64,000 bases of DNA from Rhizobium gallicum bv. gallicum R602sp (GTDB lineage: Bacteria; Pseudomonadota; Alphaproteobacteria; Rhizobiales; Rhizobiaceae): the NCBI RefSeq assembly GCF_000816845.1, contig NZ_CP006878.1, forward strand, positions 124,001 through 188,000, written 5' to 3'. This document shows, piece after piece, positions 1 through 64,000 of this stretch. Each line of letters starts with the position of its first letter. Position 1 is the stretch's first letter. A program made the position numbers and the translations under genes. A model generated the notes under the pieces. That model worked only from the letters and a program-made list of their open reading frames with translations. It ran no database searches and had not been told where the DNA came from.

Positions 1-402
1 TCAGAACACCCGGAGATCTTCGTTGTCGGCGATACCGCGAGCGTTAAGACCGGCGAGGGAATGCCGGTTCCTGGTATCGCTCCTGCCGCAAAGCAGCAGG
101 GAAAATACGTCGCCCAGGTGATCAAGGCCCGCCTTAAGCAGCGCTCAGCGCCGCCTCCCTTCAAGTACAGGCATCTTGGTAATCTTGCCACCATAGGGCC
201 AAGCTCCGCGGTGATCGATTTCGGCAGGCTTCGGCTCAAGGGCTCCATCGCCTGGTGGATCTGGGGCCTTGCCCACATCTACTTTTTGATCGGAACACGG
301 AGCCGCATGGCGGTCGCGCTGAGCTGGCTTTGGGCATTTACCTCCGGACACCACTCTGCCCGCCTTATTACCCAGAAGGAGACGCTGAAGGACGAGGTCT
401 AG
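1..402 (+). CDS. ndh: Type II NADH dehydrogenase, C-terminal part (5' end outside window)
   Basis: This is the last 133 codons of a FAD-dependent NADH:quinone oxidoreductase of the NDH-2 type, a peripheral membrane enzyme that passes electrons from NADH to the quinone pool without pumping protons. The reading frame is open from base 1. It begins inside the second FAD-binding signature (IFVVGDTA), followed by the P(G/A)IAPAAKQQG segment that closes the flavin site and the hydrophobic C-terminal part (WWIWGLAHIYFLIG) that anchors the protein to the membrane. The stop is at 400-402. A 7-bp hairpin (CGTGGCG/CGCCACG, 420-439) follows and may end transcription. The N-terminal Rossmann fold is outside the window, so completeness cannot be judged. 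Family assignment is firm; the gene symbol is by family. Confidence 0.85.
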   Translation, partial: SEHPEIFVVGDTASVKTGEGMPVPGIAPAAKQQGKYVAQVIKARLKQRSAPPPFKYRHLGNLATIGPSSAVIDFGRLRLKGSIAWWIWGLAHIYFLIGTRSRMAVALSWLWAFTSGHHSARLITQKETLKDEV

Positions 403-1012
403 CAGGGATTTATCAGTGACGTGGCGGAAGCACGCCACGCATTCGTGGGCATTGCGCGGAAAGACCTTGTCACCTGCAGCTATTGAAGGAACGAAACATG
501 AGCGAGTTTTTGAAAGACAGTATTATCGTTCCACGGACCTCGACCGTGGAACGCGAGAATGGCGAGTGCGCTCGACGATGCTGCGCGTGCAAGCGTTGAG
601 GGCCAAACGAATGCCATACGCGTCAGAGAGCCGCGTGTGAAAGCGTAGGACTTTCCGGAAAGATGCCGTTCCCCAGAGACATCCATGGGTTGTTCCATGG
701 AAGGTCCAACTGTGGCACAGCCAGACTAAACCGACGCGCGCGCCAAAGACCTCGTGAAGCCCGACGTCGAAAAAGCCGATGGATTGTCCGTCGATCATCT
801 TTCCATGTCCTCGTGGCTGCTTGGGGTCGGAGAGGCGGGAGACAACGTGATTTGGAGATAAGTGTGTGGTGGTTTCCCTGTTGAGATACGAACGAGTTGC
901 TGGATCTCACGGTTTCACACATGGACCGTTTTCCGCGTGAAACGAGGATCTAAGACTCACAACGCTTGCCGGACGCCGCCGACGGAAGGGTTTATCGAAG
1001 GAGGACAGACCG
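403..1012. other. No recognisable gene (610 bp)
   Basis: Apart from the hairpin at 420-439, I see no supported gene here. Several short open frames on both strands overlap each other and have no ribosome binding site or family resemblance. It may be decayed sequence, since the next gene is itself broken. Confidence 0.4.
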
Positions 1013-1698
1013 ATGCCGGCTCTCATGCAGGCAAAGTATGCGTGTTGGTGGGCGCGTCAAACCCGGTCGGTTTCTGTCTTGCGCAGTCTTTCCTCGAAAC
1101 TGGCTACCGTGTCGCCGTAGGTGACCTCGACCCTTCAGACTTCAGTTCATTAACCGCAGTCTCGGGTACGAATTTGTTTCCGGTTAAGGTCAATTTGAAT
1201 AGGGACGTGTATGTCAATTCAATGGTCGATCAGGTCTACCTACGCTGGAGCCGGGTCGATATTCTGGTGAACATAGCCTTCCGTCGCCGTGAATGCGCCG
1301 AACCGCTTTCCGCTACGGATCTTGGGCTTGATGCCGTCTCCAACCTGATAAGGGTGACAAGTGCTTTCGGCTCCCGCCTCCAGGGAGAGGAACTCGCTGT
1401 TGTGAATATCGCCTGGTTTGACGAGAAGTCGCTGCTAGAGGCCGACCGCGAAGCTGTGCTCCACGCGGCCTTACGAACTACGACGAGTGCGATGGCGAAG
1501 AAGTATTTCGACTCGGGGCTTCGGATAAACGCTGTTCATACCAGAAATGCGCGTTCTACATCTTACGTTCAAAGTGAGACGCTTAGGACACTTGTTCAAG
1601 CTGTCCAATTCCTCGCAAATCCAGAACTGTCTGGAAAGCTCACGGGGAACGTCCTGCACATCGACCTGAAACCTCACGATAGTCTTTTCCGAGGATAA
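1013..1698 (+). pseudogene. Short-chain dehydrogenase/reductase remnant, frameshifted near its start
   Basis: A strong ribosome binding site (GAAGGAGG, about 997-1004) precedes an ATG at 1013, but that frame soon stops. The SDR reading frame is the neighbouring one. Supplying one G at about 1030 would give the typical SDR opening QGKVCVLVGAS, so a single-base loss near codon 6 is the simplest explanation. Downstream, the SDR fold is readable (GRIDILVN-like WSRVDILVN, GLRINAV, and the C-terminal VQAVQFLANPELSGKLTGNVLHID), but the glycine motif is poor, the NNAG motif reads NIAF and the YxxxK catalytic pair is absent. The gene therefore looks dead, or at least not an oxidoreductase. An alternative reading as an intact longer ORF from 862 has no ribosome binding site. 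Confidence 0.65.
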
Positions 1699-1881
1699 TT
1701 CGCGAAGACATTAACTTGTCGTTAAGGTTGAAAGTTTGAGCGTCAATTCGACGTGGAAATCCTAACAAGATGTAAAGCACTTTGCATCTCCGCCTTCGAA
1801 CATTCTTCCTCTTCGTTTAGGTCGAATAACTAAAACTCCAGAAATGGGTGGCAGTGCCCGGTTTAGTCATTTGGAGGTCCT

Positions 1882-4395
1882 ATGTTCGTCGATCGCTTGC
1901 TATCCGCTTTCAGCATCCGAGCGAAAGTCTTATTAGTACTGGTGCCGCTGGTCATGATACTGGCGGCCGTCGGTGTCGTGAGCCTGCAGGCGACCGGATT
2001 GCTGCAATCTCGCCTTCGGCTATCGAGCGAAGTTCTTGAGACTTTGAGCGGATTTCGGGACGTCTCTGAGAGCATGAACCGGTTTTTGGCGCAGAGTTCT
2101 ACGGAGAACCGTGATGAGGCCCTGGCAAGTCTAAGGGGGCAGGGCGCCACGATGCTGTCGCTTCAGGAAGTCGCCACTGACGTTGGTAGTGACACTCGTG
2201 CTCTTGAAAGCAGTGAGTCCGCGATGTCCGCGATTTCTGACAGCATGGACCGCATGTGGTCCCTGCACAACGATGAGCTGTCCATTCGTCGTGACGTTGC
2301 CGCAAGCTTGACCGAGATCAAGCAGGTCGCGGCCGACCTGAAGCTGGCCGCGGTTAAAGTCCGTGCGCAGGTCCGCAACCAGGAAAACTCTGGCAAAACG
2401 ATGCTCAGAGAGGCTACCCGCTCAATCGACACGGCGGCAATTATGCAGCGGTTGTCGGAAAATTTGGTGAATCTGCCGGCCAGCGCGATGCAAACCCCCG
2501 AGGCACAGCAACAGGCGCTCATGATCAAAAAGGCGATGAAAACCGTCAAGCGCGTCGTTGCGGGCGATGATGGACAAGCAGTCGCAAACTTGGAACAGGC
2601 AATCTCCCGGGTCGTCGCTAATACCGGGCTGGATAGCGCGTTCCTTCACAGCCTTGGGATCGACCTTAGTGCGTTTGCCCCGCGACTGCGAGATGACGCC
2701 ATACAGCATATGATCGAGGGAACCCACGCAGTTCGAGCCTTGGATAAGCCATTGGCGGAATCGGAGACGCTCGTTGCGGCAGTGGCATCGGTAGGCCAGG
2801 ATGCCGATTCGATAGAGATTGAGATAAACAACCTGTTGCGGGCGGCCAGCACTGAAAACCAGGAGCGACTCGTTGAGCAACTTACGAAACTGACTCGTGA
2901 CACCGTAGCGGTTGGAGGCGTAGCCGGTTCATTGCCAGACTTCCCCAAAATGGAGGAGGTCCTCTACTTACAGGGGGATGCCATCGAACAGAATACCGAG
3001 AAGTTGGTCAAGATCGCGGAAGGGCGGCAGGCGCAATACGCAGAGGCGGATAAAACCGTCCAGTCGATATGGAAAAATCTCGTGTCGTTCGCGTCGACTC
3101 AGGAACATGACGCTCACCGGGAAAGTGATTTCGCCCGACTATTGTCCGCAGCTGCTACCGTCTCCGGTGTTTTGGTCGCCCTCTTGGCCGGAGCCGGCCT
3201 GATGGTGACATTGCGCGCTCCAATCGAACGGATCGCAAGGCGCATGCAGGGGCTAGCAACCGGTGATCTTCAATCAGACATCGTTGGCTGCCAGCGGAAA
3301 GACGAAATTGGCGATATGGCTCGCGCGCTTGAAGTTTTTCGCGGAAATGCGGTCTCGAAGCTCGAGGTTGAAGCGCGCGCGCAAGACGACCGTAAAACGG
3401 CTGATCAGGAGCGGACGGATCGTGAGTTTGAACGTGCTCAGCTTGAGAAAGAAGTGTCCAACGCTGTACAAACACTCGGGGAGGCACTCTCTAGATTGGC
3501 GCGAGGAGACATCTCGCAGACCATCGACCGCCACTTCCATCCCAATCTCGAGCAACTGCGGCGTGACTTCAACCACTCACTGTGCGTCCTCAGGGATACC
3601 GTGTCCCATATCGACGAAAACACCCAACAAATCAAATGGGGAACCGACGAACTTTTCAAAGCCTCTGATGATTTGTCGCGCCGGACTGAACGACAAGCTG
3701 CTTCTCTCGAAGAAACCGCAGCAGCCGTTGAGCAGGTGACTGCGACGGTGAGGAACTCCTCGGAGAATGCCTGCGAGACACAAGCGTTTGTTTCTGCAGT
3801 CAAGGAACATGCAGAGGGCGCGGCCATCATTGTAACTGATGCTATAAGCGCCATGGCACGAATTCAGGATGCATCTTACAAGATCGGTCAGATCATAGGA
3901 TTGATCGACACGATTGCATTCCAGACGAACTTGCTTGCGCTGAATGCCGGCGTTGAAGCAGCTCGTGCCGGCGATGCTGGAAAAGGCTTCGCGGTCGTTG
4001 CACAAGAAGTACGCGAGCTTGCCCAAAGATCGTCAGCCGCAGCGCTCGAGATCCGGCAGTTGATTTCAGAATCTTCGTCAGAGGTGGCCGTCGGTTCGGA
4101 TTACGTCGGCAGGACCGGGGAGGCTCTGCACAGTATAGCGGCATCAATCGTGCAGATTTCTGATCGCATCGACCAGATTGTGAGTTCCAGCCGCGAACAA
4201 GCGACTTCGCTTGCTGAGATCAATAACAACGTCAATGTTCTTGATCAGGGGACGCAACAGAATGCAACCATGGCTGAGCAGACAAACGCTGCAACGAAGA
4301 CGCTTTCTGATCAGACTATCGAACTCAGCGAACGGCTTGCTGGGTTCAAGTTGACAGATGATAGGCCGGCTCATCGGGTAAGTCTCGCTGCATAA
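1882..4395 (+). CDS. Methyl-accepting chemotaxis protein (837 aa)
   Basis: This is an inner-membrane chemoreceptor that relays ligand binding to CheA/CheW. The start follows GGAGG with good spacing. There is a membrane helix near residues 14-36, a long periplasmic sensor (about 37-418), a second helix near 419-443 ([16 protein letters not shown]), a HAMP domain, and a cytoplasmic coiled-coil signalling domain whose hairpin tip ([16 protein letters not shown]) lies near residue 682. There is no C-terminal CheR-tethering pentapeptide. It is similar along its whole length, including the sensor, to the receptor at 30500-33016 (838 aa), so the two should sense related ligands. It is followed after about 220 bp by an orphan periplasmic binding protein gene, which suggests that the receptor reads a ligand-loaded binding protein, as E. 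coli Tar and Trg do. The ligand is unknown. Confidence 0.93.
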
Positions 4396-4614
4396 GGCAG
4401 CCGTAGTTAGATTCGAAGCATTCCGATGGCGCGCCATGCGGCCATCCAATCGAATGAAGGTCACATAACCGAGCGCACGATTTTGCTTCGATGCGCCGGT
4501 CTCTCTCCTGGTAGCTCTTTGTCGCTCTCCGTCGCGCAGGATTCAGCACGGCCGGGTCAACCTAAAGACAAAGAAACTATCTTTCAGTGCTCAGACTTTG
4601 AAAGGTGTCTATCC

Positions 4615-5784
4615 GTGTGCGTACGTGAGTTGATTATTGGATTTTTTCTCGCCGCAACGCTGGCCATGCCGCTGACGGTGAAGGCTGGTGGGCTTAGTGA
4701 ACTGCCACGGGAAGAGCGGAAGACCTACGAGTTATTGGACCCGCGGTTGCCCACGGGAGAATCTGTATTTCGGAATTTCAGAGCAAAGCGAGCGCCACCG
4801 TGGAAAATTGGTTACGCCTCGAGCTACGCTGATAACACATGGCGTGCGAACGTCCTTGATGAGTTTACAAATGAGCTTCTGCCGACTTTTAAGAAAGCTG
4901 GGCTGGTATCCGAGCTCGTCGTTACACAGTCCAATCTCGATGATAACGCCCAGATCAGCCAAATGCGGCAGATGGTAGATGATGGTGTCGACGCCATAAT
5001 CATATGCTGCTCCAACCTTACAGCGCTCAACCCGACAATAGAGTACGCCTATTCGAAAGGCGTGCCTGTTATCTCATACTCCGGTTATGTGACGTCGCCG
5101 TTCGCAATCAATGCGACAGAGAATAACATGCAAGGCGGTTTTGAGGCGTCAAAGTGGTTGGCTGAAGAGATCGAAGGCAGCGGCAATGTGTTGCTTGTGT
5201 CCGGAATCACTGGCTTCGCCTCCTCAGACAGCTTCCAGGTCGGCGCCACAAAAGCCTTGGAGTACTATCCCGAGATCAACGTCGTCGGACAGGTTGACGG
5301 GAAATGGACAGACAGCGTCGCACAATCAGAATTGCAGAAATTTCTCGCCGCTAACCCTGGCCGAATTGACGGTATTATTGTTCAGTCGGGAGCTGAGTCT
5401 GGTGTGATCAACGCCGTCCGCCAGTCCGGGCGCGAGATAGTGCCGATCGTGCTTGGCGGAGAGGCTTCGGCATCATGCTTCTGGCGTAAGAATCCTGAAT
5501 TTGTAAGCAGGAGCTTTCACTTCTGGCCGCCGCGCTCCGAGGCTCGTTTCGTATGGGACGTGATGATGCGCACTCTGGAGGGCCAAGGTCCGAAGATACA
5601 GTCCATTCTGCGACCGGCAATTCCTTACACGATCGATGATGTAAAAGCGGATTTGCCAGCCGATTGCGATCCCAATAGTGAAGACTGGCTCGAACCGAAG
5701 GATGCAGCTTGGTGGACTGCTGACGCTGCCGCTAAATATTTCGACAATCCAGCAGATCCGCTTTCTTGGAGGCCAACAAACTGA
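4615..5784 (+). CDS. Orphan sugar-type periplasmic binding protein (389 aa)
   Basis: This is a periplasmic binding protein of the ribose/sugar ABC type (Peripla_BP_4 fold). I chose the GTG at 4615 because it gives a short signal peptide (about residues 3-25, IIGFFLAATLAMPLTVKA) and a length of 389 aa, exactly that of its paralogue at 20652-21821. The open frame extends further upstream but lacks a start with a good ribosome binding site. Conserved stretches shared with the paralogue include PPWKIGYAS, QMRQMVDDGVDAIIICCSN, INATENN and FHFWPPR. No permease or ATPase gene accompanies it; its neighbour is a chemoreceptor gene on the same strand. It may feed the ABC transporter at 14.9-18.5 kb, serve only as a chemotaxis ligand carrier, or both. 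The specific ligand cannot be read from sequence. Confidence 0.85.
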   Translation: MCVRELIIGFFLAATLAMPLTVKAGGLSELPREERKTYELLDPRLPTGESVFRNFRAKRAPPWKIGYASSYADNTWRANVLDEFTNELLPTFKKAGLVSELVVTQSNLDDNAQISQMRQMVDDGVDAIIICCSNLTALNPTIEYAYSKGVPVISYSGYVTSPFAINATENNMQGGFEASKWLAEEIEGSGNVLLVSGITGFASSDSFQVGATKALEYYPEINVVGQVDGKWTDSVAQSELQKFLAANPGRIDGIIVQSGAESGVINAVRQSGREIVPIVLGGEASASCFWRKNPEFVSRSFHFWPPRSEARFVWDVMMRTLEGQGPKIQSILRPAIPYTIDDVKADLPADCDPNSEDWLEPKDAAWWTADAAAKYFDNPADPLSWRPTN

Positions 5785-5815
5785 TCTTGCACGCTGTATA
5801 GGCTGCGAAACGCTA

Positions 5816-5837
5816 CCCCGCCCGGCCTGGGGCGGGG
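5816..5837 (+). terminator. GC-rich hairpin after the binding protein gene
   Basis: CCCCGCC and GGCGGGG form a perfect 7-bp stem 32 bp after the stop at 5784. There is no T-run, so it may be a transcript end stabiliser and not a classical intrinsic terminator. Confidence 0.5.
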
Positions 5838-6234
5838 TTGACGACATGGGGGATGCCGCTGGTCGCGTCAGCAGGAATTCTAGAAACGATCCGGTTCCGA
5901 AGGAACGACGATGTGCCCGGCCTGGGCACTCTCGCCCCGGATGCTGGGCATATTCTACTGGGCTATTACTGATCCTGTTCCATAATGTTGATTACCTGAT
6001 TTTCGCTAAGCCTCTAGAATCATTGTATAAAGGTCACTTTCTTGCGCCCCCAATGGCGTGAAAATGACGGTCCGCCCTCGTCCCTCACATCGGAACATCA
6101 AATTCCGTGACGTTTATGCTTCGGCCTCGAGCGCATGCTTCACGCGCACAATCAGCAGCGCCACGGCAACAATCACGATTGGAATGGAAACAAGCATCAG
6201 CAGCAGGCTGATGTGCGGCCCGCATGGCCGCCTG
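5838..6234. other. No intact gene; short hydrophobic ORF end next to IS remnant
   Basis: I see no supported gene. On the minus strand the last 35 or so codons read from the IS remnant (ending at 6114) encode a hydrophobic helix and a charged tail (LLLMLVSIPIVIVAVALLIV, then RVKHALEAEA). This could be the end of a membrane protein gene that was cut by the insertion sequence. The parent family is not recognisable. Confidence 0.35.
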
Positions 6235-6612
6235 GTATAGCGGTGGCTTTGTATGAGCACATCCAGAACAAATCCGTCCTGATCTAGGGTTCGCCAGAGC
6301 CAGTGCTTCTTGTCACGGATCGAAACAACGGCCTCATCCAGATGCCACTTGTGGCCGAGCCGACCGGAACTGCGGCGGCGAATGTCGTTGGCGAAGGTAC
6401 GACCAAATTTACCTGCCCGCAGGCGGATCGTCTGGTGCGAGACAATGATTCCACGAGCGGCCGGCATGTCCTCGACCATCCCTAGGCTCAAAAGGGAAAC
6501 GGAGATAAAGCCACACCGCGTGGGCAATAATTCAGCAGGAAAGCGGTGGCGGCGATAAAATAGTCACGGTCTGTCATGCTCAATCATCGCACAGCGAATC
6601 CCAAGGTCCGTT
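6235..6612 (-). mobile_element. IS6-family insertion sequence remnant (5' part of transposase)
   Basis: On the minus strand, pieces of an IS6/IS26-type transposase are readable in two frames: an ATG near 6577 followed by a stop (MTDRDYFIAATAF), then, after a frame change, the helix-turn-helix and start of the DDE domain (IIVSHQTIRLRAGKFGRTFAN, DKWHLDE-like HKWHLDEAVV, DQDGFVLDVLIQS). Similarity ends near 6235, so at least half of the transposase is gone. The outer end resembles an IS6 terminal repeat (GGATTCGCTGTGCGATGATT). A second remnant with nearly the same sequence lies at 13371-13596 in the same orientation. The element cannot move by itself. Confidence 0.8.
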
Positions 6613-9325
6613 AACGTTTAGATGCCTCGGGGCGTGCGTTTGCGACGAGAAGTTCGGACTTCGGGACGGGCTTACTATAGTAGAATCCTTGTGCCACAGC
6701 GCAGCCGCTTTCAACCAAGAATTTTTCTTGATCGACCGTCTCCACGCCCTCAGCGACCACATTTTGCCCTAGGCAGCGCGCGATCGAGAGAATTGCCTTC
6801 ACCAGTTCTCTACTTCGCTTGTCTGATCGATTGATGAATGACCGATCAATCTTGAGGGTATCAATGGGAAAGTTAGCCAAATAGCTCAGAGATGAGTAGC
6901 CGGTGCCGAAATCATCGATCGCTATGGAAATTCCGCTCGCATGCAACTGAGAGAGTGTCGTCGAAACGCCCTCGCAGTTGTGGAGCAGGAGACTCTCAGT
7001 TATTTCGACCTCGATCCACTCCGCACGACAACCGGTTTCCTGCAATACGTCCGCCACCGTTTGCGACAAATGCGGGCATTGAAACTGCTTAGGAGACAAA
7101 TTTATCGCGATCTTGTGCGGGGGCAGTCCATCTGCATTCATGATGGCAGCCGTGCGACACGCCTCATGCAGCACCCATCGTCCAAGATCGATGATCAGTC
7201 CGGTTTCCTCGGCGACACCTATAAATTCTCCCGGAGGGATCATTCCCATCTTCGGATGATGCCATCGAAGCAGTGCTTCTGAACCGATCACCTTTCCGCT
7301 GTTTAATAGGACCTTTGGCTGATAATGGAGTTCAAGTTGCCCATGTTTCATAGCTAGGCGTAGGTCTGATTCTAGCGCCAGGCGCTTTTCAGCCCCAATC
7401 GTGAGATCCCTTGAGTAGAATCGGAAGTTGCTACGCCCCGAGCGCTTCGCCAAATACATCGCAGAATCTGCATATTTCACCAAATCGTCGGGAGCATCGC
7501 CGTCATTTGGAAATACCGATATCCCGATGCTGCAGGATACAAAGATCTCCCTGTCGGTAAGCATGAAGCGTTCGCCAAATGCGGCGAGCATTCTGCTGGC
7601 AATTTGAGCCAAATCGTCATTGTCCTGAACATTCGGCAGCAAGACTGCAAATTCATCGCCACCGAGTCTCGCCACTGTGTCGCTGGCACGGACGCCTTCT
7701 TTCATGCGTGTCGCCACCTGCCTCAGCAAATCGTCACCGACGGGATGTCCCATAGTGTCATTGATCGCTTTGAAATGGTCCATGTCGATCAACATCACCC
7801 CGGCTCGCTGGCCCGCCGAAGCCGCGTCCCTGATCATCTCGCGTAACTGTTCATTGAAAAGTGTCCGGTTAGGGAGGCCGGTCAAAGAATCATAGAATGC
7901 CATCTGACGGATTTTCTTACGAGACGTGTCCAGTTCGGTGATATCGCGGGCGACGCCGAGAATCCCCATCAGCTTTCCCCCCGTGAATACCGGAACCTTA
8001 CGAGTTTCCAAAAGCGTTGATCGACGGTCCTCGTGAGCGGTGAACCGTTCCTCATTGATGAGAATGCGGCCGGCTTGCATGGCCTCCTCATCCTTGTCAC
8101 AAAAAAACTGGGCGAGTTCGGGCGTAAACAGATCATAGTCCGTTTTCCCAACGATTTCCGCTTCTGCCTTGCCGACCAATCCTTCGAAGGCATGATTGCA
8201 CAACAGATATTTGCCTGTTACGTCTTTCAGCCATACCATATCCGGAATGGTCTGCAGGACACTTAGGAGGCGAGCCCGAGCTTCAATAGTTGTGCCTTCG
8301 GCGTGCTTTCGTTCGGTAATATCGCGAGATAACACCAGAAAAGTATTGGTTGAGTGATCGCTGCTTGGTCGCTTTGCCACCGATAGTTCAAACCAACGAG
8401 ATTCGCCGTTTGGTAGGGCGATACGGACACAACGACCGTAGGAGGCGCCGGCTTCATCGGCTTCTTCAAGTGCCAGCATAGCGATGTCGCCCTGATCTGG
8501 AGGGAGCACATCGCGGACAAGCTTGCCGAGCAGCACTTCTTTTGGCTGCGCCAGGAGCTCCTGATTCCTTGCCCAGACCTGCAGGTAGCGACCGTCGGCA
8601 TCTACCTCGAACAGAACGTCAGGAATGGCTGCGATAACTCCCTCTGCGAATTCAAGAGCCTCTTTGAGATCATGCTCCGCACGTTTTCGTTCTGTGATGT
8701 CCAACATCGCGCCAACCAAGCCGATCCTGTTACCGGCGATATCAGTGATCGCTGTTTTGCTGAGTAAAAGATCAACTACGCCACCATTTTCCGCAGTGGC
8801 CTTTGCTTCATATTGCTGAACACCGCCATTTGCAAAAAGCGCCTCGTCCAACGCGGCATACGTCTCGGCTATGGGTGCGGGTACCAAATCGAAAACGGTT
8901 TTTCCGATAATCTCTGCTCTTGAGCGACCGGAGAAGCTTTCAAACGCCCTGTTGCAACCAAGATGTACGCCATCCCTGTTCTTGAAGAAGACGGGTAACG
9001 GGATCGCGTCGAGTACGACGGCACTGGACATCTCTTCGGCGTTGAGTGGCATGTCGAAGTTTGTCGCAGGATGCCGGGGATTCGCCCGAAAAGACTTGTC
9101 AAACGGTTGCTTCAGTCTCGCGACATCTGCGTCGTGACCGTGCGATGGCCGGACATTGGAGGCCTCCGAAAATGGCGGTGCCGTGCCCGTGGCAAGTGGA
9201 GGGCTGGCATTGACCGCGTTGCGGAAGGCGCCACGCCCCTGATTGATTTGAGCATCAGTCGCCATCTGCGCTTCCACAGGCTGTTCGGGGCGGGATGTGC
9301 GTTCCGATTGACGTATGTGTTTCAT
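6611..9325 (-). CDS. PAS-PAS-PAS-GGDEF-EAL cyclic-di-GMP protein (904 aa)
   Basis: This is a cytoplasmic sensor enzyme of c-di-GMP turnover. Three PAS domains (about residues 98-215, 223-345 and 353-470), each followed by a PAC-like segment (RDITERKHAE, DITELD), are followed by a GGDEF domain with an intact signature (RLGGDEFAVLL near 553) and an EAL domain with EALLRW (near 678), DDFGTGYSSL and KIDRSFI. Both catalytic motifs look intact, so it could make or degrade c-di-GMP; many such hybrids act mainly as phosphodiesterases. I chose the ATG at 9325; an upstream TTG at 9358 is possible. There are no membrane helices. The stop codon lies at the edge of the IS6 remnant. It is next to a chemoreceptor gene on the same strand (145-bp gap), which suggests motility-related control. 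Confidence 0.92.
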   Translation of the reverse strand: MKHIRQSERTSRPEQPVEAQMATDAQINQGRGAFRNAVNASPPLATGTAPPFSEASNVRPSHGHDADVARLKQPFDKSFRANPRHPATNFDMPLNAEEMSSAVVLDAIPLPVFFKNRDGVHLGCNRAFESFSGRSRAEIIGKTVFDLVPAPIAETYAALDEALFANGGVQQYEAKATAENGGVVDLLLSKTAITDIAGNRIGLVGAMLDITERKRAEHDLKEALEFAEGVIAAIPDVLFEVDADGRYLQVWARNQELLAQPKEVLLGKLVRDVLPPDQGDIAMLALEEADEAGASYGRCVRIALPNGESRWFELSVAKRPSSDHSTNTFLVLSRDITERKHAEGTTIEARARLLSVLQTIPDMVWLKDVTGKYLLCNHAFEGLVGKAEAEIVGKTDYDLFTPELAQFFCDKDEEAMQAGRILINEERFTAHEDRRSTLLETRKVPVFTGGKLMGILGVARDITELDTSRKKIRQMAFYDSLTGLPNRTLFNEQLREMIRDAASAGQRAGVMLIDMDHFKAINDTMGHPVGDDLLRQVATRMKEGVRASDTVARLGGDEFAVLLPNVQDNDDLAQIASRMLAAFGERFMLTDREIFVSCSIGISVFPNDGDAPDDLVKYADSAMYLAKRSGRSNFRFYSRDLTIGAEKRLALESDLRLAMKHGQLELHYQPKVLLNSGKVIGSEALLRWHHPKMGMIPPGEFIGVAEETGLIIDLGRWVLHEACRTAAIMNADGLPPHKIAINLSPKQFQCPHLSQTVADVLQETGCRAEWIEVEITESLLLHNCEGVSTTLSQLHASGISIAIDDFGTGYSSLSYLANFPIDTLKIDRSFINRSDKRSRELVKAILSIARCLGQNVVAEGVETVDQEKFLVESGCAVAQGFYYSKPVPKSELLVANARPEASKR

Positions 9326-9502
9326 GTGCCTGTCCTGCTCTGTCACGTGGCTGAGCAATCATGCGTCAAGCCAGCTTTTTGTAAGGACCGCACAAGTCAT
9401 TTGGCGGAGGGTACTATGCCGCTACCCCACCGGGATATAGCTCTCATTCAGAATCATCAAAGATGTGTATTTGACTGTGGTCGGCGACGCCGCCCAAATG
9501 AT

Positions 9503-11770
9503 TTAGATCGCGTGCCAATCATCGTTCGAAGGTGCGAGCGCCAGGTTACCGCGGCGCATCGGATAGTTTCCGCGGTCAACCATTGTCTGACCGGCCGGGA
9601 AACTCTTACCAAGTTCGCCTGTGACCTTCTGTGGCTTGAAATCCCCGCTCTCGTCTTTGAAGTGGAAATGTCTCAAAAGCGCAGCTAGGCTTTGGCTCTC
9701 TTGGGCGAGGTGTGATCCTGCAGAATTCATCTCCGCGACCATGCTCGCATTTTCTTGAGTGGCATGGTCCATATGATTAACCGCGCCGTTGATCTCGCGC
9801 AGGCCCGACGATTGTTCTTGGGAGGCCGTTGCGATTGCGTCCATATGAAGATTTACATCCTGCACAAGCTCTTCAATCGTTCTCAGGCCCGATCCGGTTT
9901 CGCTCACGAGCCTTACGCCCTCGTCGACGGCCAGAGCTGCATTGTCGATCAGTTCCTTGATTTCTTTCGCCGCTGTCGCTGAGCGCTGCGCAAGCTCCCT
10001 GACCTCCTGGGCAACAACCGCAAAGCCTTTTCCCGCGTCGCCAGCACGCGCTGCTTCGACACCGGCGTTCAGCGCCAGGAGGTTCGTTTGAAAGGCGATC
10101 GCGTCGATGACGCTGATGATCTGCGAAATCTGTTTGGAGGAGTTTTCGATGCGATGCATGGCTCCGATAGCATTGCGTACAACCCGACCGGACATTTCCG
10201 CATGATCTCGCATCTGTTGGACGGCTCCGCGCGCCTCGGCCGTCCTCTTTGTGGTCGATGCGACGTTGACGGTTATTTCCTCCAACGCGGCTGCAGTTTC
10301 CTCGAGCGAAGCCGCCTGCTGCTCGGTGCGTCTTGAAAGATTTTCAGATGCGGCCGAGACGCCCGAGCTGCCATTCGTGACCGTTTCGACTGAATGGCCG
10401 ACGGTAACAAGCGCGTGCCGGAGCTGACGAATGGAAGCGTTGAAATCCCCGCGCAACCTTTCAAACTGTGGCGCTAAGGGCTCCTCAATCTCATAAATCA
10501 AGTCTCCATCCGCCATCCGCTTCAACCCGGTTGCCAATGCCGTCGTCGCTCGAACGAGGCGCTCTTCTGCTTCTTTTTCAGCCCTTATCTGAATATCCAG
10601 CTTCTCTTTCTCAGAACGAATGCGCTCAGCTTCCGCGGATGTCTCCATTTGATTTTTTTGTATGGCCGCGCCGCGGAAAAACTCAAGGCAACGCGCCATG
10701 TCCCCGATCTCGTCGCGTCGAATCGTCAAGGGCACCGGCGCCGACATATCGCCTTCTGCTAGTGCCTTCATTCGGCTGGTCAGAGTCCGAATGGAGCTTG
10801 AAATTCTCCGAAAGACCGAAATGCACAGAATGAGTACCGTAGACATGATCAGAAGCGTAGCGCCGGAGTAAGCGATAAAGGCATTGCGAAGATCGGCGTA
10901 CCGCTGAAATGCCATCTCGTCCAGTTTGTCGCCGGTGCGCATTATGAGCTCGGTCAAAAAAGCAGCCCGCTGTTGGGTGATTTCATTCCATCGATCCAAC
11001 GTCTCAGAGGGGAAGGAAACGCCCGGCTGGTTCGCATACATCTGATCGCGAACGCCCGCGATGAACTTGCCTGCGGCGCTGGCCTCGAAGTCGTCATAAG
11101 ATTTGACGAGATCGGCAGGGAGAAATTCGTGCATCGCAGGCACGTAAAGCTGCTTTAGATTTTTTGACTGTAAGAGGGACGAAAATAAATCGACGGACAT
11201 CGCTGAATTTTTGATGTAGGCTCGGCCGGGCCTGATCTCCAGCAAACTAGCTTCCGTGATCTGCATCAGCGCGTGAAAACCCGTAATTTGGCGTGACAAA
11301 TCCAAATCGTTGACAGTCGCCCCAGTGCGACGGACGAGCTCCAAACCAGCAACGGCAGCTGGGCGCAAGGCAACGGCCCCCTCCGCCTCGCCAGCCGTTC
11401 CGTCATCGACGCGCCGGCGGAAGCTATCGATATTCTCCCGCTTTTCACGAATGATCTGCACTGCCCGTTCTATGGCCGGATCGTCAAATGCCTTTTTCCA
11501 AGAGTCGTACGCGGAAAAGACCGCTGTAAAAGCCCTGTCCGATGCGGCTCGCTTTGCCCGACGGACGTCGGCGCCTGCAAACGCTTCCGCCGCTATAGCC
11601 TGGGCGAGGAATCCGCCTTCCCGCCCAAGTTGATGCGTTGTCTGTGCGCTTCGGAACATAGAGTAATCGTGGTAATATCCCAGTGATGTTGATACTCCGA
11701 TGAGTACGAACGCCGCCAACGGGATAATTGCCAAAATAATTAAAAGTATAGATAGCGGCAGTCTCGACAT
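9503..11770 (-). CDS. Methyl-accepting chemotaxis protein with NIT-like sensor (755 aa)
   Basis: This is an inner-membrane chemoreceptor. The start is an ATG after GAGGAAC. The first membrane helix is near residues 8-30. The periplasmic region (about 31-294) is all-helical and resembles the nitrate/nitrite-sensing NIT domain ([17 protein letters not shown], then [11 protein letters not shown]). The second helix is near 295-318, then come a HAMP domain and the signalling coiled coil with the hairpin tip [16 protein letters not shown] near residue 560. The sensor differs from that of the two other receptors in this window, so it should respond to a different signal. A nitrate role is only a family-level guess. 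It lies upstream of the GGDEF/EAL gene on the same strand and probably shares a transcript with it. Confidence 0.9.
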
Positions 11771-12041
11771 ATGTTCCTCGTGGACTATAAATTACACCGG
11801 ATTCCGTTAGCGACGCGGTCAAGAACATCGTGAAATCGACCGCTACGTGTGAGTTGAGCGCGGCAGACTTACCATATGATTAACCCCTGTACTGGTTTGA
11901 AACTGCGTTGCGCAGATCGGAACATCGTTGCGTTCAGGGGATCATCCGCAAGACAGATCTTGGGCCGAGCCAGTCGGTTTGCTGGAGAGTTCTGTTGTTA
12001 TCAAGCCTCGAAGACGGTCGAGCGCGCTGGCTGATCGTAGA

Positions 12042-13043
12042 TCAGTCGGCGCAATCCGCCTCGGATATACGCAATGTTTCAGAGGGATATACTCCATAGC
12101 GCTTGCGATAGTCAGCAGAAAATCTGCCTCTATGAATGAAGCCCCATTTCAGAGCGACCTGCTTGACCGAGAGGCCAGGCTCGCCTGTCATCAGTTCCTG
12201 ATGCACTGATTCCAACCGTAGGTGCTGCAGAAATGCCAGAGGGGTCGTATTTCGAAAGTTGCGAAAACCGCTCTGAAGAGTGCGTCGGCTTACGCCACAA
12301 GCCGTTGCGATTTCCTCAAGAGATAGCGGCCGAGCAATATTGGCACGCATATAGTCGACCGCCCGCTTAACGGCCTTGGGTAAGGGTGGTTCAACAACGC
12401 GGCATAACTCAGGTGAGTAGCGATGCTGCGCAGCTTCGATCAACAGCTCCATCGTCGTTTCGGTGAGGTGATTAAGTGCTATCGGCGATTGAAGGAGGGT
12501 TCCGTCTCGCAATCCAGCATACAGCACTGGTACCAGTTGCACCAAAAGGGAGCCGAACCCGACCGACAGGTCGATTTCTGGCGAAAAATCGAGGCTGCCT
12601 CTTATTGGCGTATTGAGCCGACGTGCTAAACGGCGCGTCAGTTCATCATGGGAGATCCTAAGACCCAAATGTTTCCTGGGCCCAATGAATTGGGTTGTAC
12701 TCGCCGACATACTGTTCACGAAAACGCCGCGCTTTCCCTCTGACGGGATTTGTCTGCCGTCCACGGTAACGACGGATCGCCCATGTAGTGGAAGCATGAT
12801 TATGTTTGCCTCCGCCGGTCCCTGGTGCTGGACCGTTAGGTCGCCCTCGTAGTGCGCGGCAATAACTGCAATCGGGCCATTGGTAATCGCATGGATATCG
12901 TAGGCGATCGTCTTGTCGCCCTGTACATGTGTTGGAGATTGCGGGGAAAGCCTTGAAAGGGCTTCCGCGAGTTCCTCGCTGCAAGTGCCTTTGAGCGAGA
13001 AATGATCAATCTTAGAGGGGACACTCTCAACTCTCCACATCAT
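12042..13043 (-). CDS. AraC-family transcriptional regulator (333 aa)
   Basis: This is a DNA-binding activator or repressor. The N-terminal half matches an AraC-binding-like cupin region (HYEGDLTVQHQGPAEANIIMLPLHG), and the C-terminal 100 residues carry two helix-turn-helix motifs (LSLEEIATACGVSRRTLQ and SVKQVALKWGFIHRGRFSADYR, then RYGVYPSE). I chose the tandem ATG at 13043, which follows GGGAAGGAAG; the open frame continues upstream to a GTG at 13142 without a ribosome binding site. It is similar to regulators of the OruR/FeaR type that sense small organic acids or amines. The target is unknown: the 3' neighbour is the chemoreceptor gene (271-bp gap) and the 5' side abuts an IS6 remnant, so its original partner genes may have been lost. 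Confidence 0.88.
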   Translation of the reverse strand: MMWRVESVPSKIDHFSLKGTCSEELAEALSRLSPQSPTHVQGDKTIAYDIHAITNGPIAVIAAHYEGDLTVQHQGPAEANIIMLPLHGRSVVTVDGRQIPSEGKRGVFVNSMSASTTQFIGPRKHLGLRISHDELTRRLARRLNTPIRGSLDFSPEIDLSVGFGSLLVQLVPVLYAGLRDGTLLQSPIALNHLTETTMELLIEAAQHRYSPELCRVVEPPLPKAVKRAVDYMRANIARPLSLEEIATACGVSRRTLQSGFRNFRNTTPLAFLQHLRLESVHQELMTGEPGLSVKQVALKWGFIHRGRFSADYRKRYGVYPSETLRISEADCAD

Positions 13044-13370
13044 CACTTCCTTCCCGAAACGGTATCCAAGCATGAGGTCGGCCTTTCGCCATCGACGAGC
13101 GAACAGGGCAATTGAGGGGTCGCAGCCGGTGCTCGCCGTCACTTCGACGGGAATCTTAGACTTAAGGGCAAAGAGGCGAGCCCATGACGCCGGTCTATTT
13201 TGTCAGTGATGCGCGAGCAATTTGGGCCCATAGGTTCATCGCTGCTACTCCCAGTTCGCGACGATGGCTCGTGGTGAGGTCATGGGGTGGGGTGTGGAAC
13301 AGGGTGGAGCCGAAGCACTACATCCGGCATGAACTCTCGTTTTACAGCGTGGTAGGATCGAAGCTTGTCG

Positions 13371-13596
13371 TTGGCGAAGGTACGACCAAATTACTCTGCC
13401 CACAGGCGGATCGTCTGGTGCGAGACAATGATCCCAGGACCGGCCAGCATGTCCTCGATCACCCGCAGGCGCAAAAGCAAAACGGAAAGAAAGCCACACC
13501 GCGTGCGCAATAATTTCAGCAGGAAAGCGGCGGGGGCGATAAAGCGGGTCACGGTTTGTCATGCCCAATCATCGCACAGCGAACCCAAGGTCCGTT
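13371..13596 (-). mobile_element. Second IS6-family remnant (transposase start), same orientation as the first
   Basis: The minus strand reads MTNRDPLYRPRRFPAEIIAHAVWL from 13562, then a frame change and VRLWAEKF-type sequence ending near 13371. It matches the remnant at 6235-6612 closely over about 220 bp but has suffered different small deletions. The outer end (GGGTTCGCTGTGCGATGATT) is the IS6-like terminal repeat. The element is not functional. It supplies the last codons and the stop of the adjacent ribB gene. The 225 bp between 13143 and 13370 hold no recognisable gene. Confidence 0.78.
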
Positions 13597-14372
13597 CCCC
13601 CCGTTGGCACCTGCGAAACGCGCTTTTCTTGTGCTGTATCGGAGACTGCGAACGTAGTAGTTCCGCTCTCCCGCTGGGGGCATGTAGAACGTCTGCTTGC
13701 CAGATACGAAACATTCGACAACGCCGCCGCCGCGGCTGCATCCTCTACACGAGGGCCGCGTTCATCGATCTCGCGGCAATAATCGATCAGGGCTTCGATG
13801 GTCACCATGAGAAGGTTGTGGCGCGCGGCGAATTCGCTGAGTTCGGGAAGACGCGCCATAGTGCCGTCGTCGTTGGCGATTTCGCAGATGACACCCGCTG
13901 GCTCGAGCCCGGCCAGCCGCGCGAAATCCACCGCGGCTTCCGTATGGCCGGGGCGTCCGAGAACACCCGACGGGTTTGCCCGCAGGGGGAATATGTGGCC
14001 TGGCCGGGACAGGTCCTCCGGCGTCGTTGATGCGTCGGCGAGCGCCCTGATGGTCTTGGCGCGGTCTTCTGCGGAAATCCCGGTCGATACGCCGTCTATC
14101 AGGTCGACTGACACCGTGAACGCTGTCTGCATAGAATCCGAGTTGCGCTCCACCATGAGCGGGATATCCAGTTCGTCCAACCGGTCCCCGGTCATCGGAA
14201 CGCAGATCAGGCCGCGCGCATAACGCATCATGAAGGCAACATGATCGTTTCTCACCTTGTCCGCGGCAACGAGGATGTCGCCTTCGTTTTCCCGGTCTTC
14301 GTCGTCCACGACGATGATCATCTCTCCGGCGGCGATTGCTTTAACCGCGCTCTCGATGGAAGCAAACTTCAT
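13569..14372 (-). CDS. ribB: 3,4-dihydroxy-2-butanone-4-phosphate synthase (267 aa)
   Basis: This enzyme converts ribulose 5-phosphate to formate and the four-carbon precursor of the riboflavin xylene ring. The start follows AAGGAGAAGAAC. The diagnostic acidic metal site DDEDRENEGDI is near residue 23, followed by TAFTVSVDL, RPGHIFPLRA and GHTEAAVDFARLAGL, all as in active RibB. The catalytic domain is complete by about residue 212 (LLMVTIEALIDY). The remaining 55 residues are atypical, and the last 10 or so codons plus the stop come from the IS6 remnant, so the original C-terminus has been replaced. There is no GTP cyclohydrolase II domain. It is the last gene of the operon that starts at 18464 (ABC transporter, then FMN reductase), so its job here is probably extra flavin supply for the flavin-dependent oxygenase of the island. 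Confidence 0.92.
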   Translation of the reverse strand: MKFASIESAVKAIAAGEMIIVVDDEDRENEGDILVAADKVRNDHVAFMMRYARGLICVPMTGDRLDELDIPLMVERNSDSMQTAFTVSVDLIDGVSTGISAEDRAKTIRALADASTTPEDLSRPGHIFPLRANPSGVLGRPGHTEAAVDFARLAGLEPAGVICEIANDDGTMARLPELSEFAARHNLLMVTIEALIDYCREIDERGPRVEDAAAAAALSNVSYLASRRSTCPQRESGTTTFAVSDTAQEKRVSQVPTGGTDLGFAVR

Positions 14373-14387
14373 GTTCTTCTCCTTGAA

Positions 14388-14897
14388 CTAAACATGGCCC
14401 AGAGTGCGTGCGAGTTGGCGGTCGACCCGCTCCCGAAGTTCCGCAGACGGTGCCGAATCGGGGAAGTCGCCGTCCATCGCGTAGATGAAGTCACCGCGAA
14501 CCTCGGCTTTGAAGAAGCCCATCAATGAGCGCAGGTGAGCCTCGACATGCTCGCCATGGGCCTCGGCCTTACCCGTTGCGAATATCAAAACGGGTTTCCC
14601 CTGCAGGGCTGTCATTTCGAAGAGGTCGAAAAGATGCTTGAGAAGGCCGGTCATCGAGGACTTGAAGACCGGCGTACCCACGATGAGGACGTCTGAAGAC
14701 TGGATTGCGTCAAGAACGTTCGCGAGTCCAACAGGAGCCTCCGAACGCCACAGGGTGGTTCCCAACACCGGGAGAACATCGACCAGGTCAAACAGATACC
14801 GTGTGTGACCGGGCGGGACGCTCGAGAGTGCGTATTCCCCGAGCGCCCGCGTCTTCGAGGGGCGCGAGACATTGCCGGTTATCGCGACAATCTTCAT
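14388..14897 (-). CDS. NAD(P)H-dependent FMN reductase (169 aa)
   Basis: This is a flavodoxin-like NADPH:FMN reductase of the SsuE/MsuE family, which delivers reduced FMN to two-component monooxygenases. The start follows GGAGGGTCGCC. The phosphate-binding loop near the N-terminus reads ITGNVSRPSKTR, followed by the family pattern SSDVLIVGTPVFKSSMTGLLKHLFDL near residues 67-92 and GKPVLIFATG. The length is normal. It lies 15 bp upstream of ribB and 16 bp downstream of the second permease gene, in the same operon. A second, unrelated flavin reductase is encoded at 23624-24133, directly in the oxygenase operon. Which of the two is the partner of the LLM oxygenase is not decided by sequence. Confidence 0.88.
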   Translation of the reverse strand: MKIVAITGNVSRPSKTRALGEYALSSVPPGHTRYLFDLVDVLPVLGTTLWRSEAPVGLANVLDAIQSSDVLIVGTPVFKSSMTGLLKHLFDLFEMTALQGKPVLIFATGKAEAHGEHVEAHLRSLMGFFKAEVRGDFIYAMDGDFPDSAPSAELRERVDRQLARTLGHV

Positions 14898-14913
14898 TTT
14901 GGCGACCCTCCGA

Positions 14914-15927
14914 TCAGATCTGGTTGCGGATATGCGGGGTGCGAGCGTAGACCGCCACCATCGGCACGATCAGCAGACCCACGATCGCCTGTTGCGCGGC
15001 AAAACTCAGGCCCAGCCCGACCAGCAGGGACGTCATTACAGTCAATACGAGTACCCCGAGAACGGTTGCCCCGTATCCGCCTGCGCCTCCAAGCAACGAG
15101 GTGCCGCCGATCACAACGGCCGCAACGGTGGTGAAGAGATAGGGGTCTCCGACGCCAACGAAGCCGCCGCCGGAAAACCCGAGCAGCAATACCCCCGTTA
15201 GCGCCGACATGGCCCCACTGATACCGTGAATGCTGGTCCAGACCTTGGTTTCGGAAATTCCAAGCCGTGCCGCTGCAGTCCTGCTGCCCCCAACCGCGTA
15301 GATGGAGCGGCCAAACCAGGTGTTGTACAGAGCCCAGATGGTCGCAAGCGTTATGAGCAGCCAAACCAGCACCACCGGCGGCAGGGATAGCCCGAAGGTC
15401 TTCCCGTTGAACGCGGCGAAATTCCGGAGCCAGTTCGGTACGGGGGCGAAAACCGTGCCGCCGTAGTCGGAACCGATGGAGGTGTAGAGCTGTACCGCAC
15501 CGACAAATGCGAAGCCGACCCCCAGGGACATGATGAGAGCCTGGCCCTGCAGCCTGAAGCTCAAAAAGCCGTTCGCGACCCCGATTGCTGCTCCCAGGAG
15601 AACGACCACTATCACGGCCAGCCAGGCAGGCATGCCGGTGACCAACAGGCTTGGGAAGAGAATGTTCGCTCCCCCGATGACATAGGGAATGGAGAGATCA
15701 AGCGCGCCGACCATGGCACATAGCGTCTGTCCCAACGATGCAAGCCCCAGGAAAGCGGCAAGCAGCAATATCGAACGCGCGTTACGGGGCGAAATGAACC
15801 CCGGAACAAGGATCGTACCCAGCACGAGAAGTGCGGCAAGCAGACCAAAGCCAATCACGATGCTGCGCTGCAGCTTTACCGATCGTCCTGTTTGGCTCAT
15901 CGTCTGTTCCGTTGCGAGTGAAGTCAT
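14914..15927 (-). CDS. Sugar-type ABC transporter permease (337 aa)
   Basis: This is an inner-membrane permease of the RbsC/BPD_transp_2 family. It has about nine or ten hydrophobic helices and the family signature region ALNTWFGRSIYAVG-like (LYNTWFGRSIYAVGGSRTAA), then GISGAMSALTGVLLLGF and GGTSLLGGAGGYGATVLG. The start follows GGGAGG. It lies 12 bp after a homologous permease gene; the two probably form a heterodimer driven by the ATPase at 16905-18464 and fed by the binding protein at 20652-21821. The N-terminus has a 25-residue cytoplasmic extension (TMSQTGRSVKLQR). The substrate is a small sugar-like compound by family; the context suggests a compound degraded by the flavin oxygenase pathway. 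Confidence 0.92.
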   Translation of the reverse strand: MTSLATEQTMSQTGRSVKLQRSIVIGFGLLAALLVLGTILVPGFISPRNARSILLLAAFLGLASLGQTLCAMVGALDLSIPYVIGGANILFPSLLVTGMPAWLAVIVVVLLGAAIGVANGFLSFRLQGQALIMSLGVGFAFVGAVQLYTSIGSDYGGTVFAPVPNWLRNFAAFNGKTFGLSLPPVVLVWLLITLATIWALYNTWFGRSIYAVGGSRTAAARLGISETKVWTSIHGISGAMSALTGVLLLGFSGGGFVGVGDPYLFTTVAAVVIGGTSLLGGAGGYGATVLGVLVLTVMTSLLVGLGLSFAAQQAIVGLLIVPMVAVYARTPHIRNQI

Positions 15928-15939
15928 TACAAGTCCTCC

Positions 15940-16905
15940 CTAGAAAGCCGGGCGCCGGGCCGTCATGAATACGTTGACGAGGAGCGATGCCACGAGGATC
16001 AGGCCGAAAGCCATTTGCGTCACGAACCCTGTCACGCTTCCGAAACTGAAGGCGGAAAGCAGGTACGAGATGAGGAACATGTTCAGCGCACCAAGCGTCG
16101 ACCCCAAAGCCCCCCCTCTCCCGCCAGCCAAATTTGCGCCACCGAGCACCAAGGCGGTAACCGCCTGGAGCGTGTAGCTGCTTCCCTGGGTAGGATCGCC
16201 CGAAGAGATCAATGCCGTATAGCTGAGCGCGGCAAGGCCGACGAAGACGCCGCCGAGGAGATGGGCGCAGATGCGTACGGTGTCGACTTTCACTCCGCTC
16301 GTGTAGGCCATCCGTTCGTCGGCGCCTGTCATGCGGAGGTGGGAGTAAAAGGTGGTCCGGCGCATAACGGCCCAAAGAGCGAACGCCGCCAGGACGATGA
16401 TCAGCACCGGAGATAAGATCGTGGTTCCTGCTCCCCACGTCATCATCCAGTCCGGCGCAACGCCGCCCGGCCTTGACATGACCATGAGGTTCAAACCTGA
16501 AAGGACGAGGAAGCTGGAAAGGGTGACGATGATGGGGGCGACCCGGACGTAGATGATGATGAGCGCCTGCAGCAACTGGTACAGTGCGCCGACTGCCACC
16601 ACCCAGCAAATCACCGCGAGCGGAGACGTGTAACCACTTGCCGAGAGCCAGCCTATCAGGGTGACGTTCACGAAACCCATCAGTGGGCCAACGGAAAGGT
16701 CGACCGAACCGCGGCCTGCCATCACGATCGGTGTCAGGGCCAGCGTCGTGAGGATCAAAGGTGCTGCGACGATGATTGCTCCGCCCACTCCGGTTGCGGT
16801 GAACAGCCGCGGCGAGAGCACGGCTGCGGCGACGAGCAACACTCCGAAAAGAACGAGCGGTACGGTCAGCGACCTGTCGAGCGGAGGAACAAAACGTTGC
16901 GACAT
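15940..16905 (-). CDS. Sugar-type ABC transporter permease (321 aa)
   Basis: This is the second RbsC-like membrane subunit. Hydrophobic helices span residues 15-310, with the family segment VVMAGRGSVDLSVGPLMGF-like (IVMAGRGSVDLSVGPLMGF) near residue 60 and GGANLAGGRGGALGSTLGAL near 245. The start codon overlaps the end of the ATPase gene, as in translationally coupled operons. It has no unusual features. It works with the permease at 14914-15927. Confidence 0.92.
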   Translation of the reverse strand: MSQRFVPPLDRSLTVPLVLFGVLLVAAAVLSPRLFTATGVGGAIIVAAPLILTTLALTPIVMAGRGSVDLSVGPLMGFVNVTLIGWLSASGYTSPLAVICWVVAVGALYQLLQALIIIYVRVAPIIVTLSSFLVLSGLNLMVMSRPGGVAPDWMMTWGAGTTILSPVLIIVLAAFALWAVMRRTTFYSHLRMTGADERMAYTSGVKVDTVRICAHLLGGVFVGLAALSYTALISSGDPTQGSSYTLQAVTALVLGGANLAGGRGGALGSTLGALNMFLISYLLSAFSFGSVTGFVTQMAFGLILVASLLVNVFMTARRPAF

Positions 16906-18464
16906 CAGTGTGCCTTTCTCTCTTTGGAGAATTCCGTAGTTTCGGCAACCGAGCGGCCGAACATTGCAGCGAGAATGGTTTCTTCGTTGATGTCGGTGCC
17001 GTCGAGGGAGCGATGGATGCTCCCTTTGTGAAAGACATCGACGCGATCGGCGAAACCGAGAAACTCCTCGATCTCGCTCGAAAGGTAGATTACCGAGCCT
17101 CCACCTTCGGCAAACAGCCGAAGCTCGCGATACAGGTCGCGCTTGGTGTTGAGGTCCACGCCCCGAGCAGGGTCGTTAAGAACGATCACTCTGGGATCAT
17201 TGGCGAAGGCACGACCGATCAGGACCTTCTGCTGGTTACCACCGGAAAGGGATGTAATCCGGTTGTCCGGGTGCCCGATCTTGACGCGGAGCCGCTCGAC
17301 CTCCCGGGCAAACGTCTGCTTCAGCTTTTTCCGCCTGATGACACCGAGCGGCCCCAGGTTCTTTTGGTAGATACCGATGGCGAGGTTCTCGAAAATGCTT
17401 TGCTGTGGGAAAATTCCTTCCCGCTTCCGGTCGCCGGATACATACACAATGCCCTTGTTCGCGGCGTCGTCGAGCGTGTTGACTTCGACGAGACCGGTGC
17501 TTTCCCTGTTTAGGATCCGGACCGCTCCTCCGAACGGTGACATGATCCTTGCGACCAGTCGCACGAAGGCGTCCTGGCCCTGGCCGTCCAGTCCCGCAAC
17601 GCCCACAATGGATCCCTGCGGAAGGACGAAGTCGAAGGGTTGCGATGCCTCCTGGGGGCGCGCACCATGCACGGATAGAACCTCCTTGCGATCACCTGAC
17701 AGGCCCAGTGCAGACTTTGAAGCAGCGGCGGAAATCTGGCGGTCTTGAGGGGTCATCATGCGCAGGAGGTTGGCCTCGGTGATCTCGGATTTCTCAAGGA
17801 CACCGACAGTGAAACCGTCTCTCAGTATTGTCGCCCGATCGGCGATACGAACGAGCTCGGCGATGCGGTGCGTGACGATGATAACCGCGCATCCCTCGGA
17901 CCGCAGCCGATCGATCTCTTCGTGGAGGCGGACGGTCGCGTCGAGATCGAGTGCAGCCGAGGACTCGTCCAGGATCAGGACCTTGGGTTTCCTCAAAACG
18001 GCTCGGGCAATCACGATCCATTGCTTGATGCTGAGCGGAAGATCGCCGACGTTCTGCCTGAGATCGACATGCTTTCCGACCAGACGGTGCAGAAGGCTTT
18101 GCGCAACGCTTTCACGTTCCTTGGAGGACTTCCGAAACGAGAACATGTCCTCGCTTCCCACGAAAAGGTTGTCCAGGACACTCGCCTCATCGGCGACAAG
18201 GACTTCCTGGAAGATTGTAGCGAGACCAACCCCTTTGGCATCGACTGGCGAGGTGATGGGCTTACCAAGGATCAGGACAGATCCTGCATCGGCAGCGATA
18301 ACTCCGGACATGATCTTCGCCATGGTGCTCTTGCCGCTGCCATTCTCGCCAACGATCGCGTGCACCTCTCCTGCCCTGGCGACAAAATCGCATGTCTTCA
18401 AAGCCTTCGTTTCGCCAAACGATTTGGCCACGGCCGTCATGCTTACGGCGACGTCATTCGTCAT
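16905..18464 (-). CDS. Sugar-type ABC transporter ATPase, two nucleotide-binding domains (519 aa)
   Basis: This is an RbsA/MglA-like ATPase. I chose the ATG at 18464 (MTNDVAVSM), which sits 6 bp after GGGAGG; the frame is open upstream. Domain 1 has an intact Walker A (GENGSGKST), a degenerate ABC signature (LPLSIKQ) and a Walker B (VLILDESSAALD). Domain 2 has a degenerate Walker A (GVAGLDGQGQDAF), as is usual in this family, and an intact signature (LSGGNQQK). It is the first gene of the operon ATPase-permease-permease-FMN reductase-ribB. The binding protein is encoded in the next operon. A palindromic GntR-type site lies 118 bp upstream. Confidence 0.93.
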   Translation of the reverse strand: MTNDVAVSMTAVAKSFGETKALKTCDFVARAGEVHAIVGENGSGKSTMAKIMSGVIAADAGSVLILGKPITSPVDAKGVGLATIFQEVLVADEASVLDNLFVGSEDMFSFRKSSKERESVAQSLLHRLVGKHVDLRQNVGDLPLSIKQWIVIARAVLRKPKVLILDESSAALDLDATVRLHEEIDRLRSEGCAVIIVTHRIAELVRIADRATILRDGFTVGVLEKSEITEANLLRMMTPQDRQISAAASKSALGLSGDRKEVLSVHGARPQEASQPFDFVLPQGSIVGVAGLDGQGQDAFVRLVARIMSPFGGAVRILNRESTGLVEVNTLDDAANKGIVYVSGDRKREGIFPQQSIFENLAIGIYQKNLGPLGVIRRKKLKQTFAREVERLRVKIGHPDNRITSLSGGNQQKVLIGRAFANDPRVIVLNDPARGVDLNTKRDLYRELRLFAEGGGSVIYLSSEIEEFLGFADRVDVFHKGSIHRSLDGTDINEETILAAMFGRSVAETTEFSKERKAH

Positions 18465-18581
18465 GCCCATCCTCCCTTTAGGCAGCAGCAAACCGCGCCA
18501 GGGCATCCGATGCCCGGGCCTCTTGCTGGATTGTGACTGCCGTTTTGAACGCTCCGAGAACTCACTCTGTGAACTATAGAA

Positions 18582-18606
18582 TGACAGATTGTCTGCTAAT
18601 CTGTCA
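18582..18606. promoter_or_regulatory. GntR-type operator A, upstream of the ABC transporter operon
   Basis: Perfect 9-bp inverted arms TGACAGATT and AATCTGTCA are separated by 7 bp (GTCTGCT). It lies upstream of the transporter gene start at 18464. The same motif recurs at five other regulatory regions of this island. The rest of the 495-bp gap (18465-18959) shows nothing else that I can support. Confidence 0.7.
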
Positions 18607-18959
18607 ATAGAGCCGCCATGCCCTTATCGGGATGTCGAGTTGGTTTCGATGAAATGGGTTGGTTGCTCGACGCCCTGAAGTTGTAAACGCACGTCACATG
18701 CCTGAGGTCGGTCAGAGGTTCTACGATCTGGCGGCCTTCGCCATCAAGCCAGGACCAAAGCGCTATTGAGTGTCCGGTCATGGAATGATCATCGCACCCA
18801 CTCCGATGAAGGCGACCGTTTCGATTGGGGCATACGGAACACTCCAACCTCCACGCGTCGAACGCGGAAAGTGCCACTCGATCATCCAGCCCTTCCACGC
18901 TGGGGGGCAGATCGAACTCATTCTCGATCAGCCCCTAGGCGCGCGCAACCGTGAACGGA

Positions 18960-19364
18960 TCACGGGAACTCTTCGAAGTTTTCCTTCGCGGGGTCGTGAG
19001 CAAGCCACGGTCTGGCGTGGGACAGCCAGACGTTGGACATAGGAACCGAACCAGGATCAGTGTCAAAGGTGCCTGCCCGCAGCACCTTCATCTCCGGGTT
19101 GGCAGGCCGTTCGGCATAAACGTGCGAACCACAGCGTGAGCAGAACCACCTCAGTTTCCCCGGGCTCGACTCAAAGCTGTGAAGGACGTCCTCGCCGCAA
19201 AGCAGCTTGAAGTTCTCACTCTTCACCTTGGCGGCAGTGTTATGATCGGCCGCATGGGACTTTCTGCACGTCTGGCAAAAGCAGTTCCACATCGGGCCGT
19301 CCAGTTCCGACACTTCGTACTGGACCGCTTTACATTGGCAAGATCCGAGGATAGGCATCTTCAA
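18960..19364 (-). CDS. GFA-family (CENP-V/GFA) zinc protein (134 aa)
   Basis: This is a small zinc-binding protein of the glutathione-dependent formaldehyde-activating enzyme family. The cysteine pattern is clear: GSCQCKAVQYE near residue 8, WNCFCQTCRKSHAA near 28 and RWFCSRCGSHVYAE near 73. Members bind glutathione adducts or other small electrophiles; many have no proven enzyme activity. It starts inside the end of the aminotransferase gene (4-bp ATGA overlap), so it is the last gene of the operon that begins at 24133. In this pathway it could handle formaldehyde or formate-like one-carbon products, but that is speculation. Confidence 0.85.
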   Translation of the reverse strand: MKMPILGSCQCKAVQYEVSELDGPMWNCFCQTCRKSHAADHNTAAKVKSENFKLLCGEDVLHSFESSPGKLRWFCSRCGSHVYAERPANPEMKVLRAGTFDTDPGSVPMSNVWLSHARPWLAHDPAKENFEEFP

Positions 19365-20584
19365 AATCCTTTCATCGCTCTATCGTGTTGTGGCAGTCGT
19401 GCGCTCGGAGAAAGCCACCGCTTCAGGTTCCGTGCAGCCTGCCGGATTCTGTCTTCGTTCTCCACGAAAGCCAGCCGTACGTATTCGTCACCCATCTCGC
19501 CAAAACCGATACCGGGCGAAATCGCGACCTGTGCCTTCTCGAGCACGAGTTTCGAAAACTCCAGCGAGCCAAGGTGTCGAAAATCCGGCGGTATCTTGGC
19601 CCATGCGAACATCGTCGCCGCAGGAGCTGGAACGTCGAACCCGGCATCGGCAAATGTCTTGACCAGTGTATCTCTGCGCGTCTTGTAGATGTCTCGGGCC
19701 CGCGCGGCGTCCTCCCCGTCCGAGTTTAGGGCATAGGCGGCGGCGACCTGGATCGGCGTAAATGCTCCGTAGTCCAGGTACGATTTCACGCGCGTCAACG
19801 CTCGGATGAGCCGTTCGTTGCCCACCGCAAACCCAACGCGCCAACCGGGCATAGAGAATGTCTTCGACATCGAGGAGAATTCGACGGCCACGTCGATCGC
19901 GCCGGGGACTTCGAGAACAGACGGCGGCGGACCGTCGAAATAGATTTCAGCGTAGGCGATATCCGACAGAACGATGAGATCGTGCTTCTTCGCGAAGGCG
20001 ATGACGTCCTTATAGAAGTCGAGCGTCGCGACGCGAGCAGTGGGGTTCGACGGGTAGCTTATGATGAGCGCAAGGGGCTTCGGTACCGAATGCCGCACTG
20101 CCATTTCGAGAGGCTGGAAGAAGGTCTCATCCGGCTCGACCGGTACCGACCTTATCACGCCCCCTGCCATGAGAAATCCAAACGTATGGATCGGATAGGA
20201 AGGGTTCGGACAGAGAATGACATCCCCGGGGGCGGTTATGGCCTGTGCCATGTTCGCAAACCCCTCTTTGGACCCGAGCGTCGCAACAACCTGGGTATCC
20301 GGATCAAGCTTCACATTAAACCGGCGGGCGTAATACGCAGCCTGGGCGCGGCGAAGCCCGATAATGCCCTTGGAAGCCGAATAGCGGTGCGTGCGCGGGT
20401 GCTGCACCGCTTCGCATAGCTTGTCCACAACCCATTTTGGCGTGGGAAGATCGGGATTGCCCATTCCAAGATCGATGATGTCGGCTCCGGCCGCGCGCGC
20501 GCTGGTCTTGAGGCGGTTCACCTGGTCGAAGACGTATGGGGGCAAACGCTGTATCTTGTGGAATTCCAACTTCTGGTTCCTCAT
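19361..20584 (-). CDS. Class I/II PLP-dependent aminotransferase (407 aa)
   Basis: This is a fold-type I aminotransferase of the AlaC/aspartate group. I chose the ATG at 20584 (MRNQKLEFHKIQRLPPY), which follows GGAGGACC. The substrate-binding segment IIDLGMGNPDLPTP is near residue 38. The PLP lysine lies in SMSKTFSMPGWRVGFAVG, and the preceding VLSDIAYAEIYFDG contains the conserved aspartate and tyrosine. The length is typical. It probably interconverts alanine, glutamate or aspartate with the corresponding 2-oxo acids, or acts on an amino product of the pathway. It is co-transcribed with the binding protein and LLM oxygenase genes (67 bp downstream of the former), which hints at a nitrogen-containing substrate, though this is weak evidence. 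Confidence 0.88.
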   Translation of the reverse strand: MRNQKLEFHKIQRLPPYVFDQVNRLKTSARAAGADIIDLGMGNPDLPTPKWVVDKLCEAVQHPRTHRYSASKGIIGLRRAQAAYYARRFNVKLDPDTQVVATLGSKEGFANMAQAITAPGDVILCPNPSYPIHTFGFLMAGGVIRSVPVEPDETFFQPLEMAVRHSVPKPLALIISYPSNPTARVATLDFYKDVIAFAKKHDLIVLSDIAYAEIYFDGPPPSVLEVPGAIDVAVEFSSMSKTFSMPGWRVGFAVGNERLIRALTRVKSYLDYGAFTPIQVAAAYALNSDGEDAARARDIYKTRRDTLVKTFADAGFDVPAPAATMFAWAKIPPDFRHLGSLEFSKLVLEKAQVAISPGIGFGEMGDEYVRLAFVENEDRIRQAARNLKRWLSPSARLPQHDRAMKGF

Positions 20585-20651
20585 CGTAGGTCCTCCGCGC
20601 CGACGGATGATGCCGGCGCGGAGGTCGCGGGACAACTTGGGAGGTCGTCGA

Positions 20652-21821
20652 TTACTTCTTCGGCCGCCAGGCCAGCGGATCTTCCGGGCGCTCGAAGTAC
20701 TGTGCTGCTACGTCCGCGGGCCACCATGCATCGCCCTTAGGCTCGATCCACGCCGTGGAGTTCGGATCGCAATCTTCCGGAATTGCTTCCTTCACATCGT
20801 CGATCGTGTAGGGAAGAGCCGGTCGCAGGATCGACTGGATCTTCGGCCCCTGGCCTTGGAGCGTCCGCATCATCACGTCCCACACCAGGCGAGCGTCGGC
20901 CCGCGGCGGCCAGAAGTGGAAGCTCTTGCTGATGAAGTCGGGATTGTTGCGCCAGTAGCACGCCGCCGACGCCTCGCCGCCGAGAACGATTGGCATCATG
21001 TCGCGGCCGGACTGCTGGACCGCGTTGACCACACCGTTTTCCGACGCCGACTGGACGAGGATACCTGCGATTTCGGTGGGGTTCGTCGCGAGGAATTTCT
21101 GGACTTCGACCTGGGCGACCTGATCGGTCCACTTGCCAGCGACATCGCCCACGACGGTGATGTCCTTGTACTCGTCGAACGCCTTCTTGGCACCGACATT
21201 GAAGCTGTCCGACGATGCGAAGCCCGGAATGCCCGAGACCGTCAGCACGTTGCCCTTGCCGCCGATTTCCTCCGCCAGCCATTTCGCGGCCGTGTAGCCG
21301 CCCTGGGTGTTGTTTTCGGTCGCGTTGATCGCGTAGGGCGATGTCACGTAACCCGAGAAGGAGAACACTGGGACGCCCTTGGAGTGCGCGTATTCGATGG
21401 TCTGGTTGATGGCAGTCACGTTCGAGCAGCAGATGATGATGGCATCGACGCCGTCGTCGACCATCTGGCGCATCTGCTGGATTTGCGTCGCGTCCTTCAG
21501 GTCGGACTGCGTGACGACAAGCTCAGATACCAGTCCAGCCTCCTTGTATTTCGGAAGCAGAACCTCGTTCATTTCAGTGAGGATCTGGGCACGCCACGTG
21601 TTGCCGGCATAAGTGGACGCGTAGCCGATTTTCCACGGCGGCGGCCGCTTGGCAACAAAATCCTTGAGCGGCGTACCGCCGAGGGGAATTGCCGGGTCCA
21701 AGAGCTCGTAGAGCTTCTTCTGGTCCGGTGGTAGCGAGTCTAAGCCGTCCGCGAATGCGGCGGTGGTCATCAGGCCTAGCCCGATGATCACGCTCAATGC
21801 GGTGTAAACCTTCTTCAGCAT
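20652..21821 (-). CDS. Sugar-type ABC transporter periplasmic binding protein (389 aa)
   Basis: This is the secreted binding protein for the ABC importer at 14.9-18.5 kb. I chose the ATG at 21821, which follows GGGGAGGAGA and opens a clear signal peptide (LKKVYTALSVIIGLGLMT, cleavage after AFA near residue 24). The mature protein has a ribose-binding-like two-lobe fold, with PPWKIGYAST, VDDGVDAIIICCSNVT, INATENNTQGGY and a C-terminal part rich in Trp/Pro (AWWPADVAAQYFERPED). The same length and strong similarity throughout are seen in the orphan at 4615-5784. It is encoded in the catabolic operon, not next to its permeases, between the LLM oxygenase and the aminotransferase genes. Confidence 0.92.
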   Translation of the reverse strand: MLKKVYTALSVIIGLGLMTTAAFADGLDSLPPDQKKLYELLDPAIPLGGTPLKDFVAKRPPPWKIGYASTYAGNTWRAQILTEMNEVLLPKYKEAGLVSELVVTQSDLKDATQIQQMRQMVDDGVDAIIICCSNVTAINQTIEYAHSKGVPVFSFSGYVTSPYAINATENNTQGGYTAAKWLAEEIGGKGNVLTVSGIPGFASSDSFNVGAKKAFDEYKDITVVGDVAGKWTDQVAQVEVQKFLATNPTEIAGILVQSASENGVVNAVQQSGRDMMPIVLGGEASAACYWRNNPDFISKSFHFWPPRADARLVWDVMMRTLQGQGPKIQSILRPALPYTIDDVKEAIPEDCDPNSTAWIEPKGDAWWPADVAAQYFERPEDPLAWRPKK

Positions 21822-21949
21822 GTGTAGGGTCTCCTCCCCTTCGTACATCCGCTACAGCAGTTGACGCCGTTGGCGTCGAGCCACGGAATTGGTGAAACGT
21901 GTTTCGATCTCGGATTGGTGGCGGGCGGCTTGCGCCGCCCGCGGAACGG

Positions 21950-23074
21950 TCAGTTTCGGAGGCCAGCCTGTTTCAGCAGGGGCATCACGCGGTCGTTGAA
22001 GAACGGCAGCTCTTCGTTGTAGTCGACCATCGTGAGAAGCGCGCCGTCGACGCCGGTATTGCTCAATGCGACGAGCTTGTCGGCGACTTGTTCCGGCGTT
22101 CCGACGATCGGGTAGCCGCCCCAGCCAGCGATAAAGCGCTCCTTGAACTTCTGGTACATCTCCGCCGAGTGGTTCTGTGACTGAACCTGAAGAACCTCGC
22201 AGATGTTTTCGCAGGCTTCCCAGTCGCCTTTCTGGTTCACGTAGTAGTCATAGTAGTCCTGGGCTTCCTTTTCGGTCTCGCGAACGACGACCGGGCACGC
22301 GGTGAAGGTTCCGAGTTCGCGCTTGTATTCCTCGCGAGCTAGCTCCTTCACCTTCTTCACCCAGGCTGTGCCCGATTCCATGTCCTGCATGAAGCCGAAG
22401 TTGAAGTCGCAGAACTTCGCGGTGAAGTGCAGGCCCTTGCCCGAGGAGCCGGCGCAAATGAGGACCGGGCGGCCCGCCTCCTTGTTGTAGGGCTTCGGCT
22501 CGCTGAACGCGTCTTTCACCTTGAGGAACTGGCCGTCATAGGTGACACCGTTCTTCTTCCACAAGGTGTCAACGATTTCCATCCATTCGGTGGCATATTC
22601 GTAACGGGTGTCGTGCTCCATCATAGGAACGCCGAACATCTCCATTTCCGGGGTAAACCAACCCGTCACCAGGTTCAGGCCGTATCTGCCCTTCGAAATA
22701 TTGTCGATCGTCGTCGCCATCTTCGTCGCGACGATCGGGTTCAGGGTCGGGATATGCGTCGTCGAGAAAAACTGCAGCTTCGTGGTCACGGCAGCCAGGG
22801 CCGCGGCCCACGTGAACGTGTCCATGTTCACGCCGTTGAAGTTCGTCGGCCCGCCGAAACCGCGCCACCGGGCGATCGGCACCATGCATTCCCACCCAGC
22901 CGCTTCGAGCTTTTTGGCAATTTCGACATTGTGTTCGAAAGTCGGTTCGAACGTCGATTCCGCGGTGGTGATGGCGCAAGCGCTCGAACAATTTGTTCCA
23001 AATACGCCAAGTTTTAGCTTGTTGCCGTTAAACATAGGGTTTCCGGCGGCGCGGAAATCATCGCTGGTCGTCAT
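21950..23074 (-). CDS. LLM-class flavin-dependent monooxygenase, RutA-like (374 aa)
   Basis: This is a bacterial-luciferase-like (TIM barrel) oxygenase that uses reduced FMN and O2. I chose the ATG at 23074, which follows TGGAGGAGAC. The segments RWRGFGG, LAAVTTKLQFF, TIDNISKGRYGLNLVTGW, TRYEYATEWMEIV, GQFLKVKDAFSEPKP and ICAGSSGKGLHF line up with RutA, the enzyme that opens the uracil ring by N-C bond cleavage; DMSO2 and pyridine ring oxygenases are related. RutB/RutC homologues are missing here, so uracil itself is unlikely to be the substrate. It is probably the key catabolic enzyme of the island. Reduced FMN could come from the reductase at 23624-24133 or the one at 14388-14897. A type II Baeyer-Villiger reaction is an alternative for this superfamily. 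Confidence 0.9.
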   Translation of the reverse strand: MTTSDDFRAAGNPMFNGNKLKLGVFGTNCSSACAITTAESTFEPTFEHNVEIAKKLEAAGWECMVPIARWRGFGGPTNFNGVNMDTFTWAAALAAVTTKLQFFSTTHIPTLNPIVATKMATTIDNISKGRYGLNLVTGWFTPEMEMFGVPMMEHDTRYEYATEWMEIVDTLWKKNGVTYDGQFLKVKDAFSEPKPYNKEAGRPVLICAGSSGKGLHFTAKFCDFNFGFMQDMESGTAWVKKVKELAREEYKRELGTFTACPVVVRETEKEAQDYYDYYVNQKGDWEACENICEVLQVQSQNHSAEMYQKFKERFIAGWGGYPIVGTPEQVADKLVALSNTGVDGALLTMVDYNEELPFFNDRVMPLLKQAGLRN

Positions 23075-23130
23075 ATTGAAGTCTCCTCCACAGAGTTGGT
23101 CTGTTCCCGGCCCGAAAGCCGGGGTACCAT

Positions 23131-23550
23131 TCAGATGCCCATGTCCTCGAAGACTTCCTGCGCGACGCGGAAACTGTCGATCGCCGCCGGCACGCCGCAA
23201 TAGATTGCGACCTGAAGGAAGACTTCGCGAAGCTCGTCCTTGCTGAGGCCGTTATTGATCGCGCCGCGAACGTGCAATTTCAACTCGTGGGGGCGGTTAA
23301 GGGCGGAAATCATGCCCAGATTGAGAAGGCTGCGTGACCGGCGGTCGAGGCCGGGCCTGTTCCAGATCTCGTTCCAGCAATACTCGGTGACAAGCTCCTG
23401 CATCGGCCAGTTGAACTCCGTCGCCTTGTTTACCGAAGCGTCGACATATGCACCGCCAAGAACCTCCCGACGGGTCTGCAGACCCTTCTCGAACCGTTCA
23501 CTGACGGGACGCCCATTCACTTGCGATTTCACATCGGTGGCAATAGTCAC
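23131..23550 (-). CDS. Carboxymuconolactone decarboxylase-family protein (139 aa)
   Basis: This is an all-helical AhpD/CMD-fold protein. It starts with GTG at 23550 after GAGGAGTTTGATC. It carries the CMD-like pattern LDRRSRSLLNLGMISALNRPHELKLHVRGAINNG and the C-terminal VFLQVAIYCGVPAAIDSF. There is no CxxC redox pair, so it resembles 4-carboxymuconolactone decarboxylase and not the AhpD peroxidase type. It could act on a lactone or a beta-keto acid formed after ring opening. It lies between the flavin reductase and LLM oxygenase genes, 56 bp from the latter. Confidence 0.88.
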   Translation of the reverse strand: MTIATDVKSQVNGRPVSERFEKGLQTRREVLGGAYVDASVNKATEFNWPMQELVTEYCWNEIWNRPGLDRRSRSLLNLGMISALNRPHELKLHVRGAINNGLSKDELREVFLQVAIYCGVPAAIDSFRVAQEVFEDMGI

Positions 23551-23623
23551 GGATCAAACTCCTCATTATCGGCCGAAAGGCATTTGGTGGATGTCAAAGG
23601 CCGAAAAAGCTCGGCCAAACGTT

Positions 23624-24133
23624 TCAGGCGGCAGCATCGATCAGCGCTGCCGATCGAACCAATTTCCCGTCCTCGTAGAGAAGCGGGGCAATATTCTCGA
23701 TAAACCGGGCCTCGATGACTTCGCCGAGAACGACGTCATGGGTGCCGACGGTAACGGCGGAGTTGAGGCTGCAAACGAATGCTGCCTGGGCGTCGGCAAG
23801 GATGGGTACTCCCCCAGCCGCGATCCACTCACCATGCGCAAACCTCTCCTCTCCCTTCAGCTTTCCACTGAACAGCGGAACCAAAGGCGCATGGCTAAGA
23901 TGCAGCATGTTGACCGCGAATTTTCCCGTAAGCTTGAGTGGGCCGCTGATCGAAGCAGATTGGTTGATGCAAACCAGGAGGGTCGGCGGGTCAGCCGTCA
24001 CCGACTGGACGGCGGTTGCAGCCATGCCGTAACGGGCACCTTCCCATTCCGTTGTGATCAGGCAAATTGTCGATGTGAACCGGCGCAAAGCGGTCTTGAA
24101 CGCCGCTTGCGCTGCTATTTCAGCACCAGCCAT
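23624..24133 (-). CDS. Flavin reductase of the HpaC/RutF type (169 aa)
   Basis: This is a small split-barrel NAD(P)H:flavin oxidoreductase that supplies reduced flavin to a partner oxygenase. The start follows GGGGAGGTAACC. The typical features are FKTALRRFTSTICLITT near residue 12, YGMAATAVQSVTADPPTLLVCINQSASI (flavin binding) near 36, FAVNMLHLSH near 72 and the C-terminal GTHDVVLGEVIEA. It is the first gene of the operon flavin reductase-CMD-LLM oxygenase-binding protein-aminotransferase-GFA. Two GntR-type sites lie between it and the divergent SDR gene. Confidence 0.9.
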   Translation of the reverse strand: MAGAEIAAQAAFKTALRRFTSTICLITTEWEGARYGMAATAVQSVTADPPTLLVCINQSASISGPLKLTGKFAVNMLHLSHAPLVPLFSGKLKGEERFAHGEWIAAGGVPILADAQAAFVCSLNSAVTVGTHDVVLGEVIEARFIENIAPLLYEDGKLVRSAALIDAAA

Positions 24134-24165
24134 GGTTACCTCCCCAAGTCATTTGATAGCCAAGA

Positions 24166-24192
24166 TAAGCAGATTAGCAGACAATCTGTCAA
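24166..24192. promoter_or_regulatory. GntR-type operator B1, upstream of the oxygenase operon
   Basis: The sequence reads CAGATTAGCAGACAATCTGTC, which on the other strand is the same motif as at 18582 with arms GACAGATT and AATCTG. It ends about 35 bp upstream of the flavin reductase start at 24133. Confidence 0.68.
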
Positions 24193-24208
24193 CACGTTTT
24201 ATTCGTCA

Positions 24209-24230
24209 TTGACAGATTGTCTGCGAAAAT
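24209..24230. promoter_or_regulatory. GntR-type operator B2, upstream of the SDR gene
   Basis: TTGACAGATTGTCTG is followed by a weaker right half (CGAAAAT). It lies 33 bp before the SDR start at 24263. With B1 it forms a tandem pair in the divergent promoter region. Confidence 0.6.
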
Positions 24231-24262
24231 GTTTTCTCGATACAGCGAAAGAGGAGACGATT

Positions 24263-25030
24263 ATGGATCTGGAATCGAAAGTATGTGTGGTGACCGGGGC
24301 TGGCAGCGGGATCGGGCGCGCAACAGCTGAACTGTTTGCGCGCCAGGGCGCTAAGGTTGGCGTCGTCGACGTCAACATCGATGCCGCACGAGACGTCGCG
24401 CGAGAAATGGGGACAGGTGCGATCGCGTTAAAGGCCGATGTGTCTTTGTCCGCCGAAGTCGAGGCGATGGTTAGGTCAGTTAAGGAAAAATGGGGGCGTA
24501 TCGACGTTCTCGTCAACAACGCGGGGTTCGGAATGACCGGAAACGTCACGACCATCGCCGAATCCGACTGGGACCGGATCATGGCGGTGAACGTGAAGGG
24601 GATATTCCTATGCTCGAAATACGTGGTTCCCATTATGGCGGAACAGGGCAGCGGATCCATTATTAACACGACCTCATACACGGCCGTGTCAGCCATCGCT
24701 AACCGCACGGCCTACGTGGCGTCGAAAGGCGCGATCTCGGCACTCACGAGAGCCATGGCACTGGACCACGCAAAAGACGGGATCCGCGTCAACGCTGTCG
24801 CCCCCGGAACGATCGACTCGCCCTATTTCACCAAGATTTTCGCCGAAGCGGCAGACCCGCAAGCCCTGCGGGAAGACTTCAACGCCCGTGCAGCCCTGCA
24901 CCGGATGGGCGACCCGGAAGAGATCGCCGAGGCGATGCTTTTTCTAGCTTCGGACCGCTCGCGGTTTGCGACCGGAAGCACTCTCACCGTCGACGGAGGA
25001 TCGTCGATCGGGAACCACTTGGTGCGCTAA
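24263..25030 (+). CDS. Short-chain dehydrogenase/reductase (255 aa)
   Basis: This is an NAD(P)-dependent SDR of the classical FabG-like type. I chose the ATG at 24263 after GAGGAGACG; the frame is open for a kilobase upstream without meaning. The cofactor motif TGAGSGIGRA is near residue 13, an acidic residue after strand 2 (VVDVN) suggests NAD preference, NNAG is near 89, the catalytic Ser and YVASK motif (TAYVASKGAISALTRAMA) is near 155, and the C-terminal FATGSTLTVDGG is present. It is divergent from the oxygenase operon and shares its control region with two GntR sites. It probably oxidises a hydroxyl group of the imported compound or of an intermediate. Confidence 0.93.
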   Translation: MDLESKVCVVTGAGSGIGRATAELFARQGAKVGVVDVNIDAARDVAREMGTGAIALKADVSLSAEVEAMVRSVKEKWGRIDVLVNNAGFGMTGNVTTIAESDWDRIMAVNVKGIFLCSKYVVPIMAEQGSGSIINTTSYTAVSAIANRTAYVASKGAISALTRAMALDHAKDGIRVNAVAPGTIDSPYFTKIFAEAADPQALREDFNARAALHRMGDPEEIAEAMLFLASDRSRFATGSTLTVDGGSSIGNHLVR

Positions 25031-25048
25031 AGCACATGGGTGCTGATG

Positions 25049-25083
25049 GGTGCCTCCTTCTTGACCAAGGGGAGGCACCTTTA
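25049..25083 (+). terminator. Intrinsic terminator after the SDR gene
   Basis: GGTGCCTCC and GGAGGCACC form a perfect 9-bp stem followed by TTTA, 19 bp after the stop. The following 320 bp to 25404 hold nothing that I can support. Confidence 0.75.
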
Positions 25084-25404
25084 CTGTGGCAACTACATGT
25101 CGGAAACACAGAGGCCCGCGGCGGGAAGATAGAGATCACGCGCAAGGCTGCGTGATCAGGACCCTGCGATGAGACGCCGCTACGGCATTTTTTAAACGCA
25201 TCGCCGCGCCTGATCCTTCACTCAGATATCGCAGGAATTTTTCCAATTTCTTACCGGAATTTCTCGGGAGCGTGAGGATGCCGCCCGCGATGCCGGCTGT
25301 GTCATCGCCGGGACGCCAATTGCGAAGCCTCGGTAGGCGCCCGCCCACTTTCAAATTTGATCGCCCGGCGTGTTGCACCGAGCGACCAGAGTCACTGCGA
25401 CCGC

Positions 25405-26637
25405 TTAGCGCGCGGCTTGCCGTACGAACTCGAGCCCTTTTACAAGATAGCTCCGAAAGAAATTCGGGTGTTCGCACATGGGGAAATGACCCAGCCCATC
25501 CATGACGAGGTGGAGGCATCCCGGAATAAGTTCGGCGAGCCTGGCCCCATCCGCCGGAGTGGCTGAGTAGTCATAGTCGCCCGAGAGCAGCGCCACCGGG
25601 GCGCGCGACGGGTCAATCCGGGGAGCTGTCACTGCTCCGTCGAACTCGTCGCTGTAGAAGGAAAGATCGCCTGGGTAAACTCCGGGTGCTCCCTGCGAAT
25701 AGATCCAGCTTGACCTCCTGCGCTCCCCTGCGGGGCTGAGTGGGCTCATGATCCCTCTGACATACGCCGAGTTATGAAGTGAGCCGTGTACGTTTACGTT
25801 GTGCTGGTATGGGTTCCGGCGTCCCTTGGAGCGGAAAGGTGGCTCGATCGCCACGATCCCGAGGACATGCTCCGGCCGTTCCGCGGCGAGAACCAGCGAC
25901 ATTGCCGCGCCCATGGACCCACCCGCGACAATCGCCTTTTCGCGAACCACCTGTTCGAGTATGGCCGTGCACCATTTCAGGTACAGCGATGCCGTGAGCT
26001 TGTAGGGTGCGCCGTCCCATGTCAGCGGCGGCATGGACCGACCGTGGAATGGTAGGTCAACCGCGATCAGCCTGTAGTTTTTCGCAAGCTCGGTGTCCGC
26101 CAGCTGAGGCAAGAATTGGCGGCTATCCGCTCCGGCGGTGTGGAGAAACAGGACCGGCACCCCCTCGCCTGCTTCTTCGTAATATATTTCATGGGGGACG
26201 TCATCGATATCGACGACGGCATACTGCCCCCGGATTTGACGCAGGTCGCGTTGCGCATGCTCCGCTTTCATCTCGGGGGACGTTACGACGAGCTCAATCA
26301 CCCGTTCCAGAGCCGGGCGTGCTTTCGCGAGGGCGAGCGGTGAGCCGGCGATCTCGAAGAGAGGGTTTGCAAGCTGTAACGCCGTGAAGGAGTGAAAGGT
26401 GGCGGGCGGCGGCGTCATCAGAAGCTGCTCCCAGGCGTCCGCAGTGGCCCTCACTGTCACCTGGGGGTCATCGCTTTCCCCCGAGATCGCCGCGCCGCCT
26501 TCAGCGAAATTGAGGGCGATCACCTGATCGCCGACGTAAAAGGCGATGTCCATTGTCAGGTCCGGAGTGAGCCGGGGCAATTCCCGATCCCCAAGAGCCT
26601 CCGCTATGCGGGACCGCAATTTATTAAAAGTGCCCAA
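25405..26637 (-). CDS. Alpha/beta hydrolase with N-terminal SCP2-like domain (410 aa)
   Basis: This two-part protein has an N-terminal 120-residue region that resembles a sterol-carrier (SCP2) fold (MDIAFYVGDQVIALNF, then ATADAWEQLL), followed by an alpha/beta hydrolase with the oxyanion segment LFLHTAGADSR, the nucleophile elbow GGSMGAA, an acid in GDYDYS and the catalytic His in GLGHFPM. It is probably an esterase or lactonase of the pathway. I chose a TTG start at 26637, which sits 5 bp after GGGAGG; the first upstream ATG (26673) lacks a ribosome binding site. It forms a single-gene unit with a GntR-type site 66 bp upstream. The fusion with an SCP2-like domain could help bind a hydrophobic substrate. 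Confidence 0.85.
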   Translation of the reverse strand: MGTFNKLRSRIAEALGDRELPRLTPDLTMDIAFYVGDQVIALNFAEGGAAISGESDDPQVTVRATADAWEQLLMTPPPATFHSFTALQLANPLFEIAGSPLALAKARPALERVIELVVTSPEMKAEHAQRDLRQIRGQYAVVDIDDVPHEIYYEEAGEGVPVLFLHTAGADSRQFLPQLADTELAKNYRLIAVDLPFHGRSMPPLTWDGAPYKLTASLYLKWCTAILEQVVREKAIVAGGSMGAAMSLVLAAERPEHVLGIVAIEPPFRSKGRRNPYQHNVNVHGSLHNSAYVRGIMSPLSPAGERRRSSWIYSQGAPGVYPGDLSFYSDEFDGAVTAPRIDPSRAPVALLSGDYDYSATPADGARLAELIPGCLHLVMDGLGHFPMCEHPNFFRSYLVKGLEFVRQAAR

Positions 26638-26702
26638 AGCAACCTCCCTGTTCGAACGAGCGCCAGGCCGCACGCATCGGCAGCGCCATGACTTCGAATA
26701 AG

Positions 26703-26725
26703 CAGATTATCAGACAATCTGTCAA
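26703..26725. promoter_or_regulatory. GntR-type operator C, upstream of the hydrolase gene
   Basis: The sequence reads CAGATTATCAGACAATCTGTC; the reverse strand gives GACAGATTGTCTGATAATCTG. The core TTGTCTGATAA is the same as in site F. It lies between the hydrolase start and the end of the GntR gene. Confidence 0.68.
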
Positions 26726-26745
26726 TACCGGCTGTTGCCGCTTTT

Positions 26746-27435
26746 TCAATCGCCGTCGTTTTCGGAGGTTTTACGAAGGTAGTCCAGTGCGACTTTAGCC
26801 GCCATATCGATGTGGTACTTGCAGGCTGCGGCGGCTTTCGCTCCGTTTCGGTCAGTAATGGCCGCAGCGATCTCCTTTATCTCTTCCACACTGTGGTTCA
26901 AGCGCCCCGGCTGCGTCATCGACGTCATGCGCAGGAGAGTCACCCGATTGTGGAGCGATGTCAGCATTTGCTTGACGAAGACGTTTCCACTCCCTTGCAT
27001 CAGGCAATCGTAAAACGCGGTTTTCGCCTTGATGAGCCTGCTCCCACCGCCGCTTGCCGCCGCTTCCGCAAACTCAGCAACCGCCTCATTGAGTGTATGG
27101 ATATCCTGGGCGGTTCCGTTTTCAGCGAATTCCTTTCCGGCATAGCTCTCTAGCAAAGCCCTGACGCTGTAGAGCTGAGCGGCTTCTTCGTAAGTGATAG
27201 TGCTGACGACGGGACCGCGGTGCGGATAGCTGGTAATGAGGCCCTCGGCCTCGAGTTGTCGAAGCGCCTCGCGGATTGATGTCCGTCCTACACCGATCGA
27301 CTCGCAGAGTTCTCGCTCAACGAGGCGCTGACCCGGCTTGAAACGACCGCTTGATATCGCCTGCCGCAGTTTATCTTCTACCTGAGTGCGCAATGTGGCA
27401 CTCTGTCGTGCAATCTGTAAATCCATATCACCCAT
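26746..27435 (-). CDS. GntR-family (FCD/FadR type) transcriptional regulator (229 aa)
   Basis: This is a ligand-responsive repressor or activator. The N-terminal winged helix-turn-helix reads LRQAISSGRFKPGQRLVERE and VGRTSIREALRQLEAEGLI (about residues 22-63). The C-terminal helical FCD domain binds a metal and an organic-acid-like effector; likely ligands are D in FYDCL, H in SLHNRVTLLR and H in CKYHIDMAAK. ATG 27435 or 27426 are both possible starts; a TTG at 27444 is less likely. It sits in the middle of the island. Near-identical palindromes before the surrounding transcription units, including one upstream of this gene, make it the likely regulator of the whole island with autoregulation. 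Confidence 0.92.
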   Translation of the reverse strand: MGDMDLQIARQSATLRTQVEDKLRQAISSGRFKPGQRLVERELCESIGVGRTSIREALRQLEAEGLITSYPHRGPVVSTITYEEAAQLYSVRALLESYAGKEFAENGTAQDIHTLNEAVAEFAEAAASGGGSRLIKAKTAFYDCLMQGSGNVFVKQMLTSLHNRVTLLRMTSMTQPGRLNHSVEEIKEIAAAITDRNGAKAAAACKYHIDMAAKVALDYLRKTSENDGD

Positions 27436-27512
27436 TGGATCCAAAAGTCCGTTTTACCAAGGCCGAACGCGGCCGCGCACGTCATGGTACTATATGGTGG
27501 GTTATCCTAATG

Positions 27513-27534
27513 AGACAACCCGATTGTCTGACAA
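27513..27534. promoter_or_regulatory. GntR-type operator D, upstream of the regulator gene
   Basis: AGACAA and TTGTCT arms are separated by 5 bp (27513-27529), overlapping the perfect 11-bp palindrome TTGTCTGACAA (27524-27534). It lies about 80 bp upstream of the GntR gene and fits autoregulation. Confidence 0.6.
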
Positions 27535-27586
27535 AAGCGAAGAACGCCCTAGCTTTGTCTCTTACCGGACATTCCACGCGTCCCCA

Positions 27587-28363
27587 TTACCGCAGAACCT
27601 TCGCAAAAGCGAGATCGGGTGACAGCGATCGAAAACCCGTCAGGACTGCGGGATCGTGGCCTGGAACAAGTACTCCGGACGGTCCTGATAGCTCACGGAG
27701 AGTTCGGTATCCCTCCAGTACGTCGGCGTAATCGGCGAAAAGCGGAAAGACGTCGTCATGCTCCAGATAGCGTTGAAAATGGAGTGCGTCCGATGCGATG
27801 ACGACGATTTCATCGCCATCGTCCAGCCTCACGACCTGGAGGCCTTTGGAATGGCCGCCGACGAGATGGATGGTGAGCCCCTCCATAATCTCGCCGTTCC
27901 CGTCGTGGAAGCGCATGCTGCCGGAAAACGTCAGACGGACCGCATCGACGACGGCGTCCACTGCAAAGGGACGCCGAAGACGATCATGGCACATGCATCG
28001 TCCTGTACCGTAGGCCATCTCCCGATCCTGCAAGTGGAACAGGGCTTCGGGGAAGTCCGCAAGGTTTCCCGCGTGATCATAGTGGAGATGCGTGATGACG
28101 ACGTCGGTAATGGACGATGCGGAAATCCCGAGCTGGCGAAGCGCCTCGACCGGATGGATCAACATGGTCCTCCCGCGCCTTTCAGCCTCCTGCGGGCTAA
28201 ACCCGGTGTCAACCAGGACCAGACGTTCACCATGGCGGATCAACCAAACGAAATACTCGATCCTGCCCGGGGCGTCGTGGGGATCTCCTGCTTCCAGGCC
28301 GAGTTCGCCAACGGGGCGAACCGCAGTGCCGTAATGTATCGCCAGGACTTTCCAGTCGCTCAA
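27587..28363 (-). CDS. Metallo-beta-lactamase-fold hydrolase, AHL-lactonase-like (258 aa)
   Basis: This is a dinuclear zinc hydrolase of the AttM/AiiA lactonase group. The metal motif THLHYDHAGN (HxHxDH) is near residue 91, a further His lies in LVGGHSKGLQVV, and the C-terminal Asp and His lie in IASDALHFQ and LVPGHDP. The start is TTG at 28363 after GAAGGAGCGAG, with good spacing. It is the third gene of the operon MBL-ADH-MBL. A true quorum-quenching role is possible, but the location points to hydrolysis of a lactone or ester intermediate. Its sequence is distant from the MBL protein at 29522-30415. Confidence 0.9.
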   Translation of the reverse strand: MSDWKVLAIHYGTAVRPVGELGLEAGDPHDAPGRIEYFVWLIRHGERLVLVDTGFSPQEAERRGRTMLIHPVEALRQLGISASSITDVVITHLHYDHAGNLADFPEALFHLQDREMAYGTGRCMCHDRLRRPFAVDAVVDAVRLTFSGSMRFHDGNGEIMEGLTIHLVGGHSKGLQVVRLDDGDEIVVIASDALHFQRYLEHDDVFPLFADYADVLEGYRTLRELSGPSGVLVPGHDPAVLTGFRSLSPDLAFAKVLR

Positions 28364-28384
28364 ATTCTCGCTCCTTCCGCAGGC

Positions 28385-29509
28385 TCAGGGAACCAGCAGA
28401 TGCCGGATCACCTCGCCACGGTCCAGCCGGTCGAAGGCCTCGTTGATTTCCTCAAGCGGGCCGGTGCTGGACAGCAGTCTCTCCACGGGCAACCGACCTT
28501 TGAGGAACAGGTCGATATAACGGGGAATATCGCGCGAAGGCACGCAGGACCCCATGTAGCTGCCTTTGATGATGCGTTCTTCCCCGACAAGAGGAAGCGG
28601 CGAGATCTCGAATTTGGTGTTCACGTTCGCCAGACCCGCTGTGGCTGTCGTGCCGCCGCGCCGCGTAATGCCATAAGCGGTTTCGAACGCTTTGCTCGAC
28701 CCTGCCATCTCGATGGCGTAGTCCACTCCCCCGCGTGTCGCTTCCTTGACCTCGCCGACCACATCCGGCGAGGTTGCCAGGAAGGTACGCGTCGCGCCCA
28801 GCGACTTAGCCAGCTCAAGCTTTTCCGGCATCAAATCGATGGCAACGATCTCGCTTGCCCCGCTGGCCACCGCTCCGAGGACCGCCGACAAGCCCACGCC
28901 CCCAAGGCCGATGACGGCGGCCGACTGTCCCGGCTTCACGCCACACGTGTTTACGACCGCACCGACGCCTGTCATGACGGCGCATCCGAACAGGGCCGCC
29001 ATCGTGACGTCCACGTCTTTGGTGATCTTGACGACCGAGTGCGCCGACACGACCGCGTATTCCGAAAACGCCGATACGCCGCTGTGATGGTTGATATCGT
29101 AGCCGCGAAGACGGATATGCTTGCTACCGTTCAACAATGTCCCGGCGGCGTTTGCGCGATAGCCAGGCTCACAGAGGCTAGCGCGTCCTCCCGCGCAGTA
29201 ATCGCAGTGTCCGCAGATCGGCAGGAACGACATCACAACGTGATCGCCAACCTTCACTGTATCGACACCGGGTCCGATTTCTTCGACGATGCCGGATGCT
29301 TCATGCCCCAACGCGACAGGCAGCGGGCGGGGCCGGTCGCCATTTATCGCCGACAGGTCGGAGTGGCACACACCAGCGGCCTTGATTTTAACCAGGACCT
29401 CAAGATTGCCCGGAGGCGTCAGATCGACGGTCTCGACACTGAGAGGTCGCGAACTTGCATACGGCTTGGGAAGCCCTGACTCTCGGAGAATGACGGATTT
29501 CATCTGCAT
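28385..29509 (-). CDS. Zinc-dependent alcohol dehydrogenase, class III-like (374 aa)
   Basis: This is a medium-chain NAD-dependent alcohol dehydrogenase. Catalytic zinc ligands lie in GVCHSDLSAING and LGHEASGIV; the structural zinc site has the four-cysteine loop CGHCDYCAGGRASLC; the nucleotide site is GLGGVGLSAV near residue 195, followed by IDLMPEKLELA. The length is that of class III/benzyl alcohol-type enzymes. It lies 12 bp after the upstream MBL gene and 21 bp before the next. It probably oxidises an alcohol intermediate to an aldehyde or ketone. The substrate is not predictable. Confidence 0.92.
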   Translation of the reverse strand: MQMKSVILRESGLPKPYASSRPLSVETVDLTPPGNLEVLVKIKAAGVCHSDLSAINGDRPRPLPVALGHEASGIVEEIGPGVDTVKVGDHVVMSFLPICGHCDYCAGGRASLCEPGYRANAAGTLLNGSKHIRLRGYDINHHSGVSAFSEYAVVSAHSVVKITKDVDVTMAALFGCAVMTGVGAVVNTCGVKPGQSAAVIGLGGVGLSAVLGAVASGASEIVAIDLMPEKLELAKSLGATRTFLATSPDVVGEVKEATRGGVDYAIEMAGSSKAFETAYGITRRGGTTATAGLANVNTKFEISPLPLVGEERIIKGSYMGSCVPSRDIPRYIDLFLKGRLPVERLLSSTGPLEEINEAFDRLDRGEVIRHLLVP

Positions 29510-29521
29510 TGTCGGGTATTC

Positions 29522-30415
29522 CTATCTCGAGAGCATCTGCATGGCGGCGGGTACGTAGCGGAAGCCTTCCCGCTCCCGGGCGACGTTGCCGAGTCCGGGC
29601 CACGCAAAGTGATAGGACATCACTGGTATGCGGTCTGTCGCGAGCATATCCAGCACCCGGGTGCGCGAGCGCGCCGAGAGCTTGGGATCGGTGTCGTACT
29701 TGAACTCCATCCACGGGCGTTCCATCAGCAGGATATGATGATGGGTGAGATCGCCGAGGAAGCAGAGCCGGTCGTTGTCCGATTGCATGAGGAAGCAGAA
29801 GTGGCCCAAGGTGTGGCCTGGAGCGTGCACCGCCTGCACGCCCGGCAGAAACTCCTGACCGTCCACGAAATGCGTTATCCGATCACGGTGTGGAAGAAGG
29901 TTCCTCCGGGCATTTTCCACCTGGGCCTTGAAACCGTCATCAAGCTTGCCTCCGTCGGTCCAGTCATCGAAGTCGCTTTCGCTTATGAAGATCTCCGCGT
30001 TCGGAAAATTAAGCTTTCCGTCCTGATCGCAAAGGCCGCCGGTGTGGTCGATGTGTGCGTGGGACAACACCACGGCATCGACTTCTAACGGGTCGATCCC
30101 TGCCTCCTGCATGCTCTTCAGCAGGCGGCCGGTCGTCGGCCCGAATATCTTCGACGTCCCCATCCCGGTGTCAAACAGGATGGTCTTTCCGTTGATTTTG
30201 ACCAGGGGGATGTTCTGCTCGAGGGTCACCGACGAACTTGACAGGAAGTTCCTGTCGAGCATTTCCGTCACCGTGGCCGCGTCGACCCCGAGGAAATTCT
30301 CCCGCGGGTCGCCCAGTTCCAACGGTCCGTCCGAAAGTACCGCTATTTCGCCGCTTCCGAACTTGAACGGATAGAAATAGGGCAACTTAGTCTGATGCGC
30401 TTGGTCATTGAGCAC
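29522..30415 (-). CDS. Metallo-beta-lactamase-fold hydrolase (297 aa)
   Basis: This is a cytoplasmic zinc hydrolase, first gene of its operon. It starts with GTG at 30415 after GGGAGGATAAGC. The metal motif SHAHIDHTGG is near residue 114, then APGHTLGHFCF and FLGDLTHHHILL supply the other ligands. It is closely similar to the exported protein at 36963-37961, which has an added Tat signal. The family includes methyl-parathion-hydrolase-like and lactonase enzymes. The operator at 30447-30473 is 32 bp upstream, so this operon should be tightly controlled by the GntR protein. Confidence 0.9.
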   Translation of the reverse strand: MLNDQAHQTKLPYFYPFKFGSGEIAVLSDGPLELGDPRENFLGVDAATVTEMLDRNFLSSSSVTLEQNIPLVKINGKTILFDTGMGTSKIFGPTTGRLLKSMQEAGIDPLEVDAVVLSHAHIDHTGGLCDQDGKLNFPNAEIFISESDFDDWTDGGKLDDGFKAQVENARRNLLPHRDRITHFVDGQEFLPGVQAVHAPGHTLGHFCFLMQSDNDRLCFLGDLTHHHILLMERPWMEFKYDTDPKLSARSRTRVLDMLATDRIPVMSYHFAWPGLGNVAREREGFRYVPAAMQMLSR

Positions 30416-30446
30416 GCCGCTTATCCTCCCAGATTGGCTGCACTAT

Positions 30447-30473
30447 TTGACAGATTGTATGAAAATCTGTCAA
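30447..30473. promoter_or_regulatory. GntR-type operator E, upstream of the MBL-ADH-MBL operon
   Basis: Perfect 10-bp arms TTGACAGATT and AATCTGTCAA are separated by 7 bp (GTATGAA). This is the longest perfect version of the motif in the window, 32 bp before the GTG start at 30415. Confidence 0.72.
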
Positions 30474-30499
30474 CACAATATTGGTAATCGTCTACGACG

Positions 30500-33016
30500 T
30501 CAGGAAACGACCGAAAGCACGTGACCCCTCGGCCTGCCGATGTTGAACTGTTCGACCTGCTGCATCAGCCGCTGGGTCTCTTTTGTGAGTTCCTGAGTGG
30601 CGGCGTGGGCTTGCTCGGCGATGGCAGCGTTTCGCTGTGTGCTGTCATCGATCTCGCCAACGGCCTGGTTCACTTCAATAAGGGAAGCCGCCTGGTCCCT
30701 GGCCGCCGCAGCGATAAGCTCTACCCTTTCGGAAATTCCGGCAACATTCGACGATATGGCAATCAGCACCTTGCCCGCCTCGTTCACCAATCGCGATCCG
30801 GAGGCGACTTCCTCGGTCGATCTCGCGATGAGTTCCTTGATTTCCTGGGCGGCGAGAGCCGACCGCTGGGCAAGCTCCCTGACTTCCTGGGCGACGACCG
30901 CGAAGCCCTGCCCCGCTTCTCCAGCTCTCGCGGCCTCGACGCCAGCATTGAGTGCCAGGAGATTGGTCTGGAACGCTATTTCGTCGATAACGCCGATGAT
31001 CTGCGAAATGCGGCCGGAAGCCGCTTCTATACGGCCCATAGCGTCGACCGCGTTCGTGACCACTGAAGCAGACGCATCCGCGGCCTGCTTGGTTTCCTTT
31101 ACAAGCCGGGCTGCGGCTTGCGCCTGCTCTGTCGACGAACGCACCGTCGCGGTGAGTTGATGAACCGCAGCCGCGGTCTCCTCCAACGACGCGGCTTGAC
31201 GCTCGCTGCGGCGGGAGAGATCATCGGCGCCACTGCTGAGATTGTCTGCATTTTGCCGAATGAGCACGATGTTGCCGCGAAGTTCCGACATCGTCGCCTG
31301 CAAACGCAGCAACGAATTGTTGAAGTCCTTTCGCAACTGTTCCAGCCGCCCGGAGAACGGTTGATCGATCGTGCTCGAAACATCACCGTTGGATAACCTC
31401 TCCAGCCCAGCGGCGAGACTGTCGACGGCGTCGCCGATCTGTTTGTCGATCTCAGCTTTCTCCGCCTCGTTGTGCCGACGTTCAGCTTCGGAAGCCGATC
31501 GTTGACGATCAGCGTCGTTCTCGATCTCGATTTTCCTCGCGGCATTCTCCCTGAAGACACAGAGTGCCCGGGCCATTTCTCCGAGCTCATCAGCGCGCTC
31601 AGAACCGCCAATCTCGATGTCAAGGTCCCCTTCGGACAAACGCCGCATGTCGTCGGTCAACCGGACGACAGGTTTCTTGAAAGTCGCAATCATCCCGAAG
31701 CCAGCGAGAAGCGCGACGAGGACGCCTGCAAATGTCGTGATGAGGCCAATGGCATTCGCGTAAGCCGTCTCTTCAATGGCCTTTGCGCGCTGGGCGTCGG
31801 CAAACGTCGTGAGGTGGCCCCATATGGTGTTCAACTGGTCTGTCGTTTGCCTATATTGCGCACGCCTGACTTCCGAGATCTCGACGAGCTTCGCACTGTC
31901 CTGCGTCATACCCTCTACCGCCGGAGGGACCGTATTCTGGACTGCCTTAAAAAGGTCGAGGTCGGAAGCGGCACTCCAAATGTCCAATATCTCCTTCTTC
32001 GTTCTGTCGAAGTTCTGGACGAGCTGCGCGCGGTTTTGTTCGGTAGGGTCGGCTATGAAGCGCGCAAGGTTTATCCTGATGAGATAGCTGGAGTCCGAAA
32101 GTCTTCGGCTGCCGTCCAAGGCGCTGCTGATCTTCGCCAAACGTTGGTCGAGACCTGCGAACTCGACGATTGCTTTCTTTGTTTGCTGGTTCGCCACCGC
32201 GTTAATCGCGACGGAGATTTCCTTGAACGCGGACATTGCCGTGTCGAGGCCCACGGCGTTGTTCGATGCGGCGCCCTGCGACAGAAGTTGTGTTACGCTT
32301 TTCACCGCGCCATCGACCGAGCTTGACAGTTTTGTGTCGTCCGACGGCAAGGAAGCCCTCAGATTTCGGGCGCTCCGACGCAACTCGCCCACTTTGCCGC
32401 GCAAATATTTGACTTTCAGCTCGGTCGTTCCGGCGGATTGGTAGCCCGCGGCAAGATCAAGGAAGAAGGTTGCATAGCCTGTCACCCTGTCGGCATCGCG
32501 CAACATCGATTTGGCGGCGCCCTCGGACTGCTCGCCGGACTTCCTCAACTCGTCAGCTAGCCTGAGCATTTCATCCTGCGACCAAACCAGCGATTCAGAA
32601 TGATTGGCGATCGAGGTTATCAGTTGCTCTTCGCTTTCATGGATGCTCCAGAGAGAGCCAAAATTGTCCACCACGTCCCGCATGATCGCGTTTGCCGACA
32701 GGAGGCCTTCGCTTTCCGCCGTAGCTCCGGCATTCGTCACTAAAGCCTGCAGATGCGATTGCTGGGCGAGCAGGTCAGCCTTCACGCGATCGCGCCTTTC
32801 CTCCGACGCCTCGTCGAGAAACTCTCTCATCGAGGCGGAGACGTCACGGAAACCTGAGAGCACCTGCATCACCTGGCTCGAGGTTTCCAGGCGGCTTTGT
32901 AGGAGACCTGCGGCGTAGTGCCCCAAAAACCCCACCGCGCAAATGCTGATTATGAAAGGCAGTACGAAAATGATTACTTTGGTCTGTAGCCGGAAACGGG
33001 ACAACAGCCTGTCCAT
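30500..33016 (-). CDS. Methyl-accepting chemotaxis protein (838 aa)
   Basis: This inner-membrane chemoreceptor is paralogous over its full length to the one at 1882-4395. The first membrane helix is near residues 10-32 ([17 protein letters not shown]), the periplasmic sensor runs to about 418, the second helix is near 419-445 ([19 protein letters not shown]), then come HAMP and the signalling coiled coil with tip [16 protein letters not shown] near 680. It has no CheR pentapeptide. It is the last gene of the island on the minus strand and has its own upstream region with a GntR-type core (33126-33151), so it is probably induced with the catabolic genes. It likely senses the island's substrate directly or through a binding protein. 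Confidence 0.93.
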
Positions 33017-33125
33017 TGTGGTCGATCCTTGTCCATAGGCGGTGAAGAAACTTCATCAATCGGGATCCGCCTCCGATGGAAGCATCGAATCATCAATGAC
33101 GACACGAAAGCTGCGCGACCGAGGA

Positions 33126-33151
33126 TTGTCTGTCAACAGATTGTCTGATAA
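33126..33151. promoter_or_regulatory. GntR-type operator F, upstream of the chemoreceptor gene
   Basis: TTGTCTGTCAA (33126-33136) runs into CAGATTGTCTGATAA (33137-33151), two overlapping copies of the half-site. It starts 110 bp upstream of the receptor start at 33016. Confidence 0.6.
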
Positions 33152-33483
33152 ACATTGCTAAGGTTCAAACTGTCTCACGAACTTGCGGAGGAATAACTCC
33201 GTAACAGAACCGGCGCTGCCGCAGCACAACTTTCACTGCTGACATCGATCAAATCGCGATGTCCTTGTTTTCAGTGGAAAGCGGTGACTGCATCTCGGCT
33301 ATGTGAAGGCTGCGAACATGTCGTCGTCCTCGCGACGGCGGGACGCGACGCCTTGGTGAACAAACGGGCCGTCCTTCTCATGGATGGACGGCTCCATGGC
33401 GCCGAGATCACCAGCTTCCCCAATATGCATCTCGAGATGCCGATCTGGGAAAGGTAAGTATTGAGATTGAGGAAGCAGAGAAG
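33152..33483. other. No supported gene upstream of the beta-glucosidase
   Basis: A plus-strand frame ending at about 33457 reads like a protein tail (VVVLATAGRDALVNKRAV, then LHGAEITSFPNMHLEMPIWER) but has no start or recognisable family; it may be the stub of a lost gene. Nothing else is seen. Confidence 0.3.
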
Positions 33484-35928
33484 ATGATTGATACGAAAGC
33501 ATTGCTCGATAATATGACCTTGGCCGAGCAGGTTTCGCTACTTTCCGGCGATACGTTCTGGTCTTTACCGCCCATCGACCGCTTAGGGATAGGGAGATTG
33601 CGCTTGACCGACGGCCCCAACGGCGCCCGCGGGGCGGGGTCTTTTGTCGGAGGTGTGACTGCAGCGGCTTTCCCGGTGGGCATCGCCATCGGAGCGAGTT
33701 GGAACCCGGACCTAGCCAAGGAAATCGGCAGTGCCCTAGGTGACGAGGTTCTTTCAAAAGGTGCCCACGTCTCGTTAGCCCCCACCGTTAACATCCAGCG
33801 CAGCGTCACAAACGGCCGCAACTTTGAGTGCTTCTCTGAGGATCCGATACTGACGGCGGAACTTGCCGTCGGCTATATCGAAGGTCTGCAGTCCAAGAAA
33901 GTCGGTGCCACGATAAAACATTTCGTCGGCAACGAGTCCGAGATTGAACGTACAACCATCTCTTCAGATATCGATGAACGCACTCTGCGCGAAGTCTACC
34001 TGATACCCTTTGAGGCGGCGGTGAAGCGGGCAAAGGTCTGGGCCGTGATGTCTTCGTATAACAAACTAAACGGTACTTACACGGCGGAAAGCCATTGGCT
34101 GTTGAACGAAGTTCTGCGCGGTGACTGGGGTTTTAACGGCGTGGTGATGTCGGACTGGTTCGGCTCGCGTTCGACCGCACCCACTGTGAATGCCGGGCTG
34201 GATCTGGAGATGCCGGGCCCTACCCGCGATCGCGGCTCCAAGCTACTGGCCGCGGTCGAAGCGGGCGAGACAAGTGCCGAGACGATCCGCGCCTGTGTGC
34301 ACAATATCCTGACGTTGATGGAACGCACCGGTGCAATCAACGATCATCGCGAATTTAAGGAGTACGCCATTAATCGGCCGGAACATAGGGCGCTCATCAG
34401 GCGTGCGGGAGCGGAAAGCGCAGTTCTGCTGCAGAATGACGGCATCCTGCCATTGGCTCAGCAAGGTACTGTCGCCATCATCGGCCCCAATGCCAAGATC
34501 GCGCAGGTTATGGGAGGTGGCTCGGCACAGTTGAACCCTCACTATGTCGTCAGTCCGTGGCAGGGGCTGGTGGACGCGCTGGGTGAGGAAAACCTGTTCT
34601 ACGCTCGGGGCTGCAGCAATTATCGGTTTCAGCCGCTGATCGAAAACCCGACAACCTTCGAATTTTTCCAAGGAAGGGAACTTGCTGGAGAGCCGGTGAA
34701 GGTTGTCGAGGAACCATCGAGCCTTGGTGTTTGGTTGCCCCCCGTGGCCGAGGGCACGGTCGATCCGCATCGCTTTTCGGCCCGGATGCGCACCACTTTC
34801 AGGGCGTCAGAAGCGGGCGTCTATCGCGTCGGGCTGACCTCGGCTGGGCTTGGCCGGGTCTATGTGGACGGCAAGCTTGTGGTGGACGCCTGGGCTTCCT
34901 GGACACGCGGTACCACATTCTTTGAAGAAGGCTGCGAAGAGGTCGTGGGTGACGTCACGCTCGAAGCCGGCCGTACATACGAGGTCGTTGCCGAGTACGC
35001 CCGGCACGATCACGTCAACCTCTATATCGCCGCAATTCGGGTAGGAATAGGCAGGTTCTCGGCCGAAGCGGAGATTGCCGAGGCAGCAGCCGTCGCCGCA
35101 AAGGCTGATCATGCGGTAGTCTTCGTGGGCAGAACGGGCGACTGGGATACCGAGGGCTCCGATCTCCGCGGCATTGCACTTCCTGGTCTGCAGAACCAGC
35201 TTGTTGAGGCGGTAATTGCGGCCAATCCGAACACGATTGTCGTACTACAAACCGGTGGACCGGTGGAAATGCCCTGGCTTTCCGGTGCTCGTGCAGTACT
35301 GCAATGCTGGTATCCCGGCCAGGAGGCTGGCAACGCGATCGCCGATGTGCTCCTCGGCAAGGCCGAGCCCTCCGGCCGACTGGCACAGACCTTCCCCGTG
35401 CGCTGGGCTGACAATCCCACACATACCGAGGATGACGCGGTCTATCCAGGCAAGGATGGCCATGTGCGATATGACGAAGGTGTGTTCGTTGGATATCGGC
35501 ACTACGATCGCCTCCGCATTAAGCCGCTGTTCCCGTTCGGTCATGGTCTCGGTTATTCAAGGTTTGCGATGTCGGACCTGACGGTAGAGCTACCGGATGC
35601 TGCTGGCGCGGTGACAGTAACACTGGGATTAACCAACATTGGCGAGCGTCCGGGTTCGGCAGTGGTGCAAATCTATGTCGGGGATGTTGAAGCATCTGTA
35701 CCCAGACCGGTAAAAGAACTGAAAGCCTTCTCGAAAATCGCCCTGGAACCTGGTGAGAAACGAAAAATAAGTTTCGTTCTCGACGCCCGAACATTTGCCT
35801 TCTTCGACACGACCGAGCGGCGCTGGCAGGTAGAGACGGGGGAATTTGCAGTTATGGCTGGGTTCTCGGCTACTGACGTCCGTTTGAGTGGGGCTGTCAC
35901 GCAAAAGGGCGCTGTCTTGGCGCTCTGA
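33484..35928 (+). CDS. Family 3 beta-glucosidase with PA14 insert (814 aa)
   Basis: This enzyme hydrolyses beta-glucosides. It has no signal peptide, so it is cytoplasmic. The N-terminal GH3 barrel holds DGPNGARG and LAPTVNIQRS, KHFVGNESEIER and the nucleophile Asp in GVVMSDWFGSRST near residue 224. The second GH3 domain starts near 300 (AVLLQNDGILPL) and is interrupted by a PA14 domain (about 400-540, with VYRVGLTSAGLGRVYVDGKLVV). A fibronectin-III-like domain ends the protein. The whole layout matches the Agrobacterium Cbg-1 type beta-glucosidase. The start is an ATG after GCAGAGAAG. It may release glucose from plant glucosides. It has no GntR site and does not appear to belong to the island on its left. 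Confidence 0.94.
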   Translation: MIDTKALLDNMTLAEQVSLLSGDTFWSLPPIDRLGIGRLRLTDGPNGARGAGSFVGGVTAAAFPVGIAIGASWNPDLAKEIGSALGDEVLSKGAHVSLAPTVNIQRSVTNGRNFECFSEDPILTAELAVGYIEGLQSKKVGATIKHFVGNESEIERTTISSDIDERTLREVYLIPFEAAVKRAKVWAVMSSYNKLNGTYTAESHWLLNEVLRGDWGFNGVVMSDWFGSRSTAPTVNAGLDLEMPGPTRDRGSKLLAAVEAGETSAETIRACVHNILTLMERTGAINDHREFKEYAINRPEHRALIRRAGAESAVLLQNDGILPLAQQGTVAIIGPNAKIAQVMGGGSAQLNPHYVVSPWQGLVDALGEENLFYARGCSNYRFQPLIENPTTFEFFQGRELAGEPVKVVEEPSSLGVWLPPVAEGTVDPHRFSARMRTTFRASEAGVYRVGLTSAGLGRVYVDGKLVVDAWASWTRGTTFFEEGCEEVVGDVTLEAGRTYEVVAEYARHDHVNLYIAAIRVGIGRFSAEAEIAEAAAVAAKADHAVVFVGRTGDWDTEGSDLRGIALPGLQNQLVEAVIAANPNTIVVLQTGGPVEMPWLSGARAVLQCWYPGQEAGNAIADVLLGKAEPSGRLAQTFPVRWADNPTHTEDDAVYPGKDGHVRYDEGVFVGYRHYDRLRIKPLFPFGHGLGYSRFAMSDLTVELPDAAGAVTVTLGLTNIGERPGSAVVQIYVGDVEASVPRPVKELKAFSKIALEPGEKRKISFVLDARTFAFFDTTERRWQVETGEFAVMAGFSATDVRLSGAVTQKGAVLAL

Positions 35929-35964
35929 TTGTGCAGAGAATAAATGATTGCGTTGGTGGTTGAG

Positions 35965-36281
35965 TCACTGAGCGCAGTGGCGGTGAAGCTCGGTGAGTGA
36001 GTGAAAGAATGGCTCAAGACGGGCGATATTGTCATCGACAGGAAGGATACGACCTTCATAGGCGGCGAAGATGGAGTCGGAAGTGTTGGCGGACACGTTC
36101 GCGACAGCGTCGGTCCTACGCTTTTTTTGATGCCTTTCGCAGTCTCTCGAACTGAACTCACGCTTGTCGCGAGATCGGAATCGTAAAACGTATCGAGTCG
36201 AGCTGCCACATTCTCGTGCAGTTCGGCTCGACCGATCTCCTTCAGGACATTTGTATCGAGCAGAAATTTCAGCTTAGTCAT
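35965..36281 (-). pseudogene. PIN-domain (VapC-like) toxin gene, frameshifted in a T7 run
   Basis: From the ATG at 36281 the minus strand reads MTKLKFLLDTNVLKEIGR, the usual start of a PIN ribonuclease with its first catalytic Asp, and continues to SVRETAKGIKK (normally a conserved RELxxGI). At a run of seven T on the plus strand (36122-36128) the frame is lost; the next frame then reads a plausible continuation (SIFAAYEGRILPVDDNIARL with the third acidic site), ending at 35965. A one-base change thus breaks the toxin, or the base count is a sequencing error. A short frame ending in SIGAPDLSARDD just upstream might be the tail of an antitoxin gene, but its start is not visible. Confidence 0.6.
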
Positions 36282-36396
36282 CCCGCGCGCTAAGATCGGG
36301 AGCACCGATCGACCCGAGCGATATCGTATCCACCGGTGCGAAGATTGTGGGCAGCAAAGTGCGATCTCGATGGCCCAACTCTGATCACTCCTGGCA

Positions 36397-36783
36397 ATGC
36401 GAAATCTTGTTTTCGGACGCAGAGCCACGGACAGACGCCGTCGCTCTGTGCGGAAACTTGAGCTTGCAGCCCTTTCCAGGTATTTGTCGGTCGAGAGCGC
36501 AAAATTACAGGCACGGGATGCGGCGATGCTGAAAACCGACACCCGCCAAGCAAATTGGCGCCGTGCTAATCCAGCGAAATATAATGCTCATCTTGCCGTG
36601 CAGCGAGCCGTGAAGGCAGGCGAGCTGGAAAAGCAAGCATGTGAGGTCTGCGGGATTGAAATGGTCGACGCCCATCATGATCAATACGACGACCCTTTGA
36701 AGGTGCGCTGGCTATGCCGACGGCATCACACAAGGCTTCACCACTACGGCGAGGATATGTTTCCGATCAGGAATGGCCTTTAG
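36397..36783 (+). CDS. Small HNH/treble-clef-like zinc protein (up to 128 aa)
   Basis: The C-terminal 80 residues have a conserved look: ANWRRANPAKYNAHLAVQRAV, then CEVCGIEMVDAHHDQYDD and RWLCRRHHTRLHHYGED. The CxxC, HH and CxxHH residues suit a zinc-stabilised HNH or treble-clef fold, as in small phage-type endonucleases. I am not sure of the start: ATG 36526 would give 85 residues covering all conserved parts, while 36397 gives 128. The function is unknown. It lies next to a broken toxin gene. Confidence 0.6.
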   Translation: MRNLVFGRRATDRRRRSVRKLELAALSRYLSVESAKLQARDAAMLKTDTRQANWRRANPAKYNAHLAVQRAVKAGELEKQACEVCGIEMVDAHHDQYDDPLKVRWLCRRHHTRLHHYGEDMFPIRNGL

Positions 36784-36962
36784 GTGCGGTCCGCCGATCG
36801 CTCATGATTTCAGTTGCCGTTCCCGCGCGACTTCCTGTCCAATAATGCGATGGAAGCGCAGGCCCTCTGCTTGTCGCCTGCAACTACGCCATGGGATGTT
36901 TCGTTCGACCGCCTTCCCGATGGAATTGGCGCGAAGGCATTGCCCTCGCGCCATTCTACCAC

Positions 36963-37961
36963 TCAGTCCAACAGGCTCAGATGTAGTGGCTCAGGAAAAT
37001 ACTCGAAACCGTCTCCCGCTATGCCAACGTGCCCGTAGCCCGGCCATGGGAAGTGGTAGGACATAAAGGGAATTCTATTGGAGGCCAACATTTTCAAAAT
37101 ACGCACACGGGATTGAGCCGATAGTTTGGGATCGGTATCGAAGGCAAATTCCATCAAAGGCTTTTCGAACAGAAGCACCGGATGATGAGTGAGATCGCCA
37201 CCATAGCACATTGTTTTGCCTGCTGATTCTATCATAAAGCAGCTATGGCCGAGTGTGTGTCCAGGAGCGCTAATGGCATGAATACCCGGAAGAAACTCTT
37301 GTTCGTCCTTGAAAAAAATTATGCGGTCCCGCACGGGTTTGAGGTTGTGGATCGCGGATTTAACAAGACCGTTGAGCTCGCCGCCAAGCTTTTTCTCGTC
37401 GGTCCAGAAATCGTAGTCGGTTTGGCTGATGTACACCTGGGCGTGTGGAAACGTTGGTTTCCCGTCGTCGCCCCAGATTCCGCCGACGTGGTCCCAATGA
37501 GCATGCGAACAGACGACAGCATCAATATCTTCCAGCGCAATATTCGCGGCGGCCAGGCAAGACTTGAGACGGCCGGTCGTGGGGCCAAATTGCTTGAGCG
37601 ATCCCATCCCCGTGTCGAACAAAATCAGCTTGCCACCGATGTTCACGACAGGTGCGTTCTGAGCGAGAACGACCTCATCCGCGGGCAAGAAGCTGTGGGT
37701 CAGCATGGATCTTATCTCGGCGGCCGGGATGCCGAGAAAGCTTTGTGTCGGGTCGCCAAGCGGAAGTGGGCCGTCTGATACGACGGTTACCTGGGCGTCC
37801 CCAATGGCAAATCGATAAAAGTCTGGAGCTTGTGCGCCGGAAACGGGGCTCGCCTCAGCGTGAGCCGCTACATTGTTCGCACCCAAAACGGCTCCACTCA
37901 AAGCAGCTCCTCCTGCCAATAGTAAGTTGCGGCGGTCGATCTCGAAACGTTCATTTCCCAT
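36963..37961 (-). CDS. Tat-exported metallo-beta-lactamase-fold hydrolase (332 aa)
   Basis: This is a periplasmic zinc hydrolase. The ATG at 37961 follows GGGGAGGAGTG and opens a twin-arginine signal (DRRNLLLAGGAALSGAVLGA, cleavage near AHA at residue 35). The mature part contains SHAHWDHVGG near residue 148, APGHTLGHSCF and YGGDLTHHPVLL, the full set of zinc ligands. It is clearly similar to the cytosolic enzyme at 29522-30415 across the whole mature region, including VTVVSDGPLPLGDP and YHFPWPGYGHV. It has no GntR site. It might do the same lactone/ester hydrolysis outside the cytoplasm. Confidence 0.9.
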   Translation of the reverse strand: MGNERFEIDRRNLLLAGGAALSGAVLGANNVAAHAEASPVSGAQAPDFYRFAIGDAQVTVVSDGPLPLGDPTQSFLGIPAAEIRSMLTHSFLPADEVVLAQNAPVVNIGGKLILFDTGMGSLKQFGPTTGRLKSCLAAANIALEDIDAVVCSHAHWDHVGGIWGDDGKPTFPHAQVYISQTDYDFWTDEKKLGGELNGLVKSAIHNLKPVRDRIIFFKDEQEFLPGIHAISAPGHTLGHSCFMIESAGKTMCYGGDLTHHPVLLFEKPLMEFAFDTDPKLSAQSRVRILKMLASNRIPFMSYHFPWPGYGHVGIAGDGFEYFPEPLHLSLLD

Positions 37962-38591
37962 TTTCACTCCTCCCCATTTGTAAAAATGCGTTTGCAGTGC
38001 GAGCGCATATGCATCGCGCTTATCTTGCGACGGATTTCGGCTTTGACTGCATCGGAAAGGTATCAAGTGGCAGGTCTAGGACAATTGAATTGCACGTCCA
38101 TTTCAATGAGCATCGCTCAACAAATGATCTCGCTCGGACCTGCGATTCATCAATCGAATCAATTGGTTTCGGGGTGCCGCGTTGCTTCGGCCATCAGATC
38201 CCGTTGGCTTTCAGTGAGTTCGGAAGAACTCTTGGCTCCCTGACTGCGGGACGCGGCTCGCATCCGAATATCGGCAAGATTATCGCGGATTTCCTTGGCT
38301 GCCTCATCGTCATGTGAGTGGCTCTGCGTCAGGTCGCCAACGGGTGCTCAGAAAGCGGTCGGAGGAGAGATGTTACCTCTGCTCTCGAAGGACGCACCGC
38401 TCCTTGAGGAAGATGCCACGGAAAACCGCGACGACGTCACGATCTTCCGGTGGTCACTATATTTCTTCCCGGACATGTTGCGGAGCCAGCAGCATGCTTC
38501 TGAAGCACGTTGCCAGCCCGGCATTCCACCTTATCCGACATGGTTACGACCGTAGAATGACCGACTTCTCTGCCGGCCGCCTGCGGTCACG
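37962..38591. other. Long intergenic stretch without a firm gene
   Basis: I see nothing clear in 630 bp. One small plus-strand frame, an ATG at 38370 after GGAGGAGAG running to 38555 (61 codons, LPLLSKDAPLLEEDATENRD), has a good ribosome binding site but no known relative; it is left as a possibility. Confidence 0.3.
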
Positions 38592-40457
38592 TCACAGGAA
38601 GCCGATCGAGATCCAGGGCACCGCCGCGACGATCGCAAGCCCGAGAAGCAGGGCGATCATGTACCCCCACAGCGGCTTTATGCCTTCCACCGGGTTCACA
38701 CGGCCGATTGCACAGGCGGCATAATAACCGACGCCGAACGGCGGGAGGAACAGGCCCACTCCCATGGCGAGAATGACCACGATCGAATAGTGCACGTCGT
38801 GGATCCCCAATCCCTTGGCGATCGGAAATACCAGGGGTGCGAACAGAACCACCGCGGGAATGCCTTCCAGCACGCTACCGAGCACAATGAACGCGACGAT
38901 CGACACGATCATAAAGATCGGCGCTCCTCCGGGAAGACCCGCCATCGTCTGAACCAGGCCACGCGAAAAACCCGATTGAGTCAGGCACCAGGCCACAGCC
39001 GTTGCCGCCGCTATGATGAAAAGGATGGCTCCGGACAAGACCGCCGTTTCCACCAGCATCGGACCCACCCGCTTCCAGTCGAACCGGCGGTAAATGAGGA
39101 GGCCTGCCAGCAGCGAGTAGGCAATGCCGATTGTCGAGACTTCCGTGGCGGTAGCGACGCCTTCGGCAACCGCTGTACGGATGATAAAAGGCAGGGCCAA
39201 AGCCGGAAGCGCAATCAGGAATGTGCGGAAGATCTCCCTGGCTGGCGGCTTGCGAAAACCCGACATGTCCTCGTTGCGATAGCGCCACCAGACGACAACG
39301 CAAAGCATCAATCCGCAGACGAATGCCGGCAAAAGACCGCCTATGAACAGGGCCGAAATCGATACGCTCGTAACCGATCCGATGGTGATTAATACGAGGC
39401 TCGGCGGGATCGTCTCCGTCTGCGCACCCGTAGCCGCAAGCAGGGCCACGAGATCGCCGGGCTTTGATCCTCTCGCCTTCATCTCCGGGAACAGTGCCGG
39501 GGCGACAGCAGCCATGTCGGCGGTCTTCGAACCCGATATCCCAGATACCAGGTACATTGCCGCTACGAGGACGTAACACAGGCCGCCTCTGACATGTCCG
39601 AGCAAGGACGCCAGGAAGTTCAGCATCGCTTTTGCCATGCCCGTAACCTCCATCAGCATACCCAGCAGCACGAACAGCGGGACCGCCAGCAGGAGAAGAT
39701 GCGACATTCCCTCATCAAGCCGACCCGCGATCACGCTTATCGGACGGCTCGTACCCAGAGCCACATAACTGATGGCAGCGAGAGCGAACACGAACGCGAT
39801 TGGTACGCCGCTCAGCACACCTAGTGCAATGAAGACTACGAAGAAAAGCACGAGATTCCAGTTGCCCATCGCCATGATCAACGGTTTCGCCGCAATCGCC
39901 AACCCTATCAAGCATGCGGCTACAAGGACCCCGATCAAGAAATCGCTCAGCCTGATGCGCTGAAGGGCATTGGTCATGCCAAGGATAAGCATCAGGCCAA
40001 GTCCGATCGGAAGACCAAACGAACGCCATGCGACCGAAACTTCCATCGCGGGAGTGACGACCGGAACTTCATGAAGAGCGTAGGCCGTGGCCTTGGGCAG
40101 AAGAAGCACGCAGACCGAAAGGCAAAAGACAAGTGCACCCACCTCCAGTCTTGCCCTTACGACGGGTGGCATCGCGTCCGCGATAACACCCATCCTCATG
40201 TGCTGTCCGCGGTGAAAAGCGAGGACCGCGCCCACGATCGAAAGCCAGAGGAACAACATGGAGGCGAGCTCGTCCGACCAGATGAGTGGCTCGCCCCATG
40301 CATAGCGGGCGAAGACGCCCGCCGACAGCACGAGTACCTCGACGACAACAAGTGCTGCGCCGATCAATTCAATCAGGCGCACCAGACCCGTTTCAGCTTT
40401 CGCCAGGACTGGCCACGTGCAGATCACCGGGCGGCTGACATTTTCAGAAGTAGCCAT
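38592..40457 (-). CDS. TRAP transporter permease, DctQ and DctM fused (621 aa)
   Basis: This is the membrane part of a tripartite ATP-independent periplasmic transporter that imports organic acids with Na+. The first 180 residues form a DctQ-like small subunit (ELIGAALVVVEVLVLSAGVF, with four helices); the rest is a DctM large subunit of about twelve helices (GVPIAFVFALAAISYVALG, then PLFVLLGMLMEVTGMA and GVGLFLPPFGVGYY). Fusion of Q and M is common. It lies 9 bp after the binding protein gene, in the same operon. The substrate is probably a carboxylate or sugar acid. Confidence 0.92.
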   Translation of the reverse strand: MATSENVSRPVICTWPVLAKAETGLVRLIELIGAALVVVEVLVLSAGVFARYAWGEPLIWSDELASMLFLWLSIVGAVLAFHRGQHMRMGVIADAMPPVVRARLEVGALVFCLSVCVLLLPKATAYALHEVPVVTPAMEVSVAWRSFGLPIGLGLMLILGMTNALQRIRLSDFLIGVLVAACLIGLAIAAKPLIMAMGNWNLVLFFVVFIALGVLSGVPIAFVFALAAISYVALGTSRPISVIAGRLDEGMSHLLLLAVPLFVLLGMLMEVTGMAKAMLNFLASLLGHVRGGLCYVLVAAMYLVSGISGSKTADMAAVAPALFPEMKARGSKPGDLVALLAATGAQTETIPPSLVLITIGSVTSVSISALFIGGLLPAFVCGLMLCVVVWWRYRNEDMSGFRKPPAREIFRTFLIALPALALPFIIRTAVAEGVATATEVSTIGIAYSLLAGLLIYRRFDWKRVGPMLVETAVLSGAILFIIAAATAVAWCLTQSGFSRGLVQTMAGLPGGAPIFMIVSIVAFIVLGSVLEGIPAVVLFAPLVFPIAKGLGIHDVHYSIVVILAMGVGLFLPPFGVGYYAACAIGRVNPVEGIKPLWGYMIALLLGLAIVAAVPWISIGFL

Positions 40458-40466
40458 GTCAACGCC

Positions 40467-41483
40467 TCAGATCAATTTGCCCGAGGTAGACTCCAGCAAC
40501 GCCCATGCTTCCTCGCCAAAACGCCCCTTCCAATCGGAGTAGAACGACGAAGCTTGCAGCGTCGCGCGGAACTTGGAAACATCGACGTCGATAAATTCAA
40601 GACCCTTGCTCGCCAGCTCTGCCTGGAGTTCGGAATTCAGCTTTTCGACATCGGCGCGTTGCACGAGAGCCGAGCGATTGATCTCGGTGACGACAATGTC
40701 ACGCAAGTCCTCAGGCAGCATCTCGAAGTTGTCCCGATTGGCGAGAATCCAGAAGCCGTCCCACATATGGTTGGTCCGGGAGAGATACTTTTGAACCTCG
40801 TACATCTTGGCAAAGTAAATGCCAGCGAGCGGGTTTTCGAGACCGTCGGCGACGTGGGTCTGGAGTGCGGAATAGGTTTCGCCCCATGGAATCGACGTCG
40901 GCGCGGCGCCGAGAGACTTGAAAAGCGATGTCCAGAGCGGCGCAGGAGGGACGCGGATCTTGAAGCCCTTGAGGTCCTCGGGCGACTTGATCGGTTTCCC
41001 GATCGAGGTCGTCTGCCGGAAGCCGTTGTCCCACATCTTCTCGAAGGCGATCAGGTTGACCTTCTCAAAAGCCGTCCGGATGCTCCGGCCGAGCTCGCCA
41101 TCCACCGACTTCCAGACCTGCGCGTAGTCGGGATAGGCAAATCCTACGCCAGTGATGGCCGCCGGCGGGACGAGCGTGGCTGCGATGAGGCCTGTCTGCG
41201 CAAGAAGGTCCAAGCCACCCGATCGAAGCTGGCTGAGCATGTCCGCATCCGTGCCGAGCTGGCTCGCGGGAAACACCTGAATGCTGACCCGGCCGTCGGT
41301 TTGCTCGCTAATCTTATTGGAAGCCTCGGTCATGCGGGTGTTGAGCGGATGGTCAACGGGCATGATGTTGGCAAATTTAAACGAAAACTCAGGCGAGCTC
41401 GCGTGCATGATGCGCGGCGTCGCGAGCGTGGCGGTCATCGCCACGGAACTCATAATAAGCGTCCGTCGATTCATTGTGATCAT
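40467..41483 (-). CDS. TRAP transporter solute-binding protein, DctP family (338 aa)
   Basis: This is the periplasmic receptor of the TRAP system. I chose the ATG at 41483 after GAGGAGGAACC; the signal region is RRTLIMSSVAMTATLATPRI with a twin-arginine-like start and cleavage near residue 27. Family features are FANIMPVDHPLN, VFPASQLGTDADML and the substrate-carboxylate arginine region LKGFKIRVPPAPLW near residue 150, followed by PWGETYSALQTHVADGLENP. It is divergent from the dehydrogenase gene at 41908. The ligand should carry a carboxylate. Confidence 0.9.
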   Translation of the reverse strand: MITMNRRTLIMSSVAMTATLATPRIMHASSPEFSFKFANIMPVDHPLNTRMTEASNKISEQTDGRVSIQVFPASQLGTDADMLSQLRSGGLDLLAQTGLIAATLVPPAAITGVGFAYPDYAQVWKSVDGELGRSIRTAFEKVNLIAFEKMWDNGFRQTTSIGKPIKSPEDLKGFKIRVPPAPLWTSLFKSLGAAPTSIPWGETYSALQTHVADGLENPLAGIYFAKMYEVQKYLSRTNHMWDGFWILANRDNFEMLPEDLRDIVVTEINRSALVQRADVEKLNSELQAELASKGLEFIDVDVSKFRATLQASSFYSDWKGRFGEEAWALLESTSGKLI

Positions 41484-41907
41484 TGGTTCCTCCTCTAACC
41501 GTGTTGATCTATGTCGATGTTTTTGGGAATTTTCTGTGCAGGCGCTCTCCTCGTAAGCGTCCCACAGCACTCGCAGGTCGCCTAACCTTTGAATGATGTC
41601 CCTTGAAAGGTGGAAGCTTCCCAGTATGCGGCTGGACTTAAAATAGGCGCTTGCGCCAAACGTCTGCAAATGAATTGCCACGGGGCATTGGTGAACTGGG
41701 CTCAGGGAAGTTCGGCGAGATGCGGGAGGATGACAAAGGTTTCCCGGTAGAGGCGTCAGGCAACATGAATCCAGGTCACATGTTCACCGCACAAACTCTT
41801 TTGATGCGGGCGAAGCGGCCATGGTAACCGCTTCGTATGCGAGTACGGCACCCGCCTATGGAATGTGCCGGCCTATGACGTGCCAGTATCGCGGAGGAGA
41901 CCCGGAA
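41484..41907. promoter_or_regulatory. Divergent promoter region between TRAP operon and dehydrogenase operon
   Basis: These 424 bp separate two divergent units and should hold both promoters. I cannot point to a clear palindrome or -35/-10 pair, and the GntR motif of the island is absent. LysR control from the gene at 43742 is a possibility only. Confidence 0.35.
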
Positions 41908-42849
41908 GTGCACAAAGCTTTAGAAACAAAGCCGAGCCCGGCACGAGGGCCGGGAAAACCGACAATCGGTTTTATCGGTCTCGGCTCCATGGGATTGCCC
42001 ATGGCGTCGCATCTCCTGAAAAGCGGCTTCAGGGTCAAGGGGTTTGACATCTCGGAGAATGCTCTAAGAAGCTTCGCTGACAGTGGCGGGACTGCCTATC
42101 CAGACGCTACGGAAGCCGCCAGCGAGACCGACGTCTTGATGTTGATGGTGGTCAACATCGACCAGGCGCACCAAGCCCTCTTCGAACGGGGCGCGCTGGC
42201 AAATTCAACCAGGGCCAGCGTCGTCGTCCTGATGTCAACATGCCCTCCCGGCGAGGTTGAACAGCTCGCCGAGGCCGTGACTGCTCGCGGTCACCGGTTT
42301 CTGGATGCGCCTGTTTCCGGCGGCGTCGCCGGAGCGCGCGGCGCGTCGCTTTCCATCATGGTGGCTGGCGACAGGCAAACCTATGAAATGAGCCGCGATC
42401 TTTTCGACGTGCTCGGCTCCAAGATCTATTATCTCGGGGAGCGGCCTGGCCAGGCATCGGTTGCCAAAGCGGTCAACCAGTTGCTGTGCGGCGTACACTT
42501 GGTGGCGGCGGCTGAGGCGCTGTCGCTCGCCGAAAGGGCTGGCCTCGACACCTCAACGGTACTCGAGATCGTGTCCGGCTCGGCGGCTGCCAGCTGGATG
42601 CTCAACGATCGTGGCCAGCGTATGCTTTTGGAGGACCCTGAGGTAACGAGCGCGGTAGACATCTTTGTGAAAGATCTCGGTATCGTGCTTGCCGCTGGCT
42701 CCTCTGCCAGGGCCGCCCTGCCGCTCGCCTCCGTTGCGCATCAGTTCTTCATTGCCGCGTCTGGGCAGGGGTCAGGCTCGGCAGATGACAGTCAGGTCAT
42801 TCGTGCGTATCGGGGAATGACCGCCGGTCAGAAGGAGGCAAAGAAATGA
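41908..42849 (+). CDS. Beta-hydroxyacid dehydrogenase, HIBADH family (313 aa)
   Basis: This is an NAD(P)-dependent oxidoreductase of the 3-hydroxyisobutyrate / tartronate semialdehyde reductase family. I chose the GTG at 41908 after GCGGAGGAGACC; the frame is open further upstream. The Rossmann motif GFIGLGSMGLPMASHLLKSGF is near residue 18, the substrate loop DAPVSGGVAGARGASLSIMVAGD near 134, and the catalytic lysine lies in VAKAVNQLL near 187. It overlaps the next gene by 4 bp (ATGA). With a TRAP transporter for an organic acid on the other side, it probably works on a hydroxy acid. Confidence 0.9.
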   Translation: MHKALETKPSPARGPGKPTIGFIGLGSMGLPMASHLLKSGFRVKGFDISENALRSFADSGGTAYPDATEAASETDVLMLMVVNIDQAHQALFERGALANSTRASVVVLMSTCPPGEVEQLAEAVTARGHRFLDAPVSGGVAGARGASLSIMVAGDRQTYEMSRDLFDVLGSKIYYLGERPGQASVAKAVNQLLCGVHLVAAAEALSLAERAGLDTSTVLEIVSGSAAASWMLNDRGQRMLLEDPEVTSAVDIFVKDLGIVLAAGSSARAALPLASVAHQFFIAASGQGSGSADDSQVIRAYRGMTAGQKEAKK

Positions 42850-43694
42850 GTGCCGAGATCAAAAGCAATTACGCGCGACTGTCCAGCATCACCATGCACT
42901 ACCTGACCGCAGGATCCGGCGAGCCGCTTGTTCTCCTTCACGGGGTGCCGCAGAGTTCGCACGAATGGCGGCACGTGATCCCCTTCCTCGCCGACAAGTA
43001 CGCGATCATCGCGCCGGACCTGCGGGGCCTCGGCGACACTTCCCGGCCCGTCGATGGCTATGACAAGAAAACCGTTGCCGCAGACGTGTGGGAGCTTCTT
43101 TCTGAACATCTGAAGATCGATCGCTTCAATCTTGTGGGACACGACTGGGGCGGCCCGGTGGCGTTTGCCCTGGCCGCGCAGCACCGGGAGGCTGTTAGCA
43201 AGCTCGCGATCCTGGACGTTACCATTCCTGGCGATGGAGCGGACATGTCGCAAGGCGGCCGGCGTTGGCACCACCCCTTCTTCAGGACGCCGGATTTGCC
43301 CGAAGCGATGTTCGGCGGTCGCGAGCATATCTATCTGGAATGGTTGTTTGACAATTATGGCAGCCGGGCAAACGTGCTATCTCAGGAAGACAAGAATGAG
43401 TACTTCCGTACCTACCTGAAACCCGGCGGCTTGCGCACACTTCTCGCCTATTATCGCGGCCTTCCAACCGACGTCCATGACAACGAGTTATTCCTCGAGA
43501 GGGATGGCAAGCTCGAAATGCCGGTCCTCGCCCTAGGCGGAGACAGTGGTTTTGGCCGCGGCATCGAGACGATGGAATCAATGCAGCGGGTGGCAAGTGA
43601 CGTTCGAGGCGGAGTGATCCCGGGCTCCGGTCACTGGGTTGCGGAAGAAGCTCCCGAATTCATAGCGAGCGAACTCCGGAAATTCTTCGGCTAA
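42846..43694 (+). CDS. Alpha/beta hydrolase, epoxide hydrolase/haloacid dehalogenase-like (282 aa)
   Basis: This hydrolase is of the epoxide hydrolase/fluoroacetate dehalogenase branch. The oxyanion segment LLHGVPQSSHEWRHV is near residue 31, the nucleophile Asp lies in GHDWGGPVAF near 105, and the catalytic His is in GSGHWVAEEAPE near 262. Asp as nucleophile separates it from serine esterases. It is translationally coupled to the dehydrogenase gene. Natural substrates could be an epoxide or a halogenated acid; nothing in the sequence decides this. Confidence 0.9.
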   Translation: MSAEIKSNYARLSSITMHYLTAGSGEPLVLLHGVPQSSHEWRHVIPFLADKYAIIAPDLRGLGDTSRPVDGYDKKTVAADVWELLSEHLKIDRFNLVGHDWGGPVAFALAAQHREAVSKLAILDVTIPGDGADMSQGGRRWHHPFFRTPDLPEAMFGGREHIYLEWLFDNYGSRANVLSQEDKNEYFRTYLKPGGLRTLLAYYRGLPTDVHDNELFLERDGKLEMPVLALGGDSGFGRGIETMESMQRVASDVRGGVIPGSGHWVAEEAPEFIASELRKFFG

Positions 43695-43741
43695 ACCACT
43701 GCCTGAAGTCGGTGATGCGCGTCTGATCCACCAGTCGCGCA

Positions 43742-44695
43742 TCATCGACCTTGAGTGTGAATAACTCCCGTCCCGCCGACGTCGATTTCACTAGCAGAAG
43801 CCGCGTCGGCAGCCAGGGTCTCTTCGATCCATCGTCTGAACAGAGCGATCTTTGGCGTTCTCGCCCTGGACCGTAAGTACACGAGACTATGGCAATTGAT
43901 CCTGGGGCCTTCCAGGCCAAAAGGCGCAACGAGCCTTCCGCTTTTAAGATCTTGCCGGACGAGTACGAGGCTTTCCAGGCAAACGCCGAGTCCATCTGCG
44001 GCCGCGTTGATAGACATGAAAGATCTATCGAAACGTAGTCCTCTGTCCATGTTGAGCGTAACGCCGTGGTCGTCCGCCCAATCCTGCCAGCGATAGAGGT
44101 TCACTTCGGAGTGTATGAGCGGAAATCTGGTGAGATCCTGCGGTGAGCGTAGTCCGTTTGCGCCCTCGACCAACGATGGGGCGCACAGGACCATGATCGG
44201 CTCAGGCGGGAAGGGCTCAACGGCGATGCCAACCTCTACGGGCTGGGTTCCATAGCGGATGTCTATATCGACGTTGCCGGTCCTCAGCTCGGCCGGGTCA
44301 CCAGAAGCGTGCAGTCGAAGATCGATCTCCGGATAGCGGGCGCTAAACCGGGCCAGGCGGGGCATGAGCCACTGCGAAGCGAGACTGACAACCGAATGGA
44401 TATTCAGAATGTCACTTTTGCCCTTCTTCGTGAAATTGCGCGTGGCGCTCTCGATCCTTCGAAACGAGGCGCTGATCTCTTCGGCGTAAGCCCTACCCGC
44501 GTCAGTCAGCATGATTGAACGCCCGGAGCGATGAAATAAAGCAATTCCGAGCTCCGAATCCAGCGCGGCCATTTGATGGCTCACGGCCGAGGGGCTGATG
44601 CTCAGTTCCTCGGCGGCTTTTCCAAAAGATCCAAGACGTGCGACAGCTTCCAACACCTGTAGCGATCGCAGCGAAGGAAACTCCAACGCGCTCAT
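43742..44695 (-). CDS. LysR-family transcriptional regulator, GcvA-like (317 aa)
   Basis: This is a transcription factor with an N-terminal winged helix (LQVLEAVARLGSFGKAAEELSISPSAVSHQMAALD) and a C-terminal periplasmic-binding-like effector domain. The start is an ATG at 44695 after GGGAGGAGGGG. The segment WLMPRLARFSARYPEIDLRL and the NLYRWQDWADD-type motif are typical of the GcvA subgroup. It is divergent from the isomerase-dhaK-dhaL operon and convergent with the hydrolase gene, so it most likely controls the dhaKL operon across the 229-bp gap. Confidence 0.92.
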   Translation of the reverse strand: MSALEFPSLRSLQVLEAVARLGSFGKAAEELSISPSAVSHQMAALDSELGIALFHRSGRSIMLTDAGRAYAEEISASFRRIESATRNFTKKGKSDILNIHSVVSLASQWLMPRLARFSARYPEIDLRLHASGDPAELRTGNVDIDIRYGTQPVEVGIAVEPFPPEPIMVLCAPSLVEGANGLRSPQDLTRFPLIHSEVNLYRWQDWADDHGVTLNMDRGLRFDRSFMSINAAADGLGVCLESLVLVRQDLKSGRLVAPFGLEGPRINCHSLVYLRSRARTPKIALFRRWIEETLAADAASASEIDVGGTGVIHTQGR

Positions 44696-44924
44696 CACCC
44701 CTCCTCCCGTTTATGCGTGCCTCACCACCTTTCCCACTGGAGACATTCAGTACGCTGGAGGACGCCCTTCCTCTATATTCCATGAGGAAATTTAACGCAA
44801 ATGATGCAGTTGTTGAGATGGATTCATGCATTGACCGATAGAATTCGCTTGTCCGGATGAAGCGTATTCAACATTTTGCCCATCGGGACGGCCCTTGCTC
44901 CGTTCTTCGCGAACGGAGGAATGC

Positions 44925-45776
44925 ATGGCTGAACGGGTGATCTCCGTATCCGGAGCGCCGTACGATGGGCATAGCAGAGAGGCCGCACTGGAGAGTGCGG
45001 CTTCCCTCGGGTTCACGCATTTCGAGCCGGCCTTTATCAAAAGGTATACAGAACCCTTTGACGAGACCGCCTTCATACCTTCAGAGATGACCAGTTGGCG
45101 CAGCGCGCTTAAGTCTTCAGGGCTCTCATGCCACGCTATGTCGTCGCACATCGACCTCGGTTTCGAAGATTCGGTCGAAGTATTCACGGGCCGCATGGCA
45201 TTCGCCGCGGCGATTGGAGCCAAGGTTATTGCGACCAACGCCGCCGCCCGACAAAGAGAGGCAACATTCCGTCGCAACGTCGAGATCATACTGAGAAGAG
45301 CAGAAGCCTTTAATATCGTCGTTGGCCTGGAAAACCCAGGAGACGGCAGCGATAGCCTGATCAACACCGCGCGGGACGGTATTTCTCTTGTTGAGGAATT
45401 CGGATCGCCCTTTCTAAAGCTAAATTACGACGCCGCAAACACGGCGTCACATCGACCGGACATGGACGATCTCGCAGGTGATGGAATCCTGGCGCTGCCG
45501 GAATCGGCGCACGCCCATATCAAGGATGTCCGTGAAACCGACGAAGGTTGGTTTTTCTGCGATATCGGCGACGGCAAGGTCGGGTGCGAGCGCCTCCTGG
45601 CTGCAATCGCAAAGCTCGACAGCCTCCCGGTCAGTATTGAACTTCCCTTGAGACTGCATCGCAATCGGCAGGCGCAGCCCGTTCGCCGCCAAGATCCCGT
45701 GCCGCTGTCAACGATCGAGGACTCGCTGGCTCGGTCGCTCAAGGTCGTCCGGCGAGCGCTCAACGACAATCAATGA
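44925..45776 (+). CDS. Sugar-phosphate isomerase/epimerase, TIM barrel (283 aa)
   Basis: This is an AP-endonuclease-2-fold (xylose isomerase-like) protein. I chose the ATG at 44925 after ACGGAGGAATG. Metal-ligand-like segments are VVGLENPGDG, LKLNYDAANT, HAHIKDV and VSIELPLRL, in the order expected for such isomerases. It is the first gene of an operon with dhaK and dhaL (21 bp to dhaK). In erythritol/erythrulose pathways, related isomerases follow a DhaK-type kinase, so it may isomerise a tetrulose or ketose phosphate. This is inference from context. Confidence 0.85.
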   Translation: MAERVISVSGAPYDGHSREAALESAASLGFTHFEPAFIKRYTEPFDETAFIPSEMTSWRSALKSSGLSCHAMSSHIDLGFEDSVEVFTGRMAFAAAIGAKVIATNAAARQREATFRRNVEIILRRAEAFNIVVGLENPGDGSDSLINTARDGISLVEEFGSPFLKLNYDAANTASHRPDMDDLAGDGILALPESAHAHIKDVRETDEGWFFCDIGDGKVGCERLLAAIAKLDSLPVSIELPLRLHRNRQAQPVRRQDPVPLSTIEDSLARSLKVVRRALNDNQ

Positions 45777-45797
45777 CCGTGTCTGGAGGAGGACGCA

Positions 45798-46790
45798 GTG
45801 CAACGTTTTGTAAACAACCGCGATGAGGTCGTGGAAGATACCATCAAGGGCTTTGTGAAGGCACACCGAGACATCGTGCGCCTCGCCGAAAACCAACGCG
45901 TGGTGACGGCGATTGACCGGCCCGCGCAAGGAAAAGTGGGTGTCGTAACTGGAGGTGGCTCCGGACACGAGCCTGCCTTCATTGGCTATATAGGCCGCAA
46001 CATGCTCGACGCGGTCGCGGTCGGCGAGCTGTTTTCGTCGCCAACGGCCAAGAGCTTTCAGGATGCCATACGCGAAGCGAATGGTGGAAAAGGGGTCGTT
46101 GTCCTCTACGGAAATTATGCCGGAGACAACATGAACGTGAAGATGGCGATGAAGCTCGCCGCAAAGGACGGCATCGAGGTTGCCACGGTCGTTGCAACCG
46201 ACGACGTATGCTCCGCCCCCGCGGAGGAGCAGGCGAAGCGCCGAGGCGTTGCCGGAGAGATCTTCATGTGGAAGGTCGGCGGAGCGAAAGCGTCGATGGG
46301 CGCCAGCCTATCCGAGGTTCGTGACGCAGCGCAGAAGGCCATCGACAATTGCCGCTCGGTCGGTGTCGGATTGGGGCCGTGCACTCTTCCAGCGGTCGGA
46401 CATCCGAACTTCCAGATCGAGCCTGGCACCATTGAAGTCGGTATCGGCCATCACGGCGAGCCGGGCGTGCGAGTAGAAGCGCTCAAGAGCGCATCAGAGG
46501 TCGCCAAGGATATGTGCCAGATCGTGCTGGATGACCATGATCTCGGCTCGGGGACAGAAGTGGCCGTACTGGTATCTGGCCTTGGCGCGACACCGCTGAA
46601 CGAACTTTACATTCTCTTCGACACAGTCGAGGAGGAAATCTCCGGCCGCGGCCTCAGGATCCACAAAGCGTATGTTGGTAACTACTTCACGTCTCTTGAG
46701 ATGGTTGGAGCGACTTTGACGGTCATGGCGCTCGATGAAGAGCTAAAGTCGCTACTGGAGGTCGAGGTTCGCTGCGCGGCGACACTTTAA
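45798..46790 (+). CDS. dhaK: Dihydroxyacetone kinase-type subunit DhaK (330 aa)
   Basis: This is the substrate-binding subunit of a dihydroxyacetone-type kinase. It starts with GTG at 45798 after GGAGGAGGACG. The substrate pocket motifs TGGGSGHEPAFIGYIG (near residue 50), GNYAGDNMN (near 105) and the catalytic histidine, which binds the keto sugar covalently, in GIGHHGEPGVR (near 216) are all intact. There is no DhaM gene, so the partner would be an ATP-using DhaL. Rhizobial homologues often act on erythrulose or other ketoses, so dihydroxyacetone itself is not certain. Confidence 0.92.
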   Translation: MQRFVNNRDEVVEDTIKGFVKAHRDIVRLAENQRVVTAIDRPAQGKVGVVTGGGSGHEPAFIGYIGRNMLDAVAVGELFSSPTAKSFQDAIREANGGKGVVVLYGNYAGDNMNVKMAMKLAAKDGIEVATVVATDDVCSAPAEEQAKRRGVAGEIFMWKVGGAKASMGASLSEVRDAAQKAIDNCRSVGVGLGPCTLPAVGHPNFQIEPGTIEVGIGHHGEPGVRVEALKSASEVAKDMCQIVLDDHDLGSGTEVAVLVSGLGATPLNELYILFDTVEEEISGRGLRIHKAYVGNYFTSLEMVGATLTVMALDEELKSLLEVEVRCAATL

Positions 46791-46800
46791 GGAGGGAACA

Positions 46801-47442
46801 ATGCAAAAAATGAATAACGCGGCAGCCGGAGAAATCGTAGTCTCCATGGCAAGAGCGATCATCGATAACCGCGCCTACCTCAGCGAGATCGACGGCAAGA
46901 TTGGCGACGGCGATCACGGAATAAATATGGCGAAAGGTTTCGGTTTAGTGGCCGACCGGATACGCGGCAAGGAGCTATCGCTCGCAAAAGCGCTTGAGAC
47001 CCTCGGAACAGTCCTGATGACCGAGATCGGCGGATCTATGGGTCCGCTTTACGGTGTGATGTTCACCGAGTTTGCCCAGCAGATCGATCAGGTCGACCTG
47101 ATCGACAACAAGACGTTCAGCCGAATGCTGCATGCTGGCTTGACGGGTATTCAAGAAATTGGTTCGGCCAAAGTCGGCGACAAGACATTGCTTGACACGT
47201 TGGTGCCTGCTGTTGAAGCTTTTGACAAAGCGACATCAGAAGGAAAATCCTTTGACGAGGCATTGGAACTCCTCGTTGCGGCAGCCGAAAGTGGCCGCGA
47301 TTCGACGGTGAACTTGATCGCGCGGATCGGCCGAGCCAGCAGGCTGGGCGAACGATCGCTCGGCGTGCTGGATGCTGGTGCGACGTCTTGCGCGCTGATC
47401 CTCAAGGAGTTGTCTGAGGGAACCCGTGATAGGCTTCAATAG
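46801..47442 (+). CDS. dhaL: Dihydroxyacetone kinase-type subunit DhaL (213 aa)
   Basis: This is the nucleotide-binding subunit. The Mg-nucleotide aspartates are in KIGDGDHGINMAKG near residue 37, GGSMGPLYG is near 77, GSAKVGDKTLLD near 120 and GRASRLGERSLGVLDAGATS near 178. The start follows AAGGAGGGAAC 10 bp after dhaK. It is complete. It should phosphorylate the ketose held by DhaK, using ATP if no DhaM is present elsewhere. Confidence 0.92.
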   Translation: MQKMNNAAAGEIVVSMARAIIDNRAYLSEIDGKIGDGDHGINMAKGFGLVADRIRGKELSLAKALETLGTVLMTEIGGSMGPLYGVMFTEFAQQIDQVDLIDNKTFSRMLHAGLTGIQEIGSAKVGDKTLLDTLVPAVEAFDKATSEGKSFDEALELLVAAAESGRDSTVNLIARIGRASRLGERSLGVLDAGATSCALILKELSEGTRDRLQ

Positions 47443-48099
47443 TGTCATCGCTTCTTGAGCGTGATCATAGTGAGAACCGAAGTGATGCCGAGCTTAAAGG
47501 GAAGCCAATCCAGAGTGCCGCTCGGTTATTGATGTGAAACGCGCCGCGATAGAAATCCGGCAACACTCCTCCGTGTGCCGCCCGAGGGTGGACACCCGCT
47601 TTCGCGGCCATCCGGGAATCCAATTTAGCGGACAGATTGGGTCGGCGGCGAACTATGCATTCGGTCTCCGGGCACCATCGCTCTCGCTTGCAGGGTCGGG
47701 TTCCGCAAACCGCGAAAGGCACGACTCATCGGAACTTAGGCGGTGCCACGACTGAAGCTGACGCGACATTCGGTCACGCGGCGACGCAGAGTCCTTCGCT
47801 CAGCCAACACCTGACCCACTAAATCGAAGACACGAGTAAGCGGCCTGCGGGGAGCGACGACCTGGCACGAAGCTCGAAAATCGTGCGTCAAACGGTGGCC
47901 CAAACGGAAGCAAGCCAATCCCGCTCTTACCGATGGCGTCCTGGCCCGGTTCCGGATCTTCCACGATCAACCCATAAAGGGTCCGCTAGCAAGCTGCGGC
48001 CGCTCCCGCTTCGCGTCGCGCGGTGATCGCGCCCGCGCCCCGTGCCTCTTGAGGAGCCATCGAGCGGGAATTGGCCCGCTCCCGAAGGAGGCCTCTCAA
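47443..48099. other. Gene-free junction between catabolic region and plasmid backbone block
   Basis: I see no supported gene in 657 bp. Near its right end, a hairpin (GAGCGGG and CCCGCTC, 48062-48081) precedes the ribosome binding site of the next small gene. Codon use and base composition become more GC-rich to the right. Confidence 0.4.
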
Positions 48100-48276
48100 A
48101 TGTCGCACGATCTCTCTCTCGCCCAGTCACACGCCTTCCAGCTCTCCCGTGACCTCATGGTCCCGGTCACCCTCTTCGAGGTTGACGGCGAATATGGCGT
48201 CCTGCCTTCCGACGAGATCGATGCCGACGACGATCTGGCGATCGTGCATGAGTACATGCCATGGCCGGCTCATTGA
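48100..48276 (+). CDS. Small acidic conserved protein (58 aa)
   Basis: The ATG at 48100 follows CGAAGGAGGCC with good spacing. The product (MSHDLSLAQSHAFQL, then TLFEVDGEYGVLPSDEIDAD) is acidic, without membrane segments. Proteins of this type occur on rhizobial plasmids; no function is known to me. Its stop codon lies within a perfect 9-bp palindrome (48264-48282). Confidence 0.65.
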   Translation: MSHDLSLAQSHAFQLSRDLMVPVTLFEVDGEYGVLPSDEIDADDDLAIVHEYMPWPAH

Positions 48277-48282
48277 GCCGGC
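48264..48282. repeat. Perfect 9-bp palindrome over the stop of the small gene
   Basis: GCCGGCTCA and TGAGCCGGC with a single central T. It is followed at 48296-48321 by a second hairpin (CCCTTGCG and CGCAAGGG). Together they may end the small transcript or protect it. Confidence 0.6.
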
Positions 48283-48476
48283 GCCGCCTGGCTGCCCCTT
48301 GCGAGCGGCAAGCCGCAAGGGAAGCTTCGCCGCTGCCAATGTCAGCTTGCATGATCCGACAATTGCGCGCCCGCGCCCTTGCAGTCTTTGCTCTGCGGGG
48401 CCTGCCGGAAGGTGTCCGTGAACCGACGGGCAAGGAAGGGCTATGGAGGCCGATCGCCGGGCGATCGGAAGGAAAA

Positions 48477-49508
48477 ATGAAGAGAAGAGAAATAGAAGCG
48501 TTGCGCGAGCAGGTCAGATGTGCGGCGGTGCTTGAGCATGCCGGGTTTGCAATAGACGCGAAGGAAAGCACACGGCGGGCAGTCAAATTCCGCCGCGGCG
48601 GTGAGATCATCATCGTCATCTATGAAGGGCGTGGTTGGTTCGATCCTCTTTCCGAGGCGAAGGGCGATGTGTTCCGGCTCGTAGAGCATCTCGATCGGGT
48701 CGGTTTTCTCGAAGGCGCAGAACGGGTCGCGGCTCTGGTCGGTTTTCAGATCACGGAGCCGGAATGGCGGGCGGCGAAACATGGCGAGAGATCTGACCTC
48801 TCTCTTCCCGATCGTTGGCAGTCCCGCCGGCATCCCTGGCCGCGTTCCGCGTCATGGCGATACCTCAATCGCGAGCGCCGCCTGCCAGCGAACGTGCTGC
48901 GAACGGCGATCAAAAGCGATCTCTTGCGCGAAGGTCCGCAAGGCAGCATGTGGGCGCTGCACCGGGACCAGGCCGGGGTTTTGACCGGCTGGGAAGCGCG
49001 GGGTCCGCTATACCGGGGTTTTGCATCCGGGGGAACCAAGGTTCTTTTCCGCTTTGGTTCGGACAGCGCTTCGCGCCTGGCCGTCACGGAAGCCGCGATC
49101 GATGCCATGACCCTCGCAGCGATCGAAGGTTTGCGAGAGGGCACGCTTTATCTCAGCACTGGCGGTGGATGGTCGCCGACCACCGAGGCAGCCTTGGAGG
49201 AGTTGGCTACGAAGCCTGGCGTCCAGTTGGTTGCGGCGACGGACGCCAATCCGCAGGGCGACATGTTTGCCGAACGGCTGCGGACGCTTGCCGATGATGT
49301 CGGCTGCGACTGGACGCGACTTCGGCCGCCCGAGGAGGATTGGAACGAGTCCCTGAAGATCATGGAAAGGGAAAAGAGGGAAAGGACGGAAGGAGGAGGC
49401 GTGCCGCATGCGCGCGGTCCGCGTCAAGGGAAGCTTCGCCCGGCGGAGCCGGCCCTTGACGCGGACGGTCGCGATGCCGGCGGCAGCCAAGGGGTCATGA
49501 AGGACTGA
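48477..49508 (+). CDS. DUF3991/TOPRIM-domain plasmid protein (343 aa)
   Basis: This looks like a primase-like TOPRIM protein common on rhizobial plasmids. I chose the ATG at 48477 after CGGAAGGAAA; the frame is open upstream. The N-terminal region (residues 1-100) has a CHC2-like helix-strand layout without the zinc cysteines (RCAAVLEHAGFAIDAKES, then FDPLSEAKGDVFRLVEHLD). The middle contains WRYLNRERRLP and the DUF3991 fold, and the TOPRIM core is LAVTEAAIDAMTLAAIEG with the conserved Glu and a later VAATDANPQGD aspartate pair. The role in replication or conjugation is inferred from the family. The 3' end carries a long inverted repeat (49417-49466). Confidence 0.82.
   Translation: MKRREIEALREQVRCAAVLEHAGFAIDAKESTRRAVKFRRGGEIIIVIYEGRGWFDPLSEAKGDVFRLVEHLDRVGFLEGAERVAALVGFQITEPEWRAAKHGERSDLSLPDRWQSRRHPWPRSASWRYLNRERRLPANVLRTAIKSDLLREGPQGSMWALHRDQAGVLTGWEARGPLYRGFASGGTKVLFRFGSDSASRLAVTEAAIDAMTLAAIEGLREGTLYLSTGGGWSPTTEAALEELATKPGVQLVAATDANPQGDMFAERLRTLADDVGCDWTRLRPPEEDWNESLKIMEREKRERTEGGGVPHARGPRQGKLRPAEPALDADGRDAGGSQGVMKD
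49417..49466. repeat. Perfect 14-bp inverted repeat at the 3' end of the TOPRIM gene
   Basis: GTCCGCGTCAAGGG (49417-49430) and CCCTTGACGCGGAC (49453-49466) are exact complements; the 22-base loop has its own small stem (CCGGC/GCCGG). The loop side contains CAAGGGAAGCTTCGCC, which also occurs at 48316-48331. Confidence 0.75.
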
Positions 49509-49572
49509 AGAGGAAGGCAAGGTCGAGAGGACAGTGCCACGCTTCGGCCCGAAACCTCCGAAGGAGCTGCAG

Positions 49573-50178
49573 ATGAACCCCTCTCCCGCAATCCAAAAAG
49601 TCTTCCAGGGCGTCGCAAGCCGACCGCAGATGTTCCGCATGTTTGACCGTCATCTCCAGCGGCCCAACCGCTGGGAAGACCACGCGATGCCGCTCTATGC
49701 GGGCGAATGGTTCGAGATCGACGAAGACGGGCACGACTACATGTTCGAAATCCTGCCGCCGCTTTGGATCCGCGGCTCTATGTTCGCGATGCGCGAGTTC
49801 CTGACCGGCTCGGTGACCTCAGTGTTCTTCGCACTCCGGATCGACGAGGCGATCCGCTATTTCCACGGCTATTGCGACCTGTCCGATCCCTCGTCCGTCG
49901 AGACCATGCGCCTTGCAATTATCGAGCGCGAGAGCCGGCCGGTCCGGGCCATGACGCGCGAAGAGCGCCTCGAGCATATCTGGAGCAGCACGGCGGACGA
50001 CTATCGCGGCTATGCGGGCGAGCGCTGGCCGGAGGCCTCACGCGGCAAGCGCACCGTGATGTTATACGGCGGCAAAGACGGCACTGTTCTGAAGCTGCTG
50101 GAAGATCTCAGCGACGACGAGATCGCCGCCAAACTGCCGGTACAACTGCGCCACCTCCGCTCGCCGATTGCGGCTTGA
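49573..50178 (+). CDS. DUF1419-type conserved plasmid protein (201 aa)
   Basis: The ATG at 49573 follows GAAGGAGCTGC. The product is soluble; recognisable segments are FDRHLQRPNRWEDHAMPLYA, GEWFEIDEDGHDYMFEILPP and FLTGSVTSVFFAL. Proteins of this kind are widespread on rhizobial plasmids next to the TOPRIM and helicase genes. No function is known. There is no sign of damage. Confidence 0.75.
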   Translation: MNPSPAIQKVFQGVASRPQMFRMFDRHLQRPNRWEDHAMPLYAGEWFEIDEDGHDYMFEILPPLWIRGSMFAMREFLTGSVTSVFFALRIDEAIRYFHGYCDLSDPSSVETMRLAIIERESRPVRAMTREERLEHIWSSTADDYRGYAGERWPEASRGKRTVMLYGGKDGTVLKLLEDLSDDEIAAKLPVQLRHLRSPIAA

Positions 50179-50323
50179 GAGTTTCCGTTTGCATCCGTGC
50201 GCGAAGCAATCGCGCTCGGCCCACGATCGCGGCGCAGCCCATGCTGGCGGCCTCTCCACCCCTTCGCGTTCCTCGACTGCCCCTTGCGGCAGATCGATGA
50301 CGCTCGTTCACAAGGACTTTTCG

Positions 50324-50428
50324 ATGAGCAACGACCCCTTCACCCTCGATATGTTTGATAGCAGCGCTATGTCATCAGGACTCGGTCTTGGCGTAACCGC
50401 GTTCGGTGCTTTTGGTCCGCCGACCTGA
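50324..50428 (+). pseudogene. Start fragment of the methylase-helicase gene, cut off by internal deletion
   Basis: An ATG at 50324 opens MSNDPFTLDMFDSSAM and SSGLGLGVTAFGAF, which reads like the beginning of a large plasmid methylase-helicase. After 34 codons the frame stops at 50428, and the next frame at 50422 starts directly with the far end of an N6-adenine methylase domain (DLIAAIRLPEGSF). The segment in between, which should hold the SAM-binding and NPPY motifs, is missing. Confidence 0.6.
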
Positions 50429-50484
50429 TCGCCGCGATTCGACTGCCCGAAGGCAGTTTTCGGCGTGACGCCGGCACGGACGTC

Positions 50485-53400
50485 GTGGTCGACATCCTCT
50501 TCTTCCGCAAGCGCAAGACGGGCGAGCCCGAAGGCGACCTTTCGTGGCTCGACCTGGAGGACGTCCGGCCGGCTGTCGAGGACGAGGGGGTGATCCGCGT
50601 GAACCGCTGGTTCGCGCAGCATCCAGAGTTCGTGCTCGGCGGTCATGCCCTCACCTCCGGCCCGTTAGGGGAGACCTATACGTGCCGGCCACGAGCCGGC
50701 GAGGAGCTCGACGCGTCGCTGACGGCAGCCGTCGCGCTTCTTCCGGAAGGCCTTTATGACGGCGAGCCGACGGCCATCGACATCGATCTGGAGGACGAAC
50801 TTGCCGAGATCGTCGATCTCCGCCCCGACAACGCCAAGGTGCGCGAAGGCAGCTATTTTGTCGACGTCAGACATGGTCTCATGCAGGTCGTCGGCGGCGT
50901 GCCTGTTCCGGTTCATGTGCGCAAGGCCCGCAGTGGCGAGGGAATTTCCGAAAAGCATGTCCGGATCATTTGCAAACTGATCCCGATCCGCGATGCCGTG
51001 CGCGAGGTCCTGAAAGCCCAGGAACTGGACCGGCCGTGGCGGGACTGCCAAGTGCGGCTGCGTATCGCCTGGTCGAGCTTCGTTCGTGATTTTGGCCCGA
51101 TCAACCACACGACGGTTTCGATCATCGAAGATGATATGACGGGCGAGGTTCGTGAAACCCATCGCCAGCCCAACCTGCAGCCCTTTCGTGATGATCCAGA
51201 TTGCTGGTTGGTCGCCTCCATCGAGGACTATGACCTCGAAACCGACACCGCCAGGCCCGGGCCGATTTTCTCCGAACGCGTCATCGCGCCCCCTTCCCCG
51301 CCCGTCATCGCCTCCGCCGCCGATGCCTTGGCCGTGGTCCTCAACGAGCGCGGACGCATCGATCTCGATCATATCGCCGAGCTTTTGCATTGCGACACGG
51401 ATGCGGTTCTCGATGCGCTCGGCGACACAATCTTCTGCGATCCCGCCTACGGCTCTTGGCAGACCTCCGATGCTTATCTCTCCGGCGCCGTGCGCACTAA
51501 GCTTGGGATTGCGGAAGCCGCGGCTGGTCTCGATGCCGCCTATGAGCGAAACGTCCGTGCGCTTCAGGCGGTGCAGCCCGCCGACCTTCGCCCTTCTGAC
51601 ATCACCGCTCGGCTGGGTGCTCCCTGGATTCCGGCTGCTGATATCGTCGACTTCGTCCACGAGACCATGGGTGCCGAGATCAGGATCCATCACATGCCGG
51701 AACTCGGCTCATGGACAGTCGAGGCGCGGCAACTTGGATGGACGGCGGCCGGCACATCCGAATGGGGCACCGACCGACGCCACGCCGGCGAGTTGCTTGC
51801 CGATGCGCTGAACAGCCGCGTGCCGCAGATCTTCGACGTCGTCAAGGATACCGACGCCGAGCGGCGGGTGCTGAACGTCGTCGATACTGAGGCGGCTCGC
51901 GACAAGCTGCAGAAGATCAAACAGGCTTTTCAGAACTGGGTGTGGACCGATCCTGATCGCACCGACCGGCTGGCGCGGGTCTATAACGATCGCTTCAACA
52001 ATATCGCGCCAAGAAAGTTCGACGGCTCGCATCTCAAACTTCCCGGCGCCTCTGCCGCCTTTGTTCTTTATGGGCATCAGAAGCGTGGCATCTGGCGCAT
52101 CATCTCGTCGGGCTCGACCTATCTCGCCCACGCTGTCGGCGCCGGCAAGACCATGACGATGGCGGCCGCGATCATGGAACAGCGTCGGCTCGGGCTGATT
52201 GCCAAGGCGATGCTGGTTGTCCCGGGACATTGCCTGGCTCAGGCGGCGCGCGAGTTTCTCGCGCTCTATCCGAACGCCCGCATCCTCGTCGCCGACGAGA
52301 CCAACTTCACCAAGGACAAACGCGCTCGTTTCCTGTCGCGGGCGGCAACGGCGACCTGGGATGCGATCATCATCACCCACTCGGCATTCCGGTTCATCGC
52401 CGTGCCGTCGGCGTTCGAACAGCAGATGATCCAGGATGAGCTGGAGCTCTACGAGGAGCTGCTGACCAAGGTCGACAGCGAGGACCGTGTCTCCCGCAAG
52501 CGTCTCGAGCGGCTCAAGGAAGGGCTCAAGGAACGACTGGAGGCGCTTTCCACCCGCAAGGACGATCTGTTGACCATTTCCGAAATCGGCGTCGACCAGA
52601 TTATCGTCGACGAGGCGCAGGAATTCCGCAAGCTTTCCTTCGCCACCAACATGTCGACCCTGAAAGGCATCGATCCGAACGGTTCGCAGCGTGCCTGGGA
52701 CCTCTATGTCAAGTCTCGCTTCATCGAGACGAGGAACCCCGGCCGCGCTTTGGTTCTCGCCTCCGGCACGCCGATCACCAACACGCTCGGGGAGATGTTC
52801 TCGGTCCAAAGGCTGCTCGGGTCCGACGCTTTGCGCGAGCGCGGGCTGCATGAGTTCGACGCCTGGGCCTCGACCTTCGGTGACACGACGACGGAACTCG
52901 AGATCCAGCCATCAGGCAAATACAAGCCCGTCAGCCGTTTCGCGAGCTTCGTCAACGTGCCGGAACTGATCGCCATGTTTCGGTCCTTCGCCGATGTGGT
53001 GATGCCCGAGGATCTCCGCGACTACGTCAGGGTGCCTGATCTCTCGACCGGCCGGCGGCAGATCCTGACGGCCAAGCCGACGCAGGCGTTCAAGGATTAC
53101 CAGACGATCCTCGACGCCCGTATCAAGGCGATCGAGATGCGCGAGGGACCGGCGCAGCCCGGCGACGACATCCTGCTCTCCGTCATCACCGATGGTCGCC
53201 ATGCGGCAATCGATCTCCGCCTGATCGACGCGGATAATGACAACGAGCCCGACAACAAGCTCAACCTGCTGGTCCAGAATACCTTCCGCATCTGGCAGGA
53301 GACGTCGCAAAGGACGTATCTCCAGCCCGACGGCAAGCCTTTCGATCTGCCGGGTGCGGCGCAGATGATCTTTTCGGATCTCGGCACCATTAATGTCGAG

Positions 53401-54561
53401 AAGAGCCGCGGTTTTTCCGCCTATCGCTGGATCAGGGACGAGCTCGTCCGCCTGGGCGTTCCGGCCTCCGAAATCGCCTTCATGCAGGACTACAAGAAGA
53501 CCGAGGCCAAGCAGCGCCTGTTTGGCGACGTCCGCGCCGGCAGGATCCGTTTCCTGATCGGCTCGTCTGATACGATGGGCACCGGCGTCAATGCCCAACT
53601 CCGTCTCAAGGCGCTGCATCATCTCGACGTCCCATGGCTGCCCTCGCAGATCAAGCAGCGCGAGGGCCGGATCGTGCGTCAGGGCAACCAGCATGACGAA
53701 GTCGATATTTTCGCCTACGCCACCCAGGGCTCCCTCGACGCCTCGATGTGGCAGAACAACGAACGCAAGGCCCGCTTTATCGCGGCCGCCTTGTCCGGCG
53801 ACACCTCGATCCGGCGGCTGGAAGATCTAGGCGAAGGGGCGGCCAATCAGTTCGCTATGGCGAAGGCGATTGCGAGTGGCGACGAACGCCTGATGCAGAA
53901 GGCAGGGCTGGAAGCCGATATCGCTCGCCTCGAACGGCTGCGTGCCGCCCATGACGACGATCAATATGCGGTGCGCCGGCAGATCCGCGACGCGGAACGC
54001 GATATCGAGATCTCGGTGCGACGGATTGCGGAAATCGGCACGGACATCGAGCGCCTGGTTCCGACTGCGGCCGAAGCCTTCGCCATGACTGTCGTCGATG
54101 AGGCTTTCAACGAACGGAAAGCAGCCGGTCGCGCCTTGATGAGGGAAATTCTCACCCTTGTTCAGCTCCAGCAGGAAGACGATAGCGTCATCGTCTCGAT
54201 CGGAGGCTTCGACCTCGTCTATTCCGGCGAGCGGTTCGGCAGGGACGATGGGTATCGCTACACGACCCTTCTCCAGCGCACCGGAGCGGATTACGAGATC
54301 GATTTGCCGGTGACCGTGACCCCGGTCGGCGCCATCTCCCGCCTCGAGCACGCGCTCGGTGGTTTTGACGAGGAGCGGGAACGCTATCGCCATCGCCTGC
54401 ATGACGCCCAGCGGCGTCTCGCCTCCTACCGCTCGCGCGAGGGCGGCCTTTTTGCGTTTTCCGAAGAACTCGCCGACAAGCGCCGGCAGCTACGGGACGT
54501 CGATGAGGCATTGGCAGCCGTGGCACGCGAGAAGAACTTATCCGCCTCGGAAGCGGCCTGA
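50485..54561 (+). CDS. DarB-like SNF2/DEAD helicase, methylase part deleted (about 1358 aa left)
   Basis: This is the large C-terminal part of a plasmid methylase-helicase fusion, like phage P1 DarB, which protects incoming DNA from restriction. The frame is open from 50362; the GTG at 50485 is only a formal start without a ribosome binding site. The last strand of the lost methylase reads VVVDILFFRKRKTGEPEGDL. Helicase motifs follow: Walker A VGAGKTMTMAAAIME (near residue 551), DEAQEF (709), SGTPITNT (758) and motif VI QREGRIVRQGNQHDEVDIF (1057). The C-terminal 250 residues form a coiled coil (AGLEADIARLERLRAAHDDD). With the methylase and the true start out of frame, the protein may be silent or act only as a helicase. 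Confidence 0.85.
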   Translation: MVDILFFRKRKTGEPEGDLSWLDLEDVRPAVEDEGVIRVNRWFAQHPEFVLGGHALTSGPLGETYTCRPRAGEELDASLTAAVALLPEGLYDGEPTAIDIDLEDELAEIVDLRPDNAKVREGSYFVDVRHGLMQVVGGVPVPVHVRKARSGEGISEKHVRIICKLIPIRDAVREVLKAQELDRPWRDCQVRLRIAWSSFVRDFGPINHTTVSIIEDDMTGEVRETHRQPNLQPFRDDPDCWLVASIEDYDLETDTARPGPIFSERVIAPPSPPVIASAADALAVVLNERGRIDLDHIAELLHCDTDAVLDALGDTIFCDPAYGSWQTSDAYLSGAVRTKLGIAEAAAGLDAAYERNVRALQAVQPADLRPSDITARLGAPWIPAADIVDFVHETMGAEIRIHHMPELGSWTVEARQLGWTAAGTSEWGTDRRHAGELLADALNSRVPQIFDVVKDTDAERRVLNVVDTEAARDKLQKIKQAFQNWVWTDPDRTDRLARVYNDRFNNIAPRKFDGSHLKLPGASAAFVLYGHQKRGIWRIISSGSTYLAHAVGAGKTMTMAAAIMEQRRLGLIAKAMLVVPGHCLAQAAREFLALYPNARILVADETNFTKDKRARFLSRAATATWDAIIITHSAFRFIAVPSAFEQQMIQDELELYEELLTKVDSEDRVSRKRLERLKEGLKERLEALSTRKDDLLTISEIGVDQIIVDEAQEFRKLSFATNMSTLKGIDPNGSQRAWDLYVKSRFIETRNPGRALVLASGTPITNTLGEMFSVQRLLGSDALRERGLHEFDAWASTFGDTTTELEIQPSGKYKPVSRFASFVNVPELIAMFRSFADVVMPEDLRDYVRVPDLSTGRRQILTAKPTQAFKDYQTILDARIKAIEMREGPAQPGDDILLSVITDGRHAAIDLRLIDADNDNEPDNKLNLLVQNTFRIWQETSQRTYLQPDGKPFDLPGAAQMIFSDLGTINVEKSRGFSAYRWIRDELVRLGVPASEIAFMQDYKKTEAKQRLFGDVRAGRIRFLIGSSDTMGTGVNAQLRLKALHHLDVPWLPSQIKQREGRIVRQGNQHDEVDIFAYATQGSLDASMWQNNERKARFIAAALSGDTSIRRLEDLGEGAANQFAMAKAIASGDERLMQKAGLEADIARLERLRAAHDDDQYAVRRQIRDAERDIEISVRRIAEIGTDIERLVPTAAEAFAMTVVDEAFNERKAAGRALMREILTLVQLQQEDDSVIVSIGGFDLVYSGERFGRDDGYRYTTLLQRTGADYEIDLPVTVTPVGAISRLEHALGGFDEERERYRHRLHDAQRRLASYRSREGGLFAFSEELADKRRQLRDVDEALAAVAREKNLSASEAA

Positions 54562-54759
54562 GGTCCGATGCCATGCCGGACCTCCGTCCGCTCTGGTTTT
54601 GGAAGCACTGCAGCATCCACATAGCTGCAGTGCACAAAAAGTGTTTCCAAGTGCTCAAAAATCGAGCATAACGCACACAGCTGATGCATATGGCGGCTTT
54701 CCTCCCAGTTCCGCCGCAGCAGCTGTTCCCCTCTGGAGGTTATTGACCTTCACACTTTC

Positions 54760-54791
54760 ATGGGCCGCGGTTTCCGCTGGCCCATTTTTTT
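54760..54791 (+). terminator. Intrinsic terminator downstream of the helicase gene
   Basis: ATGGGCC-GCGG pairs with CCGC-GGCCCAT (one bulged T), followed by seven T. It lies in the 579-bp gap 54562-55140. The same gap holds a small stem GGGCT/AGCCC (54986-54998); otherwise I see no gene there. Confidence 0.8.
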
Positions 54792-55140
54792 GTCTCCCAT
54801 CTTACCCCAATCGACATCCCGTCGCGCGCAAGCCGATGCGTTTTGCACCGGCGCGTCAGCCGCCGAAATGAAGGCAAGTAAGGAAGGAAAGAAGGCAGAG
54901 GGAGGTGAACCGGTCGCAGAGCAGTCCGCCGGTTGCCGCTGACGCTCAACCGCGCCGCTCGCAATCCCGGCCACTCGTCTTCGCAGGGCTACGAGCCCCG
55001 CTTATCCTTCGTGACAGGAATGCTCGGCCGCAGTTGCACCCGACCGCCCGCTCCGCGGTCCGGGAGATGTCTTCGGAGAGATGAAGACGCGAGAAGGACA
55101 GGCAGAGGGCCGTGTCCAAATCCCCGAGAAGGAGCATCCC

Positions 55141-56881
55141 ATGCAACTCATGAAGGTCGATCCGCGTGCGCTGAAGGACAACCCCGACAACACGCGTCAG
55201 TCGAAGTCGACGCCGCAAGCCGACGCCCTGCTTTTGGCGACGATCAAGGCCGTCGGCGTGATCCAGCCGCCGGTCATTTTCCCGGAAGCCGGCGGCAACG
55301 GCTACGTCATCGAAGCCGGTCACCGGCGCACCCGCATGGCGATCGCCGCCGGTCTCGAGGAAATTGACGTGATCGTCGTCGAGGCGGCCAACGACAACGG
55401 CGCGATGCGCTCGATGGTCGAGAACATTGCGCGCGAGCCGCTCAATCCAGTCGACCAATGGAGGGGCATCGAGCGGCTGGTCGCCCTCGGCTGGACCGAG
55501 GAGGCGATCGCCGTGGCGCTTGCCCTCCCCGTCCGCCAGATCCGCAAGCTCCGTCTGCTCGCCAACGTGCTGCCGTCGATGCTCGACCAGATGGCCAAGG
55601 GCGATATGCCGAACGAGCAGCAGCTGAGGACGATCGCGGCCGCCTCGAACGACGAGCAGAAAGAGGTCTGGAAAGCCCACAAGCCGAAGAAGGGCGACAC
55701 GGCAGCCTGGTGGCAGATCGCCAACGGCCTCTCGAAAACCCGCATGTATGCTCGCGATGCAAGCTTCGGCGACGATCTTCGCCTGGCTTACGGTATCGAG
55801 TGGGCCGAGGACCTGTTCGGCCCGGCCGATCAGGACAATCGCTACACGACCAATGTCGAAGCCTTTCTCGGCGCCCAGCAGGAGTGGATGGCGAGCAACC
55901 TTCCGAAAAAGGGCGCCATCGTCGAGGTCAACAATTGGGGCCAGCCGGACCTGCCCAAGAAGGCCGAACGCGTCTACGGCAAACCGGCCAAGGGCGATTG
56001 CACCGCGATGTATCTCGATCGCGACGGCAAGGTGCAGAGCGTCCACTACCGGATGCCGGAGCCAAGGAAAACCGATGGGCGGTCCGGTCCCGCCGGTGAC
56101 GCTTCGACGGAAGCCGATGACGACACCGATGTCGTCGGGAAGACCAGGCCCGAGGTCACGCAGAAGGGCCAGGACATGATCGGTGATTTCCGTACCGATG
56201 CACTGCATGAGGCGCTCGCCCGGGGGCCGATCGAGGACGACATGCTGATGGCGCTCCTGGTCATGGCCTTCGCCGGCACCAATGTTCGGGTCGATTCCGG
56301 CGCCAGCGACACCGTCTTCGGGGCGAAGCGTTTCCTGCGTCATGTCGCGCGTCTCTATTCAGGCAGACGGAAGCTTGTCGTTCGACATGGACAGCGTGCG
56401 TGTCGCCGCCCGCTCCGTTCTCATCGACGTGCTCTCGTGCCGGCGCGGCATGTCGAACAGCGGTGTCGTCTCGCGCATTGCCGGTGACGCGATCGGCGCG
56501 GACGGTTTCCTTCCGAACATGGGGACCGAGGATTTCCTCTTGTGCCTGTCGCGTCACGCGCTCGAAGCCGCCGCCAAGTCGGTCAATCTCGTCCCGCGGG
56601 CGCGGGTCCGCGAAACCCGCGCGGCACTCGTCGATCACTTCGCGACCGATGCTGCCTTCGTCCTTCCGGCCGCGCTGTTTGCGCCTGACCCGAAGGACAT
56701 CACAGATCTCATGAAGCACGCCGATGCCGTGGGCGACGACAGCGATGGTGCGCAGGACGAGAGCATCGGTGTCGACGGGCTCGATCCAACGGAGACGGGA
56801 CATGACGATCCCGTCACCGACCCGGTGAGTGATGAAGCCTCCGATGAGGAGGAAACGGCCTATGGGATCGCGGCGGAATAG
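55141..56881 (+). pseudogene. ParB/RepB-like nuclease-domain protein, frameshifted near 56360
   Basis: This is a plasmid ParB-like protein without ParA next to it. The ATG at 55141 follows GAGAAGGAGC. The ParB N-terminal region is complete: IKAVGVIQPPVIF, IEAGHRRTRMAIAAGL (the GxRR box) and VENIAREPLNPVDQW, then a helix-turn-helix (GWTEEAIAVALALPVRQIRKL). The frame runs to FLRHVARLYS and then goes off; the proper C-terminus (DGSLSFDMDSVRVAARSVL, then ALEAAAKSVNLVPRARVRETRAAL) continues in another frame to 56881. A one-base indel at about 56358-56366 explains it. The N-terminal part could still be made as a 448-residue protein. It is more likely an accessory DNA-binding protein than the replicon's partition protein. 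Confidence 0.75.
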
Positions 56882-56911
56882 CCGCCGCCCCGTCCTTCTC
56901 CGCTTGATCTT

Positions 56912-56940
56912 CCGCCGCCGGTCGTACCGGCGGCGGTTTC
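56912..56940 (+). terminator. Hairpin between the ParB-like gene and the next gene
   Basis: CCGCCGCCGGT and ACCGGCGGCGG are exact complements around CGT, followed by TTTC. It lies 31 bp after the ParB-like stop and 38 bp before the next ATG. Confidence 0.65.
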
Positions 56941-56977
56941 GTTTCCACCACCCGCAAAACTTGAAGGAGGATGCGCG

Positions 56978-57454
56978 ATGTCCGCGTCTCTGATTTATGA
57001 CCTCGCCCCGATCGGCTCCATCGTCGCCTGGTCGGATGGTACCCCACGACCGCCCGAGCGCCACAAGAAGAAGCTTTCAGCTTGGCAAACGCGCAATAGC
57101 CAGGGTCGGCTGATTCGCAAGGAAGGCAAGCGCGGCGTCGGCAGCACCAGTTTGACACCGTGTTTCACGCTGCATGAAGGCGATCTCGGCGCAAATGGCG
57201 TTATCACCGTCCGTATCCATCGGACCTTTTCGCTCGACAGCGGGCTGACATTCAAAGTCGTCGAGCGTCCCGCTCTTGGATCAGCTCGCGTCTTCGATCG
57301 TCCCGGCGCTAATGCCGAACTCGTCCACCTGGCGGACAATCGGCAGGCGGCCGCGGAATGGCTCATCCGGCATGGCTATCCGCATGCCGTTCTCTCGGAG
57401 GTGACTGCCGACGAGGTCGCCGCCAATGAGATCGAAGGGAGGGCTGCAGCATGA
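56978..57454 (+). CDS. Conserved plasmid protein of unknown function (158 aa)
   Basis: The ATG at 56978 follows GAAGGAGGATG. The product is basic in its first half (PPERHKKKLSAWQTRNSQG) and has no membrane segment. I recognise it only as a type seen on rhizobial plasmids. It overlaps the next gene by 4 bp (ATGA), so the two are translationally coupled. Confidence 0.72.
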   Translation: MSASLIYDLAPIGSIVAWSDGTPRPPERHKKKLSAWQTRNSQGRLIRKEGKRGVGSTSLTPCFTLHEGDLGANGVITVRIHRTFSLDSGLTFKVVERPALGSARVFDRPGANAELVHLADNRQAAAEWLIRHGYPHAVLSEVTADEVAANEIEGRAAA

Positions 57455-58331
57455 CTATGCTCCCTTCGCAATCCTTCGAAGGCTCCACCCCTGACACGTC
57501 AGGGGTGGAGTTCGGCAGAAGCGCCGACGACATGGCTGTTGCACGTGTCGGCGATCTCGTGTTCGCCTTGGTTCCCGCCCGGGATAGGCAGTATGTTCTT
57601 GCCAGTGCCTGGCGCGTGTCGCGGGCGCTTGCCGAACTAAAGCGCGATGATTTCTATTCGCACCACGGCTCTGTCGAGGGCGAAGCCGATTTCCGCAACC
57701 GCATGATCGAACAGGCCGGACACAGCCGCGAACTCAGGCTCCTGTCCCGCCAGACCGTCCGGATGACCTGCAGCACGCCATGGGGTCCGTCGCAGGGCAC
57801 CACCGTCTACGCCGACGGAATCGTGTGCCATACGACGGCAGGGCATGGTGGCTTCAGGCTCTCCGACGCCCGCAATGCCAAGGTCCACCCGATGCTCAGG
57901 ACAGATGGCGGCTGGTATGAAGAGGACGCCGCCTGGGCAATCGTCGCTCTCGCCTTTCCGGACCTGTTCACGACCTATGAGCGCAAGTGCGCCGACAAAA
58001 CGATCCGGGACCGCTGGCCGGATGCCTGGGAAACGATCTTCGGCCGGCCGCTCGCACCGGGCGAATCTTACGAGAGGGACGCCCAGGCGTTCGCACGGCA
58101 ACATGCCGACGACAGGATCGTCACCGCAGCACTGCGTTCGGACCAACACCCTATGACCGAGGTGATCGCCGCTATCGGGGCAGGCGTGGCGAGCCTGCGC
58201 AGGAGCGCCGCTTTCTGGTCCCGAGCGACGAGTATACGGTCGGCCGCTTCGGCTTCGTCATCGATGAGACGCGGCATGCCGCCTATGAGGGTCCTTCCAG
58301 CTTCGCTGCTTGGCGCGGGAGGGCGGCGTAA
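57451..58331 (+). pseudogene. DUF7007-like plasmid protein, frameshifted in a G run near 58177
   Basis: The ATG at 57451 follows AAGGGAGGG. The protein reads well through TVRMTCSTPWGPSQGTTVYA, GIVCHTTAGHGGFRLSDARN and FPDLFTTYERKC up to VIAAIG. At the G run 58177-58180 the frame is lost; adding one G restores GGRRGEPAQERRFLVPSDEY and YTVGRFGFVIDETRHAAYEG up to the stop at 58331, which is the normal end of this family. So the gene is broken by one base or the run is miscounted. The out-of-frame product would run on to 59091. A 13-bp perfect hairpin lies within codons 11-20 (57483-57510). Confidence 0.72.
57483..57510. repeat. Perfect 13-bp inverted repeat inside the start of the DUF7007-like gene
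   Basis: CTCCACCCCTGAC and GTCAGGGGTGGAG flank AC. In mRNA this would be a very stable hairpin about 30 bases after the start codon. Confidence 0.75.
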
Positions 58332-58687
58332 TGTCCAATTCCGAGCAACGCGCCGCGCAGTTTACCAGAATGGAATCGGCACGGCGGCAGACGCAGCACC
58401 AGCTCGATCTGATCGACCGGCAGATCACGCGACGCATGACCACAATCATTCCCCAGCTTGGTCGCCGTCACTCCGGATATCGTCGCGGCAAGGCGCCGGA
58501 GCCAGGCGCCTTCCTCGAACGCTACCGGTCCAATCTGGCAGCGATCACCGCCGAGCGTCAGCCGGAAATCGATGCGCTGTCGAGGAAACTCGCCCGACAG
58601 GATTCGGCAATCGCCGCGCTGCGGGCGCGAGCCGGTTCCGACGGCAAAGTCGTAACAGCTACCGGTCGTGGAGGCAGGACGCCATGA
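58331..58687 (+). CDS. Small coiled-coil plasmid protein (118 aa)
   Basis: The ATG at 58331 overlaps the TAA of the previous gene (TAATG), and the stop overlaps the next ATG (ATGA), so it is coupled on both sides. The product is charged and probably helical (RMESARRQTQHQLDLIDRQI, then AITAERQPEIDALSRKLARQ). There is no known family. Both overlaps support it as a real gene. Confidence 0.68.
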   Translation: MSNSEQRAAQFTRMESARRQTQHQLDLIDRQITRRMTTIIPQLGRRHSGYRRGKAPEPGAFLERYRSNLAAITAERQPEIDALSRKLARQDSAIAALRARAGSDGKVVTATGRGGRTP

Positions 58688-59091
58688 GCACGATCGGAGA
58701 CCTGGAGCGAAGAGCAGGCATCGGCCCATCACCGGTGGAGCGAACCGCTTTCTGGCGGCAGTTCCATCACCTCGAAGGCGAAGCCTGCCTCAATGCCGGT
58801 GGCGCGGAACTCAAGCGGCTGATCGCTCTAAGGGAAGCACGGGCGGATCCCAGACCGAAAACACGCGCCGTTCGTCGCACGCGCGAAACCCTGCCGCCTT
58901 TGACGCCGGAACAGGAAGCCGCACTTCAGTCCTATGCCGCCAGGCATGGACGGCGCTGGAAATCGATCCTCAACAACGCCTGGATGGGCGGGCCGCCGCA
59001 TGATGACGGTGGTCTGCTGCGCGGGCTTCGCAACTCGCACGGTCCAACCTGGCTGCAATCCTACCGGTTACCCAAGCCGGCCAAGCGATAG
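58684..59091 (+). CDS. Conserved plasmid protein of unknown function (135 aa)
   Basis: The ATG at 58684 overlaps the preceding stop. The product contains HHLEGEACLNAGGAELKRL near residue 27 and a C-terminal TPEQEAALQSYAARHGRRWK with WMGGPPHDDGGLLRGLRN, a conserved-looking tail. It is soluble; the function is unknown. It is the last gene of the coupled group that starts at 56978. Confidence 0.7.
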   Translation: MSTIGDLERRAGIGPSPVERTAFWRQFHHLEGEACLNAGGAELKRLIALREARADPRPKTRAVRRTRETLPPLTPEQEAALQSYAARHGRRWKSILNNAWMGGPPHDDGGLLRGLRNSHGPTWLQSYRLPKPAKR

Positions 59092-59459
59092 GTCGAGCGC
59101 TTGACGTCGGCGAGCGGGAAAAGGCGGAGACAGGCGGCAGCGCCCGTCGTTTCATTCGAGGACTTCATGATCCCGGCCCTGCCGGATCGCCCTTCGGTTT
59201 TGCTGCGGTCTGAACCGGCGGCCGTGCGCTTCAAGGCCGCTGTCGCGCCGCGGGACGGCCGGACTCCGTCGTCCTTCACGGAGCAGGCTCGCGTGCTCTT
59301 TCGAGGGCAGTTTGCCCTCTTCGCCCGCAAACCGGCTCCGCTCGTCCAGGCAGGGCCGGACCCTGAAACGCCCTTCTTCCGCCGGTTCGGGATGACCGCA
59401 CCGAAGGGCAAGCCGGCGTGGGCCGGAGCCCGTTCGGACGACCTCGAAAGGAAACGATC
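59092..59459. other. Intergenic stretch without a firm gene
   Basis: A plus-strand frame from 59101 is open through this stretch and has some protein-like composition (FRRFGMTAPKGKPAWAGARS), but it has no ribosome binding site and overlaps the next gene in another frame. I leave it unassigned. Confidence 0.3.
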
Positions 59460-60047
59460 ATGGCCAGGCCCGCACCCTCCTCTCGCCATTCCGCCCGCGT
59501 CGTGCAACTGCGCAAGGGCGCCACCATCGAAATGGTCCGGCTGACATGCCCCGACGCCAGCCAGGCGCTGAAGATCGCCGAGAGTTTCGGCACCGCCGTC
59601 ATCGACAGCGACGGCATCCGCGACCTGCATGAACGGCTCCTCATCGAGACCGCCGATGCGCTCGGTGATGGCCTGGGCGACAAGGCCATGCAGATCCACC
59701 TGCAGCGGATCGTCGGCGCCTTCGTCGGCTCGGCCCACGGCGCCGGCCAGTTCTACAGCCGCGCTGTCACCGAGGCGCGCGATGCCACCGCAAAGGCCGC
59801 CAACGACGCCCGCGACGAGGACCTTGACGGTCCCGTCGGCTATGACAGCGCCGCCCAGCGCAAGCGCGAGTTCGCCGCCGACATGGGTGTGCAGGCCCAT
59901 TCGCTCAGAATGGCGGCCGAGGGCGCCGTCGCCGCCTATGCCCAGGTGATCGGCGAGACCTGGAAGCCTTTCGACCGGCCGGTCGGGCAGCCGGGTCACT
60001 CGCTGGGCCGCAAGGCCGCCGAAGCGCAGATCTCGGCCTTCGACTAG
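59460..60047 (+). CDS. Conserved plasmid protein of unknown function (195 aa)
   Basis: The ATG at 59460 follows GAAAGGAAACG. The product has an alpha-helical look with DASQALKIAESFGTAVIDSD, HLQRIVGAFVGSAHGAGQFY and ETWKPFDRPVGQPGHSLGRK. I recognise it as common in rhizobial plasmid blocks with ArdC and DUF736, but no function is known. It is followed by two GC-rich terminator-like hairpins. Confidence 0.72.
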   Translation: MARPAPSSRHSARVVQLRKGATIEMVRLTCPDASQALKIAESFGTAVIDSDGIRDLHERLLIETADALGDGLGDKAMQIHLQRIVGAFVGSAHGAGQFYSRAVTEARDATAKAANDARDEDLDGPVGYDSAAQRKREFAADMGVQAHSLRMAAEGAVAAYAQVIGETWKPFDRPVGQPGHSLGRKAAEAQISAFD

Positions 60048-60055
60048 GCCTTGCC

Positions 60056-60075
60056 GGCGGGGCTACGTCCCCGCC
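60056..60075 (+). terminator. Hairpin after the 195-aa protein gene
   Basis: GGCGGGG and CCCCGCC form a 7-bp stem around CTACGT, followed by TTTCG, 9 bp after the stop. Confidence 0.6.
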
Positions 60076-60094
60076 TTTCGATGAACGCTACGAC

Positions 60095-60125
60095 GGCCGG
60101 TTCCCTGACGGAGCCGGCCTGTTTT
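60095..60125 (+). terminator. Second hairpin with T-run
   Basis: GGCCGGTTCC pairs imperfectly with GGAGCCGGCC and is followed by TGTTTT, typical of an intrinsic terminator. Confidence 0.6.
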
Positions 60126-60313
60126 CGTGTTGCTGACACGGTCAATCGGGAAACGGGAATCAGGCAGATGGCACGCCCGTCGCGGCCCGTTCCGTTTGTC
60201 GGGTCTGCAGGAGCCACCGGCAGATGCAACGGCTACGCCGTCCTCCACTTAAGTTCCTGCCGTTCCGGTGCATCGGCCGGCTGATCGGCTCCTGCCTCCT
60301 GCCCTCCGCAACG

Positions 60314-60332
60314 GGCCGCGATGGGCGCGGCC
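60314..60332. promoter_or_regulatory. 19-bp inverted repeat in the ardC leader
   Basis: GGCCGCGATGGGCGCGGCC lies 20 bp upstream of the ardC start codon. The identical 19 bases occur 25 bp upstream of the DUF736 gene (61859-61877). It is a candidate binding site or RNA leader hairpin. Confidence 0.6.
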
Positions 60333-60351
60333 TCAACATGGAGGCTTGAAG

Positions 60352-61275
60352 ATGAGCAATACGGAGAAACACCGGGTCGATCTTTATACCCGCATCACGG
60401 ATAGAATCGTTGAGGATCTGGCGAAGGGCGTACGTCCGTGGATGAAGCCGTGGAACGCCGAGAACACGACCGGCCGTATTACCCGGCCGCTACGTCATAA
60501 CGGGCAGCCCTATTCGGGCGTCAACGTGCTGCTTCTTTGGTCGGAGGGCAACGCCCGGGGATATACGTCATCCACGTGGATGACGTTCAAGCAGGTCCTG
60601 GAGCTGGGTGCTACCGTCCGCAAGGGCGAGACGGGTGCCACGGTCGTCTTCGCCAGCCGTTTCACTAAGTCCGAAACCGACGGAAACGGCGGCGAGCTTG
60701 AGCGGGAAATCCCCTTCCTGAAGGCGTACAGCGTGTTCAACGTCGAACAGATCGACGGACTTCCCGACCAGAATCATCACGGGCCGCTGCCGGTTCTCGA
60801 TCCAGTCGAGCGCATCGAGAATGCCGATCGGTTCTTCCGCAACACCGGCGCTTCAATTCGCCATGGCGGCAACCAGGCCTTTTTTGCGCCGGCGGCCGAT
60901 ATCATCCAGATGCCACCATTTGAGAGCTTCAAGGATGCGGCAAGCTACTACGCGACCTTGAGTCATGAAGTCACCCATTGGACGGCGCCGGGGCATCGCC
61001 TCGGCCGCGACCTCAGCCGCTATGCCAAGGACAAATCCGAGCGGGCGCGAGAGGAACTGATTGCAGAACTCGGCAGCTGCTTTCTTTGCGCCGACCTCGG
61101 TATTGTTCCCGAACTCGAGCCCCGCCCCGATCACGCCTCGTACCTCGGCTCCTGGCTCAAGGTCCTGAGCGACGACCGACGGGCTATCTTCCAGGCGGCG
61201 GCGCATGCACAACGGGCGGTAAGTTTCCTGCACTCGCTGCAGCCCGAAACCGCTGGCGAGCGGCTCGCTGCCTGA
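60352..61275 (+). CDS. ardC: ArdC-like antirestriction protein (307 aa)
   Basis: This is a plasmid antirestriction protein: an N-terminal ssDNA-binding DUF1738 domain and a C-terminal zincin-like metallopeptidase domain. The ATG at 60352 follows GGAGGCTTGAAG. The N-domain has VDLYTRITDRIVEDLAKGVR, PWMKPWN and NVLLLWSEG; the linker contains KAYSVFNVEQIDGL. The metal site HEVTH lies in ATLSHEVTHWTAPGH near residue 205, with the third ligand likely in REELIAELGS near 230. All key residues are present, so it should be functional. It protects single-stranded DNA entering during conjugation from host restriction. Confidence 0.9.
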   Translation: MSNTEKHRVDLYTRITDRIVEDLAKGVRPWMKPWNAENTTGRITRPLRHNGQPYSGVNVLLLWSEGNARGYTSSTWMTFKQVLELGATVRKGETGATVVFASRFTKSETDGNGGELEREIPFLKAYSVFNVEQIDGLPDQNHHGPLPVLDPVERIENADRFFRNTGASIRHGGNQAFFAPAADIIQMPPFESFKDAASYYATLSHEVTHWTAPGHRLGRDLSRYAKDKSERAREELIAELGSCFLCADLGIVPELEPRPDHASYLGSWLKVLSDDRRAIFQAAAHAQRAVSFLHSLQPETAGERLAA

Positions 61276-61281
61276 GGACCA

Positions 61282-61458
61282 TCAGCGTCGGTCGTTGGTC
61301 TCGCCAGCGGCCGGCACCTGTTCAGGCTTAAACGCGGAGAGCGTGTCAGGATCAGCCGTAAGGTCCAGTTTGCCCCAGATCGAGGTTTTCCGGTCAATCG
61401 GCTTGAGCTTCCGGGACGGTTTGATTTCGACGATGAACGGCTTTGGCTGCTGACGCAT
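61282..61458 (-). CDS. Small basic plasmid protein (58 aa)
   Basis: On the minus strand an ATG at 61458 follows CTGGAGGATCT. The product reads MRQQPKPFIVEIKPSRKLK, then KTSIWGKLDLTADPDTLSA. It is convergent with ardC (stop codons 6 bp apart). I take it as real because of the strong ribosome binding site and conserved-looking text. The function is unknown. Confidence 0.55.
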   Translation of the reverse strand: MRQQPKPFIVEIKPSRKLKPIDRKTSIWGKLDLTADPDTLSAFKPEQVPAAGETNDRR

Positions 61459-61858
61459 AGATCCTCCAGGCGACGATTCGCGAGCACGACGATAGCCCGA
61501 AGAACGGCCAATGCAACGCCCTCGTTCGGCTGTTCCCGGACGTCTGATTTTGACATGTGGACGGGGCGGCAGGTCCACCGTTGCAGGGATCCGGCAGGCA
61601 GTCGTCGAGCAGCTGCTATCGCCATATTCCTTTGGCCCTGAGCCAGGCCACGTCCTTTGCGGGCTCGATGAGGCATGTCTGATCGAAAACCGGCTTCGCC
61701 TCGATCGTCCTCCCGCAACGGCCTTGCAAAACTTTCTTCCCCTGAGCGCGGTGCGCCCATTCCTCGCGGAACAACAAAGTTTCTCCTGGCCGCCCTCCAT
61801 TTCATTCCGGCCTTTCAGGTGCGGTCCGATCGTCCCCGATCCTTGCGACAGCTATCGA
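61459..61858. other. Intergenic stretch without a firm gene (400 bp)
   Basis: Both strands have open frames but none has a good ribosome binding site or a recognisable family. The right end joins the leader of the DUF736 gene. Confidence 0.3.
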
Positions 61859-61877
61859 GGCCGCGATGGGCGCGGCC
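61859..61877. promoter_or_regulatory. 19-bp inverted repeat in the DUF736 leader (copy of the ardC one)
   Basis: The bases are identical to 60314-60332. The sequences on either side differ, so this is a conserved element and not part of a longer duplication. Confidence 0.6.
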
Positions 61878-61901
61878 CGAAACAGCAAAAGGAATACGAC
61901 A

Positions 61902-62210
61902 ATGGCAACCATCGGCACCTTCACCACCTCCGAAACCGGCTTCAACGGCTCGATCCGCACGCTCGCCCTCAACGTCAAGGCCCGCATCGCCCGCATCGAA
62001 AACCCCTCCGACAAGGGCCCGCACTTCCGCATCTACGCGGGTAACGTCGAGCTGGGTGCGGCCTGGCAGAAGCGCTCCGAGCAGGACCGCGACTACCTCT
62101 CGGTCAAGCTCGACGACCCGAGCTTCCCCGCTCCGATCTACGCGACGCTCACCGAAGTCGAGGGCGAGGACGGCTACCAGCTGATCTGGTCCCGCCCCAA
62201 CCGGGACTGA
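61902..62210 (+). CDS. DUF736 family protein (102 aa)
   Basis: This small protein is very common on alphaproteobacterial plasmids and ICEs. The ATG at 61902 follows AAAAGGAATACG. The family pattern is complete: [20 protein letters not shown], then [17 protein letters not shown] and [17 protein letters not shown] up to the end. It is probably an OB-like small DNA-associated protein; the function is not established. Two terminators follow. Confidence 0.9.
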
Positions 62211-62220
62211 GATCTGGACA

Positions 62221-62243
62221 GGCCCCGCCACTGAGGCGGGGCC
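62221..62243 (+). terminator. Hairpin after DUF736
   Basis: GGCCCCGCC and GGCGGGGCC form a 9-bp stem around ACTGA, 10 bp after the stop. Confidence 0.65.
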
Positions 62244-62260
62244 AACCGGCCAAAAAGACA

Positions 62261-62296
62261 AGCCGGTGGCAGGCATCGAGCTGCCGCCGGCTTTTT
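62261..62296 (+). terminator. Intrinsic terminator after DUF736
   Basis: AGCCGGTGGCAG and CTGCCGCCGGCT form a 12-bp stem (one G-T pair) followed by TTTTT. Confidence 0.8.
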
Positions 62297-62460
62297 CGGC
62301 GCCATGCGGGACCGGAAGTGTCTGATTATGTGAGCAAGGGCAAGCAGAACTTGAGATGAAGAGGCGCGTTTGATTTAAATGCGCTGCTCCCAGGGCAAGC
62401 CATCCTAACAGGGCCGTCAACGAGCGCGTCTTTTTTCTGATTTAGCCGAGTTTCAATTTG

Positions 62461-63000
62461 ATGGCCGAAAACGATATTCAAGTCAGCCTCGAAAACTGCC
62501 TTCAGTTACTGGTAGGGCTGCCATTAAGCATTGCCCGCAACGCTGCGGACATGAAGGTTTTCCATTTTGGTACGATTCGACCGCATCCCTCAGGCAGAGG
62601 GACTGTCGGGGCCTATGCACTGCATGTTCAATGCCCGTGGCGCTTCGTTGACGAGAAGACAATAGTCACAGGGACATCAGATCGTTTCGTCGAGCCGGCT
62701 GACGGAACGGACCCAAACGATGACGACCCTAAATCGGGAAACCTACAGCTCATCAAAATTGCATCTCTGCTGAAAGGCTACGACGCGGAGACAAACTCCT
62801 ACGTGAACGCCACAGAGCAACTCGTCGTCATAGCCGTTAACACAGACAACTATGGCGGGGCCGACTTCTTGCTGTCAGGTGGTTACCGCCTGCAGGTTTT
62901 CCCGGATGGTTCACTTGGTGAGGATTGGCGCTTTGTCGAGCTTCAAGGCCGCCATGTCGTTATCGAAGGCGGTCGCGTACAGGTTGACATAGCAATCTAA
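62461..63000 (+). CDS. Protein of unknown function (179 aa)
   Basis: I do not recognise this gene. The ATG at 62461 has no strong ribosome binding site, and a TTG just before it is also possible. The product is soluble and beta-rich: QVSLENCLQLLVGLPLSIAR, ADMKVFHFGTIRPHPSGRG, LHVQCPWRFVDEKTIVTGTSD and LVVIAVNTDNYGGADFLLSGG. Its base composition is less GC-rich than the backbone block on its left, so it may be recent cargo. The single-domain layout and genome position would fit an immunity protein of a polymorphic toxin system, but this is a guess. Confidence 0.6.
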   Translation: MAENDIQVSLENCLQLLVGLPLSIARNAADMKVFHFGTIRPHPSGRGTVGAYALHVQCPWRFVDEKTIVTGTSDRFVEPADGTDPNDDDPKSGNLQLIKIASLLKGYDAETNSYVNATEQLVVIAVNTDNYGGADFLLSGGYRLQVFPDGSLGEDWRFVELQGRHVVIEGGRVQVDIAI

Positions 63001-63119
63001 TCTCAACACCCGCTCGTCGGAGTTTTTCAACGGTATCTGCCATAAGCGGACGTTCGTTCGACGTCACAATGACCGTAAGGTAATGTTGGATAGAAATGCT
63101 GTGAAAGGAAAGGCAGAGA

Positions 63120-64000
63120 ATGAATCATTTCGATATACTTGGCCGCAGCATTGCCGACCCAGTTGTCGAGTCTTATCTTGCCCATCACGAGAAGCTAGAC
63201 CCTATCGATTTTCGTACGAATGCTGAGATGGGATTTTTCGGCGGTTTCGATAGCGGTTTCGGTCTGCAGGTGGAAAGCCTTTCCGCATACAGTGCCGAAT
63301 TCGAAGAGGTGCGGTCAAGACGCCTGTCGGACGGCGAGGAGAGGATCGTCTCTCGCCTGTCATTTACCGGGCCGGATGCGATCAGGGCAGTGCAACGCGC
63401 CTATTCGTCGGCGTTGCCATTCGGTCTGACGTTCGGAGACAGCAGCGACATCGTGGCCGAGAAGCTCGGGACGGGCCCGTTTCGAGAAGGCAAGAGCAGC
63501 ACGCTGCCGGAATATTCAGCCGAACGTTTCGTTCACTCATATGCTGTCGGCAATATAGTCGTGATCGCAAAATATGACGCGGACTTGCGGCTGATGGCGG
63601 TTTATCTGATGCAGGCTGACCGCACCATGCTCAAGGCCACGCGCCGAAAAGCGTCCTTGCCCAAGCAGAAGATCATGCCTGGTAATATCGATAAAGTCGA
63701 AGCATTGCGGGTCCAGATGCCGACGCAGCGCTGGCGGGAGTCCATGGCCGAGGGAGACGAGCTTTTCAACGAGGCCGATATCGCCACGGCTGAAACGGCG
63801 CTGAATGCGTTCATCGACACGGTGAAGGCCGCAACCAGCCAGCGGGATGCGCAGGCAATCCAGGCAGCGGTCAAGGACATCGTTCTTGCGATCAATGAGA
63901 TCCACGGCAGAAGCGGGATGATCGAAACACTGGAGCGCGACGAACTTGGTGTCCTGATCGACGCGGTCGTAAGGGCGTCGGGCTTCAGCCTCCCGGATGA
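63120..64000 (+). CDS. Protein of unknown function, 3' end outside window (293+ aa)
   Basis: The ATG at 63120 follows GAAAGGAAAGGCAG, and the frame is open to the end of the window. The first 160 residues are mixed (FDILGRSIADPVVESYLAHH, then GFFGGFDSGFGLQVESLSAY and GLTFGDSSDIVAEKLGTGPF); the rest is helical (DEAD-like runs of Ala/Glu, AETALNAFIDTVKAATSQRD). The window ends in ERDELGVLIDAVVRASGF, a segment that looks like a natural domain end. There is no signal peptide. I do not recognise the family. Together with the previous gene it may form a small cargo unit. Confidence 0.65.
   Translation, partial: MNHFDILGRSIADPVVESYLAHHEKLDPIDFRTNAEMGFFGGFDSGFGLQVESLSAYSAEFEEVRSRRLSDGEERIVSRLSFTGPDAIRAVQRAYSSALPFGLTFGDSSDIVAEKLGTGPFREGKSSTLPEYSAERFVHSYAVGNIVVIAKYDADLRLMAVYLMQADRTMLKATRRKASLPKQKIMPGNIDKVEALRVQMPTQRWRESMAEGDELFNEADIATAETALNAFIDTVKAATSQRDAQAIQAAVKDIVLAINEIHGRSGMIETLERDELGVLIDAVVRASGFSLPD

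Follow-up and report, generated by a model that had tools for sequence, protein, structure and literature searches.

A shared predicted GntR operator links an oxygenase gene set to the teu bean-exudate transporter on a Rhizobium plasmid

The teu genes of Rhizobium tropici, described by Rosenblueth et al. in 1998 (Mol Gen Genet), reportedly encode a transporter induced by bean exudate and required for competitiveness in nodulation. Passages of later literature state that bean exudate induces teu and that nodulation competitiveness needs it (PMC3557214), and excerpts of an RNA-seq study of R. phaseoli give higher expression of the ABC genes from the teu work in bean than in maize exudate (PMC8581550); induction of teu by bean exudate is thereby reported for both species (PMC3557214, PMC8581550). 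The available portions of the literature found name neither a regulator nor a substrate of teu, the original 1998 paper lying outside that search. Among related systems, Atu1419 of Agrobacterium fabrum (hydroxycinnamate catabolism) is described, in extracts, as an FCD-type GntR repressor acting on a catabolic region for plant compounds, with three target genes, a palindromic GT...AC operator and a second regulator in the region (PMC7797058). In Corynebacterium glutamicum, according to excerpts, two GntR-type regulators, GntR1 and GntR2, jointly control one catabolic gene set (PMC2230225).

The locus analyzed here, a 64,000-nucleotide stretch (the window) of the 204-kb replicon C2 of Rhizobium gallicum, shares features with each of these systems. 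The replicon carries teu orthologues with an operator directly upstream, and adds a predicted regulator pair, operator and linked oxygenase pathway, none of which appears in the passages citing the R. tropici work. The Atu1419 operator (ATGTATACAT) is unlike the core GATTGTCTGATAATC found here, and the second regulator there is HcaR, whose kinship lies outside this comparison, as opposed to a paralogue here (extracts of PMC7797058). The C. glutamicum pair, as excerpted, controls other genes in another organism (PMC2230225). An LLM oxygenase with a flavin reductase, and an alpha/beta hydrolase and dehydrogenases nearby, recall the Rut pyrimidine pathway, but the proteins here score far below the cut-offs of the RutA (TIGR03612; 195.3 of 498.3 bits) and RutF (121.5 of 254.75 bits) models. 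With a probability of roughly 0.8, the data reflect a catabolic regulon carried on a plasmid of bean-nodulating Rhizobium, in which GntR1 and GntR2 would repress via a spacer-embedded core and undergo exudate-linked release.

Gene content and extent of the regulon

The following genes of the window bear on this reading:

12042-13142, AraC-type protein
13569..14897, minus strand, RibB (DHBP synthase) and FMN reductase, end of ABC operon
14914..18506, minus strand, CUT2-type ABC ATPase (16905-18506) and two permeases
19361..20635, minus strand, aminotransferase (LL-DAP aminotransferase model above cut-off)
20652..21848, minus strand, CUT2-type substrate-binding protein, in oxygenase operon
21950..23074, minus strand, luciferase-like (LLM) monooxygenase, closest solved relative RutA
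23131..23550, minus strand, carboxymuconolactone-decarboxylase (CMD) family protein
23624..24133, minus strand, flavin reductase, RutF-like, below RutF cut-off
24263..25030, plus strand, SDR dehydrogenase
25405..26673, minus strand, alpha/beta hydrolase
26746..27435, minus strand, GntR1, FCD-type GntR regulator (PF00392, PF07729; helix GVGRTS)
27587..28363, minus strand, metallo-beta-lactamase-fold (MBL) hydrolase 1
28385..29509, minus strand, zinc alcohol dehydrogenase
29522..30415, minus strand, MBL-fold lactonase-like hydrolase 2 (MBL2)
30500..33016, minus strand, methyl-accepting chemotaxis protein
33484..35928, plus strand, GH3 beta-glucosidase, possible further regulon member (orthologue annotated in CIAT 899 and GR64)

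Domain searches bear out what an earlier note on this DNA had called for the FCD-type GntR gene (26746-27435), the luciferase-like oxygenase, flavin reductase, SDR, MBL-ADH-MBL genes and chemoreceptor. Naming a pathway from the parts was rejected, as the LLM, RutF-like, CMD, MBL2 and hydrolase proteins fall below named equivalog cut-offs. Specifically, the CMD protein lies just below the PcaC model (TIGR02425; 151.7 of 155.7 bits, with 143.9 for a second copy), and solved-structure searches give broad hints only, placing MBL2 near organophosphorus-hydrolase/dihydrocoumarin-hydrolase-type proteins and the substrate-binding proteins near ribose-type ones.

The seven operator stretches named by the same note all read as described, and correspond to these predicted operator/promoter sites, given with weight-matrix scores:

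18579..18606, minus strand, ABC operon, 40.5; TTGACA gene-directed, core flipped
24167..24194, minus strand, oxygenase operon (flavin reductase first), 42.0
24207..24234, plus strand, divergent SDR gene, 39.4; 40 bp from partner site 24167..24194
26700..26727, minus strand, alpha/beta-hydrolase gene, 45.1
27514..27541, minus strand, weak site before GntR1, core without TTGACA, 17.8 in the training set
30445..30472, minus strand, MBL-ADH-MBL operon, 35.8; TTGACA on both strands
33126..33158, no single strand, between chemoreceptor (minus) and beta-glucosidase (plus), 32.0; two overlapping TTGTCTG boxes

The genome scan that the note had proposed does not depict a randomly placed motif: CAGATTGTCTGMYAA occurs at up to one mismatch in 10 places of the 7.31-Mb genome, nine of them in one stretch at C2:105-157 kb (binomial 5e-19 for at least nine of 10 falling within a 53-kb stretch that was picked after the matches were known). 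The one match outside this stretch lies on C4. The 25-base palindrome at up to three mismatches is found in only five places of the genome, all on C2, and the weight matrix, built from 11 C2 sites, scores 17.8-45.1 at these and nowhere above 3.7 on the part of C2 beyond 104-158 kb. Leave-one-out analysis recovers 10 of the 11; the exception, 27513-27534, then scores 1.0, which 11 places elsewhere on C2 at least equal. Chance recurrence was rejected on the C2 clustering, the palindrome and matrix scans and a control across 148 genomes (below).

Further sites lie at C2:105221, 106216, 116328 and 116814, 7-19 kb before window base 1, so the note's statement that no copy exists outside its 15-kb stretch holds for the 64-kb window but fails on the replicon. 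The teuBAC1C2 orthologues occupy C2:116914-121576 with an operator directly upstream; their teuB-A-C1-C2 order is given by domain content and by tblastn, which places the substrate-binding protein on teuB of CIAT 652. The teu gene names are present in the GR64 and CIAT 652 records, and by tblastn the same genes adjoin the site in CIAT 652, CFN 42, CIAT 899 and R. croatiense. A second block outside the window holds HIBADH-like, CMD, hydrolase, ABC and ALDH genes. The predicted regulon therefore extends well past the 15 kb and six transcription units first described: it spans about 52-53 kb and some ten operons, taking in teuBAC1C2 and the second block, and its shared predicted operator links the oxygenase pathway to the known teu bean-exudate transporter.

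Individual sites differ in how well they are conserved. At 24167..24194, core identity is 0.76-1.0 across six aligned loci, picked for having a site. The site at 27513/27514 is weak by sequence alone yet conserved, recurring at the equivalent position in CIAT 899, CFN 42, CIAT 652 and R. croatiense with a core identity of 0.76 versus 0.25 in the flank. The 33126 site, previously assigned to the chemoreceptor, may indeed serve that gene, but the beta-glucosidase at 33484 may share it or be the target instead. In the usual register it has no TTGACA for either gene, and one directed toward the chemoreceptor sits between the boxes. It lies 320-328 bp upstream of the beta-glucosidase in CIAT 899 and R. 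croatiense and about 326 bp here, the R. croatiense case being uninformative because the gap there has nearly the same sequence.

Two paralogous regulators and their distribution

GntR1 combines a GntR wHTH (PF00392, 74.3 bits) with an FCD effector domain (PF07729, 94.6 bits), both above cut-off, and does not reach the cut-off of the phosphonate-related PhnR_burk model (TIGR03338; 130.9 of 271.5 bits). Where a single GntR gene had been noted before, there are two: GntR2, outside the window at C2:104537-105199, is a 76% identical paralogue with an almost identical recognition helix. In the CFN 42 lineage GntR2 also has a weak TTGACA-less core copy upstream; GntR2 of this genome has only a two-mismatch core remnant.

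Across 148 genomes of the genus, the 33 with a close GntR homologue (E <=1e-70) are also the 33 that contain the exact 15-mer, and neither occurs in the other 115, while a reversed control pattern occurs in none of the 148. The 33 carriers, seven of which lack NodC above cut-off, are not 33 independent events, because they mostly represent two island lineages. Sites also precede orthologous genes in Pararhizobium, Shinella, a Mesorhizobium bin, Pseudomonas, Burkholderia and Acidisoma. Each of the 18 close GntR matches (at least 58% identity, helix GVGRTS), several of which come from loci that are nearly identical, has within 1.5 kb a site with a score of 13 or more. Among 25 distant homologues (37-46%, mostly VSRT), 24 score at most 5.5 and that of L035 scores 14.6; for a 44%-identical homologue in L090 the score is 10.1. 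In 26 ungapped pairs with C2, drawn from chosen site-bearing loci, identity around the dyad is 0.67-1.0 in the core versus 0.14-0.42 in the flanks. A GntR regulon is thereby strongly supported as a prediction: this part of the earlier interpretation stands, given the same 33 genomes and the same target genes across genera, while its extent, its number of regulators and the role of the arms have changed.

It is a serious possibility, though on balance doubtful, that GntR1 and GntR2 share the core but divide their labor, with different ligands or one acting as activator, which would create two interleaved regulons. All 33 carriers have two or four copies, one in each gene block, and the one close GntR of Shinella adjoins a HIBADH-CMD-ABC-ALDH block, both of which are consistent with such a division; the almost identical recognition helices and the sites of the two blocks, alike by eye, argue against it.

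Promoter layout and core

The outer TTGACA "arm", previously considered part of the operator, is best read as a promoter -35 hexamer. Specifically, in an unselected count, TTGACA lies on the gene-directed strand at 51 of 62 scored sites and on the opposite strand at 11 (85 rows, less 11 identical contexts and 12 unscored for a tie or no target within 330 bp). Because TTGACA faces the gene, the core GATTGTCTGATAATC would fill the -35/-10 spacer, an arrangement that suits a repressor blocking RNA polymerase. At nine promoters with a flipped core, too, TTGACA is directed toward the gene; only three of these discriminate clearly, because three read TTGACA on both strands and in three the other strand differs by one base. 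Three of the 11 away-facing sites have an other-side gene that is cut off or outside the query set (L140 and L088 directly, L090 by likeness); two represent the chemoreceptor/glucosidase site, two lack a TTGACA-like hexamer on both strands and four are unexplained, among them the CMD2 site of CFN 42, a clear exception to the gene-facing rule. The -10 signal is weak: at spacer 17 the match to TATAAT averages 2.66 of 6 bases, and CTATAT, a rhizobial -10 form, does not peak there in the aligned sites.

The whole 25-27 bp palindrome might instead be one wide operator, or a core with an extra half-site, and TTGACA a protein contact. The ABC and MBL2 sites, near-perfect palindromes including both TTGACA/ATGACA arms, would fit this improbable reading, as would the four unexplained away-facing sites and the weaker extra boxes 7-12 nt off centre that Suvorova et al. 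describe, in excerpts, for GntR-family sites (PMC4494728). However, TTGAC is present in 46-47 of 47 aligned sites and the mirror C expected at +11 in only seven, the former count being partly a selection effect of hand listing and TTGACA-chosen directions. The list omits sites lacking TTGACA, all GntR1/GntR2 sites, the chemoreceptor/glucosidase site and the CFN 42-lineage CMD2 site, as well as a number of sites with low scores and loci that are near duplicates; direction was set by TTGACA itself in five rows (two "?SDR2", three "left"), while for L093 it follows a gene at a distance of 412 bp. The gene-facing hexamer, flipped cores included, and the GntR1 site, a core without TTGACA, likewise argue against a wide operator.

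In the same 47 sites, the left box has T in 47, T in 47, G in 38 and T in 44, and the right box A in 33, T in 25 or C in 16, A in 36 and A in 35, ATAA being commoner than ACAA. The core TTGT-N3-AYAA resembles FadR-subfamily sites, for which excerpts give TKGT/ACMA boxes with 3 nt between GT and AC, although the right half here is usually ATAA and not their ACAA (PMC4494728). It is very improbable that another island regulator, such as the AraC-type protein at 12042-13142, binds the motif with the GntR genes as bystanders. AraC-type genes do occur in the window and in relatives' islands, but the site regions of Pseudomonas, Burkholderia, Acidisoma and the Mesorhizobium bin (up to 10 kb each side) and of Shinella (20 kb each side) have GntR and no AraC relative, and the core is FadR-like (excerpts of PMC4494728).

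Proposed mechanism and implications

In the preferred reading, GntR1 and GntR2, as paralogous FCD-type repressors, would bind the 15-bp core, which in most regulated promoters appears, as a sequence pattern, in the 17-bp spacer between the TTGACA -35 and an AT-rich -10. From this layout, bound repressor would block RNA polymerase, and a bean-exudate compound, or an intermediate made from one, would free it. Release would switch on uptake by three CUT2 ABC systems including teuBAC1C2 (operon extents as predicted), as well as the FMN-dependent LLM oxygenase, its flavin reductase, flavin supply, hydrolases and dehydrogenases, possibly together with chemotaxis. The weak TTGACA-less core before GntR1, and before GntR2 of the CFN 42 lineage, may serve autoregulation; an activator role for the GntR proteins is conceivable.

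A broader proposal falls somewhat short of even odds: the GntR pair might be dedicated to sensing a Phaseolus-type compound of root exudate, or the product of its oxygenation by the LLM enzyme, with a single spacer-embedded operator switching on chemotaxis, uptake through Teu plus two more ABC systems, and a flavin-dependent pathway not described before. This would constitute a host-specific nutritional mediator system that bean symbionts from several genera carry on transferable plasmids. Because regulator, operator and pathway-core parts co-occur in Pseudomonas, Burkholderia and Acidisoma, the substrate is probably not confined to bean. Taken together, the shared operator offers a candidate regulator pair and a candidate enzyme set for teu, the teuB promoter provides a ready reporter for seeking the exuded compound, and the regulon opens the control of teu to direct testing.

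Candidate operator and its extent

The seven sites that the earlier note had placed around the FCD-type GntR gene at window 26746-27435 (minus strand; GntR1) all read in the sequence as it wrote them, and domain and family searches upheld its gene descriptions. The genome-wide scan that it had proposed, run over 7,311,190 bases in 4 contigs, finds 10 places with at most one mismatch to CAGATTGTCTGMYAA; nine of them cluster in 105-157 kb of the 203,748-base replicon C2, of which the window covers positions 124001-188000, and one lies on C4. Only five places match a 25-base palindrome when up to 3 mismatches are allowed, and every one lies within that same interval. A weight matrix of 28 columns, built from 11 sites, scores 17.8-45 at these training sites, whereas nothing on C2 beyond 104-158 kb exceeds 3.7. 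Upon leave-one-out, 10 of the 11 sites still outscore everything outside the island, and the site before GntR1 (window 27513), left out of training, scores 1.0, with 11 places equal or better. The proposed confinement of the motif to 15 kb thus holds within the window and fails on the replicon, where the predicted regulon extends past the window to four further sites.

Candidate operator sites on C2 beyond the window
C2:105221, before a 3-hydroxyisobutyrate-dehydrogenase-like gene
C2:106216, before a second carboxymuconolactone-decarboxylase family (CMD) gene
C2:116328, before an alcohol dehydrogenase gene
C2:116814, before a substrate-binding protein (SBP)-ATPase-permease-permease set

Sites precede orthologues of the same genes in the CFN 42/CIAT 652/R. 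croatiense lineage, in Pararhizobium arenae, a Shinella plasmid, a Mesorhizobium bin and a Rhizobiaceae bin and, more distantly, in four Pseudomonas, one Burkholderia and one Acidisoma genome. Around the dyad, identity to C2 is 0.67-1.0 in the core and 0.14-0.42 in the flanks, as measured across 26 gap-free pairs selected for having a site in each member. In the scanned Rhizobium loci and in Pararhizobium, the flavin-reductase/SDR gap contains a back-to-back pair of sites with a spacing of 38-40 bp. A similar pair, 38-39 bp apart, precedes flavin reductase in the four Pseudomonas loci (in one, L088, a glutathione S-transferase gene lies on its other side), the Rhizobiaceae and Mesorhizobium bins have two sites 42-43 bp apart, and a single site was found in the Burkholderia locus. 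In R. croatiense (L051, about 3088-3471), the chemoreceptor beside the site is seemingly cut down to an N-terminal remnant.

Proposed promoter layout

The arms TGACAGATT and AATCTGTCA, previously taken as equivalent halves, do not behave as such: TTGACA is directed toward the gene in 51 of 62 scored sites and away from it in 11. Among these 11, three have, on their other side, a gene cut off or outside the query set (L140 and L088, with L090 by likeness), two represent the chemoreceptor/glucosidase site, two lack a TTGACA-like hexamer and four are unexplained, CMD2 of CFN 42 being a clear exception. In a hand-listed set of 47 sites, a selection that itself favours TTGACA, TTGAC is retained at 46-47 sites, against 7 for the mirrored C. 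At nine promoters, those of ABC and of the metallo-beta-lactamase fold (MBL) gene at window 29522-30415 in several genomes plus three more, TTGACA points toward the gene although the stronger core half points away from it; the other strand carries TTGACA in three of these and a one-base variant in three. Sites preceding regulator genes are without TTGACA.

At a spacer of 17, an AT-rich hexamer agrees with TATAAT at 2.66 of 6 bases on average, more than at any other spacer from 9 to 33; the match is higher at spacer 8, which falls inside the core. The rhizobial form of the -10 hexamer is CTATAT, which has no peak at spacer 17. The layout can be read as a -35 element (TTGACA), an operator within the spacer and a -10 element, on which a bound repressor would exclude RNA polymerase.

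Two regulators and their distribution

The idea of a single GntR regulator did not survive, as a second FCD-type GntR, 76% identical, lies at C2:104537-105199, before the left block. FCD proteins often carry a metal-binding D..FH motif; both paralogues read K..FY at this position, and metal binding at their ligand site may be different. Close homologues share the helix GVGRTS(I/V)REA(L/M)RQLEAEG. Distant ones mostly have a VSRT helix and no motif within 1.5 kb, with L035 a partial exception (score 14.6 within 1.5 kb) and L090, beside a 44% homologue, a weaker one (10.1). Several distant loci (L021-L031) have a TTTTGTATGTCAA-like variant near their GntR gene, as if the operator frame had changed along with the VSRT helix.

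Across 148 genomes of the genus, a regulator homologue (E of 1e-70 or better) occurs in 33, with two or four copies in each. The exact 15-mer TTGACAGATTGTCTG likewise occurs in 33 and the reversed control pattern in 0 of 148; compared by handle, both lists name the same 33 genomes and none of the other 115, although the carriers are not independent events because most hold one of two island lineages. NodC exceeds its cut-off in 61 of the 148 genomes (26 of 33 carriers versus 35 of 115 others, read from the table), and the island therefore accompanies nodulating strains, yet is not confined to them. A plasmid collection yields 84 records with a homologue at 1e-40; among the matches listed, Phaseolus is host or source in 33 of 40, a share that is only suggestive because bean isolates are heavily sampled there. 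Rhizobium sp. R634 (L060, L061) carries the window's gene block twice on one 539-kb contig, through either a true duplication or an assembly effect, and G275, the same genome judging from coordinates, has each GntR in two copies.

Pathway content and the teu transporter

Judging by domains, the controlled set would take up, oxidise and hydrolyse a small compound. Specifically, it comprises CUT2 ABC systems, a luciferase-like monooxygenase (LLM) with flavin reductase, RibB and FMN reductase for flavin supply, CMD, lactonase-like MBL, hydrolases, dehydrogenases and an SSADH-like ALDH. When the proteins were scanned against NCBIfam (best 25 families listed), curated cut-offs were passed only by an LL-DAP aminotransferase, the RibB domain model, the SSADH subfamily model and two generic SDR models. 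The aminotransferase (window 19361-20635), above the LL-diaminopimelate aminotransferase cut-off, lies inside the catabolic operon. RibB relatives (window 13569-14372) accompany the LLM oxygenase also in distant clusters of Pseudomonas, Burkholderia, Caballeronia and a Pseudonocardia bin (L088, L093, L098, L130), which suggests an unusual flavin demand. A third MBL-fold protein (window 36963-38066) is 54% identical to that at 29522-30415, and its N-terminal extension resembles a Tat signal. In the Pseudomonas locus L088 (2225-3961, 7448-8137), a glutathione S-transferase joins the genes behind the operator and a gamma-glutamyltranspeptidase adjoins, and the Rhizobium oxygenase operon contains a GFA-family gene (L140, 43609-44007), hinting at a glutathione step.

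Orthologues of the SBP set are annotated teuB, teuA, teuC1 and teuC2 in Rhizobium etli CIAT 652, where the C2 SBP maps onto teuB (tblastn); teu names are also annotated in Sinorhizobium fredii GR64, and pRtrCIAT899a carries the set as well. The ABC genes that Rosenblueth et al. described are reported to be more highly expressed in bean exudate (PMC8581550). According to another paper, two symbiovar phaseoli strains carry teu on their symbiotic plasmids, and it was not found in strain Mim1 of symbiovar mimosae (PMC4125696). The accessible literature on teu and bean exudate and on GntR regulators in this setting names no regulator or operator for teu, although the original Rosenblueth 1998 report may do so; the main text of the S. 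fredii GR64 plasmid paper mentions neither teu nor GntR (PMC3224233). Taken together, the predicted GntR regulon is real, large and well conserved, and of a type already known; its value is that it connects the bean-exudate transporter of 1998 with a pair of candidate repressors and with an oxygenase pathway.
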